Origin: Levilactobacillus mulengensis
GTDB lineage: Bacteria > Bacillota > Bacilli > Lactobacillales > Lactobacillaceae
DNA length: 64,000 nt
Direction: 5' to 3'
NCBI RefSeq assembly: GCF_003946045.1
Contig: NZ_RHNW01000007.1
Coordinates: forward strand, 62,001 to 126,000
The notes beneath the pieces are model-generated. The model was not told where the DNA came from, made no database searches, and saw nothing but the letters and a program-made list of their open reading frames with translations. The translations under genes and the position numbers were made by a program. Shown here piece by piece: positions 1-64,000 of this stretch (positions are counted from its first letter, which is position 1; every line of letters begins with the position of its first letter).

Positions 1-128
1 ATCAGTTACCGTTGTCTCAACGGCTAGCTTTCACAGACTAGACCGGTGTTTAACAGACACGGGCCTTTTCTGATGGCTATAGTCTACCATGTTCACCCAA
101 GGTTTACCAACAAATACCCCATCAATTT

Positions 129-803
129 TTACTGATAAATCAGCTTCAGGCTCTTCAAGTCCCCGCGCGATAACCGGGTCTGACCGTGAGCAATGGGATA
201 CATCACCGACTTGCGCGACTTACTGTGGTCTAAGCCCAGCGCGTGCCCCAGTTCATGGACGGCCACGGCATCCGTATAGGCGGCTGAATAATCGCCATTG
301 AGGCTAGCCTCCGCATGATTTTCACTGTCGGTACCCCAGCCATCATTCGTCTGAATGATTTCGGGACCCCCGTGACCCAGCTCCACCGTTGCGGCCTGTT
401 TGGCCATCTTCTTGTGATACACAGAAAAGGTGATCTGGTTATGACCCGCGCCCGACCAGCCCGAATTTTCAACTAAATGCACGATACCCGTCTGATTATA
501 GACCTGAACGGCGTCGGCAAAGACTTGCTTACCGTCCGCCGGTAGCTGGTCGCTGAACCGGTAATAATACGTTTTCGACAGGCCCACGCCCTGCACGATA
601 TCCACGATGGGCGTGGCGTCCTTGGGCACCTTCACGGATGCCGCGTGCGTAATCGTTGGGTCCTGCGGTGATCCAAGGGCGTTGCCACCCCGAATCTGAT
701 CGATGGCCGCGGTTAATTGTGGCAACCGTCCACTCCGATACCCCAACCCGATTAACAATAATCCCACTAATATACCTAATACTAAAACCCGACCTCGACG
801 CAT
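129..803 (-). CDS. Secreted/membrane-anchored matrixin-like zinc metalloprotease (M10 type)
   Basis: A 224-residue protein with one N-terminal hydrophobic segment (about residues 6-24) that acts as a signal peptide or anchor, so the rest is outside the cell. The C-terminal end carries the metzincin zinc site HELGHALGLDH (from about residue 183), with three His ligands and the catalytic Glu, followed about eight residues on by a Met-turn (SVMYP). This is the layout of matrixins (family M10) reduced to a bare catalytic domain. The ATG at 803 is preceded by AGGGGACG, a usable ribosome site. It stands alone; the next gene upstream on this strand ends at 998, behind its own terminator. The substrate is unknown; such small proteases in lactobacilli are mostly annotated only by family. 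Confidence 0.85.
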   Translation of the reverse strand: MRRGRVLVLGILVGLLLIGLGYRSGRLPQLTAAIDQIRGGNALGSPQDPTITHAASVKVPKDATPIVDIVQGVGLSKTYYYRFSDQLPADGKQVFADAVQVYNQTGIVHLVENSGWSGAGHNQITFSVYHKKMAKQAATVELGHGGPEIIQTNDGWGTDSENHAEASLNGDYSAAYTDAVAVHELGHALGLDHSKSRKSVMYPIAHGQTRLSRGDLKSLKLIYQ

Positions 804-918
804 ACCGTCGTCCCCTATCCATTTCCAGTTCGGTCGCGGACCATGATTCCCCGCCGTGACCAGTTATGCCATTAACCAGTTATACCACACTACTTTCCGG
901 AATCATAGCGTCTCAACC

Positions 919-966
919 AAAAAGGCACCCGCCCAGTCCAAATGGACCAGGTAGCTGCCTCATCAA
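919..966 (-). terminator. Rho-independent terminator of the toxin-antitoxin pair (copy 1 of a duplicated terminator)
   Basis: Read on the minus strand, GGCAGCTACCTGGTCC pairs imperfectly with GGACTGGGCGGGTGCC around an ATTT loop and is followed by TTTTT. It is nearly identical to the terminator at 1804-1853. Confidence 0.8.
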
Positions 967-997
967 CCCGATTTAGGTGACCAATTACGGATAGATC

Positions 998-1354
998 CTA
1001 ACTATTTTTACGTAAATCCGTAATAAATTGGAACAGATTATCACGGTCCTCTGGTGCCAGCTTGCCCAATGGTGGTCGTTGCATCATATAGTCTGTCGCT
1101 AGCACATATGCCCGGTGCACATCTACATACGAAGCCTTACTTAGCCCTGCTTCGCGCCAGAATTCGAGTGGAAAATAGCGTTTTTGAATCTGCACTGACT
1201 TTTCCGCATACTTACTGGTTATCTTATAGAACGCAGCTTCCTGGCCATCCATCATGACGACCAGTGCTGGCCGTGTCTTAAATGATTTGCCGTCATCATA
1301 CGGGACCTCAGCAATCACCACATCCATGAGGTGAAACTGTCCCTCACTCGTCAT
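998..1354 (-). CDS. PemK/MazF-family toxin of a type II toxin-antitoxin system
   Basis: The 118-residue product carries the start of a PemK/MazF fold: a strand such as DVVIAEVPYDDG followed by KTRPALVV, the conserved RPAlV block of these ribosome-independent mRNA endonucleases. The open frame runs up to 1534, but the upstream part only shadows the antitoxin. The ATG at 1354 overlaps the antitoxin end by 11 nt; an ATG at 1327, preceded by GAGGGA, is the alternative and gives 109 residues. The gene order antitoxin then toxin, with overlap, is standard for this family. It is expected to be neutralised by the 1344-1643 product. Cutting activity and target sequence cannot be read from the sequence. 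Confidence 0.8.
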   Translation of the reverse strand: MTSEGQFHLMDVVIAEVPYDDGKSFKTRPALVVMMDGQEAAFYKITSKYAEKSVQIQKRYFPLEFWREAGLSKASYVDVHRAYVLATDYMMQRPPLGKLAPEDRDNLFQFITDLRKNS

Positions 1355-1643
1355 CTTCAGCCATCCAAGCCGCAAAATTAGGCGATTTAGCAGCATCGAC
1401 AGTCCCATCTGGCTTAAATTCAACCTTTTCGACGGAGCCCTCAGCGACAAGGTTCGCCCAATCAAGAGCCGTTGGTGTCTTTTTGATACTAATCTCATCA
1501 TTTTCTGTAAGGCTAACTTGTAATGTATTTCCACCAGTCAAATTTATTTTTTTACGAATATCTGCCGGAATCACAATTTGGCCCTTAGGAGAAACTTTCA
1601 CCTCAAAGGTTCGATTGACTAAATCTCGCTTAATCTTTTCCAT
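1344..1643 (-). CDS. AbrB/MazE-type antitoxin (SpoVT-AbrB domain)
   Basis: 99 residues. The N-terminal half has the swapped-hairpin SpoVT-AbrB DNA-binding signature (VSPKGQIVIPADIRKKI, about residues 17-31), and the C-terminal half is acidic and probably disordered, as in antitoxins that wrap round their toxin. A good ribosome site, AAAGGAGC, lies 8 nt before the ATG at 1643. It is expected to bind the toxin and to repress its own promoter, which should lie in 1644-1803; I did not find a clear operator there. Confidence 0.85.
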   Translation of the reverse strand: MEKIKRDLVNRTFEVKVSPKGQIVIPADIRKKINLTGGNTLQVSLTENDEISIKKTPTALDWANLVAEGSVEKVEFKPDGTVDAAKSPNFAAWMAEDDE

Positions 1644-1803
1644 AACAATTAGCTCCTTTGGCCCATCCTGACAATCTTCACTTTACCGTTTGACGTTTTA
1701 CATCATACTAACATACTGTAGGCCATTGTACCTTGTTGTCGGCTTTATTTCACCCTTTACGCTTGCTTCCACCTGATAGCCACCGATGTCCTTCAGAATT
1801 CAC

Positions 1804-1853
1804 CAAAAAAGGCACCCGCCCAGTCCAAATGGACCAGGTAGGTGCCTCATCAA
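1804..1853 (-). terminator. Rho-independent terminator of xfp (copy 2 of a duplicated terminator)
   Basis: On the minus strand, GGCACCTACCTGGTCC, loop ATTT, GGACTGGGCGGGTGCC, then TTTTTT; it begins 12 nt after the xfp stop codon. It matches the copy at 919-966 over about 45 nt. Confidence 0.9.
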
Positions 1854-1864
1854 ACAGTTTTAAG

Positions 1865-4249
1865 TTACTTCAGTGGCTTCCATTGCCAGTTGTTAACTTC
1901 TGGCAAGTCAGTCCCGACCTCACGGATGTAAGCCGTGTGCTTAGCAACCATGTCGTCCATGCGTTGGATAAAGTAGGCGCCCTTAACAGCGTATTCTTTA
2001 ATGTCGCTGACGGCTTCCTTGGCCAAGTCATAACGGTCCAGTTGGTTCAAGACCCGCATGTCAAATGGTGTCGTAATGTCACCATTTTCACGGTAACCAT
2101 GAACGTGAACGTTGTGGTTGTGACGGTCGAAGAAGAGATCCTTGATCAAGCCTTCAAAGCCATGGAAGGCAAAGATAACGGGCTTGTCAGTCGTGAACAG
2201 ACGGTCGAATTCTTCGTCAGAAATCCCCCGTGGGTCCAACTTAGGTGAACGCAACTTCAAAAGATCAACCACGTTAATGAAGCGGATCTTCATTTCAGGG
2301 AATTCGTCATGCAACAATGAAATTGCGGCTAATGATTCCCAAGTTGGTTCAGTCCCAGCAGCAGCGAAGACAATGTCAGGTTCTTGACCTTGATCAGTTG
2401 AAGCCCAGTCAACGTAGCCTAAACCATTGTTAACCAAGTTCGTAGCTTCATCAATGGAGAACCATTGTGGACGTGGGTGCTTAGACGTCACAATGACGTT
2501 GATCTTGTTGCGGCTCTGGAAGGCCACGTTACCGACAGCCAACAGGGTGTTGGCATCGGCTGGCAGGTATTCACGGATAAATTCAGGCTTCTTTTCAGCC
2601 AAGTGGGTCAGCATACCTGGATCTTGGTGGGTGTACCCGTTGTGGTCTTGCTGGAAGACAGTCGACGTGTCAACGAAGTTCAATGATGGGTAATCATTGC
2701 GCCAGTCTTGTTCAACGGCCTTGCGTAACCACTTCATGTGTTGCGTCAACATAGAGTCAACGACCCGACCGAAGGATTCGTAGGTGGCGAAGAAACCATG
2801 ACGACCAGTCAAGACGTAACCTTCCAACCAGCCTTCAGCTTGGTGTTCGGAAAGTTGTGAATCAATGATCCGGCCTTCGTGGGCCATGTTTTCATCGTTT
2901 GGTTCATGAATGTCTTCCATCCATTGACGCTTCCCGTAATCGAGGGCAGCGTACAACCGGTTGGACTTCGTTTCATCAGGACCAAAGCCCCGGAAGTTAT
3001 TCGGGTTCAACTTCATGACGTCAGCCAGATAATCGGACCAAACTAACATGTCTTGCGCAATCGTCTTACCGTGTTCAGTGGTGTCGACGGCGTACTTCTT
3101 GTAGTCAGGGAGCTTCAATGGTTCTGGCTTGATCCCACCATTTGTGATTGGGTTCATTGCCATCCGTTGTTCGCCCTTAGGCGCCATGTCACGGATTTCT
3201 TGCTTAACAGAACCGTCTTCGTTGAAGAGTTCCTCTGGCTTGTAAGACTTCAACCAGTTGACCAACATGTCGGCGTGTTCCATGTCGCCAGCGGCAACAG
3301 GAATTGGCACTTGGTGGGCACGGAAGGAGCCTTCGATTGGGTTGCCATCCAAGTCGGCCTTAGGACCAGTCCAGCCCTTAGGGGAACGGAAGATGATCAT
3401 TGGCCAGTTTGGCAATGAATCGTCGTTGTTTTCACGAGCATGCTTTTGGATAGCCTTGATCTTTTCGATGGCCGTATCCATGGTCTTAGCCATGTCTTCG
3501 TGAACCCGCGTGAAGTCTTTTTCGTTTTCGTCAATTTCAACAAAGTGTGGATCCCAGCCCATACCTTCGAAGTACTTGGTCAAGTCTTCGTCGGACATCC
3601 GTGACAGGATGGTTGGGTTAGAAATCTTGAACCCGTTCATGTTGATGATTGGTAATACCGCACCATCTTTGATTGGGTTAATGAACTTGTCCGAGAACCA
3701 TGAAGTGGCCAATGGACCAGTTTCAGCTTCACCATCACCGATTTCAACAGCGGCAATGACGTCTGGGTTGTCGAGGATTGCCCCGGTCCCATGAGAAAGA
3801 CTGTAACCGAGTTCCCCACCTTCATGAATAGAACCTGGTGTCTCAGGAGCAGCGTGAGAAGCCACACCACCTGGGAAGGAGAATTGCTTGAATAAACGCT
3901 TCAATCCAGCTTCGTCTTGAGAAATGTTTGGATAAATTTCACTGTAACTACCATCAAGATATGAGTTAGAAACCATCACTTGGCCACCGTGACCTGAACC
4001 TTCAATATAGAACATGTTCAAGTCATACTTTAAAATAGCCCGGTTTAAGTGAGCATAAATAAAGTTTTGAGAAACAATCGTCCCCCAGTGACCAATTGGT
4101 TTAATCTTTACATCGTCAGAGGTTAAATCACGCTTCAATAATGGGTTGTCACGCAAAAATAACTGACCAACTGACAAGTAATTTGCTGCACGCCAATACT
4201 TGTCAACGCCTTCCAAGTAGGACTTGGAATCGAAGTCTGCATTTGCCAT
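1865..4249 (-). CDS. xfp: Xylulose-5-phosphate/fructose-6-phosphate phosphoketolase
   Basis: Thiamine-diphosphate enzyme that splits xylulose 5-phosphate (and often fructose 6-phosphate) with phosphate into acetyl phosphate and glyceraldehyde 3-phosphate (or erythrose 4-phosphate); the key cytoplasmic step of heterolactic fermentation. The 794 residues match the usual family length. Diagnostic blocks are EGSGHGG and [17 protein letters not shown] near the N-terminus and the ThDP site [14 protein letters not shown] (about 169-182). The frame stays open upstream, but the ATG at 4249 follows AAGGAGTGTT at proper spacing, so I start there. The gene is monocistronic, with its own promoter (4357-4384) and terminator. 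Its product, acetyl phosphate, feeds ackA and, through acetyl-CoA, adhE, both in this window. Confidence 0.97.
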
Positions 4250-4356
4250 GTAATTAACACTCCTTCTGTGAATTCGTAACGACATCGTTATCTAATGGTT
4301 AGAAAACGCGTAAAATTTATCTCGTAGTGACTACCGGGATGCTTTTTACAGCCTCT

Positions 4357-4384
4357 ATCATAGGCTGATTTTTATAAAAGTCAA
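4357..4384 (-). promoter_or_regulatory. Sigma-A-type promoter of xfp
   Basis: On the minus strand, TTGACT (4379-4384), a 16-nt spacer and TATGAT (4357-4362), leaving a leader of about 100 nt before the xfp start. I found no convincing cre site near it. Confidence 0.7.
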
Positions 4385-4566
4385 CCTTTTTGACAATTGG
4401 ACCGTATCAATTTGATAAAAACGTGGACCAAAGCTTCAGAAATGGCATAGCCAATTTTTTCACTTCCTGCGGTGAACCCAAGATTTTCTGCTCTAAGCTA
4501 TGTATCTTTTAATACCCACTGTCTCCACAATCAGCGTATACTCGGGGAAAAATAGAGGCGATTAGC

Positions 4567-5388
4567 ATGGCAGATTTTCCAATTAACTTACAACAACTGG
4601 TCGACGCACCCAACTTGGGCTTTACGGACGATCAGGTACAACTGTTGTTGGCACACGTCGGTGATTTGGACCCCGTGATTCGCGATGACACAGTCTTTAC
4701 CCTCTTCACCCGTGGATTTGATGAAGATGCCTTCACCCATGATCAGCGTCAATCCATTGCTAAGCACCTGCTGATCAAACGAGGGCTATTCACCGCCATC
4801 AACCAGCCAACCAATGATGCTGTCTTCCAACGCACATTCACAGCCCTGTTGACTGCGGCGGTCTTAAACAGTGATGCCCAGGACGCCTGGTTAACAACCA
4901 CCGAGCAGACACAATTTTTCAGCGATGCTTTGACCTACCTCGTTCGCGAGCACGACCAACGCGGCTGGGTGCCTGATAAGGGCTGGGCCCACGGTATCGC
5001 TCACGGCGGCGACCTGCTGCGATATGCCTGGCAACATCCCCAGTTTCCTTTGGATCAAACGCCAACGGCACTGGCAGCCATTGCAACGGTATTTGCGCGC
5101 CAAACAACGTCTTTTCAATTCGACGAGGAGCCCCGCCTGGCGATGCCACTGATTCGGGCACGACAGGTCGACCATCTGACTACGGCCCAACTCAACGACT
5201 GGCTAATCACTACCGACCAGCGTTTGTGGGGTAATTTTTCATTTGATTGCGCTCCCGTCGCACGATTGCACAACTGGTTAATTTTCCTCCATCACCTATA
5301 CTTCTTACTGCCGGGAGAACCCACCATCCACCAAACAATTACGACGTTAAGTCAGCACTACTATCAAGTGAATGGCTACGTGAACTAA
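4567..5388 (+). CDS. DUF2785-family protein of unknown function
   Basis: 273 residues, soluble, with the block GWVPDKGWAHGIAHGGDLL (about 138-156) that I associate with DUF2785 proteins of Firmicutes. The helix-rich sequence has no signal peptide or membrane segment and no obvious catalytic motif beyond the conserved His/Asp in that block. It is transcribed divergently from xfp and ends just before a strong hairpin, so it is a single-gene unit. No function is assigned to the family that I can name with certainty. Confidence 0.75.
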   Translation: MADFPINLQQLVDAPNLGFTDDQVQLLLAHVGDLDPVIRDDTVFTLFTRGFDEDAFTHDQRQSIAKHLLIKRGLFTAINQPTNDAVFQRTFTALLTAAVLNSDAQDAWLTTTEQTQFFSDALTYLVREHDQRGWVPDKGWAHGIAHGGDLLRYAWQHPQFPLDQTPTALAAIATVFARQTTSFQFDEEPRLAMPLIRARQVDHLTTAQLNDWLITTDQRLWGNFSFDCAPVARLHNWLIFLHHLYFLLPGEPTIHQTITTLSQHYYQVNGYVN

Positions 5389-5389
5389 A

Positions 5390-5436
5390 AGAGGTGCCGA
5401 TACTGTCTGATTGATCAGATAGTATCGGCACCTTTG
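5390..5436 (+). terminator. Strong terminator after the DUF2785 gene
   Basis: A 19-bp nearly perfect stem, AGGTGCCGATACTGTCTGA, around TTGA, pairing with the complementary arm at 5415-5433. Only a short TTTG follows it on the plus strand. Confidence 0.8.
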
Positions 5437-5566
5437 ATTTTCAAATATTCGCTCAGACTTATGACAAAAAATATATTAATTTTACCGCTAGTACCCACCG
5501 TGCCCAGGGCCATTTTCACCAGCCTGGAGGCAAAACCATAACCCTACCTTAACCCCATAGCGAACG

Positions 5567-6292
5567 TTATTCTTCATCTAGGGAAACAAAGGTGTTATAG
5601 TTCAAATACTGATAGTGTAACCGCATGTTGGACACTTCAAACGGCGTCCCGTCATCCAGGAAGAAAATTCCTTCCATGATGCCGACTGGTTCCACCGGCT
5701 TCAGCTGCAACAACTCTTGATCCTCGGCCGTTGAGGGCTGCGCCTGGATCGACATGAAGGACTTGGTGACAACCTTGTCCTGGCTTTCCAGGTAATTGAA
5801 AATAGAGTCTGACACCGTTGCCTGCGTCAGGTTCGGCGCAATTTTAATGGGAATGTACCCCGTTTCAATCATGAACGGCTTGTCGTCAAACAGCCGTAGC
5901 CGCTTGATTTCATAAACGAAGTCGCCCTCCTCGAGGAACAGGTCCTGTTGGATTTCCTTGCTGGCAGGAACCACGTTAAAATTGAGCAACCGAATGCCCG
6001 GTGTGTTCCCTGCTGATTTCATACTGTCAGTAATTCCTAAATTTGACCCCTCATATTGAAAAATTGTTTGGTTTTTCATATATAATGGGTTAATGAAGGT
6101 TCCCGAACCGCGCTTTTTAAAAATCAGTCCCTGGTTCGCCAGAATACTGAGTGCTCGCTTCACCGAGCTACGGCTCACACCGTAAGCTTCGCTGAGGCTC
6201 CGCTCGTCCGGCAACCGTTTATTGGGAAATTCATTTTGATGGATACGATGTTTTAAGTCCCGCATCACTTGTCGATAGACTAAATCTGCCAT
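5567..6292 (-). CDS. GntR/HutC-family transcriptional regulator with UTRA sensor domain
   Basis: 241 residues. The N-terminal winged helix (about 5-75) includes ERSLSEAYGVSRSSVKRAL and the wing RGSGTF; the rest (about 95-235) looks like a UTRA ligand-binding domain, typically for sugar phosphates or related effectors. It is not adjacent to a sugar operon here: the divergent neighbours are a YbaK-type deacylase and a membrane protein, so target and effector cannot be deduced. The ATG at 6292 follows a weak GAGGAGATATC-type ribosome site. Confidence 0.88.
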   Translation of the reverse strand: MADLVYRQVMRDLKHRIHQNEFPNKRLPDERSLSEAYGVSRSSVKRALSILANQGLIFKKRGSGTFINPLYMKNQTIFQYEGSNLGITDSMKSAGNTPGIRLLNFNVVPASKEIQQDLFLEEGDFVYEIKRLRLFDDKPFMIETGYIPIKIAPNLTQATVSDSIFNYLESQDKVVTKSFMSIQAQPSTAEDQELLQLKPVEPVGIMEGIFFLDDGTPFEVSNMRLHYQYLNYNTFVSLDEE

Positions 6293-6477
6293 GATATCTC
6301 CTCATAACTCTTCAACTAGACGTCACTGTACGCTGAGCGCAACCGCTCAACAGGTATTCTCTTTGATAGAGTATAACAGGTTTTGGTGGCGGTGTCTTCT
6401 TTTATAGAAAAACAACCGGTCCATTTATTTTTAAAGTGCGGTCCAATTTATCAATAAAATTTTGAAAGGTGAGTCCC

Positions 6478-6981
6478 ATGTCCAAAAAGAAAAAAGGTAA
6501 ACGCCTGCATAAGACGTTAGTTGAACAGATTTTAGATAAGAACAAAGTCGCTTACAAACAATTCGAGTTTGCGACCCACACCCAGGGCGACGTCGCCCAA
6601 TTAGACGTCGATCACGAGGACGTTGACGAGCACCACATCTACAAAACACTGGTGTTGAGCAGTCCCACGACCGGTCCGGTGGTCGGCGTGCTCCCCATCG
6701 ATGAGCATTTAGATGAAAAGAAGTTGGCCAAAGCTTCCGGCAACAAGAAGGTCGACATGGTGCCCCTAAAGGATTTGGTCAAGACGACCGGGTACGAGCA
6801 CGGCGCCAACACCCCGGTTGGGATTTGGGAAAAGAACCACTTCCCGATTTATTTTGACAATACCGCCCAGGAACAAGGGCAAATTCTCGTTTCTTCCGGT
6901 CAGATTGGTCGGTCGGTTGAAGTTGATGCCACGGCGCTCGCCACGCTGGTTCACGGCACATTCACCGACTTGCTGGAGTAA
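6478..6981 (+). CDS. ybaK: YbaK/EbsC-type Cys-tRNA(Pro)/aminoacyl-tRNA deacylase
   Basis: 167 residues with the YbaK/ProX editing-domain pattern: an N-terminal YKQFEF segment, conserved KTLV (about 56-59), a central PIDEHLDEKKLAKASGNKKV block and C-terminal GQIGRSVEVD. Family members hydrolyse cysteine mischarged onto tRNA-Pro. A GTG nine bases upstream is possible, but AAAGGTGAG is well spaced for the ATG at 6478, so the longer form is unlikely. It is followed after 3 nt by the M50-like gene and is probably co-transcribed with it. Confidence 0.88.
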   Translation: MSKKKKGKRLHKTLVEQILDKNKVAYKQFEFATHTQGDVAQLDVDHEDVDEHHIYKTLVLSSPTTGPVVGVLPIDEHLDEKKLAKASGNKKVDMVPLKDLVKTTGYEHGANTPVGIWEKNHFPIYFDNTAQEQGQILVSSGQIGRSVEVDATALATLVHGTFTDLLE

Positions 6982-6984
6982 GCG

Positions 6985-7788
6985 ATGAATACGGACCTGG
7001 TCCTCATTTTTAAAAATCTGGGGATTGTCGGCCTGGATCTACTGGTGATTCCCTTTATTTTTGTCACGCTGTTAACGTTCCTAAACCGCAACACCAAGGC
7101 CTTTTTAGCCAATGGCTTTGGCGTAAACAGTGAGCTATACTTGGGCTTCATCGGTATTTTCTTTCATGAACTCAGCCATCTGGTGACGGCCGTCTTGTTC
7201 GGTCACCGAATCGATAAGGTCCGGCTGCTCAAGCGGCCCCATCCCAATCGACGAGGTACGGATGGCCAGCCCGACCTGGCGTTGGGCTACGTCAATCACA
7301 CTTGGAATCAGCGAAATTGGTATCAGGTCACCGGCAATTTATTTATTGGGGTTGCCCCCATCTTCGGCTGTGCAGCAGTCTTGTTGGGATTGACGGCCCT
7401 CCTGATTCCCAGCTGGTTTCAGGGCATGTTGACGCTGATTGCCGACCCGTTCAACCTGGACTGGTCGGGATTTCTCGGTGCGCTGGGCGGCGACAATCAT
7501 CCCTGGATTCGGTGGACCATCATGGGATTGCTATCGCTCAATCTGAGCATCGGCGGCTTTGATTTGAGTGCCGCCGATTTCGCCAACTCCCGGATTGGCT
7601 TGATTGGCTTCGTGACCATCATCGTGATTTTAACGGTGGGCCTCACCCTGCTAAACGTGGCCAGTGGCTTTCTCACGTTCCTGACCGGCGCCATCATCCT
7701 GTTGGCCCTGGTGTTGGGCTACGCGCTATTGATTTCACTGCTGACCAACTTGCTGGTTCGTTTGGCCTTACAAATTAAAGATCATTAG
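6985..7788 (+). CDS. Polytopic membrane protein with HExxH motif, site-2-protease-like (M50-like)
   Basis: 267 residues with about six predicted membrane segments. A helix carries FHELSH (residues 60-65), a zinc-binding HExxH placed inside the membrane as in M50 intramembrane proteases. The usual second ligand motif (NxxPxxxLDG) is not present in standard form; FDLSAADF at about 193-200, near the end of another helix, may supply the Asp. I see no PDZ or CBS domain. It begins 3 nt after ybaK and is therefore likely translationally coupled to it. Substrate unknown; it could also be a non-catalytic relative. Confidence 0.65.
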   Translation: MNTDLVLIFKNLGIVGLDLLVIPFIFVTLLTFLNRNTKAFLANGFGVNSELYLGFIGIFFHELSHLVTAVLFGHRIDKVRLLKRPHPNRRGTDGQPDLALGYVNHTWNQRNWYQVTGNLFIGVAPIFGCAAVLLGLTALLIPSWFQGMLTLIADPFNLDWSGFLGALGGDNHPWIRWTIMGLLSLNLSIGGFDLSAADFANSRIGLIGFVTIIVILTVGLTLLNVASGFLTFLTGAIILLALVLGYALLISLLTNLLVRLALQIKDH

Positions 7789-7790
7789 AA

Positions 7791-7820
7791 AACCGTGGTC
7801 GTCCTGGCCACGGCTTTTTC
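7791..7820 (+). terminator. Terminator of the ybaK-M50-like operon
   Basis: CCGTGG and CCACGG pair around a 9-nt loop and are followed by CTTTTTC, directly after the stop codon at 7788. Confidence 0.8.
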
Positions 7821-7940
7821 GTGTTTCCGGGGAATTCTTAGGGGAATTCTACATTTGTATCGTTTCTTCAAACCGTCTATGGTGATAATAACTAACTGGG
7901 TGACCGGTTAGTGTATTCTGAAAAGAGGCTTCCATAAGTT

Positions 7941-8450
7941 ATGAACATCAAGAAACTGCTTCCCTTCTTTGTGGCCCTACTAGCCTTAGTGACCTGCGTT
8001 GGCATCAGTACCACAACGGCTGCGGCCAAGACTCGTTCCGTACCAAATGCACTCCGTGGTAAATGGTACATGGAGGGCAATGAAGCGCAATTATCCGAAC
8101 AGATAACGCTAACCGCTAAGACCTTCAGATGGGCTTCCATCAAGAACAAACCCCACACCAACTTAGCAACCTGGCAATATTTCACGAACACGGGAACCAA
8201 TAACCGACAACTCAAATTGGCAACCAAGATTAACAACAATCAGACCTTCACCCTCAAACGCTACAAAAAGATCAAGGGGGCCTGGACATTTAAGTTTAAG
8301 GTCAGCCATCACACGCGAAAAATTACATTGTACCGTGGTGAATTTAGGAAGCAGGTACTGTTGAAGCGGCATCCTTTCTACATGAACATGTCATTCCGCC
8401 CGATGACTAAGTCCCTCATTAAAGAAGAGGTTCGCTTATTTAACCTGTAA
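7941..8450 (+). CDS. Small secreted protein of the PKxLRGxW family (distant member)
   Basis: 169 residues with a clear Sec signal peptide (about 1-29, ending TAAAK). Right after it comes VPNALRGKWYMEGN, the motif shared with seven proteins at 36.5-48.3 kb in this window. The mature part is basic and rich in Lys, Thr and aromatic residues in alternating patterns typical of beta strands, with no catalytic motif. Function unknown. The position of the motif next to the N-terminus of the mature chain, with Gly-x-Trp, recalls the start of lipocalin-type barrels, but that is only a resemblance. A lone gene with its own promoter region in 7830-7930. Confidence 0.75.
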   Translation: MNIKKLLPFFVALLALVTCVGISTTTAAAKTRSVPNALRGKWYMEGNEAQLSEQITLTAKTFRWASIKNKPHTNLATWQYFTNTGTNNRQLKLATKINNNQTFTLKRYKKIKGAWTFKFKVSHHTRKITLYRGEFRKQVLLKRHPFYMNMSFRPMTKSLIKEEVRLFNL

Positions 8451-8488
8451 AATTGGTCTTAAGAGCTTGCTACTTCGTTGGCCTTTGA

Positions 8489-8950
8489 CTAATCCATCCA
8501 AGGAATATTCCCAGAAAAGTAGTTCCGCAATCCCTGCTCATGTTGCGCATTCAACAACGGCGGCAAATTATCCTGGGCAAAATAGCCTAGCTTCTGGTTT
8601 TCCCTACTGTCGGTCTTTAATTGCCCGGCTACCAGCGACACCCGAAAGACGATGATCACAGCCTGAGCCACGTCACCATTGGGATAGCGTTGAATTTGAT
8701 TGCTCGACACCCCCAGCAACCCCGTCACTGCCACGGTCAGGCCGGTTTCCTCGCGAAATTCACGGACACAGGCGGCGCTGGCCGACTCGCCAAACTCCAA
8801 GGCGCCGCCTGGTAATCCCCAGCGGTTAAAGTCTGTACGTTTTTGTAACAGAACGTGGTCGTGACGGTCGACTAAGATGCCGCCTGCAAAGGTTAAAATA
8901 ATTGGCTTGTGACCCACCTGATGACGAATGGCTTGAATGTAATCGGGCAT
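8489..8950 (-). CDS. Nudix hydrolase
   Basis: 153 residues with a perfect Nudix box: Gly49, Glu55, then REFREETGL (63-71), matching GX5EX7REUXEEXGU, which binds the divalent metal used to cleave nucleoside diphosphates linked to another moiety. The preceding RWGLPGG and the KR just before it also fit. Substrate cannot be predicted. The upstream region is AT-rich and probably holds its promoter. Confidence 0.92.
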   Translation of the reverse strand: MPDYIQAIRHQVGHKPIILTFAGGILVDRHDHVLLQKRTDFNRWGLPGGALEFGESASAACVREFREETGLTVAVTGLLGVSSNQIQRYPNGDVAQAVIIVFRVSLVAGQLKTDSRENQKLGYFAQDNLPPLLNAQHEQGLRNYFSGNIPWMD

Positions 8951-9046
8951 TTAAAAACTTCTTTCTGATTTAATCATTTTTAATTATTAAACTATAATTA
9001 TAGAATGATGTCAATTCTCTAATTATCAAATCTCTGTTAACAGTCT

Positions 9047-9088
9047 AAAAGCGCTAACTACCAGCAACGACGGTAGTTAGCGCTTTTG
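9047..9088. terminator. 16-bp perfect palindromic stem between divergent genes
   Basis: AAAAGCGCTAACTACC (9047-9062) pairs perfectly with GGTAGTTAGCGCTTTT around AGCAACGAC. It looks like a bidirectional terminator, yet it lies upstream of both the Nudix gene and the XRE gene, where no transcript is obviously due to end. It could insulate the two promoters or end an unrecognised short RNA. Confidence 0.6.
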
Positions 9089-9149
9089 TTGCCTTCAGCC
9101 GATACGACTTTTACCCATGCAGCGGCTGCGTCTTAAAAGTCATTTATAT

Positions 9150-9202
9150 TTGACATTTCAGCTCCTGCTTTGTATCCTAAAGATGTCATATATATCTGAC
9201 AT
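9150..9202 (+). promoter_or_regulatory. Promoter and candidate operator of the XRE regulator
   Basis: TTGACA (9150-9155), a 17-nt spacer and TATCCT (9173-9178), then the dyad ATGTCA-N8-TGACAT at 9183-9202. The same TGACAT half-site overlaps the -35 box. This arrangement suggests that the small XRE protein represses its own transcription. Confidence 0.6.
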
Positions 9203-9220
9203 ATTAAAGGAGGTGCCCGC

Positions 9221-9409
9221 GTGAATCGGGTCAAAGACTATCGTAAGCAAGCTGGCTTAACGCAATTTGAATTGGCCCAAAAAGTTGCGGTTGCCCGTCA
9301 AACCATTAATCTAGTCGAAAACGACAAGTATAATCCATCACTCGATCTGTGTTTACGGCTCGCCAGGGCCCTCCACACGGATCTCAATCACCTATTCTGG
9401 GAGGCATAA
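9221..9409 (+). CDS. Small XRE-family (Cro/CI-type) DNA-binding protein
   Basis: 62 residues consisting almost only of a helix-turn-helix domain (LTQFELAQKVAVARQTI, then PSLDLCLRLARAL). It starts with GTG at 9221, with AAAGGAGGTG a few bases upstream. It is followed after 2 nt by a membrane protein gene, a pairing common in Firmicutes where the regulator controls the operon. The palindrome 9183-9202 is its likely operator. Confidence 0.9.
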   Translation: MNRVKDYRKQAGLTQFELAQKVAVARQTINLVENDKYNPSLDLCLRLARALHTDLNHLFWEA

Positions 9410-9411
9410 TC

Positions 9412-9942
9412 ATGGTAAACGGGGAAAATTTACGTGATAAGATTGTTAAACACTTTTTCAATATTACCGGGGACTTTGATGAATACAAACGGCAGGAGGT
9501 CAACCGGATTGGCACCAACGCCTTTTTCATGTGCCTACCAGTGCTCCTGTTGGGCCCGGTCGTCGCGCTACTGTGGCAAACGCAATCGGCTTACATGGCC
9601 CTGATTGGCCTCGCCGGTTTTGACGTCGCGTTCATCACGATCGTCATCTGTCCCTACCTGATGGTCGCCAGTCGCCGGGCACATCTGACGGATCATGAAG
9701 TCAGCGTCCAGGACTTACCGGCCGCACGTAAGCATATCCTATGGGTGTCACTGGGCCTGGCCATCTACTTCGCTGTCTTCATGTACCTGGAACAAGCCTT
9801 TCTGGGCACCTTTTTCGACGACCACCTGTTCACGCAGGAACTTGTGTCGTTCGCCAATATTTCGGGCGCCGTTGTCAGTGGTATTTTCTTCGGCATCGTT
9901 ATGGGCCTCACCTACTGGCTTCGTTTGAAAAAACAACAATAA
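9412..9942 (+). CDS. Four-helix membrane protein paired with an XRE regulator (DUF3278-like)
   Basis: 176 residues with four hydrophobic segments grouped in two pairs and a cytoplasmic N-terminus (FNITGDFDEYKRQEVNRIG). In size, topology and pairing with a 60-70 residue XRE protein it resembles proteins labelled DUF3278 in lactobacilli; that label is from memory. The ATG at 9412 lies 2 nt after the regulator stop, so the two are translated together. Function unknown. Confidence 0.75.
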   Translation: MVNGENLRDKIVKHFFNITGDFDEYKRQEVNRIGTNAFFMCLPVLLLGPVVALLWQTQSAYMALIGLAGFDVAFITIVICPYLMVASRRAHLTDHEVSVQDLPAARKHILWVSLGLAIYFAVFMYLEQAFLGTFFDDHLFTQELVSFANISGAVVSGIFFGIVMGLTYWLRLKKQQ

Positions 9943-9953
9943 TTATGCGAGAA

Positions 9954-9986
9954 AACAGGGTCATGACAATCGTCATGGCCCTGTTC
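9954..9986. terminator. Hairpin between convergent genes
   Basis: ACAGGGTCATGAC pairs with GTCATGGCCCTGT around a short loop (AATC), with one unpaired G. It sits between the stop codons of the DUF3278-like gene and the exporter gene and probably ends transcription from both sides. Confidence 0.6.
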
Positions 9987-9990
9987 GTGG

Positions 9991-11388
9991 TTATTTATCA
10001 TTTTTTTGATAGCGGAAAACAATGAAGTAAAAGCCAAAGTTGACGATACTTAACACGAAAATCAGTCCAAAGGCCAACTGGCTCCCAATCGCCGTCTCGT
10101 GGGCGTACGACATGCCACTGACTTTCACTGACGACATCAACGCTGCCAAGATTGTGGTCCCAATCGACCCGGCAAACTGTTGCCCCGTGTTATAAATTGC
10201 GTTGGCATCGGCGCGTTGACTCATGTCGACTTCCTTCAGTCCATTGGTCAGCGTGTTACTAAACGCCATCGACCGCCCGACACTGAAGACGACGTACATG
10301 ATGGCAATCAGTACCACACTCAGGTGTTGGCCAAACGCCACGAAGACTAGCGCCGCAATCGTAAATAACGTGCTCCCCATCAAGATTGGTAAACGGGCCC
10401 CATGTTCGTCCAACAAATGGCCAAACCATGGCTGGAGAATCGCCGTCACCAGGCTCCCTGGCAACAGCATTAGTCCCCCAATCAAAGAGGTGGCACCCAC
10501 CACAATTTGGGCGTAGTTCGGCAGCGCAAAGTTGATGCCGATATTACAGAATTGCAGGGTAAAGTAGGCAAAGAAGCTGTAAGTAAAGACTGGATTCTTG
10601 AAAATTTCCAGTTTTAATAGTTGGCGACTGCTGTGTTTGGCCAACACGATGTAACCCCAAATGGCCACAATCGCCAAGCCAACGCCACCCAGAAACTCCC
10701 AGCTGAGGGCCCCCGCGGTCGACACGCTGTTCAGTCCTAAGGTAAAACTAATAAAGGCAATCGCGAGCAAGCTGAATTGGCCCCAGTTGAACTTAACCGG
10801 TTTGACTGGCGCATACTGTTTGATGGCCCCGACCCCCAGCAACAGGATGATCAGTTCCACGGGCATCGTGGACCAAAAAATCATCCGCCAGTTGGCCAGG
10901 TAAACCATGATGCCCCCAAACGTGGGACCACTGGCAGGCGCAATCATCAGGATCAGGCCGGCCATCCCCATGTAAAATCCCAGTCGTGACCGGGGCACAC
11001 TTTCGACGACAATGTTAAACATCAGTGGAATTGCCAGACCGGCGCATCCCGCTTGAATCAAGCGACCGACCAACAAAATCGGAAAGTTAGTTGCGAGCGC
11101 ACAAATTAAATCGCCTAAAATAAACGCCAAAGCGGCGGCCACGAATAACTGTTTATTTTTAAATCGTTGCTTTAAAAAGGCCGATGTAATCATCAGTAAC
11201 GCCACCGTTAACAGGTAGCCAGTAGTGATCCATTGCACGGTATTCAAGGACACGTGCATTTGTTTCATCAAGGTGGGAAAGGCCACATTCATCGACGTTT
11301 CCACCAAGATTCCTAGGAAGGCCATCAGGGCAATCGCAAAAATCGCAATGAGGTTGCCCCGTGGCACCTTCTCGGACTGAGCTGTCAT
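9991..11388 (-). CDS. MFS exporter, DHA2 (EmrB/QacA-like) family
   Basis: 465 residues, about 14 hydrophobic segments. The N-terminus shows the DHA2 pattern: LVETSMNVAFPTLMKQM in helix 1, QWITTGYLLT in helix 2, then GRLIQAGCAGLAIPLMF and motif C-like ASGPTFGG, which mark drug/proton antiporters. Substrates are unknown; such proteins export lipophilic compounds. ATG 11388 is chosen; a TTG two codons upstream (11394) has a slightly better spaced purine run. A related exporter lies at 57574-59007. No regulator gene is adjacent on the same strand. Confidence 0.9.
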   Translation of the reverse strand: MTAQSEKVPRGNLIAIFAIALMAFLGILVETSMNVAFPTLMKQMHVSLNTVQWITTGYLLTVALLMITSAFLKQRFKNKQLFVAAALAFILGDLICALATNFPILLVGRLIQAGCAGLAIPLMFNIVVESVPRSRLGFYMGMAGLILMIAPASGPTFGGIMVYLANWRMIFWSTMPVELIILLLGVGAIKQYAPVKPVKFNWGQFSLLAIAFISFTLGLNSVSTAGALSWEFLGGVGLAIVAIWGYIVLAKHSSRQLLKLEIFKNPVFTYSFFAYFTLQFCNIGINFALPNYAQIVVGATSLIGGLMLLPGSLVTAILQPWFGHLLDEHGARLPILMGSTLFTIAALVFVAFGQHLSVVLIAIMYVVFSVGRSMAFSNTLTNGLKEVDMSQRADANAIYNTGQQFAGSIGTTILAALMSSVKVSGMSYAHETAIGSQLAFGLIFVLSIVNFGFYFIVFRYQKNDK

Positions 11389-11493
11389 TTGCAAATCAAT
11401 CTCTTCTCTCTAAATTTAGCATTACTTTCAATCATACGCATTTTTCGGTTAAAATGCACCGTTAAATTTAGATTAAACCGGTTTCACGGCAAA

Positions 11494-11527
11494 ATAAAAA
11501 CGCGGTAGCCTAAACTTCCGCGTTCCA
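11494..11527 (-). terminator. Terminator of the TetR-HD operon
   Basis: On the minus strand, AACGCGG and CCGCGTT pair and run into TTTTATTTT; the 5' arm overlaps the last codons of the HD gene. Confidence 0.65.
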
Positions 11528-12169
11528 TTCGGCTTTATATTCGGCTAAGAAATCCAGCATGACCTGTTGGCGGTGCTCGGCCAACTGCTTGGCGGCCGTC
11601 GTATTCATCAGGTCCTTTAAGGTTAACAGTTTCTCGTAAAAGTGATTGATGATGGTTTCATTGTCTAAGTTACGATACTCGGCGTGGGTCATCTCGGTCC
11701 GGGGGGTTACGGCCGGGTCATAAATCTTTTCGCCAAAATGCCCGCCAAAATAGATTGCCCGTGAAATGCCGATGGCGCCAATGGCATCCAACCGATCGGC
11801 GTCTTGCACGATTTGGCCTTCTAGCGGCAACGGTTTCGCCGTGCCATCCAGAGTTTTGTGGTAAGACATGTTGTCCATGATTAGGAAAATAGCGTCAATC
11901 TGAGCCGACGTGAATCCTTGGTCGGCTAAGAACTGCCGAACTTCCTCACTGGCTACCGCGGTATCGTCGACCAGCTTTTCATCAATAACATCGTGTAAAT
12001 AGGCTGCGGTCAGCGTTTCGAGGTGATCGGTATCCGGATAAGATTGGCTAATGCGGTCAGCCAGGCCGACGACTCGTTGAATATGGTCGAAGCCGTGACC
12101 GGTCTCGTCATCCCCCATTTTCGATTGTGAAAATTGTCGAACTGCCGCTAAAACTGTGGTCTCTGTCAA
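11510..12169 (-). CDS. HD-domain metal-dependent phosphohydrolase
   Basis: 219 residues with the HD signature: GHGFDHIQRV (His25 and His29), AAYLHDVID (His59-Asp60) and a later conserved Asp near VQDADRLDAIG. These bind the metal pair of phosphohydrolases; the small, stand-alone form resembles YedJ/YpgQ-type enzymes whose substrates are nucleotides or related phosphates. The start is TTG at 12169: AAGGAGG is ideally placed and there is no nearby ATG. It begins 1 nt after the TetR stop codon, so the two are coupled. Confidence 0.9.
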   Translation of the reverse strand: MTETTVLAAVRQFSQSKMGDDETGHGFDHIQRVVGLADRISQSYPDTDHLETLTAAYLHDVIDEKLVDDTAVASEEVRQFLADQGFTSAQIDAIFLIMDNMSYHKTLDGTAKPLPLEGQIVQDADRLDAIGAIGISRAIYFGGHFGEKIYDPAVTPRTEMTHAEYRNLDNETIINHFYEKLLTLKDLMNTTAAKQLAEHRQQVMLDFLAEYKAEWNAEV

Positions 12170-12170
12170 C

Positions 12171-12806
12171 TTAATCGTCCTCCTTATTCGCTTGCGAATC
12201 CGGTGGCGTCACAGCCGGTGTCCCCGCAAATCCGTAGAAAAATAAATGCATTAATTGATTGACCAGCCGTTGATACGTAGCCGGTGGAATGTTGGCTGTA
12301 CTGAAGTAGGACACGTACATGTGCAGGTAAATTAGTAGGGCCTCATCAGAAATGTCTTCACTAATAATATCCGCAGCCCGACCCCGCGCAATCACGGCAC
12401 CCCAAAACTTCTGTTCACCGTCTTCGTAGGCTTGCCGCACCACGTTACTGCCATTCTTCCCCTGCATCTCGGCCAGAACAAATTGATAAAAATCGGGATG
12501 GATGCCATCACTCAGCCGAACCTTGTTAGCCATCATCGCCTTGATAATCTCAGAAAACGGGACCTGCTCGTCATCAATTAATTTTTGAAAGCTCGCGTAA
12601 CCCTGATTGATCATCTCGATGACGACCTGGTGGCCCAATGCTAATTTACTCGGAAAATACTTATACAGCGTGACCTGGGAGACCCCCGCTGCTTCAGCGA
12701 CCGTTGTCACGTGGGTTGCCTTAAATCCGTCATGCGTGAATAATTTAATGCCGGCGTCCAAGATGCCTTGCCGTTGACGGCTTTTTCGTTCTTGATTCGT
12801 TGCCAT
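12171..12806 (-). CDS. TetR-family transcriptional repressor
   Basis: 211 residues; N-terminal TetR HTH (about 8-55) with ILDAGIKLFTHDGFKATHV and VSQVTLYKYFPSK. The frame extends upstream to 12848, but only the ATG at 12806 has a ribosome site (GAGGGTGG). It is divergent from the ABC exporter at 13025-15547, and an inverted repeat lies between them (12925-12953), so it most likely represses both its own operon and the exporter. The ligand would be a compound that the exporter removes. Confidence 0.92.
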   Translation of the reverse strand: MATNQERKSRQRQGILDAGIKLFTHDGFKATHVTTVAEAAGVSQVTLYKYFPSKLALGHQVVIEMINQGYASFQKLIDDEQVPFSEIIKAMMANKVRLSDGIHPDFYQFVLAEMQGKNGSNVVRQAYEDGEQKFWGAVIARGRAADIISEDISDEALLIYLHMYVSYFSTANIPPATYQRLVNQLMHLFFYGFAGTPAVTPPDSQANKEDD

Positions 12807-12924
12807 GCCTGTCACCACCCTCGTCCGCTTGTCGAATTCGTTGCTCATTTTACAGCACGAATCAGCAACAGCGCTACTCGTTGTTTATTTTATCATACCG
12901 CAAATTAGGAAAGAATTTAATTTT

Positions 12925-12988
12925 AGTGAACTATTTTAGTATAAAAGTTCACTTTTTCGTTGACTTTGGGTACCCAGGGGCTTACGAT
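12925..12988 (+). promoter_or_regulatory. Candidate TetR operator and promoter of the ABC exporter operon
   Basis: AGTGAACT (12925-12932) and AGTTCACT (12946-12953) form a perfect 8-bp dyad with a 13-nt spacer. Seven bases on lies a promoter with TTGACT (12960-12965), a 17-nt spacer and TACGAT (12983-12988). Position between the divergent TetR and exporter genes makes the dyad the natural repressor site. Confidence 0.65.
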
Positions 12989-13024
12989 GTAAACGATTTT
13001 AAAACTGTAAGGAGGGGATTACTT

Positions 13025-13918
13025 ATGACAAATCCTGTACTTCAAATTAACCATCTGCAAAAGAAATTCGGCCACTTCCAAGCCTTAAAGGACATCACTT
13101 TTGAGGTGCGCCCTGGCGAAGTCTTTGGCTTCATCGGCCCAAATGGCGCGGGGAAATCCACGACTATTCGGGTTCTGCTCGGCATCATTCGGGCTTCCGG
13201 CGGGACGGCCACCATTTTCGGCCAAAACGTTTGGAGCGATAGCGTCGCGATTCATCAACGACTGGCCTACGTTCCCGGCGACGTGTATCTCTGGCCCAAT
13301 TTAACGGGTGGCGAAATTATTGATCTCCTTCTTAAAATGAATGGCACCGCACATTCCGCCAAGACCGACGACCTGATCAAACAATTCGGCTTGGACCCAA
13401 CCAAGAAGGCCCGTACCTACTCCAAGGGGAATCGGCAGAAGGTCGCCTTGATTGCGGCTTTCTCCCAAGACGCTGATTTCTATATCTTTGACGAGCCCAC
13501 CTCTGGGCTGGATCCCTTGAACGAACGGATCTTCCAGGATGCCGTCATGGACCTCAAGGCGCACGGTAAAGCCGTCTTGCTTTCCAGTCACATCCTTTCC
13601 GAAGTGGAACGCATGTGTGACCGGATCGGCATTATCCGTGAAGGCCAAATCATTGAAACCGGCAGTCTGGCTGAGATGCGGCACCTGACCCGAACCATGG
13701 TCACCGTCACGCTAGGCGATGACTTCGATGTCACCACCCTTCCTAACGTCCATGGCGTTACCCCTGGTCATGCCCCGCACGAATGGCAATTTTCTGTTGA
13801 GGATGAACATCTCAACACGGTCATGAGCACGCTGGCGCAACACCAAGTCGTAGCGTTACAGAGTACGCCACCGACGTTGGAAGACCTCTTCATGCACTAC
13901 TACACGGGAAAGGAGTGA
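13025..13918 (+). CDS. ABC exporter ATPase subunit (ABC-2 type)
   Basis: 297 residues: Walker A GPNGAGKST (38-46), a signature loop of the divergent form YSKGNRQKV (about 133-141) and Walker B IFDEPTSGLDPL (about 154-165), followed by a C-terminal extension usual in CcmA-like exporters. The ATG at 13025 follows AAGGAGGGGATT; the longer frame from 12800 is not translated. The partner permease starts 6 nt after its stop. Together they probably expel a hydrophobic or antibiotic-like compound. Confidence 0.95.
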   Translation: MTNPVLQINHLQKKFGHFQALKDITFEVRPGEVFGFIGPNGAGKSTTIRVLLGIIRASGGTATIFGQNVWSDSVAIHQRLAYVPGDVYLWPNLTGGEIIDLLLKMNGTAHSAKTDDLIKQFGLDPTKKARTYSKGNRQKVALIAAFSQDADFYIFDEPTSGLDPLNERIFQDAVMDLKAHGKAVLLSSHILSEVERMCDRIGIIREGQIIETGSLAEMRHLTRTMVTVTLGDDFDVTTLPNVHGVTPGHAPHEWQFSVEDEHLNTVMSTLAQHQVVALQSTPPTLEDLFMHYYTGKE

Positions 13919-13924
13919 CCTACC

Positions 13925-15547
13925 ATGACGCGTTTTGGACGTACTGGTCAACTGACTCGTCTGAATTTTCGGCGGGATCGGTTCCGAATTCTCATGTGGC
14001 TCATTCTCTTGGCAGCCTTAATGGCCAGCGTTGCCTGGAAATTCGAGGGGATTTACGGCACTCCTAGTGAGATCAATGCCATCAAGGGAACCCTCGCCAG
14101 TCCCGGCATTGTCGCTATGTTTGGGGCCTTTTCTTTCACTGGCAAGGTCACCACGGCGGAAATTTTCGCTAACGAAATGCTTTTATTTATGGCTCTGATT
14201 CAAGTGGTGATGAACATTGCCCTCAGCATTCACGCCACCCGGGCCGAGGAAGACTTGGGCATTACCGAGCTGGTTCGCGCTCACGCAGTCGGCACCCTTT
14301 CCCCATTAGCTGCCGCAACTTGTGAACTTGTCGTTGTCAATGGCGCGCTAGGTATCCTCTACAGTGTCGGTCTCAGTGCCGCTAACATGCCTGGGGCAAG
14401 CACCGAAGGCAACTGGTTGATTGGACTGGGACTGGCCGCTACGGGGCTCCTATTCGGAATTCTAGGACTCCTGACCGCCCAACTGGCTGATCACTCAGCT
14501 AGTGCAACGGGACTGGCCTACACCCTATTTGGTATTAGCTACCTGGCACGGATGATTACGGATGTTCAGCATCCTAAATTAACCTGGTGGTCACCCCTGG
14601 GGTGGGTCGAAAAACTCGCGCCTTACAACAATCCGCACTGGTCACCCATCTGGCTAAGCCTGGGCCTCGCTGTGATTCTACTTGTTCTCGCATTCATGGC
14701 GAACAACCGCCGGGACCTGGGCGCTGGTGCCCTAACGACCCGTCCCGGCCGCCGGCAAGCTTCGGCTTTTCTCCGGGGACCCGCAACGCTGATCTGGCGA
14801 CGGCAACGTAACGTGATCATCGCTTGGATTATTGCGGTTATCATCTTTGGGGTAGCTTACGGAACCGTCTTCAACACGATTGGCGATATTCTCAAGACCA
14901 ACCCGACCATGCAACAGGTCTTCGGCGCGGCCATGGTTCACGAGGCCAACCACAAGATTCTGTTAAGCTTCACGTCACTCCTGTCGATTGTCATGGCCGC
15001 TGTGGCCGTCATCCCCGGTATGCAACTGATTCTCAAAGTCCACAGCGATGAGACCCGCGGCTGGTTAGAGGCCCTGTACGCACGGCCACTCAGTCGCACC
15101 CACCTGCTCTTTAGCTACGTGGGCACCGCCTTCGTCACCAGCACCCTCGCCTTCATTGGTGGCCTGGGCGGCATTGTGGTCATGGGCGACGCCAGTCTGA
15201 CACACGTAAAAGATGGCATCAGTGCTAGCGAATTCTGGCAAGGTGTCGCGGCTCAGCTACCAGAAATTTGGGTTTTCCTTGGCCTAGCCGTTCTCTTGGT
15301 CGGTTGCTGGCCACGCTTGAAGTCACTCAGTTGGGCCTACCTGGCTCTGGGCTTCATTAGCGTCTACATGGGCAGTCTCCTAAAGTTGCCCGACTGGGTC
15401 CAAAACGTGACCCCCACGGGTTGGATGCCACGGGTACCCCTGCACGATGTCAACTGGACCACGTTTAGTTGGATGGTCGTCTTAGCGATTGCTCTAGTAA
15501 TCATCGGCTGGCAAGGTTACCGGCGACGGGATCTACACATGAGTTAA
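13925..15547 (+). CDS. ABC exporter permease (polyketide-antibiotic exporter type)
   Basis: 540 residues with two sets of about six membrane segments separated by a charged stretch near the middle (about 255-290), the layout of COG3559-type permeases in which two half-domains are fused. The sequence LNFRRDRFRILMWLI at the N-terminus is typical of this group. The fused form explains why one permease gene pairs with one ATPase gene. Expression is probably under the divergent TetR protein. Confidence 0.88.
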   Translation: MTRFGRTGQLTRLNFRRDRFRILMWLILLAALMASVAWKFEGIYGTPSEINAIKGTLASPGIVAMFGAFSFTGKVTTAEIFANEMLLFMALIQVVMNIALSIHATRAEEDLGITELVRAHAVGTLSPLAAATCELVVVNGALGILYSVGLSAANMPGASTEGNWLIGLGLAATGLLFGILGLLTAQLADHSASATGLAYTLFGISYLARMITDVQHPKLTWWSPLGWVEKLAPYNNPHWSPIWLSLGLAVILLVLAFMANNRRDLGAGALTTRPGRRQASAFLRGPATLIWRRQRNVIIAWIIAVIIFGVAYGTVFNTIGDILKTNPTMQQVFGAAMVHEANHKILLSFTSLLSIVMAAVAVIPGMQLILKVHSDETRGWLEALYARPLSRTHLLFSYVGTAFVTSTLAFIGGLGGIVVMGDASLTHVKDGISASEFWQGVAAQLPEIWVFLGLAVLLVGCWPRLKSLSWAYLALGFISVYMGSLLKLPDWVQNVTPTGWMPRVPLHDVNWTTFSWMVVLAIALVIIGWQGYRRRDLHMS

Positions 15548-15559
15548 AAATTTTTACCT

Positions 15560-15594
15560 GCAACCACTGGTCGTCTTGACCGGTGGTTTTTTAG
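15560..15594 (+). terminator. Terminator of the ABC exporter operon
   Basis: AACCACTGGTC pairs with GACCGGTGGTT, followed by TTTTAG. Confidence 0.85.
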
Positions 15595-15854
15595 TAGCCC
15601 GGTGCACCCCAGCGCGACTTGATTTCACCAGCTTACCCGTCTCCCAATCAAATAGCAAGTATTAACCATCAATAATGTTATCTATATTTCGACACAAAAT
15701 TTACAATATTGAGTGGTGTGTGAGTCCCACGGATTTTAGTTTAAGCAGTTAACCCATAACGAGCCAACCATTTTCATTAGATATTTCTCGCAATTCGGCA
15801 AAACATCAGGTATGCTAAGAATACGTTGGCTCCCCCAGCCATTTAGACGTAAAC
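15595..15854. other. Intergenic stretch without recognised features
   Basis: About 260 nt between the exporter terminator and the terminator of the 3D-domain gene. It is AT-rich in the middle and has no frame with a ribosome site, no strong hairpin and no promoter I would defend. Confidence 0.5.
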
Positions 15855-15856
15855 AA

Positions 15857-15898
15857 AACCGCACCCTTCTCCTAACAGAAGTGGTGCGGTTAAGTTTA
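15857..15898 (-). terminator. Terminator of the 3D-domain gene
   Basis: On the minus strand, AACCGCACCACTTCTG pairs with AGAAGGGTGCGGTT and is followed by TTGTTT. Confidence 0.85.
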
Positions 15899-15910
15899 GC
15901 TATAAATAAA

Positions 15911-16381
15911 TTACTGAATCACCACATCATAATGGTTGCCCGTGATGGCCGTCCCGCGGTCATGCACAACGCCCATGCCAAGTGGCGTCATGATCTTCGT
16001 GCCAAACGGAACGCTGGCAGGTGCTGCGACGACGCGGTAGCCGTTTGGATCCAACCCGTTCGCACTAATGCTGGTGCCATCGGCCGTTAAGCTACCCGAA
16101 TAGTAGGTCCATTTATTGCCGTTCAAGTAAACGACGCCCTGACTTTCAAATTGGGCCACGCTGATGGTCGCACCAGCCGTGCTGTTGTTAGTGGTTTGAC
16201 TGGCAACGCTAGTATCCTTGATCGGTGCCGCCTGACTGTACGTACTGGTTTGCGGTCGATACTGATAACTAGCCGCCGCGCCACGATAGGTGTTGGCACT
16301 CGCCGTGACGCTGGAAAAACCGATACCGGCTGCTAACACAGCGGCGAAGCTAATGGTCGTCAAGATAACTTTCTTAATCAT
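15911..16381 (-). CDS. Secreted 3D-domain protein (RlpA/MltA-like double-psi barrel)
   Basis: 156 residues: signal peptide (about 1-29, ending TASAN), a Ser/Thr/Gln-rich linker (to about 75), then a 3D domain with ANGLDPNGYRVVAA, SVPFGTKI and a C-terminal HDRGTAITGNHYDVVIQ. The three spaced Asp residues give the domain its name and line the active groove of lytic transglycosylases such as MltA; the barrel probably acts on peptidoglycan. GGGAGG lies 9 nt before the ATG at 16381. It sits in a cluster of wall-lytic genes and shares upstream sequence elements with two of them (see 16440-16500). Confidence 0.85.
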   Translation of the reverse strand: MIKKVILTTISFAAVLAAGIGFSSVTASANTYRGAAASYQYRPQTSTYSQAAPIKDTSVASQTTNNSTAGATISVAQFESQGVVYLNGNKWTYYSGSLTADGTSISANGLDPNGYRVVAAPASVPFGTKIMTPLGMGVVHDRGTAITGNHYDVVIQ

Positions 16382-16439
16382 CAAATGGTTCCTCCCTTAT
16401 TTAACGACCCCAGCTTACCGCCGAGACATCTCAACGGCA

Positions 16440-16500
16440 TTAGCAAATCGTTACCGCTCGATTAAGGAATCGCCCGTCAGATGACAAAATGACACGGTCT
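16440..16500 (-). promoter_or_regulatory. Upstream element of the 3D gene resembling that of the LysM genes
   Basis: On the minus strand: TGTCAT, 11 nt, TTCCTTAATC, 5 nt, GTAAC. The same order and spacing, TGTCAT-N11-TTTCTTAATG-N5-GTAAC, occurs before the LysM genes at 19347-19383 and (with a variant) 20697-20733. Confidence 0.45.
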
Positions 16501-16627
16501 TTACCTGATTGTCATAGTGGTCAAGAAAACGTTAAGTCCCGACTTAAGGTGCCATTAACATCAGTTTGATACGGTATAGTTGCCTTGGTTTACGCTGCTA
16601 ATCGCCATTTTTCTAAGTGCTGGCAAC

Positions 16628-16660
16628 AAAAAAAGGCCCAGGAAAGATTCCCGGACCTCC
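16628..16660 (-). terminator. Terminator of ackA
   Basis: On the minus strand, AGGTCCGGGAA and TTCCTGGGCCT pair around TCT and are followed by TTTTTT. Confidence 0.85.
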
Positions 16661-16672
16661 TCGCAACCTAAT

Positions 16673-17860
16673 TTATTTTGTCAGCCGTTCCACGTCACGG
16701 ACGATCATCAATTCTTCGTTCGTTGGCACGACCAGCGTCTTGACCTTGGCGTCGTCTGGACTAACGATGTGTTCTTCCCCACGGAAGTTATTCTTGGCAG
16801 GGTCGATGGCAATGCCAAAGTAGTTTAATTTATCAGCAACGGCTTGCCGCATGTCCACGCCGTTCTCACCGGAACCGGCCGTGAAGACGATGGCATCCAC
16901 GCCGCCCAATTCAGCGATATAACTACCGACGTAGCGGACTACCCGGTCAACGAACATGTCCAAGGCCAACTTAGACTTTGGCCGTTCATCCTGGGTCTGT
17001 TCCAGGTCCCGTTGGTCGGGTGATAACTCAGAAATCCCCAGCAGACCAGACTTATGGTTCAAAATGTCGATCATTTCTGGCATGGTCTTGTGGAGCTTTT
17101 CAGCTAGATAGGCCACCAACGATGGATCGATGTCCCCGGACCGCGTCCCCATCATGACCCCCGCTAATGGCGTGAAGCCCATGGAGGTGTCCAGCGCATG
17201 GCCATCCTTGAAGGCGGTAATGGAGGAGCCTGATCCCAAGTGCAAGGTGATCATTTTCAGGTCGGCCAACGGCTTGCCTAAGATTTCGGCTGCCCGGTGC
17301 GCCACGTAACGGTGACTGGTCCCGTGAGCCCCGTACTTCCGGGCCCCAAATTTTTCGTAATATTCATAAGGAATGCTGTACATATAGTTGACCGCTGGCA
17401 TATCCGTGTACAAAGACGTGTCGAAAACGGCGACCTGCTTGGCTTCCGGCAACAGTTGTTGGAAGACCTCGATGTAGTAAGCCTGAACCGGGTTGTGCAG
17501 TGGCGCATAGTCCTTCAGTTCCTTGATCTGCTTCAACACGACGGGCGTGATGACAGCGGAGTCCTTGAAGACTTCCCCGCCGGCCACGATTCGATGACCC
17601 ACACCGGTGATTTCACTCAGGTGCTTCACAATCCCGTAAGACTTCAGCCGCGTCAGCACCATCGCTGCCGCCAGCTTATTCGTAATGTTATCCTGTGTTT
17701 CCGTTTTCTTGGTGCCGTCGAGCAGTTTGACCTTGAAAATGGAACCCGGTAAATTCAACCGGTCTACCATTCCTGATGCGATAACGGTTTCTTCCGGCAT
17801 GGAAAAGAGCTTCCACTTCAAAGTTGAGCTACCTGCGTTAATTGCCAATGTTTTTGCCAT
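16673..17860 (-). CDS. ackA: Acetate kinase
   Basis: 395 residues, normal family length. Motifs: NAGSSTLKWKL (from about residue 6) at the phosphate-binding start, GHRIVAGGE, HLGSGSS and GTRSGDIDPS, and the C-terminal FTAGSGENG, all of the ASKHA-fold acetate kinases. It transfers phosphate between acetyl phosphate and ADP, giving acetate and ATP; with xfp this is the energy-yielding end of the phosphoketolase route. The frame is open 22 codons upstream, but GGGAGGATCG precedes the ATG at 17860. A perfect cre site lies 52 nt upstream. Confidence 0.97.
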   Translation of the reverse strand: MAKTLAINAGSSTLKWKLFSMPEETVIASGMVDRLNLPGSIFKVKLLDGTKKTETQDNITNKLAAAMVLTRLKSYGIVKHLSEITGVGHRIVAGGEVFKDSAVITPVVLKQIKELKDYAPLHNPVQAYYIEVFQQLLPEAKQVAVFDTSLYTDMPAVNYMYSIPYEYYEKFGARKYGAHGTSHRYVAHRAAEILGKPLADLKMITLHLGSGSSITAFKDGHALDTSMGFTPLAGVMMGTRSGDIDPSLVAYLAEKLHKTMPEMIDILNHKSGLLGISELSPDQRDLEQTQDERPKSKLALDMFVDRVVRYVGSYIAELGGVDAIVFTAGSGENGVDMRQAVADKLNYFGIAIDPAKNNFRGEEHIVSPDDAKVKTLVVPTNEELMIVRDVERLTK

Positions 17861-17911
17861 GAGTCGATCCTCCCAATCATTTTCTCGGTTACTTCCCAGT
17901 TTAAATGATTC

Positions 17912-17925
17912 TGTAACCGCTTTCA
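17912..17925 (-). promoter_or_regulatory. cre (CcpA-binding) site upstream of ackA
   Basis: TGTAACCGCTTTCA fits the cre consensus TGWAANCGNTNWCA at every position. Upstream placement fits activation by CcpA, as known for Bacillus subtilis ackA. Confidence 0.75.
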
Positions 17926-17999
17926 AGAAAAGAATGACTTTCTGTGAGAATTTTTAGACATGATTTGCAAAGCACCCCCGATGAAAACTCACTCCAACA

Positions 18000-18031
18000 A
18001 AAAATCCCACCAACACGTGTCAGTGGGATTC
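18000..18031 (-). terminator. Terminator of the 18046 gene
   Basis: On the minus strand, AATCCCAC and GTGGGATT pair across 12 nt and lead into TTTTTG. Confidence 0.85.
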
Positions 18032-18045
18032 GCTTAAATTAAGTT

Positions 18046-18396
18046 TTAGAACCAGCCGTAGCCTAACCAATGATGCTTGGCCTTCGTCCATGAACCGTAA
18101 CGGTTGTGGGCGTAGCGGTCAGCGGTCTTTTCCTGGTTAGCCTTGCTGTAGTCACCCTTCAACATCGAAATGGTGAGTTGGTATTTGCCGTAGTACCGGC
18201 CGTTGTGGGCGCGGTAGTTGCCGCCGGATTCCTTAACGGCGATCCAGGCCTTGGCGCGTTGTTCCTTCTTGGATAAGTTGGACACGTAGGTCACGCTGGC
18301 TTCGGCAGTCGTTGTTGAATTCACAACGGATGAGACACTAGGGAGGGTCAGTGAAACGACCATCACGATAACCATGAATAGAGTTTTAAGTTTCAA
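18046..18396 (-). CDS. Small secreted Apf/lysozyme-like wall protein
   Basis: 116 residues: signal peptide (about 1-33, ending EASV), then a single domain with AWIAVKESGGNYRAHNGRY and YGKYQL, ending YGSWTKAKHHWLGYGWF. This domain is that of aggregation-promoting-factor/resuscitation-type proteins; the Glu in KESGG is the presumed catalytic acid of a lysozyme-like fold acting on peptidoglycan. The start is TTG at 18396, set by AAGGAGGGTG; the next Met is inside the signal peptide. It equals the last 65 residues of the two LysM proteins next door but has no LysM, so it is probably released rather than wall-bound. Confidence 0.85.
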   Translation of the reverse strand: MKLKTLFMVIVMVVSLTLPSVSSVVNSTTTAEASVTYVSNLSKKEQRAKAWIAVKESGGNYRAHNGRYYGKYQLTISMLKGDYSKANQEKTADRYAHNRYGSWTKAKHHWLGYGWF

Positions 18397-18467
18397 CTGA
18401 ACACCCTCCTTAACGAATTTGTTAAGAATATCATAACGTTCTTAAGTTACAGCCCCGTTGTCTAAAT

Positions 18468-18484
18468 GTTACAAACCTGTAACG
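18468..18484 (-). promoter_or_regulatory. WalR-like direct repeat upstream of the 18046 gene
   Basis: On the minus strand, CGTTAC-AGGTT-TGTAAC differs at one base from TGTWAH-N5-TGTWAH, the box of the essential WalRK cell-wall regulator of Firmicutes. The gene type fits this regulon. Confidence 0.45.
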
Positions 18485-18544
18485 GCCCACCCCATTTTGG
18501 CCCGTCTGGTGTAATATATTGTCGTTTAAGCCCGGTGGGACCAC

Positions 18545-18583
18545 GAAAAAACGGCGATCAGTTAAAGGCACTGCACCGTCGTT
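18545..18583 (-). terminator. Terminator of the 18623 gene
   Basis: On the minus strand, AACGACGG pairs with a matching CGCCGTTTTTTC end across a long loop; the T run is clear and the stem is short. Confidence 0.6.
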
Positions 18584-18622
18584 TTCTGAATTATTTATTA
18601 AATTGACCGAACCAAGTTGGAT

Positions 18623-19249
18623 TTAGTACCAGCCGTTTGCTTGCCAGAAGGACTTCGCAGCGGCCCATGAGCCGTAACGGGAGCTAACGTAAGAGTTGGC
18701 AACCTTTTCCTGGTTAGCGGCTGAGTAATCCCCGTTCAGGTATGACTTGCTCAATTGGTACTTCCCGTAGTAGTTACCGTTAGAGGCCGTGTAAGAGCCA
18801 CCAGACTCTTTGTTAGCGATCCAAGCCTTAGCTGAAGAGCCAGAGGTAGACGTCGTTGAAGTGGCCGTAGAAGCGCTGCTGGTCGTCCCAGTGGTGGCTT
18901 GGCTACTGTAGTTGCTGGTTGAAGCGGTATTGTTAGTCGTGTTGCTGGTTGTCGTCGTGGATTGGCTAGGCGTGGTGGTAGCGGCACTAGTCGTTGACGT
19001 CGTGGTGCTAGTGGCGTCAGGAATTTCTAAGGATTCACCCACGTAAATCAAGTTAACGTTCTTTAAGTTGTTGGCTTTTTCGATTGAGGAGACGCTAGAT
19101 TTGTACTGGTTAGCAATCTTGGCAACCGTGTCTCCCGACTTCACCGTTACCCGGACGTCGGCGTTGGCGGAAGTAGTGCTGGCAAATAACCCGGCACCTA
19201 ATACGGCTGCAGTTCCTAAAGTAGATACTAAAACTTTTTTGATATTCAT
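18623..19249 (-). CDS. LysM-containing secreted Apf-type lytic protein (paralog 1)
   Basis: 208 residues: signal peptide (1-30, cut near NADVR), one LysM domain (VKSGDTVAKIANQY to ESLEIP, about 36-77) that binds peptidoglycan, a Thr/Ser-rich linker (about 78-142) and a C-terminal Apf/lysozyme-like domain (AWIANKESGGSYTASNG to AKSFWQANGWY). The 20005 gene is a close paralog with the same architecture: signal, LysM and catalytic parts align almost without gaps and only the linker differs. The ATG at 19249 is 12 nt after GGAGG, rather long spacing. Likely role: wall turnover, aggregation or cell separation. Confidence 0.9.
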   Translation of the reverse strand: MNIKKVLVSTLGTAAVLGAGLFASTTSANADVRVTVKSGDTVAKIANQYKSSVSSIEKANNLKNVNLIYVGESLEIPDATSTTTSTTSAATTTPSQSTTTTSNTTNNTASTSNYSSQATTGTTSSASTATSTTSTSGSSAKAWIANKESGGSYTASNGNYYGKYQLSKSYLNGDYSAANQEKVANSYVSSRYGSWAAAKSFWQANGWY

Positions 19250-19346
19250 AAAAATGAATGTCCTCCTTTTGATTAGTGAATCTGTCTATCAATTACTTAA
19301 CGAGACCTATCATAACCCGCGGAGGTTACACCGCCATTGTTCCTAA

Positions 19347-19391
19347 GTTACGCCCACATTAAGAAAAACCGGCTTAAATGACAAACCGTAA
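19347..19391 (-). promoter_or_regulatory. Conserved upstream element of LysM paralog 1
   Basis: On the minus strand, TTACGG-N2-TGTCAT, then 9 nt, then TTTTTCTTAATGTGGGCGTA (18 of 20 bases shared with the second copy). The same blocks in the same order lie before paralog 2 (20697-20741), although the coding linkers and remaining upstream DNA have diverged. It probably contains the promoter and a regulator site. Confidence 0.5.
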
Positions 19392-19838
19392 CGTGGTTAA
19401 TCCCGTTGCAACATTAACCGGGTTTACGGTCCTTACGTTGCGGTCATGTGACGGTTACGGGCTGGGTAGTGAACCCGACTTGCTTGAAATTAGTGGTTGA
19501 GATTGCCTGGCGCTCAGAAATGTTGTTGTTAAATTTGATGTTTCGTTTGAAATTACCGTTAGTGATAACGCGCCATTCGTTGTGAGCTGCCTTTGAGCCA
19601 TGTTAAAAATCGGACTGTTGTCAGATGGTTACTCATCATTTCTTCTATAGTAAATGGGAATTGTTTTCACTGTGGCTATTGCTGATTACCGGCACCACAT
19701 AGTGTTAGGCGGGAATTCTAGTCTGGCCTTTCTCTCGATTCGGCTTACTTTAGACCGTTTGACTGGTTCTCCACGGACCTATCCCGATGCTGGCAGCCTC
19801 CGAAACGTGCTACGACAGCCAGGTCCCTGCGCTTAACC
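19392..19838. other. Intergenic stretch without recognised gene
   Basis: About 450 nt with no frame preceded by a ribosome site and no promoter I trust. Part may be the decayed remains of a gene. It ends at the hairpin 19840-19880. Confidence 0.4.
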
Positions 19839-19839
19839 C

Positions 19840-19880
19840 CGGTTCAGCAACGACCCAAGCCCGGGGTCGTTACTGAACCG
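19840..19880. repeat. Isolated 17-bp inverted repeat
   Basis: CGGTTCAGCAACGACCC (19840-19856) pairs with GGGTCGTTACTGAACCG (19864-19880) with one mismatch and a 7-nt loop. No T run follows on either strand, so it is not a standard terminator, and the nearest gene end (20005) already has its own terminator at 19921-19955. Confidence 0.65.
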
Positions 19881-19920
19881 ACGTTAATGCTCAGGACCTA
19901 ACCGCCCCGCTCCGCACTCT

Positions 19921-19955
19921 AAAAAAAGCGCCCACAGACCTGCATCTGTGGGCGC
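19921..19955 (-). terminator. Terminator of the 20005 gene
   Basis: A perfect 11-bp stem, GCGCCCACAGA with TCTGTGGGCGC, followed by TTTTTTT on the minus strand. Confidence 0.95.
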
Positions 19956-20004
19956 CACTTGAATTTAAACGTTAATTTGTTGGCTTATCTAAGCTATTTC
20001 TAGT

Positions 20005-20619
20005 TTAGTACCAGCCGTTTGCTTGCCAGAAGGCTTGCGCAGCTGACCATGAGCCGTAACGGGAAGCTACGTATGAGTTGGCAACCTTTTCTTGGTTGGC
20101 GGCTGAGTAGTCACCGTTCAAATAGGAAGAGCTCAGTTGGTACTTACCCACGTATTGGCCGTTAGTTGCTGAGTATGAACCGCCAGATTCCTTGTTGGCG
20201 ATCCAAGCCTTAGCACTGGCTTCTGAACCAGATACACCGGTTGAAGCAGTCTTGTTGCTGCTAGTTTGGGTGTTCGTGGTTGCTTGGCTGCTTTGGCTAG
20301 TCGTGGATTGGCTAGTTTGGTTAGCAGTCGTAGTCGTGTTTTGGCTAGCAGCAGTGTTAGTAGAAGTCGTGGTAGCTTGTTTGCTTGAAGGTACGCTCAA
20401 CGTTTGGCCGACGTAGATCAAGTTACTGTTGCTCAAGCTGTTAGCACTTTCGATAGCGTTAACGGATGAGTCGTACTTGTTGGCTAATGACCAAACAGAA
20501 TCCCCCTGCTTGACCGTAACATTCGTATCGGCGTTGGCCGTTACGTTAGTGGCGAAGAGGCCGGCACCGACAATGGCAACCGTACCCAAAGTATTAACTA
20601 AAGCTTTTTTGATATTCAT
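20005..20619 (-). CDS. LysM-containing secreted Apf-type lytic protein (paralog 2)
   Basis: 204 residues: signal peptide (1-30), LysM (VKQGDSVWSLANKYDSSV to QTLSVP, about 36-77), Gln/Thr/Ser-rich linker (about 79-136) and C-terminal catalytic-type domain with KESGG and the end AAQAFWQANGWY. It is the tandem paralog of the 18623 gene, 755 nt away, and arose by duplication. The linker is Gln-rich here and Thr-rich in the other, as expected for a freely evolving spacer. Confidence 0.9.
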   Translation of the reverse strand: MNIKKALVNTLGTVAIVGAGLFATNVTANADTNVTVKQGDSVWSLANKYDSSVNAIESANSLSNSNLIYVGQTLSVPSSKQATTTSTNTAASQNTTTTANQTSQSTTSQSSQATTNTQTSSNKTASTGVSGSEASAKAWIANKESGGSYSATNGQYVGKYQLSSSYLNGDYSAANQEKVANSYVASRYGSWSAAQAFWQANGWY

Positions 20620-20696
20620 AATAAATGAACGTCCTCCTTTGTTTGCTTAACGGCTATTAGAATAACTGATGGTTGTGTCAGTTAGATTGGCGTTAC

Positions 20697-20741
20697 GTTA
20701 CGCCAGCATTAAGAAAAATATTACAGTATGACATTCCGTAA
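20697..20741 (-). promoter_or_regulatory. Conserved upstream element of LysM paralog 2
   Basis: On the minus strand, TTACGG-N2-TGTCAT (20728-20741), 9 nt, then TTTTTCTTAATGCTGGCGTA; compare 19347-19391. The distance to the start codon is 78 nt here and 98 nt in paralog 1. Confidence 0.5.
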
Positions 20742-21122
20742 TATTTGTAACTCTATTGTCACATAAACCGCTTTTTTACCCCTGTTTTTGCCCAGATGAG
20801 GCGAAACGAGGTCGGTATTTGAGTGCTTTTTGCACGTAAAAACGGGATTTTTTTGCCTGTTTTCATGAAAATTTGATGAAATTCCGGTCCATTTATGGTC
20901 ATTTTCATAGTTCTGCTTATTAACAGTTAAGCAAAATCGGTCGATTTGAACTGGGCTAGCCACCCTAACTCTCTCAACATTTTGCCCAACCAATCAAAAT
21001 AAACCAAGCACCAATCGTAAAATCCCACCGCCAGTCAGTTAAATAAATTTCGTTATATTATAGTAGAAACCGATCATTTAAGTGGAAAGATCTCCCAATC
21101 GATCACCCCTTTTGACCACGCA
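20742..21122. other. Intergenic stretch between the LysM gene and adhE
   Basis: About 380 nt. A 90-codon open frame on the minus strand (20721-20993) has no ribosome site and a composition unlike a protein. I see no other structure. Confidence 0.4.
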
Positions 21123-21123
21123 C

Positions 21124-21156
21124 AAAAAAACCGCTCAGCCCTCAGGCCAAGCGGAT
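21124..21156 (-). terminator. Terminator of adhE
   Basis: On the minus strand, CCGCTTGGCC pairs with GGCTGAGCGG and is followed by TTTTTTT. Confidence 0.9.
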
Positions 21157-21187
21157 TTTTCGAATTTACCGACAAGAATTTCAACCG

Positions 21188-23806
21188 TTATTTTTCAACG
21201 TTCTTCCCGTCGTACTCATCAATCATAATTTGCTTCAGTTCAGAAACCAGTGGCTCACGTGGGTTAGCGGTCGTGCATTGGTCTTCGAAGGCCAGTTCGG
21301 CTAACTTGTCGACTGCCTTATCGAAGTGGGCCTTGTCCACGCCGTTAGCCTTCAAGCTCAAGGTCACGTCAACTGAGTGGGCCAAGTCGATGATCTTCTT
21401 GACTAAGGCTTCCTTCAGTTCTTCCTTGGTCGTTCCTGGCAAGCCAAGGTAGCGCGCGATTTGGGCGTAATCTTCGTCAGCCCGGAAGTATTCATACTTA
21501 GGCCACATGGTCAGCTTCGTTGGTTCTTGGAAGTTGTACCGGATCACGTGTGGCAAGGTGATGGCAATGGCTAACCCATGAGGCAGGCCGAATTCCCCAC
21601 CCAGTTTGTGGGCGATAGAGTGGTCGACCCCGAGGAAGGCGTTGGCAAAGGCCATCCCGGCTAACGTTGATGCATTGTGCATTTCTTCGCGGGCGGTAAT
21701 ATCGCCGTTGTAAGAGTTGGTCAGGTTATCCATCACTAACTTAATCGCTTGCAGTGACCATGGACGGGTGTAATCGGACGCCATGTTGGAAACGTATGAT
21801 TCGATGGCGTGGGTCAGCACGTCCAGTCCAGAGTAAGCAACCGTCTTCTTAGGCACCGTTTCGATAAATTGTGAGTCCACGATGGCAACGTCTGGCGTCA
21901 ACGCGTAGTCGGCCAATGGGTACTTCACGTGGGTCTTGGAATCGGTGATGACGGAGAATGGCGTCACTTCAGAACCAGTCCCTGAAGTCGTTGGAATCGC
22001 AACGAATTGCGCCTTGTGTGGCTTGTTAAACTTGTAGGCCCGCTTCCGGATGTCCAAGAATTTCTGCTTGGCGCCGAAGAAGCTTGCGGATGGGTCTTCG
22101 TAGAATAACCACATGTTCTTGGCGGCATCCATTGCGGAACCCCCACCTAAAGCCACGATGGTATCTGGCTTGAACATCCGCATTTGCGTAACCCCACGGT
22201 TGACGGTGTCAGTCGTTGGGTCAGGTTCAACGTCGGAGAACAGCGAGTATTCGATCCCGTTTGGTTGACGCTTCAATTCGTTCAGCACCGTGTCAACGTA
22301 ACCCAATTCAACCATGGCTGGGTCGGTCACAAGGAAGACCCGCTTGATGCCAGGCATGTCGTCGAGGTAACGAACGGACGTCTTTTCAAAGTAAACTCGA
22401 GGTAATTTAATCCACTGCATATTATTTCGCCGCTTTGCAATCGTTTTGATGTTCAACAGGTCAAATGAGGAAACGTTATGGGACACGGAGTTCTTACCCC
22501 ATGAACCAGTACCTAACGTTAATGAAGGCACCATTTCGTTGTAGAGGTTCCCAATCCCACCAATGGCGGATGGCGTGTTAACCAGAACTCGGCTAGCCTT
22601 CATCTTAATCCCAAATTCGGTGGCTAAATCGTCATCCATGGTGTGAATGGCAGCCGTATGGCCCAGCCCACCGAAGTGCAGCAGTTGGTCACAGAGATCA
22701 AAAGCATTTTCCTTGCTGGTAGCCTTGTAAACGGAAATCATTGGGCTCAATTTTTCTTGTGATAATGGGAACTTTGGTCCCACACCGATGATTTCAGCAG
22801 CTAAGACCTTGGTGCCAGCGGGAACTTTGATACCGGCAATGTCAGCAATCTTTTGCGCGGACATCCCAGGAATCGGGCCCTTAACGCCACCTTCAGGCTT
22901 GAACATGGCGTCGGCCAAAGCCTTTTCGTCGCTCTTCTTAATGAAGAAAACGCCGCGGTCTTGCATTTCTTTCTTCGTTTCCGCGTAGATTTCGTGGTCG
23001 ATGACGGCACTGTTTTCAGAAGCACAAACCATCCCGTTATCAAACGTCTTGGATAAGACGATGTCGTAGACAGCCCGCTTGATGTTAGCGGTCTTTTCGA
23101 TGTAGGCTGGGCCGTTACCAGGACCAACCCCTAAGGCTGGCTTCCCGGTTGAGTAAGCCGCCTTGACCATGCCAGGACCACCGGTAGCCAGAACACTGGC
23201 AACCATTGGGTGGTTCATCAAAGCAGTCGTGGCTTCGATACTTGGTGTTTCAATCCAGGAAATCACACCCTCTGGGGCCCCAGCAGCGATAGCAGCGTCG
23301 CGAACGACTTTAGCGGCCATCACGGATGACTTTTGGGCTTGTGGGTGGAAGGCGAAGATGATTGGGTTCCGCGTCTTCACAGCAATCAATGACTTGAACA
23401 GCGTCGTGGACGTTGGGTTGGTAACGGGGGTAACCCCAGCTAAGATTCCCAGTGGTTCAGCAACGGTGATCAGTTGACGTTCGTGGTCATCTTTAATGAT
23501 GCCGACCGTCTTATCTTTTTTAATCGAGTGCCAAATTTCTTCAGTGGCGAACATGTTCTTGATGGCTTTGTCTTCCATAACACCCCGACCAGTTTCGTCG
23601 AAGGCGGCCTTAGCCAACTCCATGTGGTGGTCCAGGCCGGCGATAGCCATTTGGTGGACGATGTGGTCAACCTTTTCTTGGTCGAAGCTGTCCATGGCAC
23701 ATAAAGCATCGTGGGCTTTAGCAGTGAGCCGGTCGATCATTTGATCAACAGTTTCAGTGCTTTCTTGGTTTTTAGTTGTTTTTTTCTCTTTCACGTCTTT
23801 TAACAT
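21188..23806 (-). CDS. adhE: Bifunctional acetaldehyde-CoA/alcohol dehydrogenase
   Basis: 872 residues, the standard AdhE fusion. Residues 1 to about 440 form the CoA-acylating aldehyde dehydrogenase, with the active Cys in DNGMVCASENS (about 260); about 450-872 form the iron-dependent alcohol dehydrogenase, with GGGSAMDAAK and the His-rich metal site HSIAHKLGGEFGLPHG (about 730). It reduces acetyl-CoA to ethanol and consumes two NADH; it forms spirosomes in other bacteria. GGAGGCATAAGA precedes the ATG at 23806. Two Rex-like sites and a cre-like site lie upstream. Confidence 0.97.
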   Translation of the reverse strand: MLKDVKEKKTTKNQESTETVDQMIDRLTAKAHDALCAMDSFDQEKVDHIVHQMAIAGLDHHMELAKAAFDETGRGVMEDKAIKNMFATEEIWHSIKKDKTVGIIKDDHERQLITVAEPLGILAGVTPVTNPTSTTLFKSLIAVKTRNPIIFAFHPQAQKSSVMAAKVVRDAAIAAGAPEGVISWIETPSIEATTALMNHPMVASVLATGGPGMVKAAYSTGKPALGVGPGNGPAYIEKTANIKRAVYDIVLSKTFDNGMVCASENSAVIDHEIYAETKKEMQDRGVFFIKKSDEKALADAMFKPEGGVKGPIPGMSAQKIADIAGIKVPAGTKVLAAEIIGVGPKFPLSQEKLSPMISVYKATSKENAFDLCDQLLHFGGLGHTAAIHTMDDDLATEFGIKMKASRVLVNTPSAIGGIGNLYNEMVPSLTLGTGSWGKNSVSHNVSSFDLLNIKTIAKRRNNMQWIKLPRVYFEKTSVRYLDDMPGIKRVFLVTDPAMVELGYVDTVLNELKRQPNGIEYSLFSDVEPDPTTDTVNRGVTQMRMFKPDTIVALGGGSAMDAAKNMWLFYEDPSASFFGAKQKFLDIRKRAYKFNKPHKAQFVAIPTTSGTGSEVTPFSVITDSKTHVKYPLADYALTPDVAIVDSQFIETVPKKTVAYSGLDVLTHAIESYVSNMASDYTRPWSLQAIKLVMDNLTNSYNGDITAREEMHNASTLAGMAFANAFLGVDHSIAHKLGGEFGLPHGLAIAITLPHVIRYNFQEPTKLTMWPKYEYFRADEDYAQIARYLGLPGTTKEELKEALVKKIIDLAHSVDVTLSLKANGVDKAHFDKAVDKLAELAFEDQCTTANPREPLVSELKQIMIDEYDGKNVEK

Positions 23807-23834
23807 TCTTATGCCTCCATTTTTGAAAACATCC

Positions 23835-23910
23835 TTGTTAACTTCTTCACGAGATATATCATATCATGATTTCAGAATTACGCAAGCCCTTTTTGTTAAA
23901 AATATCACAA
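23835..23910 (-). promoter_or_regulatory. adhE promoter flanked by two Rex-like operators
   Basis: TTGTTAACTTCTTCACGA (23835-23852) and TTGTTAAAAATATCACAA (23893-23910) each differ at two bases from the Rex site TTGTGAANNNNTTCACAA. Between them on the minus strand lies a promoter, TTGCGT (23880-23885), 16 nt, then ATCATA read as TATGAT (23858-23863). One operator would sit just downstream of the start point and the other upstream of the -35 box. Confidence 0.6.
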
Positions 23911-23964
23911 TTAATTTGTTTAGCTAGTTAACCCATTAGTAGCAAGGACTAGAGCCATCTAGAA

Positions 23965-23978
23965 TGAAAGCGCATACA
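23965..23978 (-). promoter_or_regulatory. cre-like site upstream of adhE
   Basis: TGAAAGCGCATACA matches TGWAANCGNTNWCA except at one position. It lies about 80 nt upstream of the proposed -35 box. Confidence 0.35.
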
Positions 23979-24252
23979 TAATCGCAAAAGAAATTTCTGG
24001 TTAAATAAGTCTGTGAATTAAATCACTACCCGACTGTTTTGTTTTCATAATTTCTATGAAAATAGCCTAAATGAACCAGTTACCCTTCGCTACATCCCCC
24101 ACTATCCAAAATGCCCCGAAGTAACCAACTATTTTCTCCGGTTGTTCTATAAAGATTATGCTAAAGTAGTAGATATAGAAGCCGTTTAAGGGAATAATTG
24201 TTTGACGACTGACTATATGTAGAATGGCAGTAACGACGCTTTAATCACATCT

Positions 24253-24717
24253 CACAGCGTCTCAAGCCAGCAACCCGTTGGTAGAAACAAAACCAGAAAA
24301 CAATCAGAAACAAATGACTACCACAGTACAATCAGAGTCACTGTATCAGCCGCAGGGGCGGGGAAAATGGGTTCAGCCGTGGGATTTCCTGAGGGAACCT
24401 CAGGAAATGGTGACTTTGAGACGCGCCTTTGGCGGCTCAGAGCAAGTCCCGAGACCGCCCTTTGGCTCGGGACGTCCTCCCCACAGCGTTTCAAATCAAC
24501 ACCCCACTGGAGAAACTAAACCAGAAAACGACCAGAAACAAATAACCACCGCAGTCCAATCAGAGCTGCCGTGTCAGCCGCAGGGGCGCCAGAAATGGGC
24601 TCAGCCGTGGGATTTCCTGAGAGAACCTCAGGAAATGGTGACTTTGAGACGCGCCCTTGGCGGCTCAGAGCAAGTCCCGAGACCGCCCTTTGGCTCGGGG
24701 CGTCCTCCCCACAGCGT
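24253..24717 (+). repeat. Tandem duplication of a 228-229 bp intergenic unit
   Basis: Unit 1 (24253-24481) and unit 2 (24482-24709) are nearly the same, each starting with CACAGCGT; a third CACAGCGT begins at 24710. Each unit has a weakly structured first half (AACCAGAAAAC, ACAATCAGA) and the hairpins of the structured element in the second half. The last outer arm exists only after unit 2. Confidence 0.85.
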
Positions 24718-24748
24718 CACGGCCCATTTCTGGCGCCCCGGAGGCGGC
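24343..24748 (+). repeat. Structured intergenic element A1/A2 (multibranched, two tandem copies)
   Basis: Copy A2 (24571-24748): an outer perfect 18-bp stem, GGGGCGCCAGAAATGGGC (24583-24600) with 24722-24739; hairpin P2 ATTTCCTGAG/CTCAGGAAAT (24612-24636); P3 CTTTGAG/CTCAGAG (24642-24670); P4 CCCGAG/CTCGGG (24676-24699). Conserved linkers CAGCCGTGGGA and CCCCACAGCGT. Copy A1 (24343-24490) has the left outer arm and P2-P4 but lacks the right outer arm. It ends about 60 nt before the glycerophosphodiesterase gene on the same strand, so it may be in its leader. It resembles elements elsewhere in this window; not recognised. Confidence 0.75.
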
Positions 24749-24810
24749 AACCAAAACCAATTTAACAGAATCACCTACATAATATTTGTTATTGAGAGGA
24801 GTTGAGGACT

Positions 24811-26604
24811 GTGCAGGCATGGCAGTTCTGGCGAGAATCGACCCGCCATTTTTTCCAACACTGGGGCAGTTACGTCACCCTGGTCTTTATCACCAACTTG
24901 GTCATTAGTTACTTAGCGGTGCCGGCCTTTACCTGGCTGACCGCGGCGCTGTTGAAATGGCAGCACGTCCCTTACGTGTCCTACACCAACATCGCTGCCA
25001 TCACGTTGCAGCATCCCCTGGCCATCATCGGCCTTCTACTGATTCTGTTGGCGGTGGTCACGCTGATCTACTGGCAATTCGCCTTCCTCCTACTGGGAAT
25101 CACCAACATTCGAACCGGGCGACCAGACTCCACACGGGCGCTACTGGGCGACACCGTCCGCAGCATTGCCGGCGCCTCCCCTAGCACATTTCTCTTCTTT
25201 ATTGGGTACTTCATCGTCATTATCCCGTTTGGCAGCGAGCTGTTTACCACACCACTGCTCAACAAGGCCAAAATTCCGGCGTTTATCATTAGTTACTTAA
25301 TGGAAAATCCCCTGTGGACGGTCCTGTTGGGCATCTTCTACGTCGGTGCGGCCTACCTGGGGATTCGGTTGATTGCCGTGTTGCCCCTGATGATGATCGA
25401 CCACTACCACAGCCGCGAGGCCATTCGCCTCAGCTGGCACCAGACGCGCCGAAACTTTTGGAACTACTTTAGCAAAATTATTGTGACCCTGGCCCTGGTC
25501 AGTGCCGCCGTCTTTGTCATCTATGCCGCGCTTTACATCGGACAAGTCCTCTTCGACAAGACCAGCTTCGGCTTGGTTGCGGCCACCGTAAACCTCTTTT
25601 TGATGGAAGTCATTACGGAATTTATCGTCTGCTACGCTACCGTGCTGTTCATGATGGTCATCCTCAGCAGTCACGAGGCCCATCGCCGGACGCCGCTGTC
25701 CCTGTTCAGTTTCCGCGAACCAGCGAAGACTAAGTTTCGGACCCGGCTGTTGATCACGAGTGGTCTGGTCGTCATCAGTGCCGCTCTGGTTGGGTTTAAC
25801 CTGGTCTATCTAAACGGCCTCGCCATGAGCAAGCCGCTGACGATTGCCCACCGAGGCGTCGATAACGGCAACGGCGTGCAGAACACGATTCCCGCCATGG
25901 TCAAGACCAGCAAGGAGCGGCCCGACTACGTGGAAATGGACATCCGTATGACCAAGGACCATCAGTTTGTGGTCATGCACGACGCCAACCTGAAGGCGCT
26001 CGCCAACATTAAGAAATCTGTGTCTAAGCTGACATTGAAGCAACTGACTCAGATCACGGTCACGGAAAATGGCTATCAGGCAAAGATTCCCAGCTTCAAT
26101 CACTACCTGAACACGGCCATTGCCCACCACCAGAAACTGCTGATTGAAATCAAGACGGGTGGGGCCGACACCAAAGACTTGCCCGAACGCTTCTACCGGC
26201 AATTTGGGGCACGCATCATGGCAAATCATGAGCAGGTGCACACACTGAGTTACAAAATTATGAACCGACTGAAAAAAGAGCACCCGCAGCTATTTGTCAG
26301 CTACATTATGCCCTACAACCTGACGTTCCCGCAGACCCGGGCCAACGCCTACACCATGGAATCGACGACCCTGAACGATACCTTTATTGACCAGGCCGCT
26401 CGTGAACACAAGAAGGTTTACGCTTGGGATATTGACACCATCACCAATTTGGACCAGATGATGTTCATGGGCGTCAACGGCGTCATCACCAATAACCTGT
26501 CGCTGATCCAACAGGAAATCAAGGACAACACGGATCATCCGAGCTACGCCAACTTACTTTTGACGTTTATGAATGATTTGTCGTTGGAGACGCAGACGCA
26601 ATAG
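24811..26604 (+). CDS. Membrane glycerophosphodiester phosphodiesterase (YqiK/GPDPase_memb + GDPD type)
   Basis: 597 residues. The first ~330 form a membrane domain with about eight helices; the last ~255 are a GDPD domain: IAHRGVDNGNGVQNT (about 344-358), YVEMDIRMTKDHQFVVMHD with the metal ligands Glu and Asp and the catalytic His, then LLIEIKTGG and AWDIDT. It cleaves glycerophosphodiesters, possibly teichoic-acid-related or phospholipid-derived glycerophosphoryl groups, at the outer face. A TTG at 24802 is open, but GAGAGGAG is too close; it fits the GTG at 24811. The A1/A2 element lies directly upstream. Confidence 0.9.
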   Translation: MQAWQFWRESTRHFFQHWGSYVTLVFITNLVISYLAVPAFTWLTAALLKWQHVPYVSYTNIAAITLQHPLAIIGLLLILLAVVTLIYWQFAFLLLGITNIRTGRPDSTRALLGDTVRSIAGASPSTFLFFIGYFIVIIPFGSELFTTPLLNKAKIPAFIISYLMENPLWTVLLGIFYVGAAYLGIRLIAVLPLMMIDHYHSREAIRLSWHQTRRNFWNYFSKIIVTLALVSAAVFVIYAALYIGQVLFDKTSFGLVAATVNLFLMEVITEFIVCYATVLFMMVILSSHEAHRRTPLSLFSFREPAKTKFRTRLLITSGLVVISAALVGFNLVYLNGLAMSKPLTIAHRGVDNGNGVQNTIPAMVKTSKERPDYVEMDIRMTKDHQFVVMHDANLKALANIKKSVSKLTLKQLTQITVTENGYQAKIPSFNHYLNTAIAHHQKLLIEIKTGGADTKDLPERFYRQFGARIMANHEQVHTLSYKIMNRLKKEHPQLFVSYIMPYNLTFPQTRANAYTMESTTLNDTFIDQAAREHKKVYAWDIDTITNLDQMMFMGVNGVITNNLSLIQQEIKDNTDHPSYANLLLTFMNDLSLETQTQ

Positions 26605-26654
26605 ACTGAACGCTAAAAACACCTAGTAACCGGGAATTTCCCTGACTACTGCAA

Positions 26655-26697
26655 CCAAAAATGCCATCCCATTGATAGTCGGGATGGCATTTTTTGA
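26655..26697. terminator. Bidirectional terminator between convergent genes
   Basis: AAAAATGCCATCCC (26657-26670) pairs perfectly with GGGATGGCATTTTT; T runs follow on both strands. It serves the glycerophosphodiesterase gene and the DUF1836 gene. Confidence 0.9.
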
Positions 26698-27222
26698 TTA
26701 TTTCTTTTCAATTTTTCGTAAAGGTCGTTTGATGAGATGTAGCAGCTTTTCCGATTGCAAGCGCGCCACGACCGCGTCAACGGCGACCTGCATGAGTTTT
26801 TCGTTCAAGTCCTTGGCTGCTGGTTGGACCTGGTCCTCACCTAAATGGTGGAGCCGGTCTTCCAGGCTGTCAATGAAGTTGTCGTAGGCCTGTTTGGGGT
26901 AATCGCCCGCCGTAATCTGGTCGATTCCCGAGCGGACCGTATCCGTTTGGAACATGGGCTTCAGGAGACTGATCATTAAAATATCGGTCAGCTGCATGGT
27001 CTGATACTTCTTCTTGACGGGGGCCAAAATCACGTTGTGTTTCACGTAATTATTGATCATCGCCGGGGTAATCGTGTCGACACCCAAGGGGCCCAAAACA
27101 TCATTGATCAGCGCCGTTACCTGGTCCATATAGAGGTCAAACTTGGGTAAATCGTCCCACCGGGGTAATTTAACCCCGTGCATCTGGTGTTCCCACCGCG
27201 TATATTGATTGAAATCAGCCAT
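26698..27222 (-). CDS. DUF1836 protein, putative HTH regulator
   Basis: 174 residues matching my memory of DUF1836 proteins (YkrK/YxeR-type), with LPRWDDLPKFDLYMDQV, then ITPAMINNYVKHNVI and TDILMISLLKPMF. The layout resembles MerR-type HTH proteins: helix-turn-helix first, with the TPAMINNYVK segment as a likely recognition helix. The C-terminus is basic. No ligand or target is known. It is a single gene. Confidence 0.8.
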   Translation of the reverse strand: MADFNQYTRWEHQMHGVKLPRWDDLPKFDLYMDQVTALINDVLGPLGVDTITPAMINNYVKHNVILAPVKKKYQTMQLTDILMISLLKPMFQTDTVRSGIDQITAGDYPKQAYDNFIDSLEDRLHHLGEDQVQPAAKDLNEKLMQVAVDAVVARLQSEKLLHLIKRPLRKIEKK

Positions 27223-27311
27223 GTCTTTTCCCTACCCTTCCGTTTCTAGTTCTGATTATAACATATAATCTAGTCTTAGTGACTAGCTAAGGTCTAAAAA
27301 CGGCAATTCAT

Positions 27312-29657
27312 CTAGCGCCACCGAATCTTGCTGAGAATCCGGTGACCCAGTCCGTCCTGGACCAAGATAAACACCGGAATCACACTAATCATCAAGGGTA
27401 GATAAATCAGCGCTAGTTGCCAATTCAACAGGCTGACCAACGAGAAAATCGGACCAAAGAAGATGAAGATGACCGCAAACAAACCCGCCATCAACACGAC
27501 CAACCCGACCTTGAACCGGTTCAGCGGCCGTGCGACCATGACCAGAGCATTGAGGCTAATCAACCCCGTGATCAGCACGCTCAACGTGGAGGTCGTCGCA
27601 AACGTCAGGTGGAATTGCGTGCCAATCGCCATGATGACCAGGATGTAGCCGACCACGCAGATAGCTGCCGGCGCCGCAATTTCCATAACCTGTTTCATAA
27701 AGCGACCGGCAATCCGCGCGTAGTTGGGCTGCAGGGCCAGGAAGAACGTGGGAATCCCCACCATCAATGAGGAAATAGGCGTCAGCTGAATGGGTTCAAA
27801 TGGATAGCTGCGACTCATGAAGATAAAGATCAGCGTGAGCGCAACCGAGTACATAGTTTTAATCAGAAATAGCGACGCCACCCGTTCGATGTTGTTGATG
27901 ACCCGGCGGCCTTCGTTTAAGACGTTGATCATGGCGTCAAAGTTTGAGTTGACCAGGACAAAGTCGGCCAAGCTCTTGGTGGCTTCGCTCCCAGAGGCCA
28001 TGGCAATACTACAGTCTGCCTGACGCAGCGCCAACAGGTCATTGACCCCGTCACCGGTCATGGCAACCGTGTGCCCAGCTTCCTGGTAGGCCTTGATCAG
28101 CTGTTCCTTTTGTTGCGGCGTGACCCGACCAAATACGTTATAGTCGGCCACGAGTTGCGCGTAGTCTGGGTTGGCGCCCACCTGGCTCATATCGACCAGC
28201 TGTTGGGCCCCAGCGATACCGGCCCGGCCAGCGATACTGGCCACCGTCACGGGATTGTCCCCGGAAATGACCTTCAAGGCCACGTCCTGATTGGCAAAGA
28301 AGCCGAACGTATCCTTGGCACGTGGCCGGAGCTCATCGGTAATTAAAATTAGCCCGATGGTCCGAGGATTCGTTGGCTTGGGCGTCGTAAGCTGTTCCGC
28401 TTCCGCCAGCAACAGGACCCGGTAGCCCGCGGCCGCCAGCGTTTGAATGCGTTGCTGGACGTCGCTGGGCACCGTGTCAAAAATAAATTCCGGTGCGCCC
28501 ATGAGCGTCGCGTGGCCACCGATGACCGCCCCACTCCATTTGCGCCCGGAGGAGAACGGTAAGACATCCTGCGCCGCAACTTCTGGTGAGCCGTACGCCT
28601 GCTGGACCGCCTGCGCCGTTTCGTTATCGTCACCGGTGGCCGCCACTAGCTGAGCCAGTCGCGTCTGCAGATCTGCCGCTGAGACATCAGCCAACGGTTC
28701 CACCCGGTCGAGTTGTAGCTGACCGTTGGTGATGGTCCCGGTCTTGTCCAAACACAGCACGTCGACTCGGGCCAACGCTTCGATGGCGGGTAATTCCCGC
28801 ACCAACACGTTGTGACGCCCCAGGGTGAAGGCGCCGGCCGCGAGCGCTACCGAGGTCAGTAAGACCAAGCCCTCCGGAATCATGCCGACCATTGAGGCCA
28901 CGGTTCCCAGAATGGCACGGTTCTGGCTCTGTCCCCGCAACATGGCGGATACGAATAAGGCCGCCCCCAAAGGGATAATGGCAAACGTCAATACTTTAAT
29001 AATGCGATTAATAATGATGAGTAGCTGGCTGGCACTCCGGCGCTTTTGCTTGGCCGAGTGCGCCAGTTGTTTCACAAAGCTGCCGTGGCCGACCGTGGTG
29101 GCCTGCACCATGGCCCGCCCCCCGAGGAGGACGCTGCCAGAAATCAGGGAATCCCCCGTCCCTTTCAGAATTGGCGTGGATTCCCCGGTAATCTGGGATT
29201 CATCGACTTCCAGTCCGGCGGTATCCCGAATCAGGCCATCGACAGGAATCTGGTCCCCGCGGTGTAACTCGAGCAGGTCGTCACTCACGATGTCATCTTG
29301 GTGTCGCGCCGTCAGCTGACCGTCCCGCAGTACGTCAATTGTACCTTCGGACAGGAGCGCCAGCTTGTCGACCTGCCGTTTGGACCGAATTTCTTGGAAA
29401 ATACCAATCCCTGTGTTGACCACGACGACCCCCAAGAAGAGCAAGTTTTTATAGCTACCGGTGACCAAAACCAAGGCCCCCAGCAGGACATTGATTAAAT
29501 TAAAGAGGGTTAATAGATTATCCCGAAAGATTTGTTTCACACTTCGGGTCAGCGGGGGTAAGGGGTCATTCTGCAGACCGGCAGCCACCCGCTGCGCAAC
29601 TTCATCCGCCGTTAGTCCTTGGTCTAACGGCGTTTCATAACGTTCTGTTGTGGTCAT
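27312..29657 (-). CDS. CtpE-like P-type cation-transporting ATPase
   Basis: 781 residues with all P-type hallmarks: ITGESTPILKG in the A domain, GMIPEGLVLLTS in the membrane helix that binds the ion, CLDKTGTITNG with the phosphorylated Asp (about 303), and TGDGVNDLLALRQAD (about 534). The start LPPLTRSVKQIFRDN and the PEGL motif resemble mycobacterial CtpE, implicated in Ca2+ uptake; calcium is therefore the best guess. Six to ten membrane helices; no heavy-metal-binding domain. It starts with ATG at 29657 behind GGGAGG. Structured element A4 lies 40 nt upstream on the same strand. Confidence 0.88.
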   Translation of the reverse strand: MTTTERYETPLDQGLTADEVAQRVAAGLQNDPLPPLTRSVKQIFRDNLLTLFNLINVLLGALVLVTGSYKNLLFLGVVVVNTGIGIFQEIRSKRQVDKLALLSEGTIDVLRDGQLTARHQDDIVSDDLLELHRGDQIPVDGLIRDTAGLEVDESQITGESTPILKGTGDSLISGSVLLGGRAMVQATTVGHGSFVKQLAHSAKQKRRSASQLLIIINRIIKVLTFAIIPLGAALFVSAMLRGQSQNRAILGTVASMVGMIPEGLVLLTSVALAAGAFTLGRHNVLVRELPAIEALARVDVLCLDKTGTITNGQLQLDRVEPLADVSAADLQTRLAQLVAATGDDNETAQAVQQAYGSPEVAAQDVLPFSSGRKWSGAVIGGHATLMGAPEFIFDTVPSDVQQRIQTLAAAGYRVLLLAEAEQLTTPKPTNPRTIGLILITDELRPRAKDTFGFFANQDVALKVISGDNPVTVASIAGRAGIAGAQQLVDMSQVGANPDYAQLVADYNVFGRVTPQQKEQLIKAYQEAGHTVAMTGDGVNDLLALRQADCSIAMASGSEATKSLADFVLVNSNFDAMINVLNEGRRVINNIERVASLFLIKTMYSVALTLIFIFMSRSYPFEPIQLTPISSLMVGIPTFFLALQPNYARIAGRFMKQVMEIAAPAAICVVGYILVIMAIGTQFHLTFATTSTLSVLITGLISLNALVMVARPLNRFKVGLVVLMAGLFAVIFIFFGPIFSLVSLLNWQLALIYLPLMISVIPVFILVQDGLGHRILSKIRWR

Positions 29658-29696
29658 TTCCCCGCAACCTCCCTTTCTTTGGGTTACTCGTTAATT

Positions 29697-29890
29697 TGCG
29701 TCTCCAGGTCAGTGAAAATAGACCGTGACGCTGTGGGCGCACGTCTGGAGCCATAGACCGGTCTCCAGACTTATTTTGAGCCGAAGTCCACGTCTCAAAA
29801 ATATCAGTTTCCTAAGTGGCCAAGCCACTAAGGAAACTCCCACGGCTGAGTCTATTTTCACCGACCTTCCGACTCACAGACGTTTAACCC
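29697..29890 (-). repeat. Structured intergenic element A4 upstream of the P-type ATPase
   Basis: Read on the minus strand: outer stem GGTCGGTGAAAATAGAC (29850-29866) with GTCTATTTTCACTGACC (29707-29723), one mismatch; linker CTCAGCCGTGGGA; P2, a 14-bp stem with one mismatch (29806-29838); P3 TTTTGAG/CTCAAAA (29774-29800); P4 GTCTGGAG/CTCCAGAC (29743-29770); then CCCACAGCGTCACGG. It lies between the ATPase start codon and the next gene. Possible leader RNA of the ATPase. Confidence 0.75.
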
Positions 29891-30153
29891 ACGCTGTTTT
29901 TATTTGCGCCTACTATACTGGTGCCAACGGCCTTTGAAATCGTATTTCAGACGCTAAGTCGAAATCAACCGGCCCTAGGACAGCTGCGTCTACTGCTGAG
30001 ACAACAGTCAACAACCTATAAGAACACACCTTCATTGTACTAGAAAATGGGTTCATCCGGCGCTTAATTCGTTCAGTTCTACGCAATCTTTTAGAGAAAC
30101 GCAAGCATTTCTAATGGGAACGATAGTAACCTTTTGAGCCGGGGAAGACTACA
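29891..30153. other. Intergenic stretch
   Basis: About 260 nt with no ribosome-bound frame and no strong hairpin. A short string AGAAAATGGGTTCA at about 30040 resembles the outer-arm core of the structured elements but has no other part of them. Confidence 0.35.
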
Positions 30154-30375
30154 ATGAAATTGGTAGCATTTATTCACGCATTTTTACTTAAATTCTTCAA
30201 AGGGAGTAATATTTTGAATCACAAATCATCAGCGGTTATTCTATTTATTCTCTATATCATCCTGCTTGGCTGCATGTTAGCCCATCAAGATATGCTGGCC
30301 ATGTGGCTCATGACGTTTGGGATGTTATTCGAGGCTAGCATCAACCTCTTTGACGTTTTTCATCGCCGTCAGTAA
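30154..30375 (+). CDS. Small membrane protein of unknown function
   Basis: Up to 73 residues with two hydrophobic segments (about 28-42 and 46-60) and a C-terminal HRRQ. The ATG at 30154 has only a weak GGGGAAG upstream. A TTG at codon 21 (30214) has AAAGGGAG at proper spacing and would give 53 residues; the shorter form may be the real one. No family recognised. Confidence 0.55.
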   Translation: MKLVAFIHAFLLKFFKGSNILNHKSSAVILFILYIILLGCMLAHQDMLAMWLMTFGMLFEASINLFDVFHRRQ

Positions 30376-30486
30376 GCGTTGTCATTTAGCGCTAGATAGC
30401 CTAAAATGGAGGGTATACGCGTGCCTGGCCCAGCGCCTCGCACCAACAATGACTGACGGTATCTGCCGTCAAGGAGGAACTATTTT

Positions 30487-31338
30487 ATGACACCACCCAC
30501 CAAGATTACGGATACACTCAAACTGGCCGATGGCAACCGCATGCCGGTCATGGGGTTTGGGACCTACAAAATCGGCGATCAAGAAACCATGAATAAATCG
30601 ATCGACGCGGCCTGGAACGCTGGCTACCGCATGTTTGACACGGCCATGCTTTACCGCAACGAGGACATTCTCGGTCCCACCCTGCACCAACTCGGCTTGC
30701 CTCGTGAAGGCTTCTTCCTGACCAGCAAAGTCGCCGAAGTCGTTCAGGGTTACGACCGGACGATGAAGGCTGTGGAAGGCTCACTCAAACGTTTACAGAC
30801 TGATTACTTGGACCTCTTACTGGTTCACTGGCCCGTTCGTGAACACTTCTTTGACACCTGGAAGGCCATGGAACAATTGAAAGCTGATGGCAAGGTCAAG
30901 TCCATCGGGGTCTCCAATTACACCATTGCCCACCTGGAACTGCTCGCCACGCAGGCCAAGGAAATGCCCGTCGTTAACCAGGTGGAATACCATCCTTACC
31001 TGAACCAACAGGCGCTGTTCGACTACGACCAAGAAAAGAAGATCGTCACGGAAGCTTGGAGTCCTTTAGGCCGGCGCGTGGTTTTAGATAACCCGATGCT
31101 GACTAAGATGGCTAAGCACCATAACAAATCCGTTGCTCAAATCGTTTTGCGGTGGGAACTTCAACACGAATTGGTGACGATTCCCAAGTCCACCCATCCC
31201 GACCGCATCAAGGAAAACGCCGATATCTTTGACTTCGCCTTGGACGTTGATGAGATGACCATGATCGACATTCTGAATAAGAATGAACGGACGGGGAATG
31301 AACCCGAAATCGTCTACGAAACCGCCAAGCAGTACTAG
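30487..31338 (+). CDS. Aldo/keto reductase
   Basis: 283 residues, a (beta/alpha)8 NADPH-dependent carbonyl reductase. The catalytic tetrad can be placed: Asp in MFDTAMLYRNE, Tyr in the same block, Lys in LTSKVAEV and His in LLVHWPV. GVSNYTIAHLE and the cofactor-binding IPKSTHPDRIKEN also fit the AKR5 group, which reduces 2,5-diketogluconate-like or aldehyde substrates. AAGGAGGAAC precedes the ATG. A 6-bp hairpin, TGACGG/CCGTCA (30454-30471), directly abuts the ribosome site and could affect its access. The stop codon lies inside a long inverted repeat that brackets element B1. Confidence 0.93.
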   Translation: MTPPTKITDTLKLADGNRMPVMGFGTYKIGDQETMNKSIDAAWNAGYRMFDTAMLYRNEDILGPTLHQLGLPREGFFLTSKVAEVVQGYDRTMKAVEGSLKRLQTDYLDLLLVHWPVREHFFDTWKAMEQLKADGKVKSIGVSNYTIAHLELLATQAKEMPVVNQVEYHPYLNQQALFDYDQEKKIVTEAWSPLGRRVVLDNPMLTKMAKHHNKSVAQIVLRWELQHELVTIPKSTHPDRIKENADIFDFALDVDEMTMIDILNKNERTGNEPEIVYETAKQY

Positions 31339-31636
31339 GGTTTAAACTGTGCGGGTACTGCGCCTCCGGGCTGGTGAAAACTGGGCCGTGTTGCGTCCGT
31401 TCCCGACGACGAGCTCAAGGCGCCCTGCTGTGGGGCCGGTTACAGCCTGAGAAGCGGGCTTCCACCTCAACTTTGAGCCTGAGGTGCGGTCTCAAAGGTT
31501 GTCCCATGCTCTAAACTGAGAAAATCGCTCAGTTAAGACCATCGACACAGCTGGTCGCCTTGGCTCGTCTCTGGTCACTCCCACAACTGACCCATTTTCA
31601 CCAACCCTGCGGCTCATACGCGTTTAAACCTAGTAC
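31332..31636. repeat. Long inverted repeat bracketing element B1
   Basis: GTACTAGGGTTTAAAC (31332-31347) and GTTTAAACCTAGTAC (31622-31636) pair with one bulged G. Pairing continues outward: AAGCA/CGCTT with one mismatch. The left arm contains the aldo/keto reductase stop codon, so the coding sequence itself is part of the repeat. Confidence 0.75.
31355..31630 (-). repeat. Structured intergenic element B1 (extended form)
   Basis: Minus strand: outer arm GGTTGGTGAAAATGGG pairs with CAGTTTTCACCAGCC (31368-31607); linker CAGTTGTGGGA; a long internal stem GACGAGC-CAAGGCG / CGCCTTGAGCTCGTC (31408-31422 with 31556-31569); P2 AACTGAG/CTCAGTT (31514-31534); P3 CTTTGAG/CTCAAAG (31471-31497); a degraded P4 (about 31444-31460); CCCCACAGCAGGGC; and 3' end CCCGGAGGCGCA. 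It follows the reductase gene in opposite orientation. Confidence 0.7.
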
Positions 31637-31800
31637 CGCTTCGGTGGCGACTTAATCATGTAAACTAAAAAATGCAATCGGCGTTCTCATTAATTAATTG
31701 AGGACGTTGATTGCATTTTCTTTTACGCATATTTAGACTGACTAATTGTGCCCAATTTTCAGGTAAAAAGCATTAAGCACAAACTGGCAGAATTAGTTCT

Positions 31801-31979
31801 GTATCAGCCGTGAGGGCGAGAAAAATGGGTCCAGCCGGGGATTCTGCGAGTATTCCACTCGCAGAATGGCGACTTTGAGACGTGTTCCTCGGCTCAAAGC
31901 GTGCTGGAAGACCGCTTTCCAGGCTTCCGGCGTCCTCCCCCAGCGTTCCGATCCCATTTTTCTCGCCCGGTAAGGCGCC
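31801..31979 (+). repeat. Structured intergenic element A3
   Basis: Plus strand: GTATCAGCCG start; perfect 16-bp outer stem GGGCGAGAAAAATGGG (31814-31829) with 31953-31968; linker CCAGCCGGGGA; P2 ATTCTGCGAGT/ACTCGCAGAAT (31841-31867, 11 bp perfect); P3 CTTTGAG/CTCAAAG (31873-31899); P4 CTGGAAG/CTTCCGG (31904-31930); CCTCCCCCAGCGT. It lies between convergent reductase and permease genes, just after the permease stop, in the opposite orientation. Confidence 0.75.
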
Positions 31980-31988
31980 ATCAAAGCA

Positions 31989-33482
31989 CTAGTTCTCCAC
32001 TTGTTTGTGTTTACGGACTTGGTACCAGATGACCCCCATTAAGCCGAACAGGATTGGCCCAACCAGCATCCAAATCGTGCTTTGGACGTCGCCGTTTTCC
32101 AAGATGGGTTGGAGCAGCGTGAAGACGTTGGCCCCCAAGACCACGAGGAAGACGACCCAACTGATGACAGTCGTCCAGGCCGGTGACTTGTAAACTTCGA
32201 ACGGCTTGACGATGTCGCGGTTACGCTTGAATTTCGGAAAGGCGTAGACCAGGAACAGGTATGGCAACGTCATGGACACGTTCGCCATCAGCGTCAAAAT
32301 GTTGTAGAAGGCTGAGGCATCACTCGAGGCAAATGACGCGACCAGAATGATCACGATGACGACGGCACATTGCAGCTTCATCGCATAACTGGGCATATCG
32401 TTGTCGTTTAATTTAGTAAACTTCTTTGGCCACATGGACTTTGGCGTCCCCATGATCAGCGTCTTCAGCGGTGAGTAAGTCAACGTGAAGAAGGCTCCGG
32501 AGTACGCTAAGAACATACCCAGGCCGGTGTAACGGGCAAACCACAAGCCAATCGTGGTACTCGTGGCGGCGCTCAGACCCAGGGCTTCACCCAAGGTATC
32601 CCCGAGATTCCGCATCATGACGTAACTGATGTTCCCCATGTTCGTGGTTGGGTCGGCCAGAACCGTTTGCCAGTTCGTGCTAATCCCCCAGCAAAGAATC
32701 CCAATCGCATAACCCAACGTGATCACGACGGCTGAGATGACAATGGCCTTGGGGAACGTCTTTTCGGGGTTCTTGGTCTTATCAACCATGCCCCCTAAGA
32801 CTTCCAGACCCCCATAGGCGAAGATGGCAAATACGGCGAAACTCATGATTCCCATCGGTTGTTGGTAACCAGGATGTGGGGAATGTAAGAAGGTGCTCAG
32901 CGGCTGAGCAAACTGACCATGCTGCAAGGCCAAAACGACACCGGAAACGACCAGCAGGATGGCATTTAAGCTCATGACGGCCAAGCCACCGAGACTGGTG
33001 ATCCGCACGATGCCCTTGACCCCTTTGATGGAGACCCAGGTCACCAGCACCATCCACAGGCAGGACAGAATCCCGATGACCTGCGTGGCGTTTAAGCCAG
33101 CGAAGGCGAAGTTCTGCGTTTGATCACGCCCGAAGAAGGTCGTGGTAAAGGGAATCCAAACCTTCGCGGAGGTGGAAACCAGCCAGATGATGTAGGAGGC
33201 GAACCACATGAAGGTCCCGATGAAGGCGAACTCTGAGTTCACACTGCGGTCCAGCCACTGGTACATCCCACTCCCTTCGTCGGATTTGATGGCGGCCCCA
33301 TATTCTGCCATCATTAAAGCAAATGGAATAAAGAACAGGATTGCCGCTGCTAAGTAGAATAGAATCGACGAGTAACCCATTAAGAAATAGGCCACCGTAC
33401 TGTTGGCAAAGCCGAAGACGGTCGTAAAGATCATCATGACTAAGGCCATTAAGGTGATTTTAGAGTTATTATTATCAGCCAT
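31989..33482 (-). CDS. yjeM: APC-superfamily amino-acid permease, YjeM type
   Basis: 497 residues, about 12-14 membrane segments. Long stretches recall Escherichia coli YjeM (ALVMMIFTTVFGFANS, IGTFMWFASYIIWLVSTSAK, YSPLKTLIMGTPKSMWP), a transporter of the glutamate/GABA-antiporter branch whose substrate I cannot name. The upstream part of the frame is not translated: GGGGAGAC precedes the ATG at 33482. An IS605-type element ends roughly 120-200 bp upstream, with tnpB pointing at this gene. Confidence 0.9.
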   Translation of the reverse strand: MADNNNSKITLMALVMMIFTTVFGFANSTVAYFLMGYSSILFYLAAAILFFIPFALMMAEYGAAIKSDEGSGMYQWLDRSVNSEFAFIGTFMWFASYIIWLVSTSAKVWIPFTTTFFGRDQTQNFAFAGLNATQVIGILSCLWMVLVTWVSIKGVKGIVRITSLGGLAVMSLNAILLVVSGVVLALQHGQFAQPLSTFLHSPHPGYQQPMGIMSFAVFAIFAYGGLEVLGGMVDKTKNPEKTFPKAIVISAVVITLGYAIGILCWGISTNWQTVLADPTTNMGNISYVMMRNLGDTLGEALGLSAATSTTIGLWFARYTGLGMFLAYSGAFFTLTYSPLKTLIMGTPKSMWPKKFTKLNDNDMPSYAMKLQCAVVIVIILVASFASSDASAFYNILTLMANVSMTLPYLFLVYAFPKFKRNRDIVKPFEVYKSPAWTTVISWVVFLVVLGANVFTLLQPILENGDVQSTIWMLVGPILFGLMGVIWYQVRKHKQVEN

Positions 33483-33659
33483 TATTGTCTCCCCAATTAT
33501 TTTAGGCTGCCCAATTGTAGGCGCTTTATTTATTGTCAACCACGCCCGTTTAAAAACGGACGCTTGTAGGAACCATACCCCATGGCATGACGACCACAAT
33601 TTACTTAGATACAGCGTTAGCCTACGAATAGGACTTATCCGCTAATTACCAAAGCCTTT

Positions 33660-33690
33660 TAGGTCCGCAGGTTGCCAGACGGACTTGTTT
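33660..33690 (-). ncRNA. Candidate right-end hairpin / 3' part of the TnpB reRNA (omegaRNA) scaffold
   Basis: GTCCG (33663-33667) and CGGAC (33680-33684) form a hairpin starting 10 nt after the tnpB stop. In IS605 elements the guide RNA of TnpB is transcribed through the tnpB 3' end to the right end, and the guide is the flanking DNA beyond it. Here that would be about 33600-33655. Confidence 0.4.
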
Positions 33691-33693
33691 CTC

Positions 33694-34947
33694 TTACAGA
33701 GCTGCTAAACCCTTAGCTAGAATGTTTTGGGCTGCGTTATGATCACGCACATGGAACGTGCCACAACTAGGGCACGTCCACTTGCGGTCAGCTAACGTCA
33801 ACTTATTTTCGCCGATCATGACATGTCCGCAATGGCTACAAGTCTGCGTCGTATTTCGCGGATCAATCGTCAAAAATTTCCGACCGTACAAGTCAGCTTT
33901 GTAAGCCAGCATACTTAGTAAAGTTCGCCAACCGACGTCCGAGATACTCATTGCTAAAGCGTGATTTCGTAACATGTTTTTACTCCGCAGTTCTTCAGCT
34001 ACGACTAAATCGTGGTTTTTGATCAAGGTCGTAGAGACGCGGTGCAGAAAGTTTTTACGTTGGTTGGCAACTTTACGCTGTAGCTTGGCTACTTGTAGCC
34101 GTTGCTTTTGATAATTCTTTGATTCTGATAACCGTCGTTGACTCCTTTTAGCTCGTCTAGCCCGCCGTGACAGTTTCCGTTGAGCTTTAGCCAGCTTTCC
34201 TTTAATCATTCGGTAGTAACGGGGATTCTCAATTACTTGCCCATTAGAATCTGTCAGAAAATTATCAAGATTCAAATCGATGCCAACTTTAGATTTGACG
34301 ATTGATTGTTTAGCAACAAAGGGGTGTTCCGAACCAATCTGCAGGGACACAAAATAATGGCCTACAGCGTCCATTGAGACCGTTGTCGTTCCAATTCTAA
34401 TGTCATTAGCTCGCTCTAAGATTTTTAATGGAAGTCCCTTGAATCGGAGACGTCCCAGTTTGGGTAATTGTAGGTGGTGGGTATCAGTTAATCTGACACT
34501 CCCATTTCTCATGGTTGGCACTGTCACTTTGGCACTGTAAAGACAAGATGTTTGATAAGTCTGAGAATAACCACGTTTATGAAACTTAGGCGTTCCGGCC
34601 TGATGAACCTGGTGGAATAATTTCCAAGCGGTCTTATAATTTTTGATGGCATTAGCCTTCATCAGACTGTCAAAGTCCGGGTGATTGAGCCACCCATGAA
34701 TATTGGAGATAGCAGTTGACGGCTTCTTCAGACGCTCGGTCAAATCAGCAATCCGCTTCAAAACAAGCGTAATTGGCGTTTTAACTTTCTTCAGCCAGAA
34801 TAGGTCAGTGTTCATCCCGTTCATTTCGTTATAAATAAAGCGACTCGCATCACTGTTACGTTTGATCAACCGTTTCTGTTCGGTTGAAGGAAAGACCCGG
34901 ACCTTAACCCCATAGTAGTAAGGTAATTGTGCCATCGTTTTCGTCAT
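33694..34947 (-). CDS. tnpB: TnpB, RNA-guided nuclease of an IS200/IS605 element
   Basis: 417 residues, full length for TnpB. N-terminal part with ASRFIYNEMN; RuvC-like residues in GIDLNLDNF (Asp, about 222), VVAEELRS (Glu, about 316) and HVRDHNAAQNI (Asp, about 402); zinc finger CSHCGH (about 369) and CPSCG (about 389) between the last two. All three acidic residues are present, so it is likely an active endonuclease guided by its reRNA that helps keep the element in place. AGGAGGTGG precedes the ATG at 34947; the frame upstream of it is not translated. Confidence 0.93.
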   Translation of the reverse strand: MTKTMAQLPYYYGVKVRVFPSTEQKRLIKRNSDASRFIYNEMNGMNTDLFWLKKVKTPITLVLKRIADLTERLKKPSTAISNIHGWLNHPDFDSLMKANAIKNYKTAWKLFHQVHQAGTPKFHKRGYSQTYQTSCLYSAKVTVPTMRNGSVRLTDTHHLQLPKLGRLRFKGLPLKILERANDIRIGTTTVSMDAVGHYFVSLQIGSEHPFVAKQSIVKSKVGIDLNLDNFLTDSNGQVIENPRYYRMIKGKLAKAQRKLSRRARRAKRSQRRLSESKNYQKQRLQVAKLQRKVANQRKNFLHRVSTTLIKNHDLVVAEELRSKNMLRNHALAMSISDVGWRTLLSMLAYKADLYGRKFLTIDPRNTTQTCSHCGHVMIGENKLTLADRKWTCPSCGTFHVRDHNAAQNILAKGLAAL

Positions 34948-35042
34948 GAACTGCCACCTCCTTTTGCTTGATAACAGCATATCATATGAGTATACTGTAT
35001 CCATAGTAAGCTGTCTTATAATAATATTTATGGAGGGTGCGT

Positions 35043-35462
35043 ATGAGTGAGAATGCTGAAGGGATTATTCATGAACGTGGTTATGTTTACAGCTTCCATT
35101 TTCACTTGGCCTGGGTCACCAAGTATCGGCATGAAGCATTTACAACACCAAAGTTAGTCGCTGAGATGACGGATATTCTAACAAAGATAGCCCGGCTAAA
35201 CGAAGTGACCATTGAACAGATGGAGGTAATGCCGGACCATATTCACTTACTACTAAGCTTTAAGCCTAAGTATGCACCAACCAATGTTGTCAAAGCCTTC
35301 AAGGGCGGTTCGGCTCGCTTGTTCTTTGAACTACATCCAGAGATAAAGGCTCAGAAGTTTTGGGGTGGACATCTCTGGTCGCCTAGTTACTTTATGAGCA
35401 CCCTGGGTGACATGAGCAGGACAACCGTGGAAAACTATATTGCTAATCAGCGAAAAGCATAA
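35043..35462 (+). CDS. tnpA: TnpA, Y1 (HUH) transposase of the IS200/IS605 element
   Basis: 139 residues: HUH pair in MPDHIHLLLS (His66 and His68) and the nucleophile Tyr in VENYIANQ (Tyr132), with FWGGHLWSPSYF typical of IS200/IS605 TnpA. It cuts and joins single-stranded ends of the element during replication. The ATG at 35043 follows GGAGGG; a GTG two codons upstream is less likely. Confidence 0.95.
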   Translation: MSENAEGIIHERGYVYSFHFHLAWVTKYRHEAFTTPKLVAEMTDILTKIARLNEVTIEQMEVMPDHIHLLLSFKPKYAPTNVVKAFKGGSARLFFELHPEIKAQKFWGGHLWSPSYFMSTLGDMSRTTVENYIANQRKA

Positions 35463-35503
35463 TGGCATTCATCCCTTGTTTGAAAGCAAGGAAATTCTGC
35501 CAT
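35462..35503 (+). repeat. Imperfect palindrome after tnpA, candidate left-end hairpin
   Basis: ATGGCA (35462-35467) pairs with TGCCAT (35498-35503), with an inner CCTTG/CAAGG. In IS605 elements the transposase recognises such a hairpin near each end; it may also end tnpA transcription. Confidence 0.5.
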
Positions 35504-35597
35504 ATTTATACTAAATGAAAGACAATACATTCCCGTGGTAATTTCCTAACAGGAGGCTAAATTTTTCGTGTGATAAGTCGGCTTTTTCTCATAGAGA

Positions 35598-35819
35598 TTA
35601 GATCTCTTCACGTCCTACAACGTCTGTCGGCAACTCATCCTTACTTGGACGTAAGTCAGCATTCTTGTGAGTTCTATCTTCGAAAATGTTTGGTCCCACC
35701 GGATGATAAATAAGGCTACCATCGTCTAGGACCCTCACGGAAAACTCTTGCCCCACTTGAACCCCGAAACTAGCCGGAACCTGTAAAACTAATTCTTTGC
35801 CAACTCGTCTGACCTTCAT
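35598..35819 (-). CDS. Orphan AbrB/PemI-type antitoxin
   Basis: 73 residues with an AbrB-like swapped-hairpin pattern (KVRRVGKELVLQVPASF, then VLDDGSLIYHP) and a charged C-terminal tail (NADLRPSKDELPTDVV), like PemI. No toxin follows on this strand: only an 11-codon frame begins near 35590 before a stop, and the IS605 element starts soon after. The toxin was probably lost, perhaps with the insertion. Ribosome site GAGGAG lies before the ATG at 35819. Confidence 0.7.
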   Translation of the reverse strand: MKVRRVGKELVLQVPASFGVQVGQEFSVRVLDDGSLIYHPVGPNIFEDRTHKNADLRPSKDELPTDVVGREEI

Positions 35820-35877
35820 GTAAACTCCTCCTCATTGCGTCATGCTAACCCTACCAGATAACACCCCATTTACCCAG

Positions 35878-35920
35878 CAAAAAGCCCACCAACCACGTTA
35901 ATCGCGGCCAGTGGGCTTCA
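35878..35920 (-). terminator. Terminator of hsp20
   Basis: On the minus strand, AAGCCCAC and GTGGGCTT pair across a long loop that itself has ACGTGG/CCGCG pairing, with a run TTTTTG after it. Confidence 0.75.
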
Positions 35921-35935
35921 TTAATGTCGATTTAA

Positions 35936-36361
35936 TTAGTCGATGCTAATCTTATGATTGTCTGCAACCTTGGTTTGCTTTGGCAATGTCAAGGTCAGAA
36001 CGCCTTCAACGTACTTGGCTTGAACATTATCCAGGTCAATGCTTGGCAGGTAGAAGGAACGCGCAACGTTTTGGCTGCTACGTTCTTGACGAAGAATCCG
36101 GCCATCGTCATCCTTAGCTGACTGGTTGACCTCGGACTTCCCAGAAATTCTCAGGGTGTCGTCGCGGTAATCGACGTGAATGTCTTCCTTCTTGAAGCCA
36201 GGCATTTCGGCCGTCACCACGTAGTCCTTATCGTGTTCCACAACATCCGTCTTCATAGAGCCATCGCCGCTAAACATGTCGCGTCCCAGGTTCCCCACTT
36301 CGTTAAAGAAATTCATTGGATCAAAGAAATCAAAGTTCCGGTTCATAACATCGTTAGTCAT
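35936..36361 (-). CDS. hsp20: Small heat-shock protein, Hsp20/alpha-crystallin family
   Basis: 141 residues. N-terminal Phe-rich segment (NFDFFDPMNFF), then the alpha-crystallin domain from about residue 38 (KTDVVEHDKDYVVTAEMPGF, DTLRISGK, VEGVLTLTLPK). It is an ATP-independent holdase that binds unfolding proteins during heat or acid stress. The start is ATG at 36361 after AAAGGGGTT. Its promoter has TTGCAA (36425-36430), 17 nt, then TATTAT (36402-36407), with a CIRCE element just upstream. Confidence 0.95.
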   Translation of the reverse strand: MTNDVMNRNFDFFDPMNFFNEVGNLGRDMFSGDGSMKTDVVEHDKDYVVTAEMPGFKKEDIHVDYRDDTLRISGKSEVNQSAKDDDGRILRQERSSQNVARSFYLPSIDLDNVQAKYVEGVLTLTLPKQTKVADNHKISID

Positions 36362-36401
36362 AATCAATAACCCCTTTCTGCTTTGCTTGATTACATTATC
36401 T

Positions 36402-36430
36402 ATAATAGTCAGTATTGGTCAGGATTGCAA
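36402..36430 (-). promoter_or_regulatory. Sigma-A-type promoter of hsp20
   Basis: TTGCAA (36425-36430), 17-nt spacer, TATTAT (36402-36407) on the minus strand. The -35 box starts 5 nt from the CIRCE element. Confidence 0.7.
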
Positions 36431-36434
36431 GTAA

Positions 36435-36461
36435 TTAGCGCTCGTACTATCGGAGTGCTAA
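36435..36461 (-). promoter_or_regulatory. CIRCE element (HrcA operator) upstream of hsp20
   Basis: TTAGCGCTC-N9-GAGTGCTAA, one base away from the CIRCE consensus TTAGCACTC-N9-GAGTGCTAA. CIRCE normally controls groESL and the dnaK operon; here it is upstream of the -35 box of hsp20. Confidence 0.85.
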
Positions 36462-36462
36462 A

Positions 36463-36504
36463 ATCCTCACATAAACACTGATATATCAGCGCTTATGTGA
36501 GGAT
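36463..36504 (-). terminator. Terminator of the 36564 gene, abutting CIRCE
   Basis: ATCCTCACATAA (36463-36474) and TTATGTGAGGAT (36493-36504) form a perfect 12-bp stem. On the minus strand it is followed by TTTTAG, where the T run is also the beginning of the CIRCE half-site. Confidence 0.75.
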
Positions 36505-36563
36505 ATACTAAATCATATATAAATTAAGATCAAACAATTAAGCAAAAGGTCAGTGATGATTTT

Positions 36564-37022
36564 CTATTTGTGGTAGTAGTAGCTTGCCCGGCCTTTTCCC
36601 GGACCCAATGGTGGCATGTAGCAACGTAATGCCGTTTTCCCGTTGTGTCTGACCTTTTTCCAGTACGGCCATTCGTCTGAGTAACTTTGACCAACATTGT
36701 AGCCCCATTTTGCCTTAGAAATAGCTAAATCACTATACCAAGGTGAGCCACCTACACGTCGAGCAACCTTAAACTTTTTACCGGACAAGGTGTACCACTT
36801 TCTCTGCCCAGCATTTTTCGTCTTCCATTGCCACTTAGTAAAGATCACCTTATCGTACCCATGTTTTTTCGCATTGTACTGGCGCCAGTGGCCTCTTAAT
36901 GACTTGGGCACCACCGTGTAATGCTTCTTAGCTGCTTGCGCGGTAACTGTACTAGTAGTGACGAACGTGACGCCCCCGACTATTGCTAATAGAACCGTGA
37001 GCGTAAACAAAATCTTTTTCAT
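36564..37022 (-). CDS. Secreted protein of the PKxLRGxW family
   Basis: 152 residues; signal peptide (about 1-30, ending AQAAK), then TVVPKSLRGHWRQYN. The mature part is basic and has much Trp and Tyr (for example KWQWKTKN, SPWYSD and a C-terminal ASYYYHK), suggesting a small beta-rich domain that may bind the wall or carbohydrate. GAGGAGCG precedes the ATG. First of the paralogous cluster that continues to 48307; function unknown. Confidence 0.8.
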   Translation of the reverse strand: MKKILFTLTVLLAIVGGVTFVTTSTVTAQAAKKHYTVVPKSLRGHWRQYNAKKHGYDKVIFTKWQWKTKNAGQRKWYTLSGKKFKVARRVGGSPWYSDLAISKAKWGYNVGQSYSDEWPYWKKVRHNGKTALRCYMPPLGPGKGRASYYYHK

Positions 37023-37152
37023 CTAAAAATTCGCTCCTCAACACCTAAATTTAGCAGTGTTAACAGTGCTTTCTCCCATTAACACTCCCCTGTACTCTAT
37101 GATACCCCTTGGCGATGATTAACCCAAAGGACTATTTCACTAATCACTAAAT

Positions 37153-38877
37153 CTAACCTCGCGACCGCCACCACCAAACCAAGGCTCCTAACCAGCCAAA
37201 CGCCGCAACCCACAGGAGTCCCCGTGAAAGCAATCGCGGCTGATAATGAAAGGCAAACGTATTTTGGCCACCCCGACTCTGAACCGTTGCCAGTCGTAAC
37301 GTCTGCTTGGGATTATTGCGGTACTGAAAGGCGTGCCCATTCAGCGTCGCCTGCGTGTTGCGGTACATCGCGACCGGTAACGTCAATGACTGTTTTTTTG
37401 TTCCCGTCCACCGCAGCGTTGTGGCGTGCCGCCCAATCGTTTGGTGTAGGCGCGGACCGGTCCGTTGGTAAAGCACGCGATCCAGTTCCTCGTACGCCGC
37501 GAAAACATTATCGGTCGGTTTATAGTTCGGCTGAAGGGGTAAATAATCCGGCGTTGATTTGGTCGCGAGTGTTAAGGGCTTAGCCAGATTGGGGCTGTTA
37601 AAGGCCGTCCGCAAGTTTTCCAGTTTCTTAGCAGAGTACGTCCGTGCTGGATAAATGGCACGCGGAACCGCAAAAAGTTGTTGCGTATGCCGCAGGGTTG
37701 AGTAGCCATTGACGGCAATTAGGAGAACGCCTAGCCCGGCGATTCCTAGTCGCAGCAGGCCATTCCACCCACGACCCAGGATCGTCGTTGACAACAACTG
37801 ACCATCAGCGACCAGCAATAGCACCGTCCCCACCGCCATAAACCGCGAGGGAAACTGAATAAAACTGATAGCTGGCAGTAAATGAAAAATGGCATTCCAG
37901 GGCAAGAGCACCGACGAGATCACATAGAAGCCAGCACCGAGACTAGCCGTTACCTTGGTCGAGAAGCTTAATTTTCGCCAACCAATCAGGAGAATAATCA
38001 CACTGGCGACCAGCACCACCAGAATCAGATAGCGCGAGCGATGCAGGACCAGGACGTTAAACGCCTTTCTACCCGGGTCTTTGACCTGACCGACGCCCAA
38101 GATTCGGTTGCCCATAAAGACTTCTACCATGCCGGCAATCACATTGGCACATAGAACCAGGTACAGCAAGATGGCCTGCCCAATTTTCAAGAGAAAATCA
38201 CGCCGGTTCGGTAACCGAAACAGAGCAACTATCGCGTAGACCAACAGCATCAGCGCAATTTGCGCGGCTGAGATCAAATGGGTCTGCGTCAACAGCGCCA
38301 TCACAATCGCCAGCTGCCAAACGTTGACCGGATGCTCACGATTTTCAATCATCCGTACCCCGACGATCACGCCTAAAGGCATCAACGCCGCGCCCCAGCT
38401 CATGAAGGACTGCCGGATATTCCACATAATAATTTGATAAGTAAACGGGTAAAGAATGGCGATTGCCTGCGCTGTCAGGTTAGTGACCCGGCACCGGCGC
38501 AGCGCCACGTACATACATTCGGCGGCGACTGCGCTGAGGACGACGCGAGATAGGACTTGGTATTTCACGTAGTTGCCTGCCAGCAAGAGTAAGACCCCGT
38601 TGAATCCGGCGGCAAACGGCCCATAGATGGCGTTGACCATCCGGCCCATCCCCTGATACTCATAGGGCGCGACAAAATAATGGAAATTCAGCTGTTTTAG
38701 CTGCATGACAACGTCGTAGAACCGGTTAAAGTGAAAGAGCCCATCGACACCGAGAATGACCGAGTGACTGGTAAGCTGCGGTAGCGCCGCCAAAAACGAC
38801 AGCGCAATCACAATTAAAAGAAACGCGTGTTGCCACAACCAGGTTCGCACCGGATGTTGGGCTGGTGACTCTGACAT
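37153..38877 (-). CDS. Polytopic membrane protein, PTPS-related/YfhO-like (GT-C-like)
   Basis: 574 residues with 11-13 membrane segments and a C-terminal extracytoplasmic part (about 420-555). The beginning (SHSVILGVDGLFHFNRFYD) has the Asp of the first outside loop typical of GT-C glycosyltransferases, and the following IYGPFAAGFNGVLL and NIRQSFMSWGAALMP match what I remember of PF10131 (PTPS-related). These proteins are thought to move sugars from lipid carriers onto wall polymers or proteins. The ATG at 38877 follows AAGGAGGAT; the longer frame is not used. It lies among secreted-protein genes, so it might modify one of them; speculation only. Confidence 0.75.
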   Translation of the reverse strand: MSESPAQHPVRTWLWQHAFLLIVIALSFLAALPQLTSHSVILGVDGLFHFNRFYDVVMQLKQLNFHYFVAPYEYQGMGRMVNAIYGPFAAGFNGVLLLLAGNYVKYQVLSRVVLSAVAAECMYVALRRCRVTNLTAQAIAILYPFTYQIIMWNIRQSFMSWGAALMPLGVIVGVRMIENREHPVNVWQLAIVMALLTQTHLISAAQIALMLLVYAIVALFRLPNRRDFLLKIGQAILLYLVLCANVIAGMVEVFMGNRILGVGQVKDPGRKAFNVLVLHRSRYLILVVLVASVIILLIGWRKLSFSTKVTASLGAGFYVISSVLLPWNAIFHLLPAISFIQFPSRFMAVGTVLLLVADGQLLSTTILGRGWNGLLRLGIAGLGVLLIAVNGYSTLRHTQQLFAVPRAIYPARTYSAKKLENLRTAFNSPNLAKPLTLATKSTPDYLPLQPNYKPTDNVFAAYEELDRVLYQRTGPRLHQTIGRHATTLRWTGTKKQSLTLPVAMYRNTQATLNGHAFQYRNNPKQTLRLATVQSRGGQNTFAFHYQPRLLSRGLLWVAAFGWLGALVWWWRSRG

Positions 38878-38908
38878 AGAAATCCTCCTTGTTAAGTGAC
38901 TGTTGGCA

Positions 38909-38935
38909 AAGAAAAAGAGGGCTTGCACCCTCCGC
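38909..38935 (-). terminator. Terminator of the 38943 gene
   Basis: On the minus strand, GGAGGG and CCCTCT pair around TGCAAG and run into TTTTTC. Confidence 0.8.
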
Positions 38936-38942
38936 TTTCTAG

Positions 38943-39521
38943 CTAGTCTGGTAGTTCATAATTGAGCTTACTGTTGAATGAGACCTTCCCATTTCGTAAA
39001 ACGACGGCATGACCTTCAGGAATATCCGTCAGATCATCATTCATGGTATTCCACCACCAGGTGAAGTTAGCTAAGGCGTTGTGATACCGTTTCCCTTGTA
39101 AATCACCGTAGTAATCGACATTCATGAAAATGGCATCCGTCACATCCCCAACCTCACCAATCTTGGGCGCCGTCTGAACGCTGGCGTACTGATGCCCGAG
39201 AATTTTAGGCAGCGTCTTCTTGTAAGTGACCTTACCGTGATGATTCTTCCGGACAAGGTAAGCGCGGGTGCCACTTTGCGGCGTCAGCTTCGTGTAAAAC
39301 TTCGTCTTGGCCTGGTACCGTTTGTGAAAGGCCTTCCCTGTCTTCAATTGATAAACAATTGCGGTGACCTTACCTTTCTTCTTGGTGACCGTCACCGTGG
39401 CCCGCGTCGTTTTGTCCTGGTACGTATGTGTGCTGGCCGAAGCCGTCGTCACGACCAAGAAGCCCCCTGCCATGACGGCGAGACTGGTCAGCACTAGTTT
39501 CTTTATCATCCGTTTCACCAC
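38943..39521 (-). CDS. Secreted protein of unknown function
   Basis: Up to 192 residues; signal peptide (about 8-31, ending TASAS), then a short Lys/Thr-rich strand-like region (ATVTVTKKKGKVTAIVYQ) and an acidic C-terminal third. No LRGxW motif and no known domain seen. Two start codons are possible: GTG at 39521 behind GAAGGGTG, or ATG at 39509. It begins only 7 nt after the preceding gene stops, so the two form an operon. Confidence 0.7.
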   Translation of the reverse strand: MVKRMIKKLVLTSLAVMAGGFLVVTTASASTHTYQDKTTRATVTVTKKKGKVTAIVYQLKTGKAFHKRYQAKTKFYTKLTPQSGTRAYLVRKNHHGKVTYKKTLPKILGHQYASVQTAPKIGEVGDVTDAIFMNVDYYGDLQGKRYHNALANFTWWWNTMNDDLTDIPEGHAVVLRNGKVSFNSKLNYELPD

Positions 39522-39528
39522 TTCGACT

Positions 39529-40413
39529 TCACCCTTCGTTAGATTCGACCGTATATTTCAATTTTTTACCGTCAAATCGCGTAACACCCTTGCTCGTAAT
39601 CGTATAAGTATGCTTTTTACCCTTTAACTTGTACGAGAAGGTTAACCACTTGCCTTTGACATTATTCTTGATTGTCGTTGGCACGTTACCATACTTATTA
39701 TCGTAAATCGTGTAATGCTGCGTTTTACCGCTCTTGAGATACTTCGTGGCGCTGTGTTTCCCTTTCTTTTGCGACGAATAGAACAGCTCTAATTCGCCAC
39801 CTGTGCACCGCAGGGCCTCAACCCCCGTGTTCGAATAATTACCATCCGACTCTCTCATATATGAACGCAAAACAAACTCGGCGCTGGTCGCAAAGGAAAA
39901 TGAATGTCCCGCATTTTCCGCCTGAAATTTAATTGGTTGGCCTAGGATTTCATATGGCCACATAGCCCTGGGCAAATCAGCGTCGCCAAAGTTCGCGGAG
40001 TAGGTGTAAAACATGGAAGAGGCATACTCAATTTTCGCGGATGGTTCGCCCCTAAAAGCCGATGTCCGCATCCAGCCGACTAATTTATGTGTTCCTTCAT
40101 GATTAGCTCGCGCTGAATACTTGTAAACGCGATAATAATTATGCCCCTTAATCTTAGCCTCAGCTAATGGCCAATAATTAGCCGTCACCTTGGCCCCATT
40201 CACGCGGCGCAACAGCTTTCCCTTGCTGGAATAAACGCCGGCACGATTGGGCTTACCGGTATTTTCCTCGTAATCCAGCAAATCAATTGGATAGGGATGC
40301 TGCCACTTGTGAATGTAGTGAACCGCAGCATTCGCCGTCGTTGGTGTTTGAACTAAGCTGCCAACACCAACCAAACCCACTAAGCACAAAGCTAATAGCC
40401 AAATCTTTTTCAC
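39529..40413 (-). CDS. Secreted protein with possible SH3-like N-terminal domain
   Basis: 294 residues; signal peptide (about 1-30, ending TANAA). The next 80 residues (RAGVYSSKGKLLRRVNG, AKIKGHNYYRVYK, GWMRTS) have the spacing of bacterial SH3-like wall-binding repeats seen in lactobacilli; the remainder is unassigned. The ATG at 40422 directly abuts AGGAG and cannot be the start; GTG at 40413 has nine bases of spacing and is chosen. Operon with the 38943 gene. Confidence 0.7.
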   Translation of the reverse strand: MKKIWLLALCLVGLVGVGSLVQTPTTANAAVHYIHKWQHPYPIDLLDYEENTGKPNRAGVYSSKGKLLRRVNGAKVTANYWPLAEAKIKGHNYYRVYKYSARANHEGTHKLVGWMRTSAFRGEPSAKIEYASSMFYTYSANFGDADLPRAMWPYEILGQPIKFQAENAGHSFSFATSAEFVLRSYMRESDGNYSNTGVEALRCTGGELELFYSSQKKGKHSATKYLKSGKTQHYTIYDNKYGNVPTTIKNNVKGKWLTFSYKLKGKKHTYTITSKGVTRFDGKKLKYTVESNEG

Positions 40414-40429
40414 GATGTCCATCTCCTAT

Positions 40430-40999
40430 TTAAAGCTTTTCCTGATAACCATAACTCGAGCCTGGGGACTTAATCACTAGTGGATACTGGTAAGAATACC
40501 AGCGTTGATACGGTGCAGATGCATTGTGTGTAAATTGTTCCATGACCCGGTAAGTCTTGCCTCTTAACTTGTGGTGCGTTGGCCGACCGATAAAGATGGT
40601 GTTAATGATCATTCGCTTATAATGATAGTTTTGATCCGGAAATTTAATATACTTGGCCTTGCCCTTGGTTAACTCATAAAATCCTTGTTCTACTTTGTAA
40701 ACGTGCAGGCGTTGACTCTTCTTACCATGATTAAAACTATAAGTCCGCTTCTTCGTTCTGAGCCGACTATCTTGCCCAGGAGTGTCTCCCTTAGGCCCTG
40801 ATGACGTATAAACATGGTACTTAGTGACGTGCACCTTGATGTAATACTGACGATAATTTTTTTCGTTCGAATTGTCATACCACGTTCCCCGAATGGACTT
40901 GGGGTTATAGTGATAGACCTTCGCCGACGCCGTTTGTGGGAACAGATATAACCCACCCACTATCGCAATAACCAGTGCGAACCATTTAAAATGTTTCAT
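40430..40999 (-). CDS. Secreted protein of the PKxLRGxW family (subtype A)
   Basis: 189 residues; signal peptide (1-26), then YHYNPKSIRGTWYDNSN. It is a close paralog of the 42018 gene: both keep the blocks SIRGTWYDN or TIRGTWYDN, RQYYIK or RQFYTK, GFYELTKGK or GFYILTTGK, GRPTHHKLRGKTYRVMEQ or GRPMHHKLKGKTYRVMEQ, and APYQRWYSYQYP or APFQRWYAFQYP. Such block-wise conservation suggests a folded domain. Ribosome site CAGGAGG. It ends 17 nt before the next gene start. Confidence 0.8.
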   Translation of the reverse strand: MKHFKWFALVIAIVGGLYLFPQTASAKVYHYNPKSIRGTWYDNSNEKNYRQYYIKVHVTKYHVYTSSGPKGDTPGQDSRLRTKKRTYSFNHGKKSQRLHVYKVEQGFYELTKGKAKYIKFPDQNYHYKRMIINTIFIGRPTHHKLRGKTYRVMEQFTHNASAPYQRWYSYQYPLVIKSPGSSYGYQEKL

Positions 41000-41091
41000 A
41001 AAGTGCCTCCTGATTTTTAAAACCTAAACATAAGACTGAGTTTTTTAAGTATTTAAAAAAACATTTCAATCTCTACTCAACCATGTGAACA

Positions 41092-41457
41092 CTAATATCG
41101 CTTAAGAGTCATGCCTTGATACTTAATTCTATTCTTGGAAATGTAAGTAAATGAGTCTGTCGTCCAATGCCCAGCTTGCGCATAGGAATAGATGCGGACC
41201 CGATACTTATTGTGACCAAGGGCCTTGACCCGCGGCTTGCCATACGCAAAGACCCAGCCAGTCGCCCCCATCGCCGCGGAATCATAACCATTCTTTTTGA
41301 CGCGTATGCGAACCTGCTTATTCCGCCAGTGACCCCAAAACTTCTTCGGCATCCCCGAGCGATAACGAGAAGTATTGGCCGTAACTGGTGTTAATGCCGT
41401 CGTTGACAACGTCAAGGTTGCCAGCAACGCAGCCGTCCATTTTAATCCAGAACGCAT
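41092..41457 (-). CDS. Secreted protein of the PKxLRGxW family (short)
   Basis: 121 residues; signal peptide (about 1-28), then GMPKKFWGHWRNKQ, a variant of the motif with Phe-Trp in place of Leu-Arg. C-terminal part ends RIKYQGMTLKRY. Ribosome site TAGGAGG. Basic protein of unknown function. Confidence 0.75.
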   Translation of the reverse strand: MRSGLKWTAALLATLTLSTTALTPVTANTSRYRSGMPKKFWGHWRNKQVRIRVKKNGYDSAAMGATGWVFAYGKPRVKALGHNKYRVRIYSYAQAGHWTTDSFTYISKNRIKYQGMTLKRY

Positions 41458-41515
41458 TAGTAAAACCTCCTACACTTTCATTTAATCAACGGACAAAATC
41501 TCCAATCACTTGACG

Positions 41516-41869
41516 TTAACGATGCCAAATTGTCAAAGGATCATTGGCATCCCCTCGCATCCCGTGATACATCTTGTGCCCTTTAATCCAATATGGCGTT
41601 TGCTCGAACAGATCAATCTTTTTAACGGTATATTTGTTACCGCTCTTGAGAACTTTTTTAAACGAAATCTGGCTCGTGTACTTCTTGCCTGTTGGTGCCC
41701 AATAAATGTGATACTTCGTGATTTTAGTCTTGTACTTGCCCCGAATCCAGACGTGACGCAGGGCCTTAGGCATGCCATTGACAGTATGCGCAGCTTGCGA
41801 TGAGACCGGAACAGCCATCCCAATTGCCAGCATCCCTACCAGCAGCAACATTACTCGTAATCTTTTCAT
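41516..41869 (-). CDS. Secreted protein of the PKxLRGxW family (short)
   Basis: 117 residues; signal peptide (about 1-27, ending SQAA), then GMPKALRHVWIRGK, in which the Gly is replaced by His. The rest has alternating basic and aromatic residues. AGGGAGC precedes the ATG. Function unknown. Confidence 0.75.
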   Translation of the reverse strand: MKRLRVMLLLVGMLAIGMAVPVSSQAAHTVNGMPKALRHVWIRGKYKTKITKYHIYWAPTGKKYTSQISFKKVLKSGNKYTVKKIDLFEQTPYWIKGHKMYHGMRGDANDPLTIWHR

Positions 41870-42017
41870 TGTTTTGCTCCCTTTGTGGCTTTAAACGATA
41901 CACAAATAGTTGGTGATAACCATAGAGTTACCCACCAACTATCTTGTGTCCTTCCTATAACAGACCTTTAATTAACATCTCTCTGCTATAAAAATGCGGT
42001 CAGTTATGATGCAAAGT

Positions 42018-42572
42018 CTATAAATTAGTTTGTTGCGTATCAACCGTCCCGTGTGTCCGCAATAGCTTGGGGTACTGAAAGGCATACCATCGCTGGAATG
42101 GTGCGCTTCCTTTCTGAACATACTGTTCCATGACACGATAGGTCTTCCCCTTCAATTTATGATGCATCGGCCGCCCCACAAAGATTGCATTGAGCAAGCC
42201 CCGCTTATACGGACTCTTCTTAGGCATCTTATAGGTGTACATCTTTCCGGTTGTTAAAATATAAAAGCCCTGCTTATCCTTGGCCACATGAATTCGATTG
42301 GCCTTTTTACCTGAATTTAAACTGTACGTGTGTTTAGGTTCTTTAAGACCTAGCACGTTGCCCCTAGATCCCCGTGTCACATACACATGGTCTTTCGTAA
42401 CTCTAGTCTTGGTATAAAATTGCCGATAGTAAACATCATTTGTGTTGTCATACCATGTTCCCCGAATCGTTTTGGGAATGCTGTGATAGGACTTTGCCGA
42501 CGCCACTTGTGGGAATAAAATCATGCCACCTATCAGGGCCACAATCAACGCAAGCCATTTTACTTTATTCAT
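42018..42572 (-). CDS. Secreted protein of the PKxLRGxW family (subtype A)
   Basis: 184 residues; signal peptide (1-26, ending VASAK) and YHSIPKTIRGTWYDNTN. Closely related to the 40430 product over its whole length, the clearest recent duplication in the cluster. ATG 42572 has GAGGAGGTT before it; 12 upstream codons of open frame are not used. Confidence 0.8.
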   Translation of the reverse strand: MNKVKWLALIVALIGGMILFPQVASAKSYHSIPKTIRGTWYDNTNDVYYRQFYTKTRVTKDHVYVTRGSRGNVLGLKEPKHTYSLNSGKKANRIHVAKDKQGFYILTTGKMYTYKMPKKSPYKRGLLNAIFVGRPMHHKLKGKTYRVMEQYVQKGSAPFQRWYAFQYPKLLRTHGTVDTQQTNL

Positions 42573-42771
42573 TAGAAAACCTCCTCGTACTTTCATATCA
42601 GCTAACAATACTAGCTATCCTGGCAATACCATGTCCTGTGAATTTGGTTAGGAAAGGTTAATTTGCAAGCACTGGGTAATCTTTGCATCAACGGCCAGTA
42701 CTACACCGCTCAACCCAAGAGATACGACTACTATGCAAACTTGTCTTATCCCTCTCATTGGGACAGCCCCC

Positions 42772-43221
42772 CTACTTTGCTCGGCTATACCACAGGCCAT
42801 CTGGGCCTCCGCCTTCTCTTGTGAAACTCATTCTGCCATTCTTAAGAGTGAAGCTTACCTTAACATTTTGCTTATCTAAAAATATAGAATTCTTGGTAAT
42901 CGAACTGAACTGTCGAAAATGAGTTAGTACAACATAGTGGTTATTGCTTGTCTTCTTGTAACGCGGCGACAAGTAAATATTCATTGTATCTACATTCTCA
43001 CTAGCAAATTTCTGGCTACTAACAGTCATATGGTTATAAATATCTCCAGCCTCACGTCCAGCTTTTTTCTGCTCATGCTTGGATAATGACCAGTGCCCCC
43101 GCAAAATTTTAGGCATTCCTTGATGATACTTAGCAGCCTGCACCGTTGTTTGTGGCTGAGACAACACGCCTAATGCCAAGCCCATAGAAGCGGCTGCAAT
43201 GACCGTTAATGTTTTTTTCAT
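42772..43221 (-). CDS. Secreted protein of the PKxLRGxW family
   Basis: 149 residues; signal peptide (about 1-29, ending VQAAK), then YHQGMPKILRGHWSLSKHEQ. The YHQGMPK or WHQGTPK start is shared with the 47888 product. Ribosome site TAGAGGAG. It is followed by no other gene for about 160 nt. Confidence 0.8.
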   Translation of the reverse strand: MKKTLTVIAAASMGLALGVLSQPQTTVQAAKYHQGMPKILRGHWSLSKHEQKKAGREAGDIYNHMTVSSQKFASENVDTMNIYLSPRYKKTSNNHYVVLTHFRQFSSITKNSIFLDKQNVKVSFTLKNGRMSFTREGGGPDGLWYSRAK

Positions 43222-43241
43222 GATCGTATCTCCTCTACCGT

Positions 43242-44108
43242 TTACCGAACTGTTACTTTAACTGTCTTGGTGATGGCGGCGTACTTGCTACCGTTCATCC
43301 CGCCGGCATTGATCTTCAACGTCTTAGCTTTAGGTGCATAGACCTTCAGTTTAAATTTATGTTGGCCATTAATTTTCACAGTCTTCTTGCCACGATACGT
43401 CTTGATCTGAGCACGATTCAGTTTCTTGGTCTTAGCCAGTGCAGACTTCATCAATCGGTTATGTGTGACCTTACCAAAGACGATGACATACTTACCAGAC
43501 TTCTTAGCATCGATGCCATAGACCTTATTTGCCTTTGCGGCCGGCTGTACTTTGGTAACCGTTTGACCGTAATCTGCAACTGCTGTGCTAAGCCCTTCTA
43601 CGAATTGCATTGTAGCGTCAACTCGATCATCCATATTAGATGTTTCTGATTCTGCTTTATAGTTGTCTAACGAATCCTGAGCGCTACTGCTTAATCGACT
43701 TCTAAACTGCTTATAGATACTCATTAAGCCACTATAATCGGCTTCAAAATCTGCTGGCAGAAAGTTGTCCTCATCGTCTTCCTCATTACTAACGCCATAG
43801 TAATAGTCGTAAATAGAGCCAGAGAATGTTGGACCATAATTTTCACCTCTATAGGCATCTAGCGGATCAGACTTATATTGACTTACAGTATCCAGTGTCA
43901 CTCTACCTTGCATATACTCTGAACCATGGAGACACGCCTTACGCATAACTTCAACGTCACTCAAAAATTGCTTCCGACTAACCGTCTTGGCTTGGGCCAC
44001 CACTGTTTGTCCCAGTGACACACTGCCATTCGTTAAAATATCCGCACCACCAAATAAGGCCAGCGCCGTGACTGAGGTTAAGGCTGTTCTTACGATAAAT
44101 TTATTCAT
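43242..44108 (-). CDS. Secreted protein with an acidic middle and basic C-terminal domain
   Basis: 288 residues; signal peptide (about 1-41, ending VVAQAK). Residues 45-200 are helical and acidic (SNEEDDEDNFLPADFEADYSG), and the last ~95 residues form a Lys-rich beta domain (TYRGKKTVKINGQHKFKLKV) of the kind that ends many surface proteins of lactobacilli. The ATG at 44108 follows GGAGGAAATAG. It lies directly downstream of the PgrA-type gene (37 nt) and could be expressed with it. No known family. Confidence 0.7.
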   Translation of the reverse strand: MNKFIVRTALTSVTALALFGGADILTNGSVSLGQTVVAQAKTVSRKQFLSDVEVMRKACLHGSEYMQGRVTLDTVSQYKSDPLDAYRGENYGPTFSGSIYDYYYGVSNEEDDEDNFLPADFEADYSGLMSIYKQFRSRLSSSAQDSLDNYKAESETSNMDDRVDATMQFVEGLSTAVADYGQTVTKVQPAAKANKVYGIDAKKSGKYVIVFGKVTHNRLMKSALAKTKKLNRAQIKTYRGKKTVKINGQHKFKLKVYAPKAKTLKINAGGMNGSKYAAITKTVKVTVR

Positions 44109-44144
44109 AACTATTTCCTCCAAAATTTAGTTTCAATGTTCATA

Positions 44145-47100
44145 CTAATTACGTCGACGAAGAGCTGCTCGAATCCAAGCAAATGCCGCTGCAGCAACAA
44201 TGACAAGTCCACCAATGATAAACAGTTGGTGATGATCATTACTACGTTTTGCCGTGTGACGGTTGACTTGTGGCGATGCCATCTGTTTGGTATTGCTATT
44301 GGTCTGAGTTGTCTGCTTAGACTTGGACTTTGTGCCATCAGTAGCTTTTGCTGCTTTAGACTTCTTTATCGCTTTACTTTGTTGCTTCTTGCTTGACCGC
44401 TCCGTTGTCACTGGTCTAGTCGCAGCTTCCGCAACTGTCTCACCGGTCGCCTGACTGATAGCCTGTGTAACGGCTGGAATAACGACCGTCAAGGCTTTCC
44501 CGTCCACTGCTTTCGGCGTGAATCCCATTACTGAGGTTCCCCGGTAAGCTTTAGAATGGGATGTTGCCAGTGTAAAGTCCCTTGACGTCGATTGCTTGTT
44601 TGCTAATCGTTTGATTGACGCTGCCTGCTTTTGCGCCAGTTTCGTTTTAGCTGAAAGATTCCGTGTCGTTGTGTTCTTGGTAGTAGTTTCAGCCTTTTTA
44701 TCCGCCGATTTCTTCTTATTCTGCTTGGTTGTCTTCTTACCTGGTAACTTTTCAGGCATTTCCATGTCTCCAGTGGGCACTGGCGCTACTGTATCTGTCG
44801 TAGTCGGCGTTGTTGGATTGACTGGGGTGACTACCGGAGCTGTGGGACCAGTCGGATTCGTCGGCGTCGTTGTTCCGGTTCCTGGGTTATTACCCGCAAT
44901 CAATTTGTCTAAGACTTGTTGGCGAACCATTGCAATGTTCTTGGTTGCCTGAGTTTCGGCTTGCTGAGCTGCTACCAGCTTCTCATTAGCAGTCGCCAAG
45001 TTTGCTTTGGCCTCTTTCAGGTCTTGATTAGCTTGATTCAGATTCTGTTGTGCCGTATTCACTTCAGACTGCGCTTTCTCTAAAGTATCAGCAGCCGTCT
45101 TTGCCTGAGCTGTCGCCTGCTCTAAGACCCCTTGGGCCGTAGTTAATGCAGTCGTTGCTTGGTTAAGAATCGCTTGTTGGTCCGTCACCTTTTGTGCTAG
45201 TTGATTTTGGGCTTCTTGCGCTTTGCTAGCTGCATCACTAGCCGTTTGACTATCTGTCTTCGCGGTTTCTAACTTCTCCTCAGCGGCTGTAATCGTGCCC
45301 GCGGCATCTGTGTAAGTAGCCAGCTTTGTCTTCAAACTATTCAACTGATCTGTATCAGTTGCCACGGTTTCTTGCTGCGTTGTCAACGTCTCGTTCAGTT
45401 CACTGAGCGTCTGTTGGGCAGCTGACAACTGGGCTTCAGCCGTCGTTACCGCTTCATCAGCCGTAGTGGCTTCGCCTGTTGCGGTGGTTACCAAACCGGT
45501 CTTGGCTGTAACATCACTCTGCTTACCTGTCAACGTCGTCTGCAAGTCAGTTAACGCTTCAGTTGCGGTGTCCACCAGGGCCTGCTTGGCGGTAACAGTC
45601 TGATTAGCTGTTGTTACTGCGTTAGAAGTCGCCTCAACCTTATCTCTTACTGCCACCACTTGCGCATTAGCATCTGCAACTGCTTGATCAGCAAGCTTTT
45701 GGTCTGCCTGTGCCTGAGTTAAGTCACCCTGCGCTGTCTTTACGGCTGTAGTCGCCGTGGCTAACGTCGCTTGTTGGCTACTCAGCGTGGTCTTTAAATC
45801 ATTGACCTTTTGTTGAGCATCAGTCTGGTCAATCGTTGGATTAGCAATGATTGTCTCTGCTGATTTATCAAAATCAGTCGTAACGTAGGCTGGAGAATCA
45901 ATTGCCAACTCGAAATGCATTTGGCCCAAATTATCAATTGACATCCCAAAATATTGATTGTCGTAAGGATTCAGAGGATCTACCCCTGCAAGGGCAATTA
46001 AATGACCTTGGTCAGCGCCGTACAAGTTATCATTAAATACCATCGATCTAATACCGTTATAGATACCTGCTTTCACATCATCTATACTGGTTGCCTCAGC
46101 AAAATAACCTGCACCAGCACTCTCATAATAATTACCACTATCATCGAGTCCATATTTCTTCGCAGCGGTCGTAATTGCGGACACATCATGGCCTTTTTTA
46201 TCAAGATGCCAGTTATCAGCATCGTATGCCGCTGCAACGTCCTTAGCAAAGTTCATCATCGTTGTACTGATGGTTACCTGTGGTTGCCCTAATTGTTTCC
46301 GAATCTGGTTAATCAAGGTCGCTGTATATTTCGCCAAGTCTTGATACTGATCAGCAGTTAACGATGCTGCACCACTGTATGGCGTTACAGCATCCGTTGC
46401 GTTTGACTGATACTTATTTCCATCAGCTCCTGGCGTCATAGTCGAGGCTAATGATGCTGAAGCGGCATCGGCAGCTGCCTTAGCATCCACTGTGGCCTTT
46501 TTCTCCGCAGCTGTTGCGTCACTACCTGCTTGATTCTCCGCTACCATGGCGTCTACATAAGCGTCATTAAGCGTAGCCATATTCTGCAAGTCAGCTAGTG
46601 TCAATCCACTTGGCAACGTAATCGTATTTATCGCTGGTACACCAACTTCGGCGGCAGCTAAGTCTTTCTGAGTTTTGTCAACCGCATCCTGAGCCGTCTG
46701 TTGTGTCCCTTGAGCAGTAGCTACAGCAGTTTTAGCATCCGCCACCGCATCTGATTTCGCCGCTGCATCCGTCACTGCACTATCGGCTGCTTTCTGAGCG
46801 GCTGTCAAATCGTTCTTAGCTTGTGCGGCTACAGCTTCAGCATCCGTCACCGCCTGCTGGGCTGTTTTCAAGTCTGCAGCTGTGCTATCCACACTGTTCT
46901 GTTGGTCATTAACAGTCTGTTTAGCCGTTTCAACTGCTTTATTGGCATCATCAAGTGCCTGCTGCGCTGTTTCAACATCAGTAGCCTTATCCTTCGCAGT
47001 TTGCTGAGCGGCTGTTAAATCACTCTCTGCAGCGGTTACTTTTCCTGATTGGTCTTTAATCTGTCCCTGCGTATTCGTAACTGCTGTATTGTCCTTGTCC

Positions 47101-47720
47101 AACCGTGCCTGTTGATCACTAATGTCCTGATTAGCCTTGGCAATATTCTCTGGCGTTGCTTCAGCGGCATTGGTGTTAGCAGTATCTAAGTCTTGCTGAG
47201 CCTTGGCAGCCGCATTAGCCGCATCTTCAGCTGCTTGTTTAGCGGCATCCGTTTGCTCTTGAGATGCCGCACTAGTATCCTGGGCCTGCTTAACTGCGGC
47301 ATTCGCTGCATCTGCCTGAGACTGTGCTGTATCAACACTCGAATTAGCATCAGTGACTGCTTTATCTGCCGTATCCTTATCCGTTTTAGCCTGATCAACT
47401 GCTTTTTGAGCGTTATCAGCTGCCGTAGTTTGTTTCTTTACAGTTGCCTGACCCGTCTCCACATCCTGTTGTCCATTAGTAACGTCGGTTTGCGCATCCT
47501 TTGTAGCCGCTGTCGCCTCTGCGGCTGCATCTTTAGCTGCTTGAACCTCCTTAGAAGACTCCACCTGTTGGTTTAAAGCATCCTGGGCGGCCTGATCTTG
47601 ACTCGTCTTATCATTTGTATCTGGTAAGGTATCGGCTTTTACACCAACACCACCCGTCAAAATCATTCCTGCTAAAACAGCTGCTGTCCCAGTAATAACT
47701 TGTGTTGTTTTTTTAATCAA
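44145..47720 (-). CDS. SEC10/PgrA-type surface protein with CAP-like domain and long coiled coils
   Basis: 1191 residues: signal peptide (1-30), Ala/Gln-rich coiled coil (about 40-375), a CAP/SCP-like domain (about 455-615; RKQLGQPQVTISTTMMNFAKD, NWHLDKKGHD, GHLIALAGVDP), second coiled coil (about 620-940), Pro/Thr-rich wall-spanning segment (about 943-991), a Lys-rich stretch and a final membrane helix (about 1167-1185) with RRRN. This is the layout of the SEC10/PgrA surface-exclusion family, which in enterococci hinders plasmid transfer between donors. No LPXTG precedes the helix, so it may be membrane-held instead of sortase-linked. The start is TTG at 47720 behind GGGGAG. Confidence 0.88.
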   Translation of the reverse strand: MIKKTTQVITGTAAVLAGMILTGGVGVKADTLPDTNDKTSQDQAAQDALNQQVESSKEVQAAKDAAAEATAATKDAQTDVTNGQQDVETGQATVKKQTTAADNAQKAVDQAKTDKDTADKAVTDANSSVDTAQSQADAANAAVKQAQDTSAASQEQTDAAKQAAEDAANAAAKAQQDLDTANTNAAEATPENIAKANQDISDQQARLDKDNTAVTNTQGQIKDQSGKVTAAESDLTAAQQTAKDKATDVETAQQALDDANKAVETAKQTVNDQQNSVDSTAADLKTAQQAVTDAEAVAAQAKNDLTAAQKAADSAVTDAAAKSDAVADAKTAVATAQGTQQTAQDAVDKTQKDLAAAEVGVPAINTITLPSGLTLADLQNMATLNDAYVDAMVAENQAGSDATAAEKKATVDAKAAADAASASLASTMTPGADGNKYQSNATDAVTPYSGAASLTADQYQDLAKYTATLINQIRKQLGQPQVTISTTMMNFAKDVAAAYDADNWHLDKKGHDVSAITTAAKKYGLDDSGNYYESAGAGYFAEATSIDDVKAGIYNGIRSMVFNDNLYGADQGHLIALAGVDPLNPYDNQYFGMSIDNLGQMHFELAIDSPAYVTTDFDKSAETIIANPTIDQTDAQQKVNDLKTTLSSQQATLATATTAVKTAQGDLTQAQADQKLADQAVADANAQVVAVRDKVEATSNAVTTANQTVTAKQALVDTATEALTDLQTTLTGKQSDVTAKTGLVTTATGEATTADEAVTTAEAQLSAAQQTLSELNETLTTQQETVATDTDQLNSLKTKLATYTDAAGTITAAEEKLETAKTDSQTASDAASKAQEAQNQLAQKVTDQQAILNQATTALTTAQGVLEQATAQAKTAADTLEKAQSEVNTAQQNLNQANQDLKEAKANLATANEKLVAAQQAETQATKNIAMVRQQVLDKLIAGNNPGTGTTTPTNPTGPTAPVVTPVNPTTPTTTDTVAPVPTGDMEMPEKLPGKKTTKQNKKKSADKKAETTTKNTTTRNLSAKTKLAQKQAASIKRLANKQSTSRDFTLATSHSKAYRGTSVMGFTPKAVDGKALTVVIPAVTQAISQATGETVAEAATRPVTTERSSKKQQSKAIKKSKAAKATDGTKSKSKQTTQTNSNTKQMASPQVNRHTAKRSNDHHQLFIIGGLVIVAAAAFAWIRAALRRRN

Positions 47721-47887
47721 ATTAATCTCCCCATATCGTAAAATTTTAATTTAATCAACTTATTGCCCACTTATGCACTATGTAAAATCAACTAGCGGTT
47801 TTAAAACTGGGACACTCAGTCTCGGTTTTTCCCTTAATCGCTAGTTAACTATTCAACTAAATCCGTTTCCCTTATTGATTAATCGAT

Positions 47888-48307
47888 TTACTTCTTGGTT
47901 AGCCAAAGGCCCATTTTAAGGTAGCGTCCAGCCTTATAATGCTCTTGCCACTGCAGACGCTTCCCAACCTGATGAACGCGAACCCGGTCAGGCTTATGCG
48001 AATACAATGTTTCAATACCTTTAAAAACATAAACGTGTTTTCCAGTCTTTTGATACTTCAACTTCCCAAGCATATAAGGGTCAGCAATGAAATAAGCCGT
48101 AAACTTGCTTTTCGTAATCTTTGCAACTTCTGGTGCTTTAAATGCGTTTTGTCCCTTACCTACAGTTTCCATACGTTCCCAAGTACCACGCAACACTTTG
48201 GGCGTCCCTTGGTGCCACTTGGCCGCATGAGCCGTAGTTGGCGTATCCAATGCCAGCGGCAAGCCCACTGACAGGCTCACCGCAGCCAGTGCTAATAACT
48301 TCTTCAT
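47888..48307 (-). CDS. Secreted protein of the PKxLRGxW family
   Basis: 139 residues; signal peptide (about 1-28, ending AHAAK), then WHQGTPKVLRGTWERME. Similar in length and beginning to the 42772 product. ATG 48307 has AAAGGAGC before it. It begins 13 nt after the membrane-protein gene at 48321-49013 and is probably in the same transcript. Confidence 0.8.
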   Translation of the reverse strand: MKKLLALAAVSLSVGLPLALDTPTTAHAAKWHQGTPKVLRGTWERMETVGKGQNAFKAPEVAKITKSKFTAYFIADPYMLGKLKYQKTGKHVYVFKGIETLYSHKPDRVRVHQVGKRLQWQEHYKAGRYLKMGLWLTKK

Positions 48308-48320
48308 AAGTTCTGCTCCT

Positions 48321-49013
48321 TTAAAGAATGTAGAGAAACCACAAACACCCAATCATCAGTACCCAAGAACCATACAATGCAAGGCGCTGTCTAGGTGTCC
48401 AACCAAAGTGTGCTGACTGATGCTGACCATTCTGATGCGCCGAAAATTTGTAACGCAACGCCCAAACGGCGAAAATAGTATACCCTATCATCAATAGCAG
48501 ACTGAATATCGCAGTCATAGGAATCAGATGCACGACAATTACTTGTCTCAACAACCTACCACCACCTAAGTAAGCAAAGGTATCCCATATAACCCCATAC
48601 CACTCAAGTAAGTGCGCCTTTCGCCGAAAATAAACTGAGGCAATGGGAATCGCTAGTATTAAGGCACTACTTATCCATACACCAAAGGTTGACCCGTATC
48701 CGGTATACCCAGCTATCTGAAGATAGAGGGCATATTTTAAAGTATGAAACCGGAGAAATTTCCACCAAATAAAACCAGCAATCACTAACAACACTGCCAA
48801 TGCGCCTTTGGCTGTCTCGAGATTTTCAATCTTCTGTTGATGCTGCTTCCACTGTTGCTGTGCCCACTTATTACCCTTATGCGCTTCCAACTCGATTTGT
48901 TGCCAACGCATCTCTTCTGTAGCTTCTTTGACGCCTTGCTTCACACCAGCTTCGACTTCTTCATCAATACGACTTTGAATCTCTTCCTCATCTGGACCAT
49001 TATAATAAGACAT
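48321..49013 (-). CDS. Membrane protein with N-terminal coiled-coil region
   Basis: 230 residues: charged, helical N-terminus (EEEIQSRIDEEVEAGVKQG and following, about 1-65), then five or six membrane segments (about 68-228) with no known motif. No signal peptide. It is followed closely by a secreted PKxLRGxW protein. Function unknown. Confidence 0.7.
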   Translation of the reverse strand: MSYYNGPDEEEIQSRIDEEVEAGVKQGVKEATEEMRWQQIELEAHKGNKWAQQQWKQHQQKIENLETAKGALAVLLVIAGFIWWKFLRFHTLKYALYLQIAGYTGYGSTFGVWISSALILAIPIASVYFRRKAHLLEWYGVIWDTFAYLGGGRLLRQVIVVHLIPMTAIFSLLLMIGYTIFAVWALRYKFSAHQNGQHQSAHFGWTPRQRLALYGSWVLMIGCLWFLYIL

Positions 49014-49218
49014 CTTGCACTCCCTTTAATTATGTAAACCCGTCTGCTTTTAAGATCACTGTTTTCGTTACCTTTTTATCCAACGCCGCATAACCGCTTG
49101 AAAATCAGTATCGCTTCCCAAGAACGCTCCTCACATCTAAGACAAAATGTAGTGCTTTATGCAGTGCATATTATCGGGACATTTTTACTTAAACTTGTCT
49201 TCCAGGAGGTGATTGCAA

Positions 49219-49401
49219 ATGGCATTCAAAATTCGACATGATCGTAAAGAAACCGTCAACAAAACAGTTCGGTTCCCGCTGGAATTGGTAGAAAAGATTG
49301 AACACGCGATTGAAGGTGAGGACGTCACCTTTTCAACCTTTGTGATTCAAGCTTGTGAATATGCGCTCGACAATATGGAAGATGATAAAGATAAGAAGTG
49401 A
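49219..49401 (+). CDS. Small ribbon-helix-helix-like (Arc/CopG) protein
   Basis: 60 residues. The strand VNKTVRFPLELVEKIEHAI followed by a second helix FSTFVIQACEYALDNM is the ribbon-helix-helix pattern of Arc/CopG DNA-binding proteins. The ATG at 49219 has GGAGGTGATT before it. No toxin partner is visible next to it, so it is either a free regulator or an unpaired antitoxin. Confidence 0.75.
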   Translation: MAFKIRHDRKETVNKTVRFPLELVEKIEHAIEGEDVTFSTFVIQACEYALDNMEDDKDKK

Positions 49402-49436
49402 CAGTCACTTGTTTAAAGGCTTATACAAATAATATC

Positions 49437-49480
49437 GCAATACATTTAGCATTGCAATATGTATTGCCTTTCGCTTTTTT
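49437..49480 (+). terminator. Terminator of the RHH gene
   Basis: GCAATACAT pairs with ATGTATTGC (49459-49467) and is followed by a T-rich stretch CTTTCGCTTTTTT. Confidence 0.7.
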
Positions 49481-49521
49481 GCTTTACATTCTAAATCTTT
49501 GCCTCATGTAGTAATTACGAC

Positions 49522-49557
49522 AAAAAGTCATCTAAATCAAATCTAGATGGCTTTTTA
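49522..49557. terminator. Isolated hairpin with flanking A and T runs
   Basis: AAAAAGTCATCTA (49522-49534) pairs with TAGATGGCTTTTT (one mismatch). No gene ends here; it may close a short unannotated transcript or come from a lost gene. 49558-49812 shows nothing else I can support. Confidence 0.45.
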
Positions 49558-49812
49558 CATACGATTTCACTTAGTCTGTCGCTTCTCACGGACAGGTTAC
49601 AATTTACGAAAATAGTTGGACTACTGAAAAAAATACCAATCCGTTGAAAAGCCATTATCCCAAAATATTGGATAGCTACTTATTTTGGCTTTCCGACAAG
49701 CTTTCTCATGATTCTGCATTTTTTGAACTAGTGAAAACAGCTCCGAGCAACATTATCTTGCAACACACCTGCAGATAGTGACCAATCTAAGGGACTCGCT
49801 CTCAAAAAAGCA

Positions 49813-49846
49813 AAAAAAGAGCAACCAGCTCGCACCAGTTGCCCTA
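49813..49846 (-). terminator. Terminator of the RelE/Phd-type pair
   Basis: On the minus strand, GGCAACTGG with CTGGTTGCT, then CTTTTTTT. Nearly the same as the terminator at 50627-50660. Confidence 0.85.
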
Positions 49847-49853
49847 CTTTTCT

Positions 49854-50183
49854 CTATCTCGCCTCATCTTTAAATTGCGACAAGCGCTGTGCAGCGTCAC
49901 GATAGACCGCTTTGTCTGCTCGTTTGCCAATGGCTAAGATTTGAATGATTTGAATTTCCTGATCAACTTGTCTAAAAACTATTCGTAACCCCATACGCTT
50001 GTTCTTCAGCTTGCGACAATTAATCAAGCTTCCCGCTAACGGTTGGCCGGCCTGCATCCCCAACTTTCTAATCCTGTTTAAGCCTTTATCGACAAAGACT
50101 TTCTGGGAACCATCTAGTTTTTGATAGTCGTTTCGCGCTTCCTCTAAATAGGCAATTGCATATGCTTCAGTCGTATCTGACAT
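49854..50183 (-). CDS. RelE/ParE-type toxin
   Basis: 109 residues. The C-terminal half (GLRIVFRQVDQEIQIIQ, AIGKRADKAVYRDAAQRL) shows the beta-sheet and final helix of RelE/ParE toxins, whose relatives either cleave mRNA on the ribosome or inhibit gyrase. The start is ATG at 50183 inside the antitoxin stop (TAATG), so translation is coupled. No catalytic residues can be assigned with certainty. Confidence 0.82.
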   Translation of the reverse strand: MSDTTEAYAIAYLEEARNDYQKLDGSQKVFVDKGLNRIRKLGMQAGQPLAGSLINCRKLKNKRMGLRIVFRQVDQEIQIIQILAIGKRADKAVYRDAAQRLSQFKDEAR

Positions 50184-50518
50184 TATTCCCAACCGTCATT
50201 TTCATCGACTACCGGTTTCTCATCAGCTACAGAACCCCGAACCGTTTTGTCATCCACTAAAGGTGTCGGAGCTTGTGCCTGCTTCAGCAACCGCTGCGAG
50301 ACCAGGTAGTCTTGTTCCATTTCAAATAGCTTCTCTTGAAGTTCCTCATTTCGATTAACTAGTTTTTCATAATCCGCAACTGCTAAGACGACCCCAGCTG
50401 GTTGATCCCGATTGAAAACATAGACGCCGGTTTTTTTGTCGCCCGCCTCATCAAACAGTTTTTTAGGAGACTTCTTTAAATCAGTAATATTACTGATCGG
50501 CACGTTCATCGTTTGCAT
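50183..50518 (-). CDS. Phd/YefM-type antitoxin
   Basis: 111 residues. N-terminal Phd/YefM fold (VPISNITDLKKSPKKLFDEA, GVYVFNRDQPAGVVLAVADYEKL) that binds DNA as a dimer, then a helical linker and a disordered acidic tail (DDKTVRGSVADEKPVVDE) for toxin binding. The ATG at 50518 fits GGGGAGGT nine bases upstream; eight upstream codons are open but less likely. The pair is expected to be autorepressed. Confidence 0.85.
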   Translation of the reverse strand: MQTMNVPISNITDLKKSPKKLFDEAGDKKTGVYVFNRDQPAGVVLAVADYEKLVNRNEELQEKLFEMEQDYLVSQRLLKQAQAPTPLVDDKTVRGSVADEKPVVDENDGWE

Positions 50519-50626
50519 GCTGAGCACCTCCCCTTTTAGCATATAGTACCACGATCACCAGAAATGTCCTAAGAAAACGGCTTTTATCCGTCTTATAAAA
50601 GTCTTTTAAACGTTTTATTCCCATAA

Positions 50627-50660
50627 AAAAAGAGCAACCGGCTCACACCAGTTGCTCTCC
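50627..50660 (-). terminator. Terminator of the 50670 gene
   Basis: On the minus strand, GAGCAACTGGTG and CCGGTTGCTC pair and lead into TTTTTTT. Confidence 0.85.
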
Positions 50661-50669
50661 AAGTTAAAT

Positions 50670-51032
50670 TTAGTAAGTTTCTTGTTGCACATCGTTGTCG
50701 ATGATATTTTCATCGAGCGCTTCTGACAGCTTGTGTAAGCCGGCATCACGCGTTTTGATAATGTCCATGTTGAAGATGATGGAATCAATATCGCCACCAG
50801 CAAAGTCAAATTGTTCGAAGTAGACGTAAGGATCGTGGTCTTCGTCGTCGTTTAAGAAATGCTTCGTAACAGCATCAGATAAAGCGGTCGCCCATTCTAA
50901 ATCTGCCATCTTTGGTAAATCTTTCTTCGTCACATACCCCGGATCAAGAACCAACTTCGCCGCTTTTTCAACGTCCTCTTTAGGAATTACTACGGTCGGT
51001 TTCTGTGTTTCTTCCTTTGGTGTATCTGCCAT
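50670..51032 (-). CDS. Acidic protein of unknown function
   Basis: 120 residues, rich in Asp and Glu (DPYVYFEQFDFAGGDIDS) with no signal peptide or membrane segment. AAAGGAGATTT precedes the ATG at 51032; the longer frame is not used. No family recognised. Degenerate element C lies about 155 nt upstream on the same strand. Confidence 0.65.
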   Translation of the reverse strand: MADTPKEETQKPTVVIPKEDVEKAAKLVLDPGYVTKKDLPKMADLEWATALSDAVTKHFLNDDEDHDPYVYFEQFDFAGGDIDSIIFNMDIIKTRDAGLHKLSEALDENIIDNDVQQETY

Positions 51033-51187
51033 AATCAAAATCTCCTTTGATGTTTCTGACTTTAGTCTAGTCCTTTTTCGGGCAAACGTTAAGTATTCCA
51101 TGCAACTTGTGTTAGTTAGCCGGTTAAATGGTCCGACGGCAGGGTGAATTTCACGCTAACCGGTTCGGGGTGAGGTAGACTGTCGGC

Positions 51188-51320
51188 AGGCGCCTCTGGG
51201 ATGGTGAAAACAAAACCAGTTTGCGCTGAGCACATTTATCTTTCCTGAATCTAACACCTAAGTTTGGCCATCGAAACAGTCCATGCCGCATTGGTCGCTA
51301 CTCACCACTTTTCTACTATA
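51188..51320 (-). repeat. Decayed copy (C) of the structured intergenic element
   Basis: GCGCCTCTGGGATGGTGAAA (51190-51209) corresponds to the left end of B1 (GCGCCTCCGGGCTGGTGAAA at 31360), and GGCCATCGAAACAG (51267-51280) to GACCATCGACACAG of B1. The hairpins P3 and P4 between them are missing. Confidence 0.5.
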
Positions 51321-51622
51321 TAAATACCCCACCATACGAGTAACTTCGTTCGCCAATCTAATTCCCCTCAGAATCTGCGTCAACACTGACTTTTCCCCCG
51401 CATGACCGACTAAGGCCCCCTTTTTCCTAGCCACATGTCACCCGTTACCCCCATCCAAATCCCCGGCCCACGCAATTTTTGGTAAAATTCCACTTATTTT
51501 GCGGTGTTCGGTTGCGTCGGACCGCCATAAAGGGTAAAATTTGCTTCAATTCACCCCCTGTGAAAAGGCGGTGAGACGCGCTATAATGAAGAGATAGAAC
51601 TATATGAAATGAGGAATGATGT
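51321..51622 (+). promoter_or_regulatory. Leader region of the CNNM gene
   Basis: The only good signal is a -10 box, TATAAT (51582-51587); the -35 region (TGTGAA at about 51559) is poor. No other structure in this 300-nt stretch. Confidence 0.4.
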
Positions 51623-53002
51623 GTGGATAGCGGTCAGATAGTTGTAAATCTAATTATTATTTTAATTACCTTCTTTTTTGCAGCTTTCTTTGTTGCCTGC
51701 GAGTTTGCTTTGGTCCAAACCCGGCCTAGTGCCCTGGAGGAAAAAATTGCCGAAAGAGACAAGCCATCGGCCAAGCTGAATCGGGCCATGAAAATGGTCA
51801 CCAATTTGAATGAATATTTATCAACGACTCAAGTGGGGGTTTCCCTCGCCGGAATCATCTTAGGGTGGATCGGGGAAACGTTCTTCGTTGACCTACTGCT
51901 CGGCGGGATTGCGCCCGCCCACCTGAACAACGCAACGGCCCACACCATCGCCGTGATTGTCGGTGTCCTTTTACTGACGTACCTCGAAGTGGTCTTCACA
52001 GAAATTGTGCCGAAGAACATTTCCATCGACATGCCAATGAAGGTGTTAATGTTAGTGGTGACACCCCTACATTACTGCCACGTCATCTTCTACCCGTTCG
52101 TCTGGTTACTAAACAATAGTGCCTCCGGCGTGGTCAAATTGATGGGCCTGAAAGTGGCCAACGAAAGTGATGAAGTCTTTTCCCAAGCTGAAATTTTAAA
52201 CCTTTCCAGAAGCGCCGTTGCCGGTGGTGAACTGGAAAAGAACGACTTGATCTACATGCAACGGGCGTTCGAGCTGAACGATAAAGTGGCCAAAGATATC
52301 ATGATCGACCGGACTCAACTGGTTGTCATCGACATTACCGCTAACGTCAAGGAAGCCCTGAACGTTTACCTGCAAGAACGCTTTAGCCGGTTACCCGTTG
52401 TGGCCGACGGTGATAAGGATAAGATTCTGGGTTACGTCTACAATTATGATTTGATTCGGCAACAGCAAGTGGATTCTCACGTCCGAATCGATAAATTAAT
52501 TCGCGACATCTCCACGACCCCCGAAACAACGCCCATCACCCAAGTCCTCCAACAAATGATCAAGAAGCGGACCCCAATCGTCGTCGTAGTTGACGAATAC
52601 GGTGGGACGTCCGGGATCATTACGGATAAGGATATTTATGAAGAACTGTTCGGGACCGTCCGCGATGAAATCGATGACGCCAACGACCAGTACATCTTCA
52701 AGCAACCCAATGGCACTTACCAGGTCAACGGGAAGATGACCACCTACGACTTTGAGCGGTACTTCAACACCGATATCAAGGGCTTTGAGGCCTCCGATAC
52801 GGTCACGATGGCCGGGTTTATCATTGATAACTACCCCGACGTCAAGGTCAACGATGTCATCCAACTGAAGAACTTTGACTTGAAGGTCTTGGATTACGAA
52901 AACTCCTTCATCAACTGGTTAGAGGTCACGGTCAATCCGCCACAGAAGCAAATCACCACGACGGAAGACACCGAAAGTGACGACAAGAAAAAAGATAAGT
53001 AA
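51623..53002 (+). CDS. CNNM/CorC-family membrane transporter (hemolysin-like)
   Basis: 459 residues: DUF21/CNNM membrane domain (about 1-190; FFVACEFALVQTRPSALE, GEIVPKN-like EIVPKNISIDMP), a pair of CBS domains (about 210-330; MIDRTQLVVID, VDEYGGTSGIITDKD) and a C-terminal CorC_HlyC domain (about 350-440; YQVNGKMTTYDFERYF). Related proteins move Mg2+ or Na+ across the membrane, with the CBS pair as nucleotide sensor. It starts with GTG at 51623 after GAGGAATG. The name hemolysin is historical. Confidence 0.92.
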   Translation: MDSGQIVVNLIIILITFFFAAFFVACEFALVQTRPSALEEKIAERDKPSAKLNRAMKMVTNLNEYLSTTQVGVSLAGIILGWIGETFFVDLLLGGIAPAHLNNATAHTIAVIVGVLLLTYLEVVFTEIVPKNISIDMPMKVLMLVVTPLHYCHVIFYPFVWLLNNSASGVVKLMGLKVANESDEVFSQAEILNLSRSAVAGGELEKNDLIYMQRAFELNDKVAKDIMIDRTQLVVIDITANVKEALNVYLQERFSRLPVVADGDKDKILGYVYNYDLIRQQQVDSHVRIDKLIRDISTTPETTPITQVLQQMIKKRTPIVVVVDEYGGTSGIITDKDIYEELFGTVRDEIDDANDQYIFKQPNGTYQVNGKMTTYDFERYFNTDIKGFEASDTVTMAGFIIDNYPDVKVNDVIQLKNFDLKVLDYENSFINWLEVTVNPPQKQITTTEDTESDDKKKDK

Positions 53003-53005
53003 CAT

Positions 53006-53044
53006 CAAAAAAGCCATCGCTCGTTTTGAGTGATGGCTTCTTTG
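53006..53044. terminator. Terminator between CNNM and lysR genes
   Basis: AAGCCATCGCTC pairs with GAGTGATGGCTT with T runs on both sides; serves both convergent genes. Confidence 0.85.
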
Positions 53045-53045
53045 G

Positions 53046-53915
53046 TTACAGTAAATTTTCAAAAGCGAGAAATGCCCCCACGGTCGGATCCAAGGGATGC
53101 CGTCGGTAACACCAGCCGACCCCCATAGCATTGGGGAGCGACGTTTGTAGTTCCCGCGTTACCAGCCCGGTCAGGTTACTAGGTACTTGTGAGGCTGGTA
53201 ATAGCGCAAACGTCGGCGTCATCTGCAGCTGGGTGAATAAAAGGTCCAGCCCTGCCAACTGGGTCGTTTGAAACCCATGACCGAGCAAGAGCTGCGTTGT
53301 CAGTTGGCCAAACTGCGTCGCTGGTACATTGGTTAGCGTTAAGTAGGTTAGTCCTGCCAAGCGATTCAGGGTCACGCGCCGAGGCAACGCCGCCAACGTG
53401 CTCTTACCTCCGACCACGACCAAGTGATCCGCTAGCTCCTGTTTCCAGACCAGTTGCCGATTGGAATGATCGACGATGCCAAATCCCAGGTCGGCCGCCC
53501 CCGTTAGCACATCCTGCACCGCTTGTTCCGAATCGCGTTCCACTAAATCAACGGTCACGTTCGGAAACTCAACACGAAATTTGACTAGTTGATTAATGTA
53601 GGGCTGAAACTGCTGGGTAATGTAAAAGGAGACCCGTAGCCGGGTTGGTACCGTCGCCTGTTCCCGCCAGATATCTAGCAGCGCGCCGTGATACGTTGCC
53701 AGCATGCGCTGGGCCGCGTGATAGAATTTCTGACCAGCGGGGGTGACCGTTACGTGATGATGGTCGCGTAACAAGAGCGACTTACCAGTCGTTTCTTCTA
53801 ACTGTTTTATTTGGGCACTAATGGCTGGCTGTGAAATAAAGTTTCGTTCCGCCGCACGGGTAAAATTTTCCAGGTCGACCACGTCAACGAAGTATTTTAG
53901 CGATTCTAAATCCAT
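53046..53915 (-). CDS. LysR-family transcriptional regulator
   Basis: 289 residues: HTH (1-60; LKYFVDVVDLENFTRAAERN, SQPAISAQIKQLEE) and a ligand-binding domain (about 90-285). The ATG at 53915 has AAGGTGGT upstream. It is divergent from the two-gene oxidoreductase operon, which is its likely target, and a dyad with the T-N11-A pattern (53935-53949) lies between them. Effector unknown. Confidence 0.92.
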   Translation of the reverse strand: MDLESLKYFVDVVDLENFTRAAERNFISQPAISAQIKQLEETTGKSLLLRDHHHVTVTPAGQKFYHAAQRMLATYHGALLDIWREQATVPTRLRVSFYITQQFQPYINQLVKFRVEFPNVTVDLVERDSEQAVQDVLTGAADLGFGIVDHSNRQLVWKQELADHLVVVGGKSTLAALPRRVTLNRLAGLTYLTLTNVPATQFGQLTTQLLLGHGFQTTQLAGLDLLFTQLQMTPTFALLPASQVPSNLTGLVTRELQTSLPNAMGVGWCYRRHPLDPTVGAFLAFENLL

Positions 53916-53934
53916 TTCATAGCACCACCTTGTT

Positions 53935-53997
53935 ATAAGATTCACTTATCATCCTTCACAATTATCCGCTATTTCCGTTTGGATGTAAACGCTTCTA
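53935..53997. promoter_or_regulatory. LysR-type operator and cre-like site between divergent genes
   Basis: ATAAG-N5-CTTAT (53935-53949) is a typical LysR-regulator dyad. Downstream, TGTAAACGCTTCTA (53984-53997) resembles a cre site, with the core AAACGCTT intact and two deviations further on. Confidence 0.5.
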
Positions 53998-54034
53998 CAA
54001 TGAGTTTGTAAGCAATTTAAGGGAGGCAACGAAG

Positions 54035-55015
54035 ATGTTACGGAAATCAGTTTATTGGCCTAGCGCCGGTGTTGCGGAATATCACGAGGAAGAAATCAGT
54101 GAGCCGACTGGCAAAACCGTGTTGATTGCGACGCAGTATTCTTTGATCAGTCAAAGCAGTGAAAATAGTTGGTTTGTGAATGATAAAGCCCACGTTGTGT
54201 TGGGCACCACCTTTCCCTTCATCCCCGGTTACAGTTCTGCCGGTGTCGTCGAAGCGGTTGGCGAAGACGTCACGAAATTTAAGCCTGGCGACCGCGTCAT
54301 CGGTGCGCCCGTCTACGGTGCCCACTCTAACTACACCTACGTTGAAGAAGATGCCGTCTACCCGGTTCCCGATGACGTTCAGCTGGACGATGCCGTCTTC
54401 TACAACCTAGGCATGACCGCCCTCTTTACGCTGGACAAGGCCGACTTACGTTTAGGCCAGTCCGTGGCCATCATTGGGGCCGGCGTCGTGGGTCAAATTG
54501 CCATTCAGGCAGCCAAAGCAAACGGCCTGCACCCCATCGTTGCCTTTGATATTCAGGAACAACGGCGGCAAGCAGCCAAGAAAGCCGGGGCCGACATTGT
54601 CCTGGACCCGAATGATTCGGCAGCTATTGAAACCCTCATCGGTAAACTGAACGGTGGCATCGATGCGGCTCTGGACGTGTCCGGTAGTAATCCCGGCATG
54701 AACTTGGCCATTCACCTCGCCCGGCCACTGGGTAAGGTCGTCTTCTGCACGGCCAACAATAATCCACAAACGTTGAACTACGGCGAATTTTTCATTAAAA
54801 ATCTGACCATTCTGGGCGACTTCGTGAACACTGAAATGGACCGGCAACGTAAGGCCATCAAGAACTTCCTATGGCTCCTGTCGACCAAGAAGATTATCGC
54901 GCCTGCCCACAGCGATACGATTTACGCTCCAACCGACGAAAACATTAAGATGCTCTACGGTAAGGTTCTAAAACACGACAATACGATTAATAACCCCATC
55001 TTCAAATGGCGTTAA
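54035..55015 (+). CDS. Zinc-independent medium-chain alcohol dehydrogenase/quinone oxidoreductase-like protein
   Basis: 326 residues with the GroES-like start (FPFIPGYSSAGVVEAVGEDV, KPGDRVIG) and a Rossmann domain (SVAIIGAGVVGQIAIQAAK). The Cys and His of catalytic or structural zinc in classical alcohol dehydrogenases are missing, so it belongs to the zinc-free reductase side of the family. GGGAGGCAACG precedes the ATG. First gene of an operon with the NmrA-like gene (13 nt apart). Confidence 0.85.
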   Translation: MLRKSVYWPSAGVAEYHEEEISEPTGKTVLIATQYSLISQSSENSWFVNDKAHVVLGTTFPFIPGYSSAGVVEAVGEDVTKFKPGDRVIGAPVYGAHSNYTYVEEDAVYPVPDDVQLDDAVFYNLGMTALFTLDKADLRLGQSVAIIGAGVVGQIAIQAAKANGLHPIVAFDIQEQRRQAAKKAGADIVLDPNDSAAIETLIGKLNGGIDAALDVSGSNPGMNLAIHLARPLGKVVFCTANNNPQTLNYGEFFIKNLTILGDFVNTEMDRQRKAIKNFLWLLSTKKIIAPAHSDTIYAPTDENIKMLYGKVLKHDNTINNPIFKWR

Positions 55016-55028
55016 GGAGGAAATACTC

Positions 55029-55871
55029 ATGAAAGTACTAGTTACTGCATCATTCGGTCACATCGGTCAAAAGGTAATTCCCTTATTGGCTCAAAACAAC
55101 GTCGATGTCGTGGCAGTCGACCCGGACCCCACCAACGAGGCGGCTTTGAAAAAATTAGGCGCTAGCCAAGTCATCATTGGTGACCTGCGTCGTGACGAAA
55201 TCATCGACCAGGCCGTTACCGGCGTCGACAAGGTTCTGTTAATTTTACCAGACGCCCTCGATGGCATGGTTCCCATGACCGAACGACTCATTACTGCCGC
55301 CGAAAAGGCCAACGTCACCCATTTCGTCTTCTCCTCCTGCCTGAACACGGTCATGGAATTAGCCCAACACTGGGAAAAATACGAAATCGAAGACCGACTG
55401 ATGGGATCAATCCTGAATTACACTATCACCAAGCCTAGTGGCTACCTGGAAGGCCACTTCCCCGCTGGTGCTGACAGCATCTTTGAAACCGGCGTGCTGA
55501 CCACCTTCATCAAGGTCGACCAGCCCTCTAACCTGATCAGTCTTAATGATATCGCAGCCGCCAACGTCAAAATCCTACTGAGTGATGATGACTATTACGC
55601 CTGCTCCCTGGATCTCTGTTCCAAGGGCAACCGGACGACCCGCGAATATGCGCAGGAAATCTGTGACAAGACCGGGAAACAGCTCAAAATCAATTTGATT
55701 CCGGTCCCCGATTTCCCTTCCGTACACGCCAACGATCAATTTGGCCGAATTGCCACCTATCACGGCAACCACCCGTACAAGGGTAACCCGCTGGACTTCA
55801 ACGCCCTGATGGGTCGGCCAGCCAAAACCTTTAGTGAGTATGTCGATGAGGTTTTAGCCGTTAAACATTAA
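55029..55871 (+). CDS. NmrA-like NAD(P)-binding protein
   Basis: 280 residues, Rossmann start KVLVTASFGHIGQKVIPLL followed by VDVVAVDPDPTNEAALKKLG and GDLRRDEIIDQAVTGVDKVLL, as in NmrA/QOR2-type atypical short-chain dehydrogenases. The classical Tyr-x3-Lys is not apparent. It may reduce a quinone or act as redox sensor. AAGGAGG precedes the ATG. It shares the operon and presumably the LysR control of the 54035 gene. Confidence 0.82.
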   Translation: MKVLVTASFGHIGQKVIPLLAQNNVDVVAVDPDPTNEAALKKLGASQVIIGDLRRDEIIDQAVTGVDKVLLILPDALDGMVPMTERLITAAEKANVTHFVFSSCLNTVMELAQHWEKYEIEDRLMGSILNYTITKPSGYLEGHFPAGADSIFETGVLTTFIKVDQPSNLISLNDIAAANVKILLSDDDYYACSLDLCSKGNRTTREYAQEICDKTGKQLKINLIPVPDFPSVHANDQFGRIATYHGNHPYKGNPLDFNALMGRPAKTFSEYVDEVLAVKH

Positions 55872-55879
55872 GCGCAAAT

Positions 55880-55922
55880 AAGCGCCCCCGTTGCCAACTT
55901 GGCAGCAGGGACGCTTTTTGTT
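55880..55922 (+). terminator. Terminator of the oxidoreductase operon
   Basis: AGCGCCCCCGTTGCCA and TGGCAGCAGGGACGCT pair with a few mismatches and are followed by TTTTG. Confidence 0.8.
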
Positions 55923-55967
55923 TACCACTATGTAGCCCAACAGAAATCAGGTCTGCTCAACGCTGAT

Positions 55968-56147
55968 TTACCGCAACCGCACTAACCCCTTAACAAAGTA
56001 AAACACGCCGCCCCAAAACAGCAGGAAGCAGACCCACCAGAAAACACTGGTTAGCCGAAATGGCAGGATATTCCAAATCATTAAAAACATAATCAGGAGT
56101 CCGCTCCAAAAATCCAATGAATGCACAAAACGTCGATTAAATTGCAT
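55968..56147 (-). CDS. Small membrane protein (tandem paralog 2)
   Basis: 59 residues: MQFNRRFVHSLDFWSG, then two hydrophobic segments (about 13-27 and 31-50). Same plan as the 56156 product, 8 nt upstream. The ATG at 56147 has TAGGAGGAG before it; the frame upstream is not used. Confidence 0.7.
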   Translation of the reverse strand: MQFNRRFVHSLDFWSGLLIMFLMIWNILPFRLTSVFWWVCFLLFWGGVFYFVKGLVRLR

Positions 56148-56155
56148 GGCTCCTC

Positions 56156-56353
56156 CTACTTTTTCTGCCGACTGGGGGTGACAAACATCCCCCGCGACAA
56201 CTCGTACACGCCGACAATGACTAAAATACCCGAGATAAGCCACTCAAATACGCTATTCCCGGTCAAGGGTGAGAACCCCCACCCACTCAAAACTAGGGCC
56301 ACGATGCCACCCCAAAAATTCGATGAACGATAAAATTCTTTATTAAACGTCAC
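56156..56353 (-). CDS. Small membrane protein (tandem paralog 1)
   Basis: 65 residues from GTG at 56353 (VTFNKEFYRSSNFWGG), chosen since it aligns with the paralog start and has AAGGCGG upstream; a GTG at 56371 would add six residues. Two hydrophobic segments (about 15-28 and 34-51). Function unknown. Confidence 0.65.
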   Translation of the reverse strand: MTFNKEFYRSSNFWGGIVALVLSGWGFSPLTGNSVFEWLISGILVIVGVYELSRGMFVTPSRQKK

Positions 56354-56588
56354 GCTGATTCCGCCTTCCACTGACTGTTACCTCTTATTCTAGCACTAAT
56401 GAACAGGGGATTAACTAGCAATCATTGACACACTGGCCAGTTAGGCCGAAGATGAACGTATGTCGTTATTTCTGGCACGGATTTTTAGGTGATTGTGCGC
56501 TTCCGGTCATCACTAGCAAACAATGCCGACTCACATCCGCTATTTTATCGGCCTGATCAGGCCTGTTTTCTGAAAGGAAGCTAATCGC

Positions 56589-57518
56589 GTGGATATTGCG
56601 CAACTCTCGAACCAAATCATCCTCATGTTCATCCTCATGGCGGTCGGCCTGCTGACGAACAAACTCGGCTTCATGCACGGGCAAACGGCGACCGACCTCA
56701 CCAACATCCTGCTCTACATCGTGTCACCCTGCCTCATCGTAAACGCCTTTGAACAGCGGTTCTCCGCTAGCCGCCTGCAGGCCCTCGCCATGGTCATGTT
56801 GGGCATTCTCCTGACGTACGCCGTCATGGTCCTGGTGACCAACCTAGTCTTCAAACGAATCGCGGACACCAACCTACAGCGCATCATGCGTTTCGGGGCC
56901 GTGTACTCCAACGCTGGCTTCATGGGCGTGCCACTGGCCAGCGCCCTCTTTGGTAGCACCGGTGTCTTCTTCGCCGTAGCCTCACTAGCGGGCTTCAACC
57001 TGTTCTGTTGGACGCACGGGATTGCCCTCTTCACCCCGAAACAGCCGGGAGACCGCCACGTCAACTGGCGCCAGATTCTACTCAATCCCAATATCATTGC
57101 GATTGTTGTGGGGCTGATCATTTTCGTCAGTGCCGTCCACCTGCCAAGCCTGCTCAACCAAACCATCACCGACGTCAGCTCCATCAACACGCCACTATCG
57201 ATGATTGTGATCGGGAACAGCCTGGCCGCGGTTAAACTCAACCGGCAAACGCTGGACCCCCGCCTCTGGCGGCCGCTGCTGTTACGCAATTTATTATTTC
57301 CAATTATCAACATTTTAATTCTGCGGGCATTTGGCGTCAGTGGAATTCCACTCTACACGACCGTGCTGATGGCCGCCTGCCCGGTTGCCGGTAACGTGGT
57401 CCTGTTTACGCTCAAGGCCCACGGCGATACCACGCCGGCCGTTACCCTGATGAGCCTCTCAACGATTTTATGCATGGGCACGATTCCCTTAGTTTTCGCC
57501 CTCAGTAATTTCCTTTAA
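56589..57518 (+). CDS. AEC-family (auxin efflux carrier-like) transporter
   Basis: 309 residues, ten membrane segments in two five-helix repeats; IVSPCLIVNAFEQRFS and SAVHLPSLLNQTITDVSSINTPLSMIVIGNSL are the discontinuous helix regions typical of AEC proteins, which carry organic anions such as malate in lactic acid bacteria. It starts with GTG at 56589 after GAAAGGAAG. It stands alone and has no adjacent malolactic genes, so the substrate is open. Confidence 0.9.
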   Translation: MDIAQLSNQIILMFILMAVGLLTNKLGFMHGQTATDLTNILLYIVSPCLIVNAFEQRFSASRLQALAMVMLGILLTYAVMVLVTNLVFKRIADTNLQRIMRFGAVYSNAGFMGVPLASALFGSTGVFFAVASLAGFNLFCWTHGIALFTPKQPGDRHVNWRQILLNPNIIAIVVGLIIFVSAVHLPSLLNQTITDVSSINTPLSMIVIGNSLAAVKLNRQTLDPRLWRPLLLRNLLFPIINILILRAFGVSGIPLYTTVLMAACPVAGNVVLFTLKAHGDTTPAVTLMSLSTILCMGTIPLVFALSNFL

Positions 57519-57565
57519 CGAAAAAAATGGTGCCTGACCAACTTGGTCGGACACCATTTTATTTA
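57519..57565. terminator. Bidirectional terminator between AEC and MFS genes
   Basis: AAATGGTGCCTGACCA pairs with TGGTCGGACACCATTT around AACT, with A and T runs outside. Confidence 0.9.
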
Positions 57566-57573
57566 GCATTTGT

Positions 57574-59007
57574 TTAACGTTCTGCCTTTGGTAAGCGTAA
57601 GGCAATCAGGAAACCAATCAAGGCCAGGATAAACGTGAAGTAGAATCCATAGTGGGCCCCGTTCACAAAGGCACCGGCGGCGTTGGTCGTCCCCTTAGCC
57701 AGGTAAGCGGCTTGGCCGATACCCAGTAAGCTGGTAGCAATCGCGGTACCAATGGCCCCAACGACCTGTTCAAAGGTGTTCATGATGGCACTCCCATCGG
57801 CGGCGATTGGACCAGTCAGAGCGTTTAACCCGTGTGTCTGGGATGGTGACATCGCTAACGGTGCCCCAACCATCAACGTCACGTGAGCCAGGATAACGTA
57901 CCAAATGGCTGAATGCGTTGAAGTTAAGGCTAACATCAAGGCACCAATCATCAAAATAATAAAGCCGATTCTGACGGGAATTCGTGCACCGATATGGTCA
58001 TACAGCCGCCCAGAAAGAGCCGAAACGATTGCGTTGACGATACCACCTGGGAACATAATGATCCCCGTCAACGCAACCGGTACCAACAGACCCTTTTGAA
58101 TATACATAGGTAATAGATACATTGCGGAAAGAATGATACCGAAGTCAATCATCACCAGGATGGTCCCAATACGAAAACCAGGGATAGCAAATGCCCGCAA
58201 ATTCAAAATGGGTTTTTCCACCGTTAGTTGACGATGCGTATACCACGCTAAGACAACAATCCCCAGAACCAAGGCACCAATCACAATTCCTGAGCCCCAG
58301 CCGCGATCACTCGCAAAACTAACCCCCAAAACCAAGCTCCCAAAACCAATCGTCGACAGGATAATTGAGAGAAAATCTACTTTGGGGCGGGTGACTTCAG
58401 CAATATTTTTCAGTGAGGTCACTGCAAAAATAAAGGCAATCACCAGTAGTGGCACAAATAACCAGAAAATCCATCGCCAGGAAGCGACACCCAAAATCAA
58501 ACCAGCCAGGGTCGGTCCTAGTGCTGGTGCGAACATGATAACCAGTCCAACCATTCCCATGGCTGCCCCAAGTTTGTAAGGTGGGAAGATTTGCATCGCC
58601 ACCGTAAACATCAGGGGCAGGATTAACCCGGTCGCAATCCCTTGGATCATCCGCCCAAATAACAAGACGCCAAATCCGGGTGCCGAGGCAGAAATAACCG
58701 CCCCGACGATGAAATCAATCAAAGCAAACAGGATAACCTGCCGCGTCGTAAACCATTTCGTAATAATACTGGAGAGTGGCAGAACCACCCCAACCATTAA
58801 CATATATCCGGTCACCAGCCATTGAATCGTGGCCGTTGACACGTTTAACTGCGTCATCAACTGGGGTAAGGCAATGTTCAAAGATGTTTCAGAAAACATC
58901 CCCACAAATCCCCCAATAAGCATCCCCATAATTGCAAGCATGGGGTGGGCAACCTGTACCCGCGCATGCTTCGCCATTTCTGGTTGGTTATTTTGAACTG
59001 AATCCAT
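57574..59007 (-). CDS. MFS exporter, DHA2 (EmrB/QacA-like) family
   Basis: 477 residues, about 14 membrane segments; FSETSLNIALPQLMTQL, QWLVTGYMLM, GRMIQGIATGLILPLMF and APALGPTLAG are the DHA2 motifs. Related to the 9991-11388 exporter in this window but not its closest copy. It probably exports drugs or bile-like compounds by proton antiport. Purine run AAGAGAG lies 12 nt before the ATG at 59007. No regulator is adjacent. Confidence 0.9.
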   Translation of the reverse strand: MDSVQNNQPEMAKHARVQVAHPMLAIMGMLIGGFVGMFSETSLNIALPQLMTQLNVSTATIQWLVTGYMLMVGVVLPLSSIITKWFTTRQVILFALIDFIVGAVISASAPGFGVLLFGRMIQGIATGLILPLMFTVAMQIFPPYKLGAAMGMVGLVIMFAPALGPTLAGLILGVASWRWIFWLFVPLLVIAFIFAVTSLKNIAEVTRPKVDFLSIILSTIGFGSLVLGVSFASDRGWGSGIVIGALVLGIVVLAWYTHRQLTVEKPILNLRAFAIPGFRIGTILVMIDFGIILSAMYLLPMYIQKGLLVPVALTGIIMFPGGIVNAIVSALSGRLYDHIGARIPVRIGFIILMIGALMLALTSTHSAIWYVILAHVTLMVGAPLAMSPSQTHGLNALTGPIAADGSAIMNTFEQVVGAIGTAIATSLLGIGQAAYLAKGTTNAAGAFVNGAHYGFYFTFILALIGFLIALRLPKAER

Positions 59008-59141
59008 TTGTTTTCACACTCTCTTTCACGAATAGTCACAATGGATTACTCTACCAGAAAAAAAGCGTCTTCGTAAGTAAAACTTTTAATATTTTTTTTA
59101 ATTCTCATTTTTTGCGGTGACAATTTTCCGTAACAAGTAAC

Positions 59142-60656
59142 CTATTTTCCCTTAATGGCCGCAATCTGTTCCCGGAGTTCCTTCAACCGTTGGGTATCGA
59201 GCTCCGGGGCCATCATCACCTGGTCGTATTCAAATTGGAGCCGTGGTAGATCACTAGCGGGGACGCCCTTAGCCGTCTTGGCCGGGTCCGTTAGCTGATG
59301 ATCTGCCATGACCAAGGTCCGTGTCGCCACGTGTTGGCGGAATTCCTGGTCATGCGCCACGAACAAGACGGTGCCGGGATAGCCAATCAGATAGTCTTCC
59401 AGTGCCCGTAAGGCAGGTAAGTCTAAATAGTTCGTGGGTTCGTCCAGAATCAACAGGTTGCTGGCACTGACCAGGATGGCTAACAGTTGCAGCTTAACCT
59501 GTTCGCCCCCACTGAGGTCGCCAACTAACCGGTCGTAAAACCGGGCCGTTAACCCAAAGGCGCCCATCACCTGACGCGTCCGGTTGCCATCAAGCGCCGT
59601 CGCGGCCGCCATCACCTGCCACACGGTCTTCGTCGCGGGCAGCTCTGTCATGTCCTGATGAAAGTACCCGACCCGCGCGCTAGGCGCCAAACGGGTGTTG
59701 GGCGCGTGAGCTAAAATGGCCTCAATCAATGTCGACTTGCCACAGCCATTAGGGCCGGCCAATGCAACCCGTTCGCCCGGCGTCACACTGAAACGAGCAT
59801 GCTGCAGCAGGTCATGCTTCCCACGCTTGAGGTGCAGGTCTTCCACCGCAATCAGGCGTTTACCGGTCACGGGGGGTAAATCCGTGGCCACCAGCTTCAA
59901 AGCCGCCGTCTCGTGCGGTTTGACCGTCGTCGTTTGCCGTTCAGCTCGGTCGCGTAAGGCGCGGGCCCCACGCTCCATCTTGCCGGCGTTCTGTTCACGA
60001 ACCGATTGCGAGTTTGCCCGTTCCGCAGCGCTCATACTCCGACTGCCCTTACGGATTCGCGCGGCCTTTTCATGCCGCGCCTGTACGGCCAGCCGGAGCT
60101 TACGCCGCTCGTTCTGTTCATTTTGATACTGGCTCCGGATATTCTCCCGCCGCTGTTCCCGGTACGTTTCAAACTTGGTGAAGCTCCCATTATATTGGGT
60201 GTACACGTGATCCTCGAGGGACCAAATCTGTGTTGCCACGGCCGTCAAGAGTTCCCGGTCATGGGAAATGATGATCAGCAAGCCAGAGAAATGTTGTAGC
60301 TGACCAATTAACCAGCTTTGGTGTTCGTCATCCAGGTTGGCGGATGGTTCATCTAAAATCAACAATTCTGGCCGTTGCGCCATCGCCCGACGAATCCGGT
60401 CCAGCATGCTTTGCCCACCAGAACGACCCGCGTTCGGGGCAATCTGCGGCACTAAAATAGCGGTATCCGTGACGGTCCGTTGACCGGTGAAGTCCGTATC
60501 CGTGCCACAAATAATGTGGGCCAGCGTACTCTTTCCAGTCCCGTTGGCGCCAATAATCCCAACCCGGTCACCGGATTGAGCGGTTAAATGTTCCGCGGTA
60601 AATAACGTTTCTCCCGCAACTGTTTTCGTTAAATTATTTAAGGTAAGTTGTGTCAA
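59142..60656 (-). CDS. ABC-F family ATP-binding protein (Vga/Lsa/Msr-like)
   Basis: 504 residues with two ATPase domains and no membrane part. NBD1: GANGTGKST (about 36-44) and a shortened signature RSGGQSMLDR; Walker B LLILDEPSANLDD. Linker (about 185-245) is Arg-rich and long, as in antibiotic-resistance ABC-F proteins that reach the ribosomal exit site. NBD2: GPNGCGKST, LSGGEQVKLQL, LLILDEPTNYLDL. Such proteins protect ribosomes from lincosamides, pleuromutilins or streptogramins, or act in translation. The start is TTG at 60656 after AAAAGGGGGACG. A terminator-like leader precedes it (60696-60846). Confidence 0.88.
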   Translation of the reverse strand: MTQLTLNNLTKTVAGETLFTAEHLTAQSGDRVGIIGANGTGKSTLAHIICGTDTDFTGQRTVTDTAILVPQIAPNAGRSGGQSMLDRIRRAMAQRPELLILDEPSANLDDEHQSWLIGQLQHFSGLLIIISHDRELLTAVATQIWSLEDHVYTQYNGSFTKFETYREQRRENIRSQYQNEQNERRKLRLAVQARHEKAARIRKGSRSMSAAERANSQSVREQNAGKMERGARALRDRAERQTTTVKPHETAALKLVATDLPPVTGKRLIAVEDLHLKRGKHDLLQHARFSVTPGERVALAGPNGCGKSTLIEAILAHAPNTRLAPSARVGYFHQDMTELPATKTVWQVMAAATALDGNRTRQVMGAFGLTARFYDRLVGDLSGGEQVKLQLLAILVSASNLLILDEPTNYLDLPALRALEDYLIGYPGTVLFVAHDQEFRQHVATRTLVMADHQLTDPAKTAKGVPASDLPRLQFEYDQVMMAPELDTQRLKELREQIAAIKGK

Positions 60657-60695
60657 AAAGTCGTCCCCCTTTTGAAAGCAGGGATTGCCGGTACA

Positions 60696-60846
60696 AAAAT
60701 AGTGGCCGCATTTCCCGTCCGGAAATGGCGCCCACTGGTTGCGTTTGGCAACTCAGTCAATGCACCATCAATCCCAATTGCAGGCCCACTCCACCCCTTG
60801 CAGGTGGTGAAGCTGACTGACATTTGTGGATTGATTAGTTGCGCAT
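60696..60846 (-). promoter_or_regulatory. Candidate attenuator leader of the ABC-F gene with tiny upstream ORF
   Basis: On the minus strand, CATTTCC and GGAAATG pair with an outer GGC/GCC (60704-60732), followed by CTATTTTTG: a terminator shape about 45 nt before the gene. Further upstream a three-codon frame, ATG CGC AAC TAA (60835-60846), follows CGAGGT. This layout recalls ribosome-stalling attenuation of resistance ABC-F genes. Confidence 0.45.
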
Positions 60847-60947
60847 CGGCTGAATACCTCGTTCTTTCTTAGATTACCAACAGAATAGCACAGGCCTTAT
60901 TTTTTGACAAGTGATTTTCTTTTGGCTTTGTTTACATTGCCGTTTCC

Positions 60948-61133
60948 GACGGCGAATTCAAAGTGCCCTGCTGTGGGGAACGGTCCCAGCCTTAGGAGCG
61001 GTCTGGGACCTCGCTTTTGAGCCAAAAAACGGTCTCAAAAGTCGTCCCGTGCTCTAGGCTGGAAAGCCCCCCCCAGCCAAGACCACCGACACAGCTGGTC
61101 ACCTTGATTCGCCTCTGGTCACTCAGACTAGCA
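60948..61133 (-). repeat. Structured intergenic element B2
   Basis: Minus strand: outer stem GGCGAAT-CAAGGTG with CACTTTGAATTCGCC (60951-60965 with 61100-61113); extra hairpin GACCA/TGGTC (61081-61100); P2 GGCTGG/CCAGCC (61057-61078); P3 TTTTGAG/CTCAAAA (61015-61040); P4 GTCCCAG/CTGGGAC (60973-61009); CCCCACAGCAGGGC. It is the same extended form as B1 with different stems. Located between the ABC-F leader and the nrdI promoter, about 290 nt from the ABC-F start. Confidence 0.72.
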
Positions 61134-61391
61134 ATATCACTTTATACCTGTGTAGTCACGCCTGTGCTCACCGGCTTCCGAGCTTACTATTCTGAATCTA
61201 ACTCAGCCCAAACCCAATAAACACGCTATCCGTAAATAACGCCTTAGCTATCTACGCTTCCCAACCTGTACCGTCACAATCATCTTCATTCGAAATGGCT
61301 AAGGATAAGACTCACGAAAAAATCACAACATTCCTACCCAATTTCGAGTACACTGGGAGTAATCAGATTGTTTTGAACGGAGGCTCTTTTT
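61134..61391 (+). other. Upstream region of nrdI
   Basis: About 260 nt; frames here have no ribosome site. Promoter elements must lie within, but I cannot define them. Confidence 0.35.
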
Positions 61392-61862
61392 ATGCAACCC
61401 TTACGCATTTTATTCATTTCCATCGAGGGGAATACCCGCAACTTTGTCACGAACTTGACCGCTTATGCGGCGCAACAACACGCTGCGAACCCTAACCTGC
61501 CAACCATTGGTGCCTTGGAGATCAGTGAAGTCAGCGACTTTGTAGATGAAACGCAACCCTACTTCTGCTTCGTGCCCACCTACCTGAACGGTGGCAACGG
61601 CATTGATAACGGCGTTAAGGAACTGATGACCAACGTTATGGGTGAGTACATTGCCTACAACCATAACGCACAACAGCTGCTCGGCGTCGTCGGTAGTGGT
61701 AATCGTAATTTTAACGAGCAGTATTGCTTAACGGCTAAACGGTACGCAACGCAATTCAACGTGCCCTTCGTGGCTAGCTATGAACTCCGGGGCGTTCCTC
61801 GTGACGAGTCCCGGGTCTACGACGCCCTCGTCGCCCGGGCACGGGAGGTGGCTCAAGCATGA
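61392..61862 (+). CDS. nrdI: NrdI, flavodoxin-like activator of class Ib ribonucleotide reductase
   Basis: 156 residues; SIEGNTRNFVTNL binds the FMN phosphate, followed by FVPTYLNGGNGIDNGVKELM and VVGSGNRNFNEQYCLTAKRYA, both diagnostic for NrdI. Reduced NrdI feeds an oxidant to NrdF to build the manganese-tyrosyl radical. nrdE, nrdF and nrdH are not nearby. GGAGGCTCT precedes the ATG. Its stop overlaps the start of the next gene (ATGA). Confidence 0.92.
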   Translation: MQPLRILFISIEGNTRNFVTNLTAYAAQQHAANPNLPTIGALEISEVSDFVDETQPYFCFVPTYLNGGNGIDNGVKELMTNVMGEYIAYNHNAQQLLGVVGSGNRNFNEQYCLTAKRYATQFNVPFVASYELRGVPRDESRVYDALVARAREVAQA

Positions 61863-62617
61863 TCAATCCTACACTAAACACCCTGTTGGACCACCGCAGT
61901 ATTCGTCAATTTACTGGTGAGAAGCTGACCGCTGCCGAAGTTGAGACACTCGTTAACGCCGCGCAACACGCCGCAACCAGTACCTTTTCCCAACAGTACA
62001 GCATCATCAGCGTTACCGACCCACAAAAGCTGGCCGTCCTGGGTGAAATCACCGGGCACCACTGGTTAGAAAAGGCCGGTCACTACTTCTTGATGGTCGC
62101 TGATCAATATCGTAACGCACAGTTGGCCCCAAAAAATGAGCGGACCGCAACCAACCTTCGGAGCACGGATAAACTGCTGGCCGGTATTTTTGACGCCGCT
62201 ATTGCCACCGAGGCCATGGTCACGGCTGGCGAAAGTTTGGGCTTGGGAAGCACCGTCATGGGCAGTATCCTCAACGATACGTTGCGGGTCATCTCACTCT
62301 TTGATTTACCCGAGCTGACCTTCCCGGTTCTGGGCCTAGCCGTGGGTCATCCCGCTGAAAAGCCGGAACAAAAACCCCGACTTCCCAAGGAATTGATTCA
62401 CTTCACCAACGCCTATCAACCAATTGTCGCCACTGATCCAGTTTTAAAAACTTACAATCGGTTGATTACGTCCTACTATCACGACCGTGGCTCTAACCAG
62501 CGCGACGAAACATTTACGCACCACATCGTCCGCGAAATGAGCCGTGACCCGAAACAGCGTGAAGAAATTTTAGTGGCCCTCATCCAACAAGGCTTTTCGC
62601 TGGAGGCTGCCCACTAA
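61859..62617 (+). CDS. NfsA/FRP-like FMN nitroreductase
   Basis: 252 residues; LLDHRSIRQFTGEKLTAAEVE at the start and GESLGLGSTVMGSILND in the middle are typical FMN-binding nitroreductase elements, with GLAVGHPAEKPEQKPRLPKE at the end matching the NADPH oxidoreductase NfsA/Frp type. It reduces nitro compounds, quinones or flavins. Translation is coupled to nrdI by ATGA overlap, so it may supply reduced flavin to NrdI; inference. Confidence 0.88.
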   Translation: MINPTLNTLLDHRSIRQFTGEKLTAAEVETLVNAAQHAATSTFSQQYSIISVTDPQKLAVLGEITGHHWLEKAGHYFLMVADQYRNAQLAPKNERTATNLRSTDKLLAGIFDAAIATEAMVTAGESLGLGSTVMGSILNDTLRVISLFDLPELTFPVLGLAVGHPAEKPEQKPRLPKELIHFTNAYQPIVATDPVLKTYNRLITSYYHDRGSNQRDETFTHHIVREMSRDPKQREEILVALIQQGFSLEAAH

Positions 62618-62632
62618 CCACAATCATTCAAA

Positions 62633-62672
62633 TTAAGGGGACTGGGATACGCTCTCAGTCCCTTTTTACTGT
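62633..62672. terminator. Terminator of the nrdI-nitroreductase operon
   Basis: AGGGGACTGGGA and TCTCAGTCCCT pair around TACGC, with TTTTT on the plus strand. It may also serve the convergent ATPase gene. Confidence 0.85.
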
Positions 62673-62683
62673 CCCACTTAAAG

Positions 62684-63796
62684 TCATGCTATATCGGTCG
62701 TAAACGCCGTCCGCAGAGTCTCACCGTCAACTCGCTGATGGGTAAAAATCGTGGGCTGCTCCGTCATCGCGGAAATACCTTGGCGCAAGGTGCTTTCACC
62801 TCGATAGTTTTTCTCCGCTAGACACCGTTGCTGCGGGTCCGTCTGGCTGCTTAATAGGACCTCATGGCCCGTTGAGAAGAGCAGCTGACTGTGGTTCACG
62901 TCGGACGCCACTAGGGCCAGTAAAGCCGTCGCCACCTCTGGCCGGACAGCACTCGCAAACTCATCGGCAATCACCGTTTGCGGGTTCTTGGCAATCTGGG
63001 CAGTGATGAAAGCCAATCCCGCGGTCACTAGTTGCTGAGTCCCGGTTGAGGCCTGGCGCAGCGGGAGTTCGGCCACATCGACGACCTCACCCTCTTCATC
63101 GTATTTTTCATAGAGCAGCGCCAGGTCTGGCCGGGTAAACCGCGACCCATCTAGAAACTGGAGGGCCAGCTGTCGTTGGGTCACACCCGCCACCTCACTG
63201 CCCACAGCGTGTAAGAACTGCGTCAACTGGGGAATCAGCCAGTCATCCAGCACCAGATCCGTTCGCGGACGGTCGCCCAGGACCACTAAATCTTCCGCAA
63301 ACCAGCTGAAGACGGCGATTGCCGGTTGGTAATTGGCTGCTTGGAGGGTTTGCAGAAAGAGCGCGTTGGGTCGTGTGTTAGCGGCCGCTTGCTTCTGCCC
63401 GGCTGGTACACAAACGATACCGCCATTTTGCCGTAAGAACAGCCGCTGTGACTGACCACCCGGCAGAAGAACAGCTAATTCTTCGCTCAGAATCCGTGTG
63501 GCATCGTAACTCAGCGCGTACCGATAGCGACTCCCACCGCGTTCTAGCGTCACCGCAAACTGCGTGGGAAGGCCATCACTAGTCGTGTCGAAAGCGAATG
63601 GCTGATAGGGTAGACAATCCGTAATCTGTTCCGTGGGGACCACCACCAGCTGTTGTAACAGGGTTAAACCGGCGAGCACGGCACTTTTCCCAGCACCGTT
63701 GAGTCCTGACAGGGCCACCCATTTCAAATCAGCGAGTGAGAGCGTAGCGGCTTCCTTGTACGACCGAAAATTTTGGAGCGTGAATGCAATTAGCAT
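62684..63796 (-). CDS. AAA15-type ATPase (COG1106-like)
   Basis: 370 residues. N-terminal LIAFTLQNFRSYKE and Walker A GLNGAGKSAV (about 33-42) match the SMC/RecF-like start of AAA15 (COG1106) proteins; the Walker B region near the C-terminus, QTVIADEFASAV, keeps Asp-Glu, but the usual following DEID-slHP pattern is altered (VRPEV). Relatives include toxin or abortive-infection ATPases paired with a nuclease partner, but no such partner is present within this window. A lone gene, promoter upstream of 63796. Defence role is only a possibility. Confidence 0.75.
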   Translation of the reverse strand: MLIAFTLQNFRSYKEAATLSLADLKWVALSGLNGAGKSAVLAGLTLLQQLVVVPTEQITDCLPYQPFAFDTTSDGLPTQFAVTLERGGSRYRYALSYDATRILSEELAVLLPGGQSQRLFLRQNGGIVCVPAGQKQAAANTRPNALFLQTLQAANYQPAIAVFSWFAEDLVVLGDRPRTDLVLDDWLIPQLTQFLHAVGSEVAGVTQRQLALQFLDGSRFTRPDLALLYEKYDEEGEVVDVAELPLRQASTGTQQLVTAGLAFITAQIAKNPQTVIADEFASAVRPEVATALLALVASDVNHSQLLFSTGHEVLLSSQTDPQQRCLAEKNYRGESTLRQGISAMTEQPTIFTHQRVDGETLRTAFTTDIA

Positions 63797-63961
63797 GGCG
63801 AGACCTCCCCTTTTTCTAACAGGTTACGCCACTTCACCAATTTCACAACGAATTTCACTCCAAATCAGCAAATCCGTCATTGCGATTTTAATAAGACGTT
63901 CAACCATAAATATCGTTGTGAAAATGCCGTTGCCATAAGGTTTCTAATGGCCCCCCAACAT

Positions 63962-63993
63962 AAAAATGGACTGCCATTACGGCAGTCCATTTC
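63962..63993. terminator. Hairpin at the window edge
   Basis: AAATGGACTGCC and GGCAGTCCATTT pair perfectly around ATTAC. It is probably the terminator of a gene beyond the right edge. Confidence 0.8.
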
Positions 63994-64000
63994 CAATTTA

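Follow-up and report, generated by a model that had tools for sequence, protein, structure and literature searches.

The stretch of DNA that we analysed, called the window throughout, covers 64,000 nucleotides of the Levilactobacillus mulengensis genome. It contains four type A copies and two type B copies of a structured repeat, which are given here together with the outer stem that encloses one of them.

24349..24512, minus strand: first of two tandem type A cores, shell lacking on one side (covariance model R1, 136.8 bits; alignment, L002)
24577..24746, minus strand: second of the two tandem type A cores, shell complete (model R1, 183.5 bits)
29699..29873, plus strand: type A core (model R1, 139.2 bits)
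31333..31347, plus strand: left arm of a locus-specific outer stem (sequence; flank alignment)
31362..31613, plus strand: type B core with full shell (type B profile match, 277 bits; alignment A2)
31622..31635, plus strand: right arm of the outer stem (sequence; flank alignment)
31807..31976, minus strand: type A core with full shell (model R1, 148.9 bits)
60939..61129, plus strand: type B core without the standard shell (type B profile, 147 bits; model R1, 48.7 bits at 60943-61120)

Each of the four A copies is found at full length with E < 1e-25 in the type A covariance model search. The same model matches the B copies weakly (plus strand, 48.7 bits at 60943-61120 and 24.9 bits at 31400-31576), and two further weak antisense matches (32 and 21.3 bits) both lie on copies already counted. 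The tandem copies at 24349..24512 and 24577..24746 repeat with a period of about 230 bp. The left arm of the outer stem runs across the stop codon (31336-31338) that ends the upstream ORF 30487-31338, and the right arm is complementary to 31333-31347, with one base unpaired, and therefore to the end of that ORF. A sequence-only reading of the window had named five stretches, all of which contain the elements described when judged by sequence inspection and model matches, and the stem sequences that it quoted are present as stated. Its first stretch, 24343-24748, does carry the element, but as two tandem A copies rather than a single one, since two separate full-length A-model matches fall there. 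Its view that the copies form one family needs refinement: the matches to the type A model and type B profile divide them into two related, interchangeable core types in a common outer shell.

A typical copy is made up of a locus-specific outer stem and a shell around one branched core, either A (approximately 172 nt) or B (approximately 252 nt). The shell stem consists of terminal inverted repeats and is present in both consensus structures. The predicted folds are very stable, and the GC content of matched A copies is 49-66%. Unpaired core bases are conserved, and internal loops and bulges persist across the aligned copies. A pattern scan of genome contigs gave at least 108 stretches, of which the six outside lactobacilli (L070, L085, L108, L134, L148 and L152) were taken as chance matches and left out. 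A set of 137 A copies was drawn from 100 of 102 lactobacillus loci, leaving out L167 and L168. Copies with a damaged shell were omitted from alignment A1 of type A (L002, L010, L021 and L029) and from alignment A2 of type B (L047, L048, L049, L054 and L056).

The stems covary far beyond chance. Standard pairs occupy 94.7% of 7406 pair cells in the 137 A copies, compared with 77.0% in shuffles. For type A, 45 of 55 pairs have changes in both partners (30.7 in shuffles), the covariation score is 0.459 (0.145 shuffled), and none of 500 shuffles reaches any of the five measures. Among the 25 copies of type B, 21 of 86 pairs vary in both partners (9.6 shuffled) and the covariation score is 0.128 (0.069 shuffled; reached by 0 of 500), while one measure among the five, that of further pair types, does not rise above shuffles (37 against 38.7; 440/500). 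The compensating stem changes reported by the sequence-only reading are thus borne out in both types, and the covariance model that it had proposed, once built and searched, gave significant covariation and many matches in Levilactobacillus.

That reading had not recognised the family. Rfam gives no match at gathering score within the window, and E-value scans of window positions 24000-32200 and of 20 loci return only matches far below gathering scores, so a known Rfam RNA is rejected. A known plasmid or phage element is rejected as well, with no match to types A and B in the plasmid collection or to type B in the phage collection. No published description was found in the open-access literature searched. 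The family is new, structured and apparently undescribed, and forms an abundant component of these chromosomes.

The A copies of the genome number at least 150, as all 150 candidates that were scored (of 1444) match the A model. A 464-kb sample contains 32 A and 58 B matches (90 together), and we estimate 300 to 600 copies per genome. Copies are dispersed, occur in both orientations and are mostly intergenic; among 76 of them, 5 fall within ORFs called at a minimum length of 100 aa. The type A model matches 33 of 35 Levilactobacillus genomes and leaves two, G403 and G413, without a match. G418 is copy-rich, with at least 80 element matches. An exact pattern had hit only 4 genomes among 395 from the order, each belonging to the genus of the window, but restriction to one genus was dropped because the structure-aware model finds weaker relatives outside Levilactobacillus in 21 of 121 genomes and 8 of 40 genera of the family.

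Many copies sit just past the end of a gene. A same-strand stop codon lies within 40 nt upstream of 28 of the genome's own 76 copies and of 24 of 69 copies in relatives, compared with 1 of 76 and 0 of 69 at the mirror position and 4-6% in a random intergenic control. A cruder polarity test in G402 was reversed (4 upstream and 10 mirrored, of 20), with the tested flanks largely inside a longer repeat. The one clean insertion is near position 197290 of contig C23, where G000 and G418 are uninterrupted and G406 has a B core flanked by CTTTTTTCTCAATT and CTTTTTTCAATT, a direct repeat corresponding to a duplication of 11-14 bp. The other presence/absence sites examined are complex. The G000-specific copies at 246k and 297k are accompanied by an inverted duplicate of the adjacent gene's end. 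Flank and gene-end counts were restricted to matches of at least 90 bits. Flank complementarity exceeds the 99th percentile of permuted flank pairs for 22 of 76 copies, for 4 of 76 when the innermost 25 nt are removed, and for 1 of 20 in the G408 family. The last two counts indicate that a fold-back step at insertion is not general, and the idea that every insertion leaves an inverted flank copy was dropped, as the G408 copies and the 197k site have none.

Comparison of orthologous sites shows that core type is not always kept at a position. Matches below 50 bits were dropped from this comparison. When G000 copies are set against G418 or G406, in 73 comparisons altogether, the other genome has the same core type in 54, the other type in 12 and no copy in 7. 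Six of the other-type loci were aligned, and the flanks are orthologous in all six; conservation of the shell as far as the core is closest at 252k, 293k and 297k. At such loci the core is type A in one species and type B in another at the same chromosomal place. We know of no bacterial repeat that shows different cores in the same hairpin shell between neighbouring species.

Orthologous copies also show how pairs change over time. After leaving out 9 pairs below 85% identity (2 A and 7 B), recent one-sided changes comprise 74 to G·T, 75 to A·C and 43 others. Paired Watson-Crick changes number 24 in B and none in A, where 43 one-sided changes were counted. One-sided differences hold steady at 6-7% from 55 to 90% identity, and paired changes climb from 0.6% to 33% across the whole identity range. 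Standing copies collect mismatches, and Watson-Crick pairing is retained along the lineages that are copied. Between orthologues, the frequency of change at paired sites is approximately 0.4 to 0.6 of that in unpaired columns, and standing copies may therefore be under some constraint. The proposal that the folded form has been selected consequently applies best to lineages that make new copies and more weakly to each standing copy, because unpaired changes gather in the latter with G·T and A·C equally frequent.

Our preferred reading, to which we give a probability of roughly 60%, is a high-copy non-autonomous mobile element of BOX or MITE kind that needs its DNA fold to propagate and has exchangeable cores. 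A putative enzyme would recognise the folded single strand or a cruciform. Only copies still able to pair would be copied, and paired changes would in this way accumulate along copying lineages. Insertion would prefer the region just past stop codons, with its polarity fixed. At some sites of insertion the hairpin's 3' end may fold back and be extended on the end of the neighbouring gene, which would leave an inverted gene-end copy on the far side. Cores would be swapped between copies by recombination or insertion. The difference in core type between species at the same spots points towards a hitherto unknown kind of mobile DNA. A tentative and rather doubtful extension is a family-wide system in which folded single-stranded cores are cassettes that enter with fixed polarity beside stop codons, can lengthen their hairpin by copying the gene end, and are later exchanged inside a standing shell by an enzyme of a new kind.

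Covariation is usually read as strong evidence of functional RNA. The repeat could be a structured RNA with a role in transcript stability or processing, most probably carried in the 3' UTR of the upstream gene or on the opposite strand, and it would spread because it is useful there. Strong covariation, very stable folds and fixed polarity after stop codons all fit such an RNA. Within 100 nt past the core, a hairpin with a T-tract is present for 1 of 29 copies at gene ends and for 4 of the 47 remaining copies, compared with 116 of 327 control genes; this scarcity gives no support to the element as an intrinsic terminator, and at gene ends it looks as if the element replaces the terminator. 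A structured RNA with wobble-tolerant stems should have G·T well in excess of A·C, and RNase P does so clearly, with 142 G·T against 9 A·C (17 against 66 on its opposite strand). RNase P was used for this comparison as the tRNA control was too small (6 tRNAs; 4 G·T and 0 A·C). On the modelled strand of the element the counts are 22 against 18 for A and 15 against 22 for B, where majority-G·T pairs were left out throughout (RNase P 7, A 1, B 3). The 137 A copies give 59 G·T against 127 A·C without two majority-G·T pairs and 263 against 132 with these two kept. The opposite strand has a mild G·T excess (A 38 against 21, B 42 against 11) and a lower consensus energy, which favours an RNA there. 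Unlike RNase P, the modelled strand thus shows no consistent wobble preference, which favours DNA over RNA, and paired changes run from Watson-Crick to Watson-Crick with scarce wobble intermediates. The pairing looks more like a requirement on DNA than on RNA, and of the two options in the sequence-only reading, folded RNA or single-stranded DNA, the modelled strand favours the second, with the opposite-strand excess as a qualification. The equal recent G·T and A·C changes, the occurrence in both orientations, the 93 of 145 copies that have no same-strand stop within 40 nt upstream, and the empty Rfam search also argue against a structured RNA, which we regard as unlikely.

Template switching at replication hairpins, which copies one arm into the other, would produce paired changes and inverted flank copies by mutation bias and without selection on the fold. 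It is a published mechanism; as far as the relevant part of PMC8794818 goes, it yields paired Watson-Crick changes and new perfect stems. It fits both the scarce wobble intermediates and the inverted gene-end copies. The A-type orthologues, with their one-sided changes and no paired ones, indicate that mismatches are not quickly repaired, and copying of arms would erase the internal loops and bulges that are conserved in aligned copies. Template switching alone also leaves dispersal to hundreds of sites and core exchange unexplained, and we think it quite improbable as the source of the pattern. Least probable of all, and very unlikely in our view, are DNA sites used by the host, for instance REP/BIME-like sites for a nucleoid or topology protein, spread by recombination and kept by host need: the intergenic placement, the conserved unpaired bases, the breadth across Levilactobacillus and the absence from the plasmid (A and B) and phage (B) collections searched agree with this, but two Levilactobacillus genomes lack a match, mismatches gather in copies at their sites, and core type is not constant at a given site.

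Searches for Y1 and RVT_1 domains and for split copies found no mobilising gene for the mobile element that we favour. Matches to PF01797 (Y1), a count that pools RAYT and IS200 types, number 0 in copy-rich G418, 5 in element-free G403 and 5 in G000. Y1 presence does not follow element copy number, so mobilisation of the Y1/IS200 kind is rejected, and the Y1 transposase expected in repeat-carrying genomes of the REP/RAYT type is absent from G418. RVT_1 matches occur in 10 of 35 Levilactobacillus genomes, including G418 and G406, and are absent from G000, which rejects retrotransposition by a resident reverse transcriptase. A parent transposon with its gene inside a copy is rejected, as 1.65 Mb and the window together hold 0 candidates for a copy split around a gene. 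The mechanism is directly testable with strain-level genomes and simple assays in Levilactobacillus brevis. Since extreme covariation is combined here with pairing that looks more DNA-like, the family is a test case for separating RNA selection, DNA-hairpin selection and template switching.

The element can be compared with several known repeats. BOX of S. pneumoniae and S. suis is, from the descriptions in the part of PMC3049150 concerned, likewise composite and dispersed with stable predicted folds. Its boxB units stand in tandem between boxA and boxC, whereas the Levilactobacillus element has a stem and shell around one of two branched cores. For S. suis BOX, the relevant portion of PMC10969869 describes end modules that differ around inner modules of one kind, inner units in tandem, and occurrence in clusters. 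Variation of core type between species at one site and stop-codon polarity set the Levilactobacillus element apart from BOX. To our knowledge, no mobilising enzyme of BOX has been identified.

Bacterial MITEs such as ERIC, Correia/NEMIS and RUP are also small, high in copy number and mainly intergenic, with inverted ends and a stable stem-loop, according to the passages concerned in PMC2229807 and PMC10969869. They are described as AT-rich in the corresponding passages of PMC3049150 and PMC10969869, in contrast to the GC content of the A copies. Types A and B are, like MITEs in general, short, non-coding and present in many dispersed copies, and a MITE-like target duplication is seen at one site. 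They differ in their branched core, in Watson-Crick covariation over very diverged copies, in having different interiors in the same standing shell, and in that the Y1, RVT_1 and split-copy searches found no parental IS or transposase. REP/RAYT systems comprise hundreds of intergenic hairpins, and pairing at the DNA level matters for their single-strand transposases. These repetitive extragenic palindromes with RAYT transposases (PMC2817692) resemble the Levilactobacillus element in those respects, but the latter is much larger and multi-branched, and Y1 transposases do not track its copy number. The Lac-1 stem-loop family of Lactobacillus johnsonii is another repeated structured sequence in a lactobacillus, compared here by its description; the table in the relevant part of PMC2267715 gives it a model length of 231 and 34(6) members and marks it G.

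The elements share a shell that, on the strand on which they are modelled (R), reads approximately GCC(TTACC or TCCG)GGCGGTGAAAATGGGCC and pairs with GGCTGAGCCCATTTTCACCGCCC(TCAC or CTGC)GGC. The shell encloses either core A, a branched stem bearing three hairpins, or core B, with a longer arm and further hairpins. Outermost is a further stem whose sequence varies from locus to locus. Predicted folds of 10 copies with their flanks range from -105 to -176 kcal/mol. The window, G000:C34:62001-126000 in the coordinates of the Levilactobacillus mulengensis genome (G000), contains four type A and two type B copies, located with R1, a covariance model built from 26 A copies, and with a B profile. 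Of 1444 candidates 150 were scored, and every one matched R1, with E values no weaker than 2.6e-16. BLAST searches started from a single A copy and a single B copy gave 43 and 58 matches, respectively, including pieces, and 40 candidates were scored in each case. Profiles of both types found 32 A and 58 B hits, fragments counted, in 464 kb of the L. mulengensis genome, made up of the window with portions of contigs 23 and 31; simple extrapolation puts copy number per genome at about 300 (from the window density) to 600.

Two of the A copies in the window stand in tandem, with a unit of about 230 bp including the linker, and an apparent remnant of a third unit lies upstream at window 24252-24330. 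The array has therefore probably grown by tandem duplication. A strong palindrome at window 31667-31723, with a B copy on one side and an A copy on the other, is followed by TTTTCTTTT; it looks like an intrinsic terminator, and its match to a microRNA family is weak, far under the gathering score.

Covariation was assessed in 137 A copies from 100 of 102 named lactobacillus loci. Both sides change in 45 of the 55 pairs, the observed values were reached by none of 500 shuffles, and many pairs show all four Watson-Crick types. A constraint acting on RNA would be expected to leave many G·T and few A·C combinations, and RNase P from 30 Lactobacillaceae does so, with 142 G·T against 9 A·C. On the modelled strand the corresponding counts are 22 and 18 for type A, 15 and 22 for type B, and, for 40 A copies sampled and aligned anew, 30 and 29. 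The full set of 137 gives 263 and 132 with two majority-G·T pairs kept, and 59 and 127 with these removed. Folding the opposite strand yields 38 and 21 (A) and 42 and 11 (B), with consensus energies lower than those of the modelled strand for both types. Neither strand thus clearly shows the RNase P pattern, and the opposite strand may still have an RNA role. PMC8794818 presents template switching as a source of paired changes.

We compared orthologous copies between L. mulengensis and two other genomes, G418 and G406. One-sided changes produced 74 G·T, 75 A·C and 43 other combinations. Type A had no paired Watson-Crick change and type B had 24, plus 5 other double changes. Changes affect 3.6% of paired sites versus 6.3% of unpaired columns in type A, and 5.1% versus 13% in type B. 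Among all pairs of the 137 A copies, one-sided differences rise from 1.7% at 95-100% identity to 5.7% at 90-95%, stay at 6-7% down to 55% and reach 8.9% below that; paired changes climb steadily from 0.6% to 33%. Each A copy carries about 3 mismatches in 53 pairs. Read most simply, the data mean that mismatches accumulate in standing copies and that pairing is preserved in the lineages producing new copies.

Cores also differ between orthologous sites. In 73 comparisons with G418 or G406, the same site held the same type in 54, the other type in 12 and no element in 7. Six sites, named by approximate position (212k, 252k, 211k, 293k, 180k and 297k), have orthologous flanks around an A in one species and a B in another. 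Shell conservation reaches closest to the core at 252k, 293k and 297k; the left shell at 211k is not the same between species. G418 has, at 88k, an A core whose first part harbours a B core. Such exchange may reflect gene conversion or some more precise process. Opposite C23:222489-222732 (contig 23), G406 lacks the core and retains the outer stem with a short loop, a state resembling that after core loss from the shell.

Near C23:197290 the site is uninterrupted in L. mulengensis and G418, and G406 has a B core at a T-tract flanked by direct repeats of 11-14 bp. Copies found only in L. mulengensis at 246k and 297k are accompanied by an inverted copy of the adjacent gene end, and the next element at 246k has apparently lost its left arm along with this. 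Flank complementarity exceeds the 99th percentile of permuted pairs in 22 of 76 copies, but in only 4 of 76 once the innermost 25 nt are left out, and it occurs in 1 of 20 copies of a homogeneous family in genome G408. Inverted flank copies are thus real in some cases and not general. The best flank alignment extends into the ORF in 24 of 29 gene-end copies, a figure without positional control.

With ORFs called mechanically, as for the gene-end counts, 28 of 76 own copies have a stop codon on the same strand no more than 40 nt upstream of their R 5' edge, as do 24 of 69 copies from relatives, which are partly orthologous to the own ones. The mirror position gives 1/76 and 0/69, and random intergenic positions 4-6%. 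A cruder test gave 10 upstream versus 2 mirrored in G408 (n=20) and the reverse in G402 (4 versus 10, n=20), where the tested flanks lie largely inside a longer repeat. A hairpin with a T-tract follows within 100 nt downstream in 1/29 gene-end copies and 4/47 others, against 116/327 control genes.

The window also encodes a Y1 transposase:

window 35085-35450, + strand: Y1 transposase of IS200 size class (PF01797, 127.9 bits; G000:C34:97085-97450)
window 35037-35462, + strand: ORF of this transposase

It is one of 5 in the genome, with no copy-number link to the repeats. Of the two enzyme classes sought as movers of the elements, neither fits: Y1 transposases (PF01797) do not track copy number among the genomes, and the counts of reverse transcriptases (RVT_1) do not fit either. 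Neither A nor B had a match in a plasmid search, nor B in a phage search. BOX, MITEs and stem-loop families are described in PMC3049150, PMC2229807, PMC10969869 and PMC2267715; among the papers listed in open-access literature searches, none appears to treat the A/B family.

Within the genus, 33 of 35 genomes have R1 matches; G403 and G413 have none. A family-wide search of 121 genomes matched 21, which belong to 8 of 40 genera and include 5 from the genus itself; scores outside the genus do not exceed 63 bits, which is low, and come without decoy control. By eye, the 20 extra-genus matches that were retrieved are A-like (CTGGAACGC ... GCTGAG) or B-like branched hairpins with other stem sequences. 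G408 alone has 96 R1 matches, and the best 40 BLAST matches of its ~150-nt family (L281-L300) are 86-100% identical to one copy, so this family probably arose in a recent burst and is well suited to the study of insertion. G402 carries a longer, homogeneous family of ~540 bp with the hairpin in the middle and long imperfect inverted ends (L301-L320), and a part of the left side of this family is also present beside copies in G421. In genome G430, two GC-rich relatives (L359, L361) have outer stems that pair almost perfectly, and their ~235 nt are predicted to fold at roughly -135 to -143 kcal/mol.
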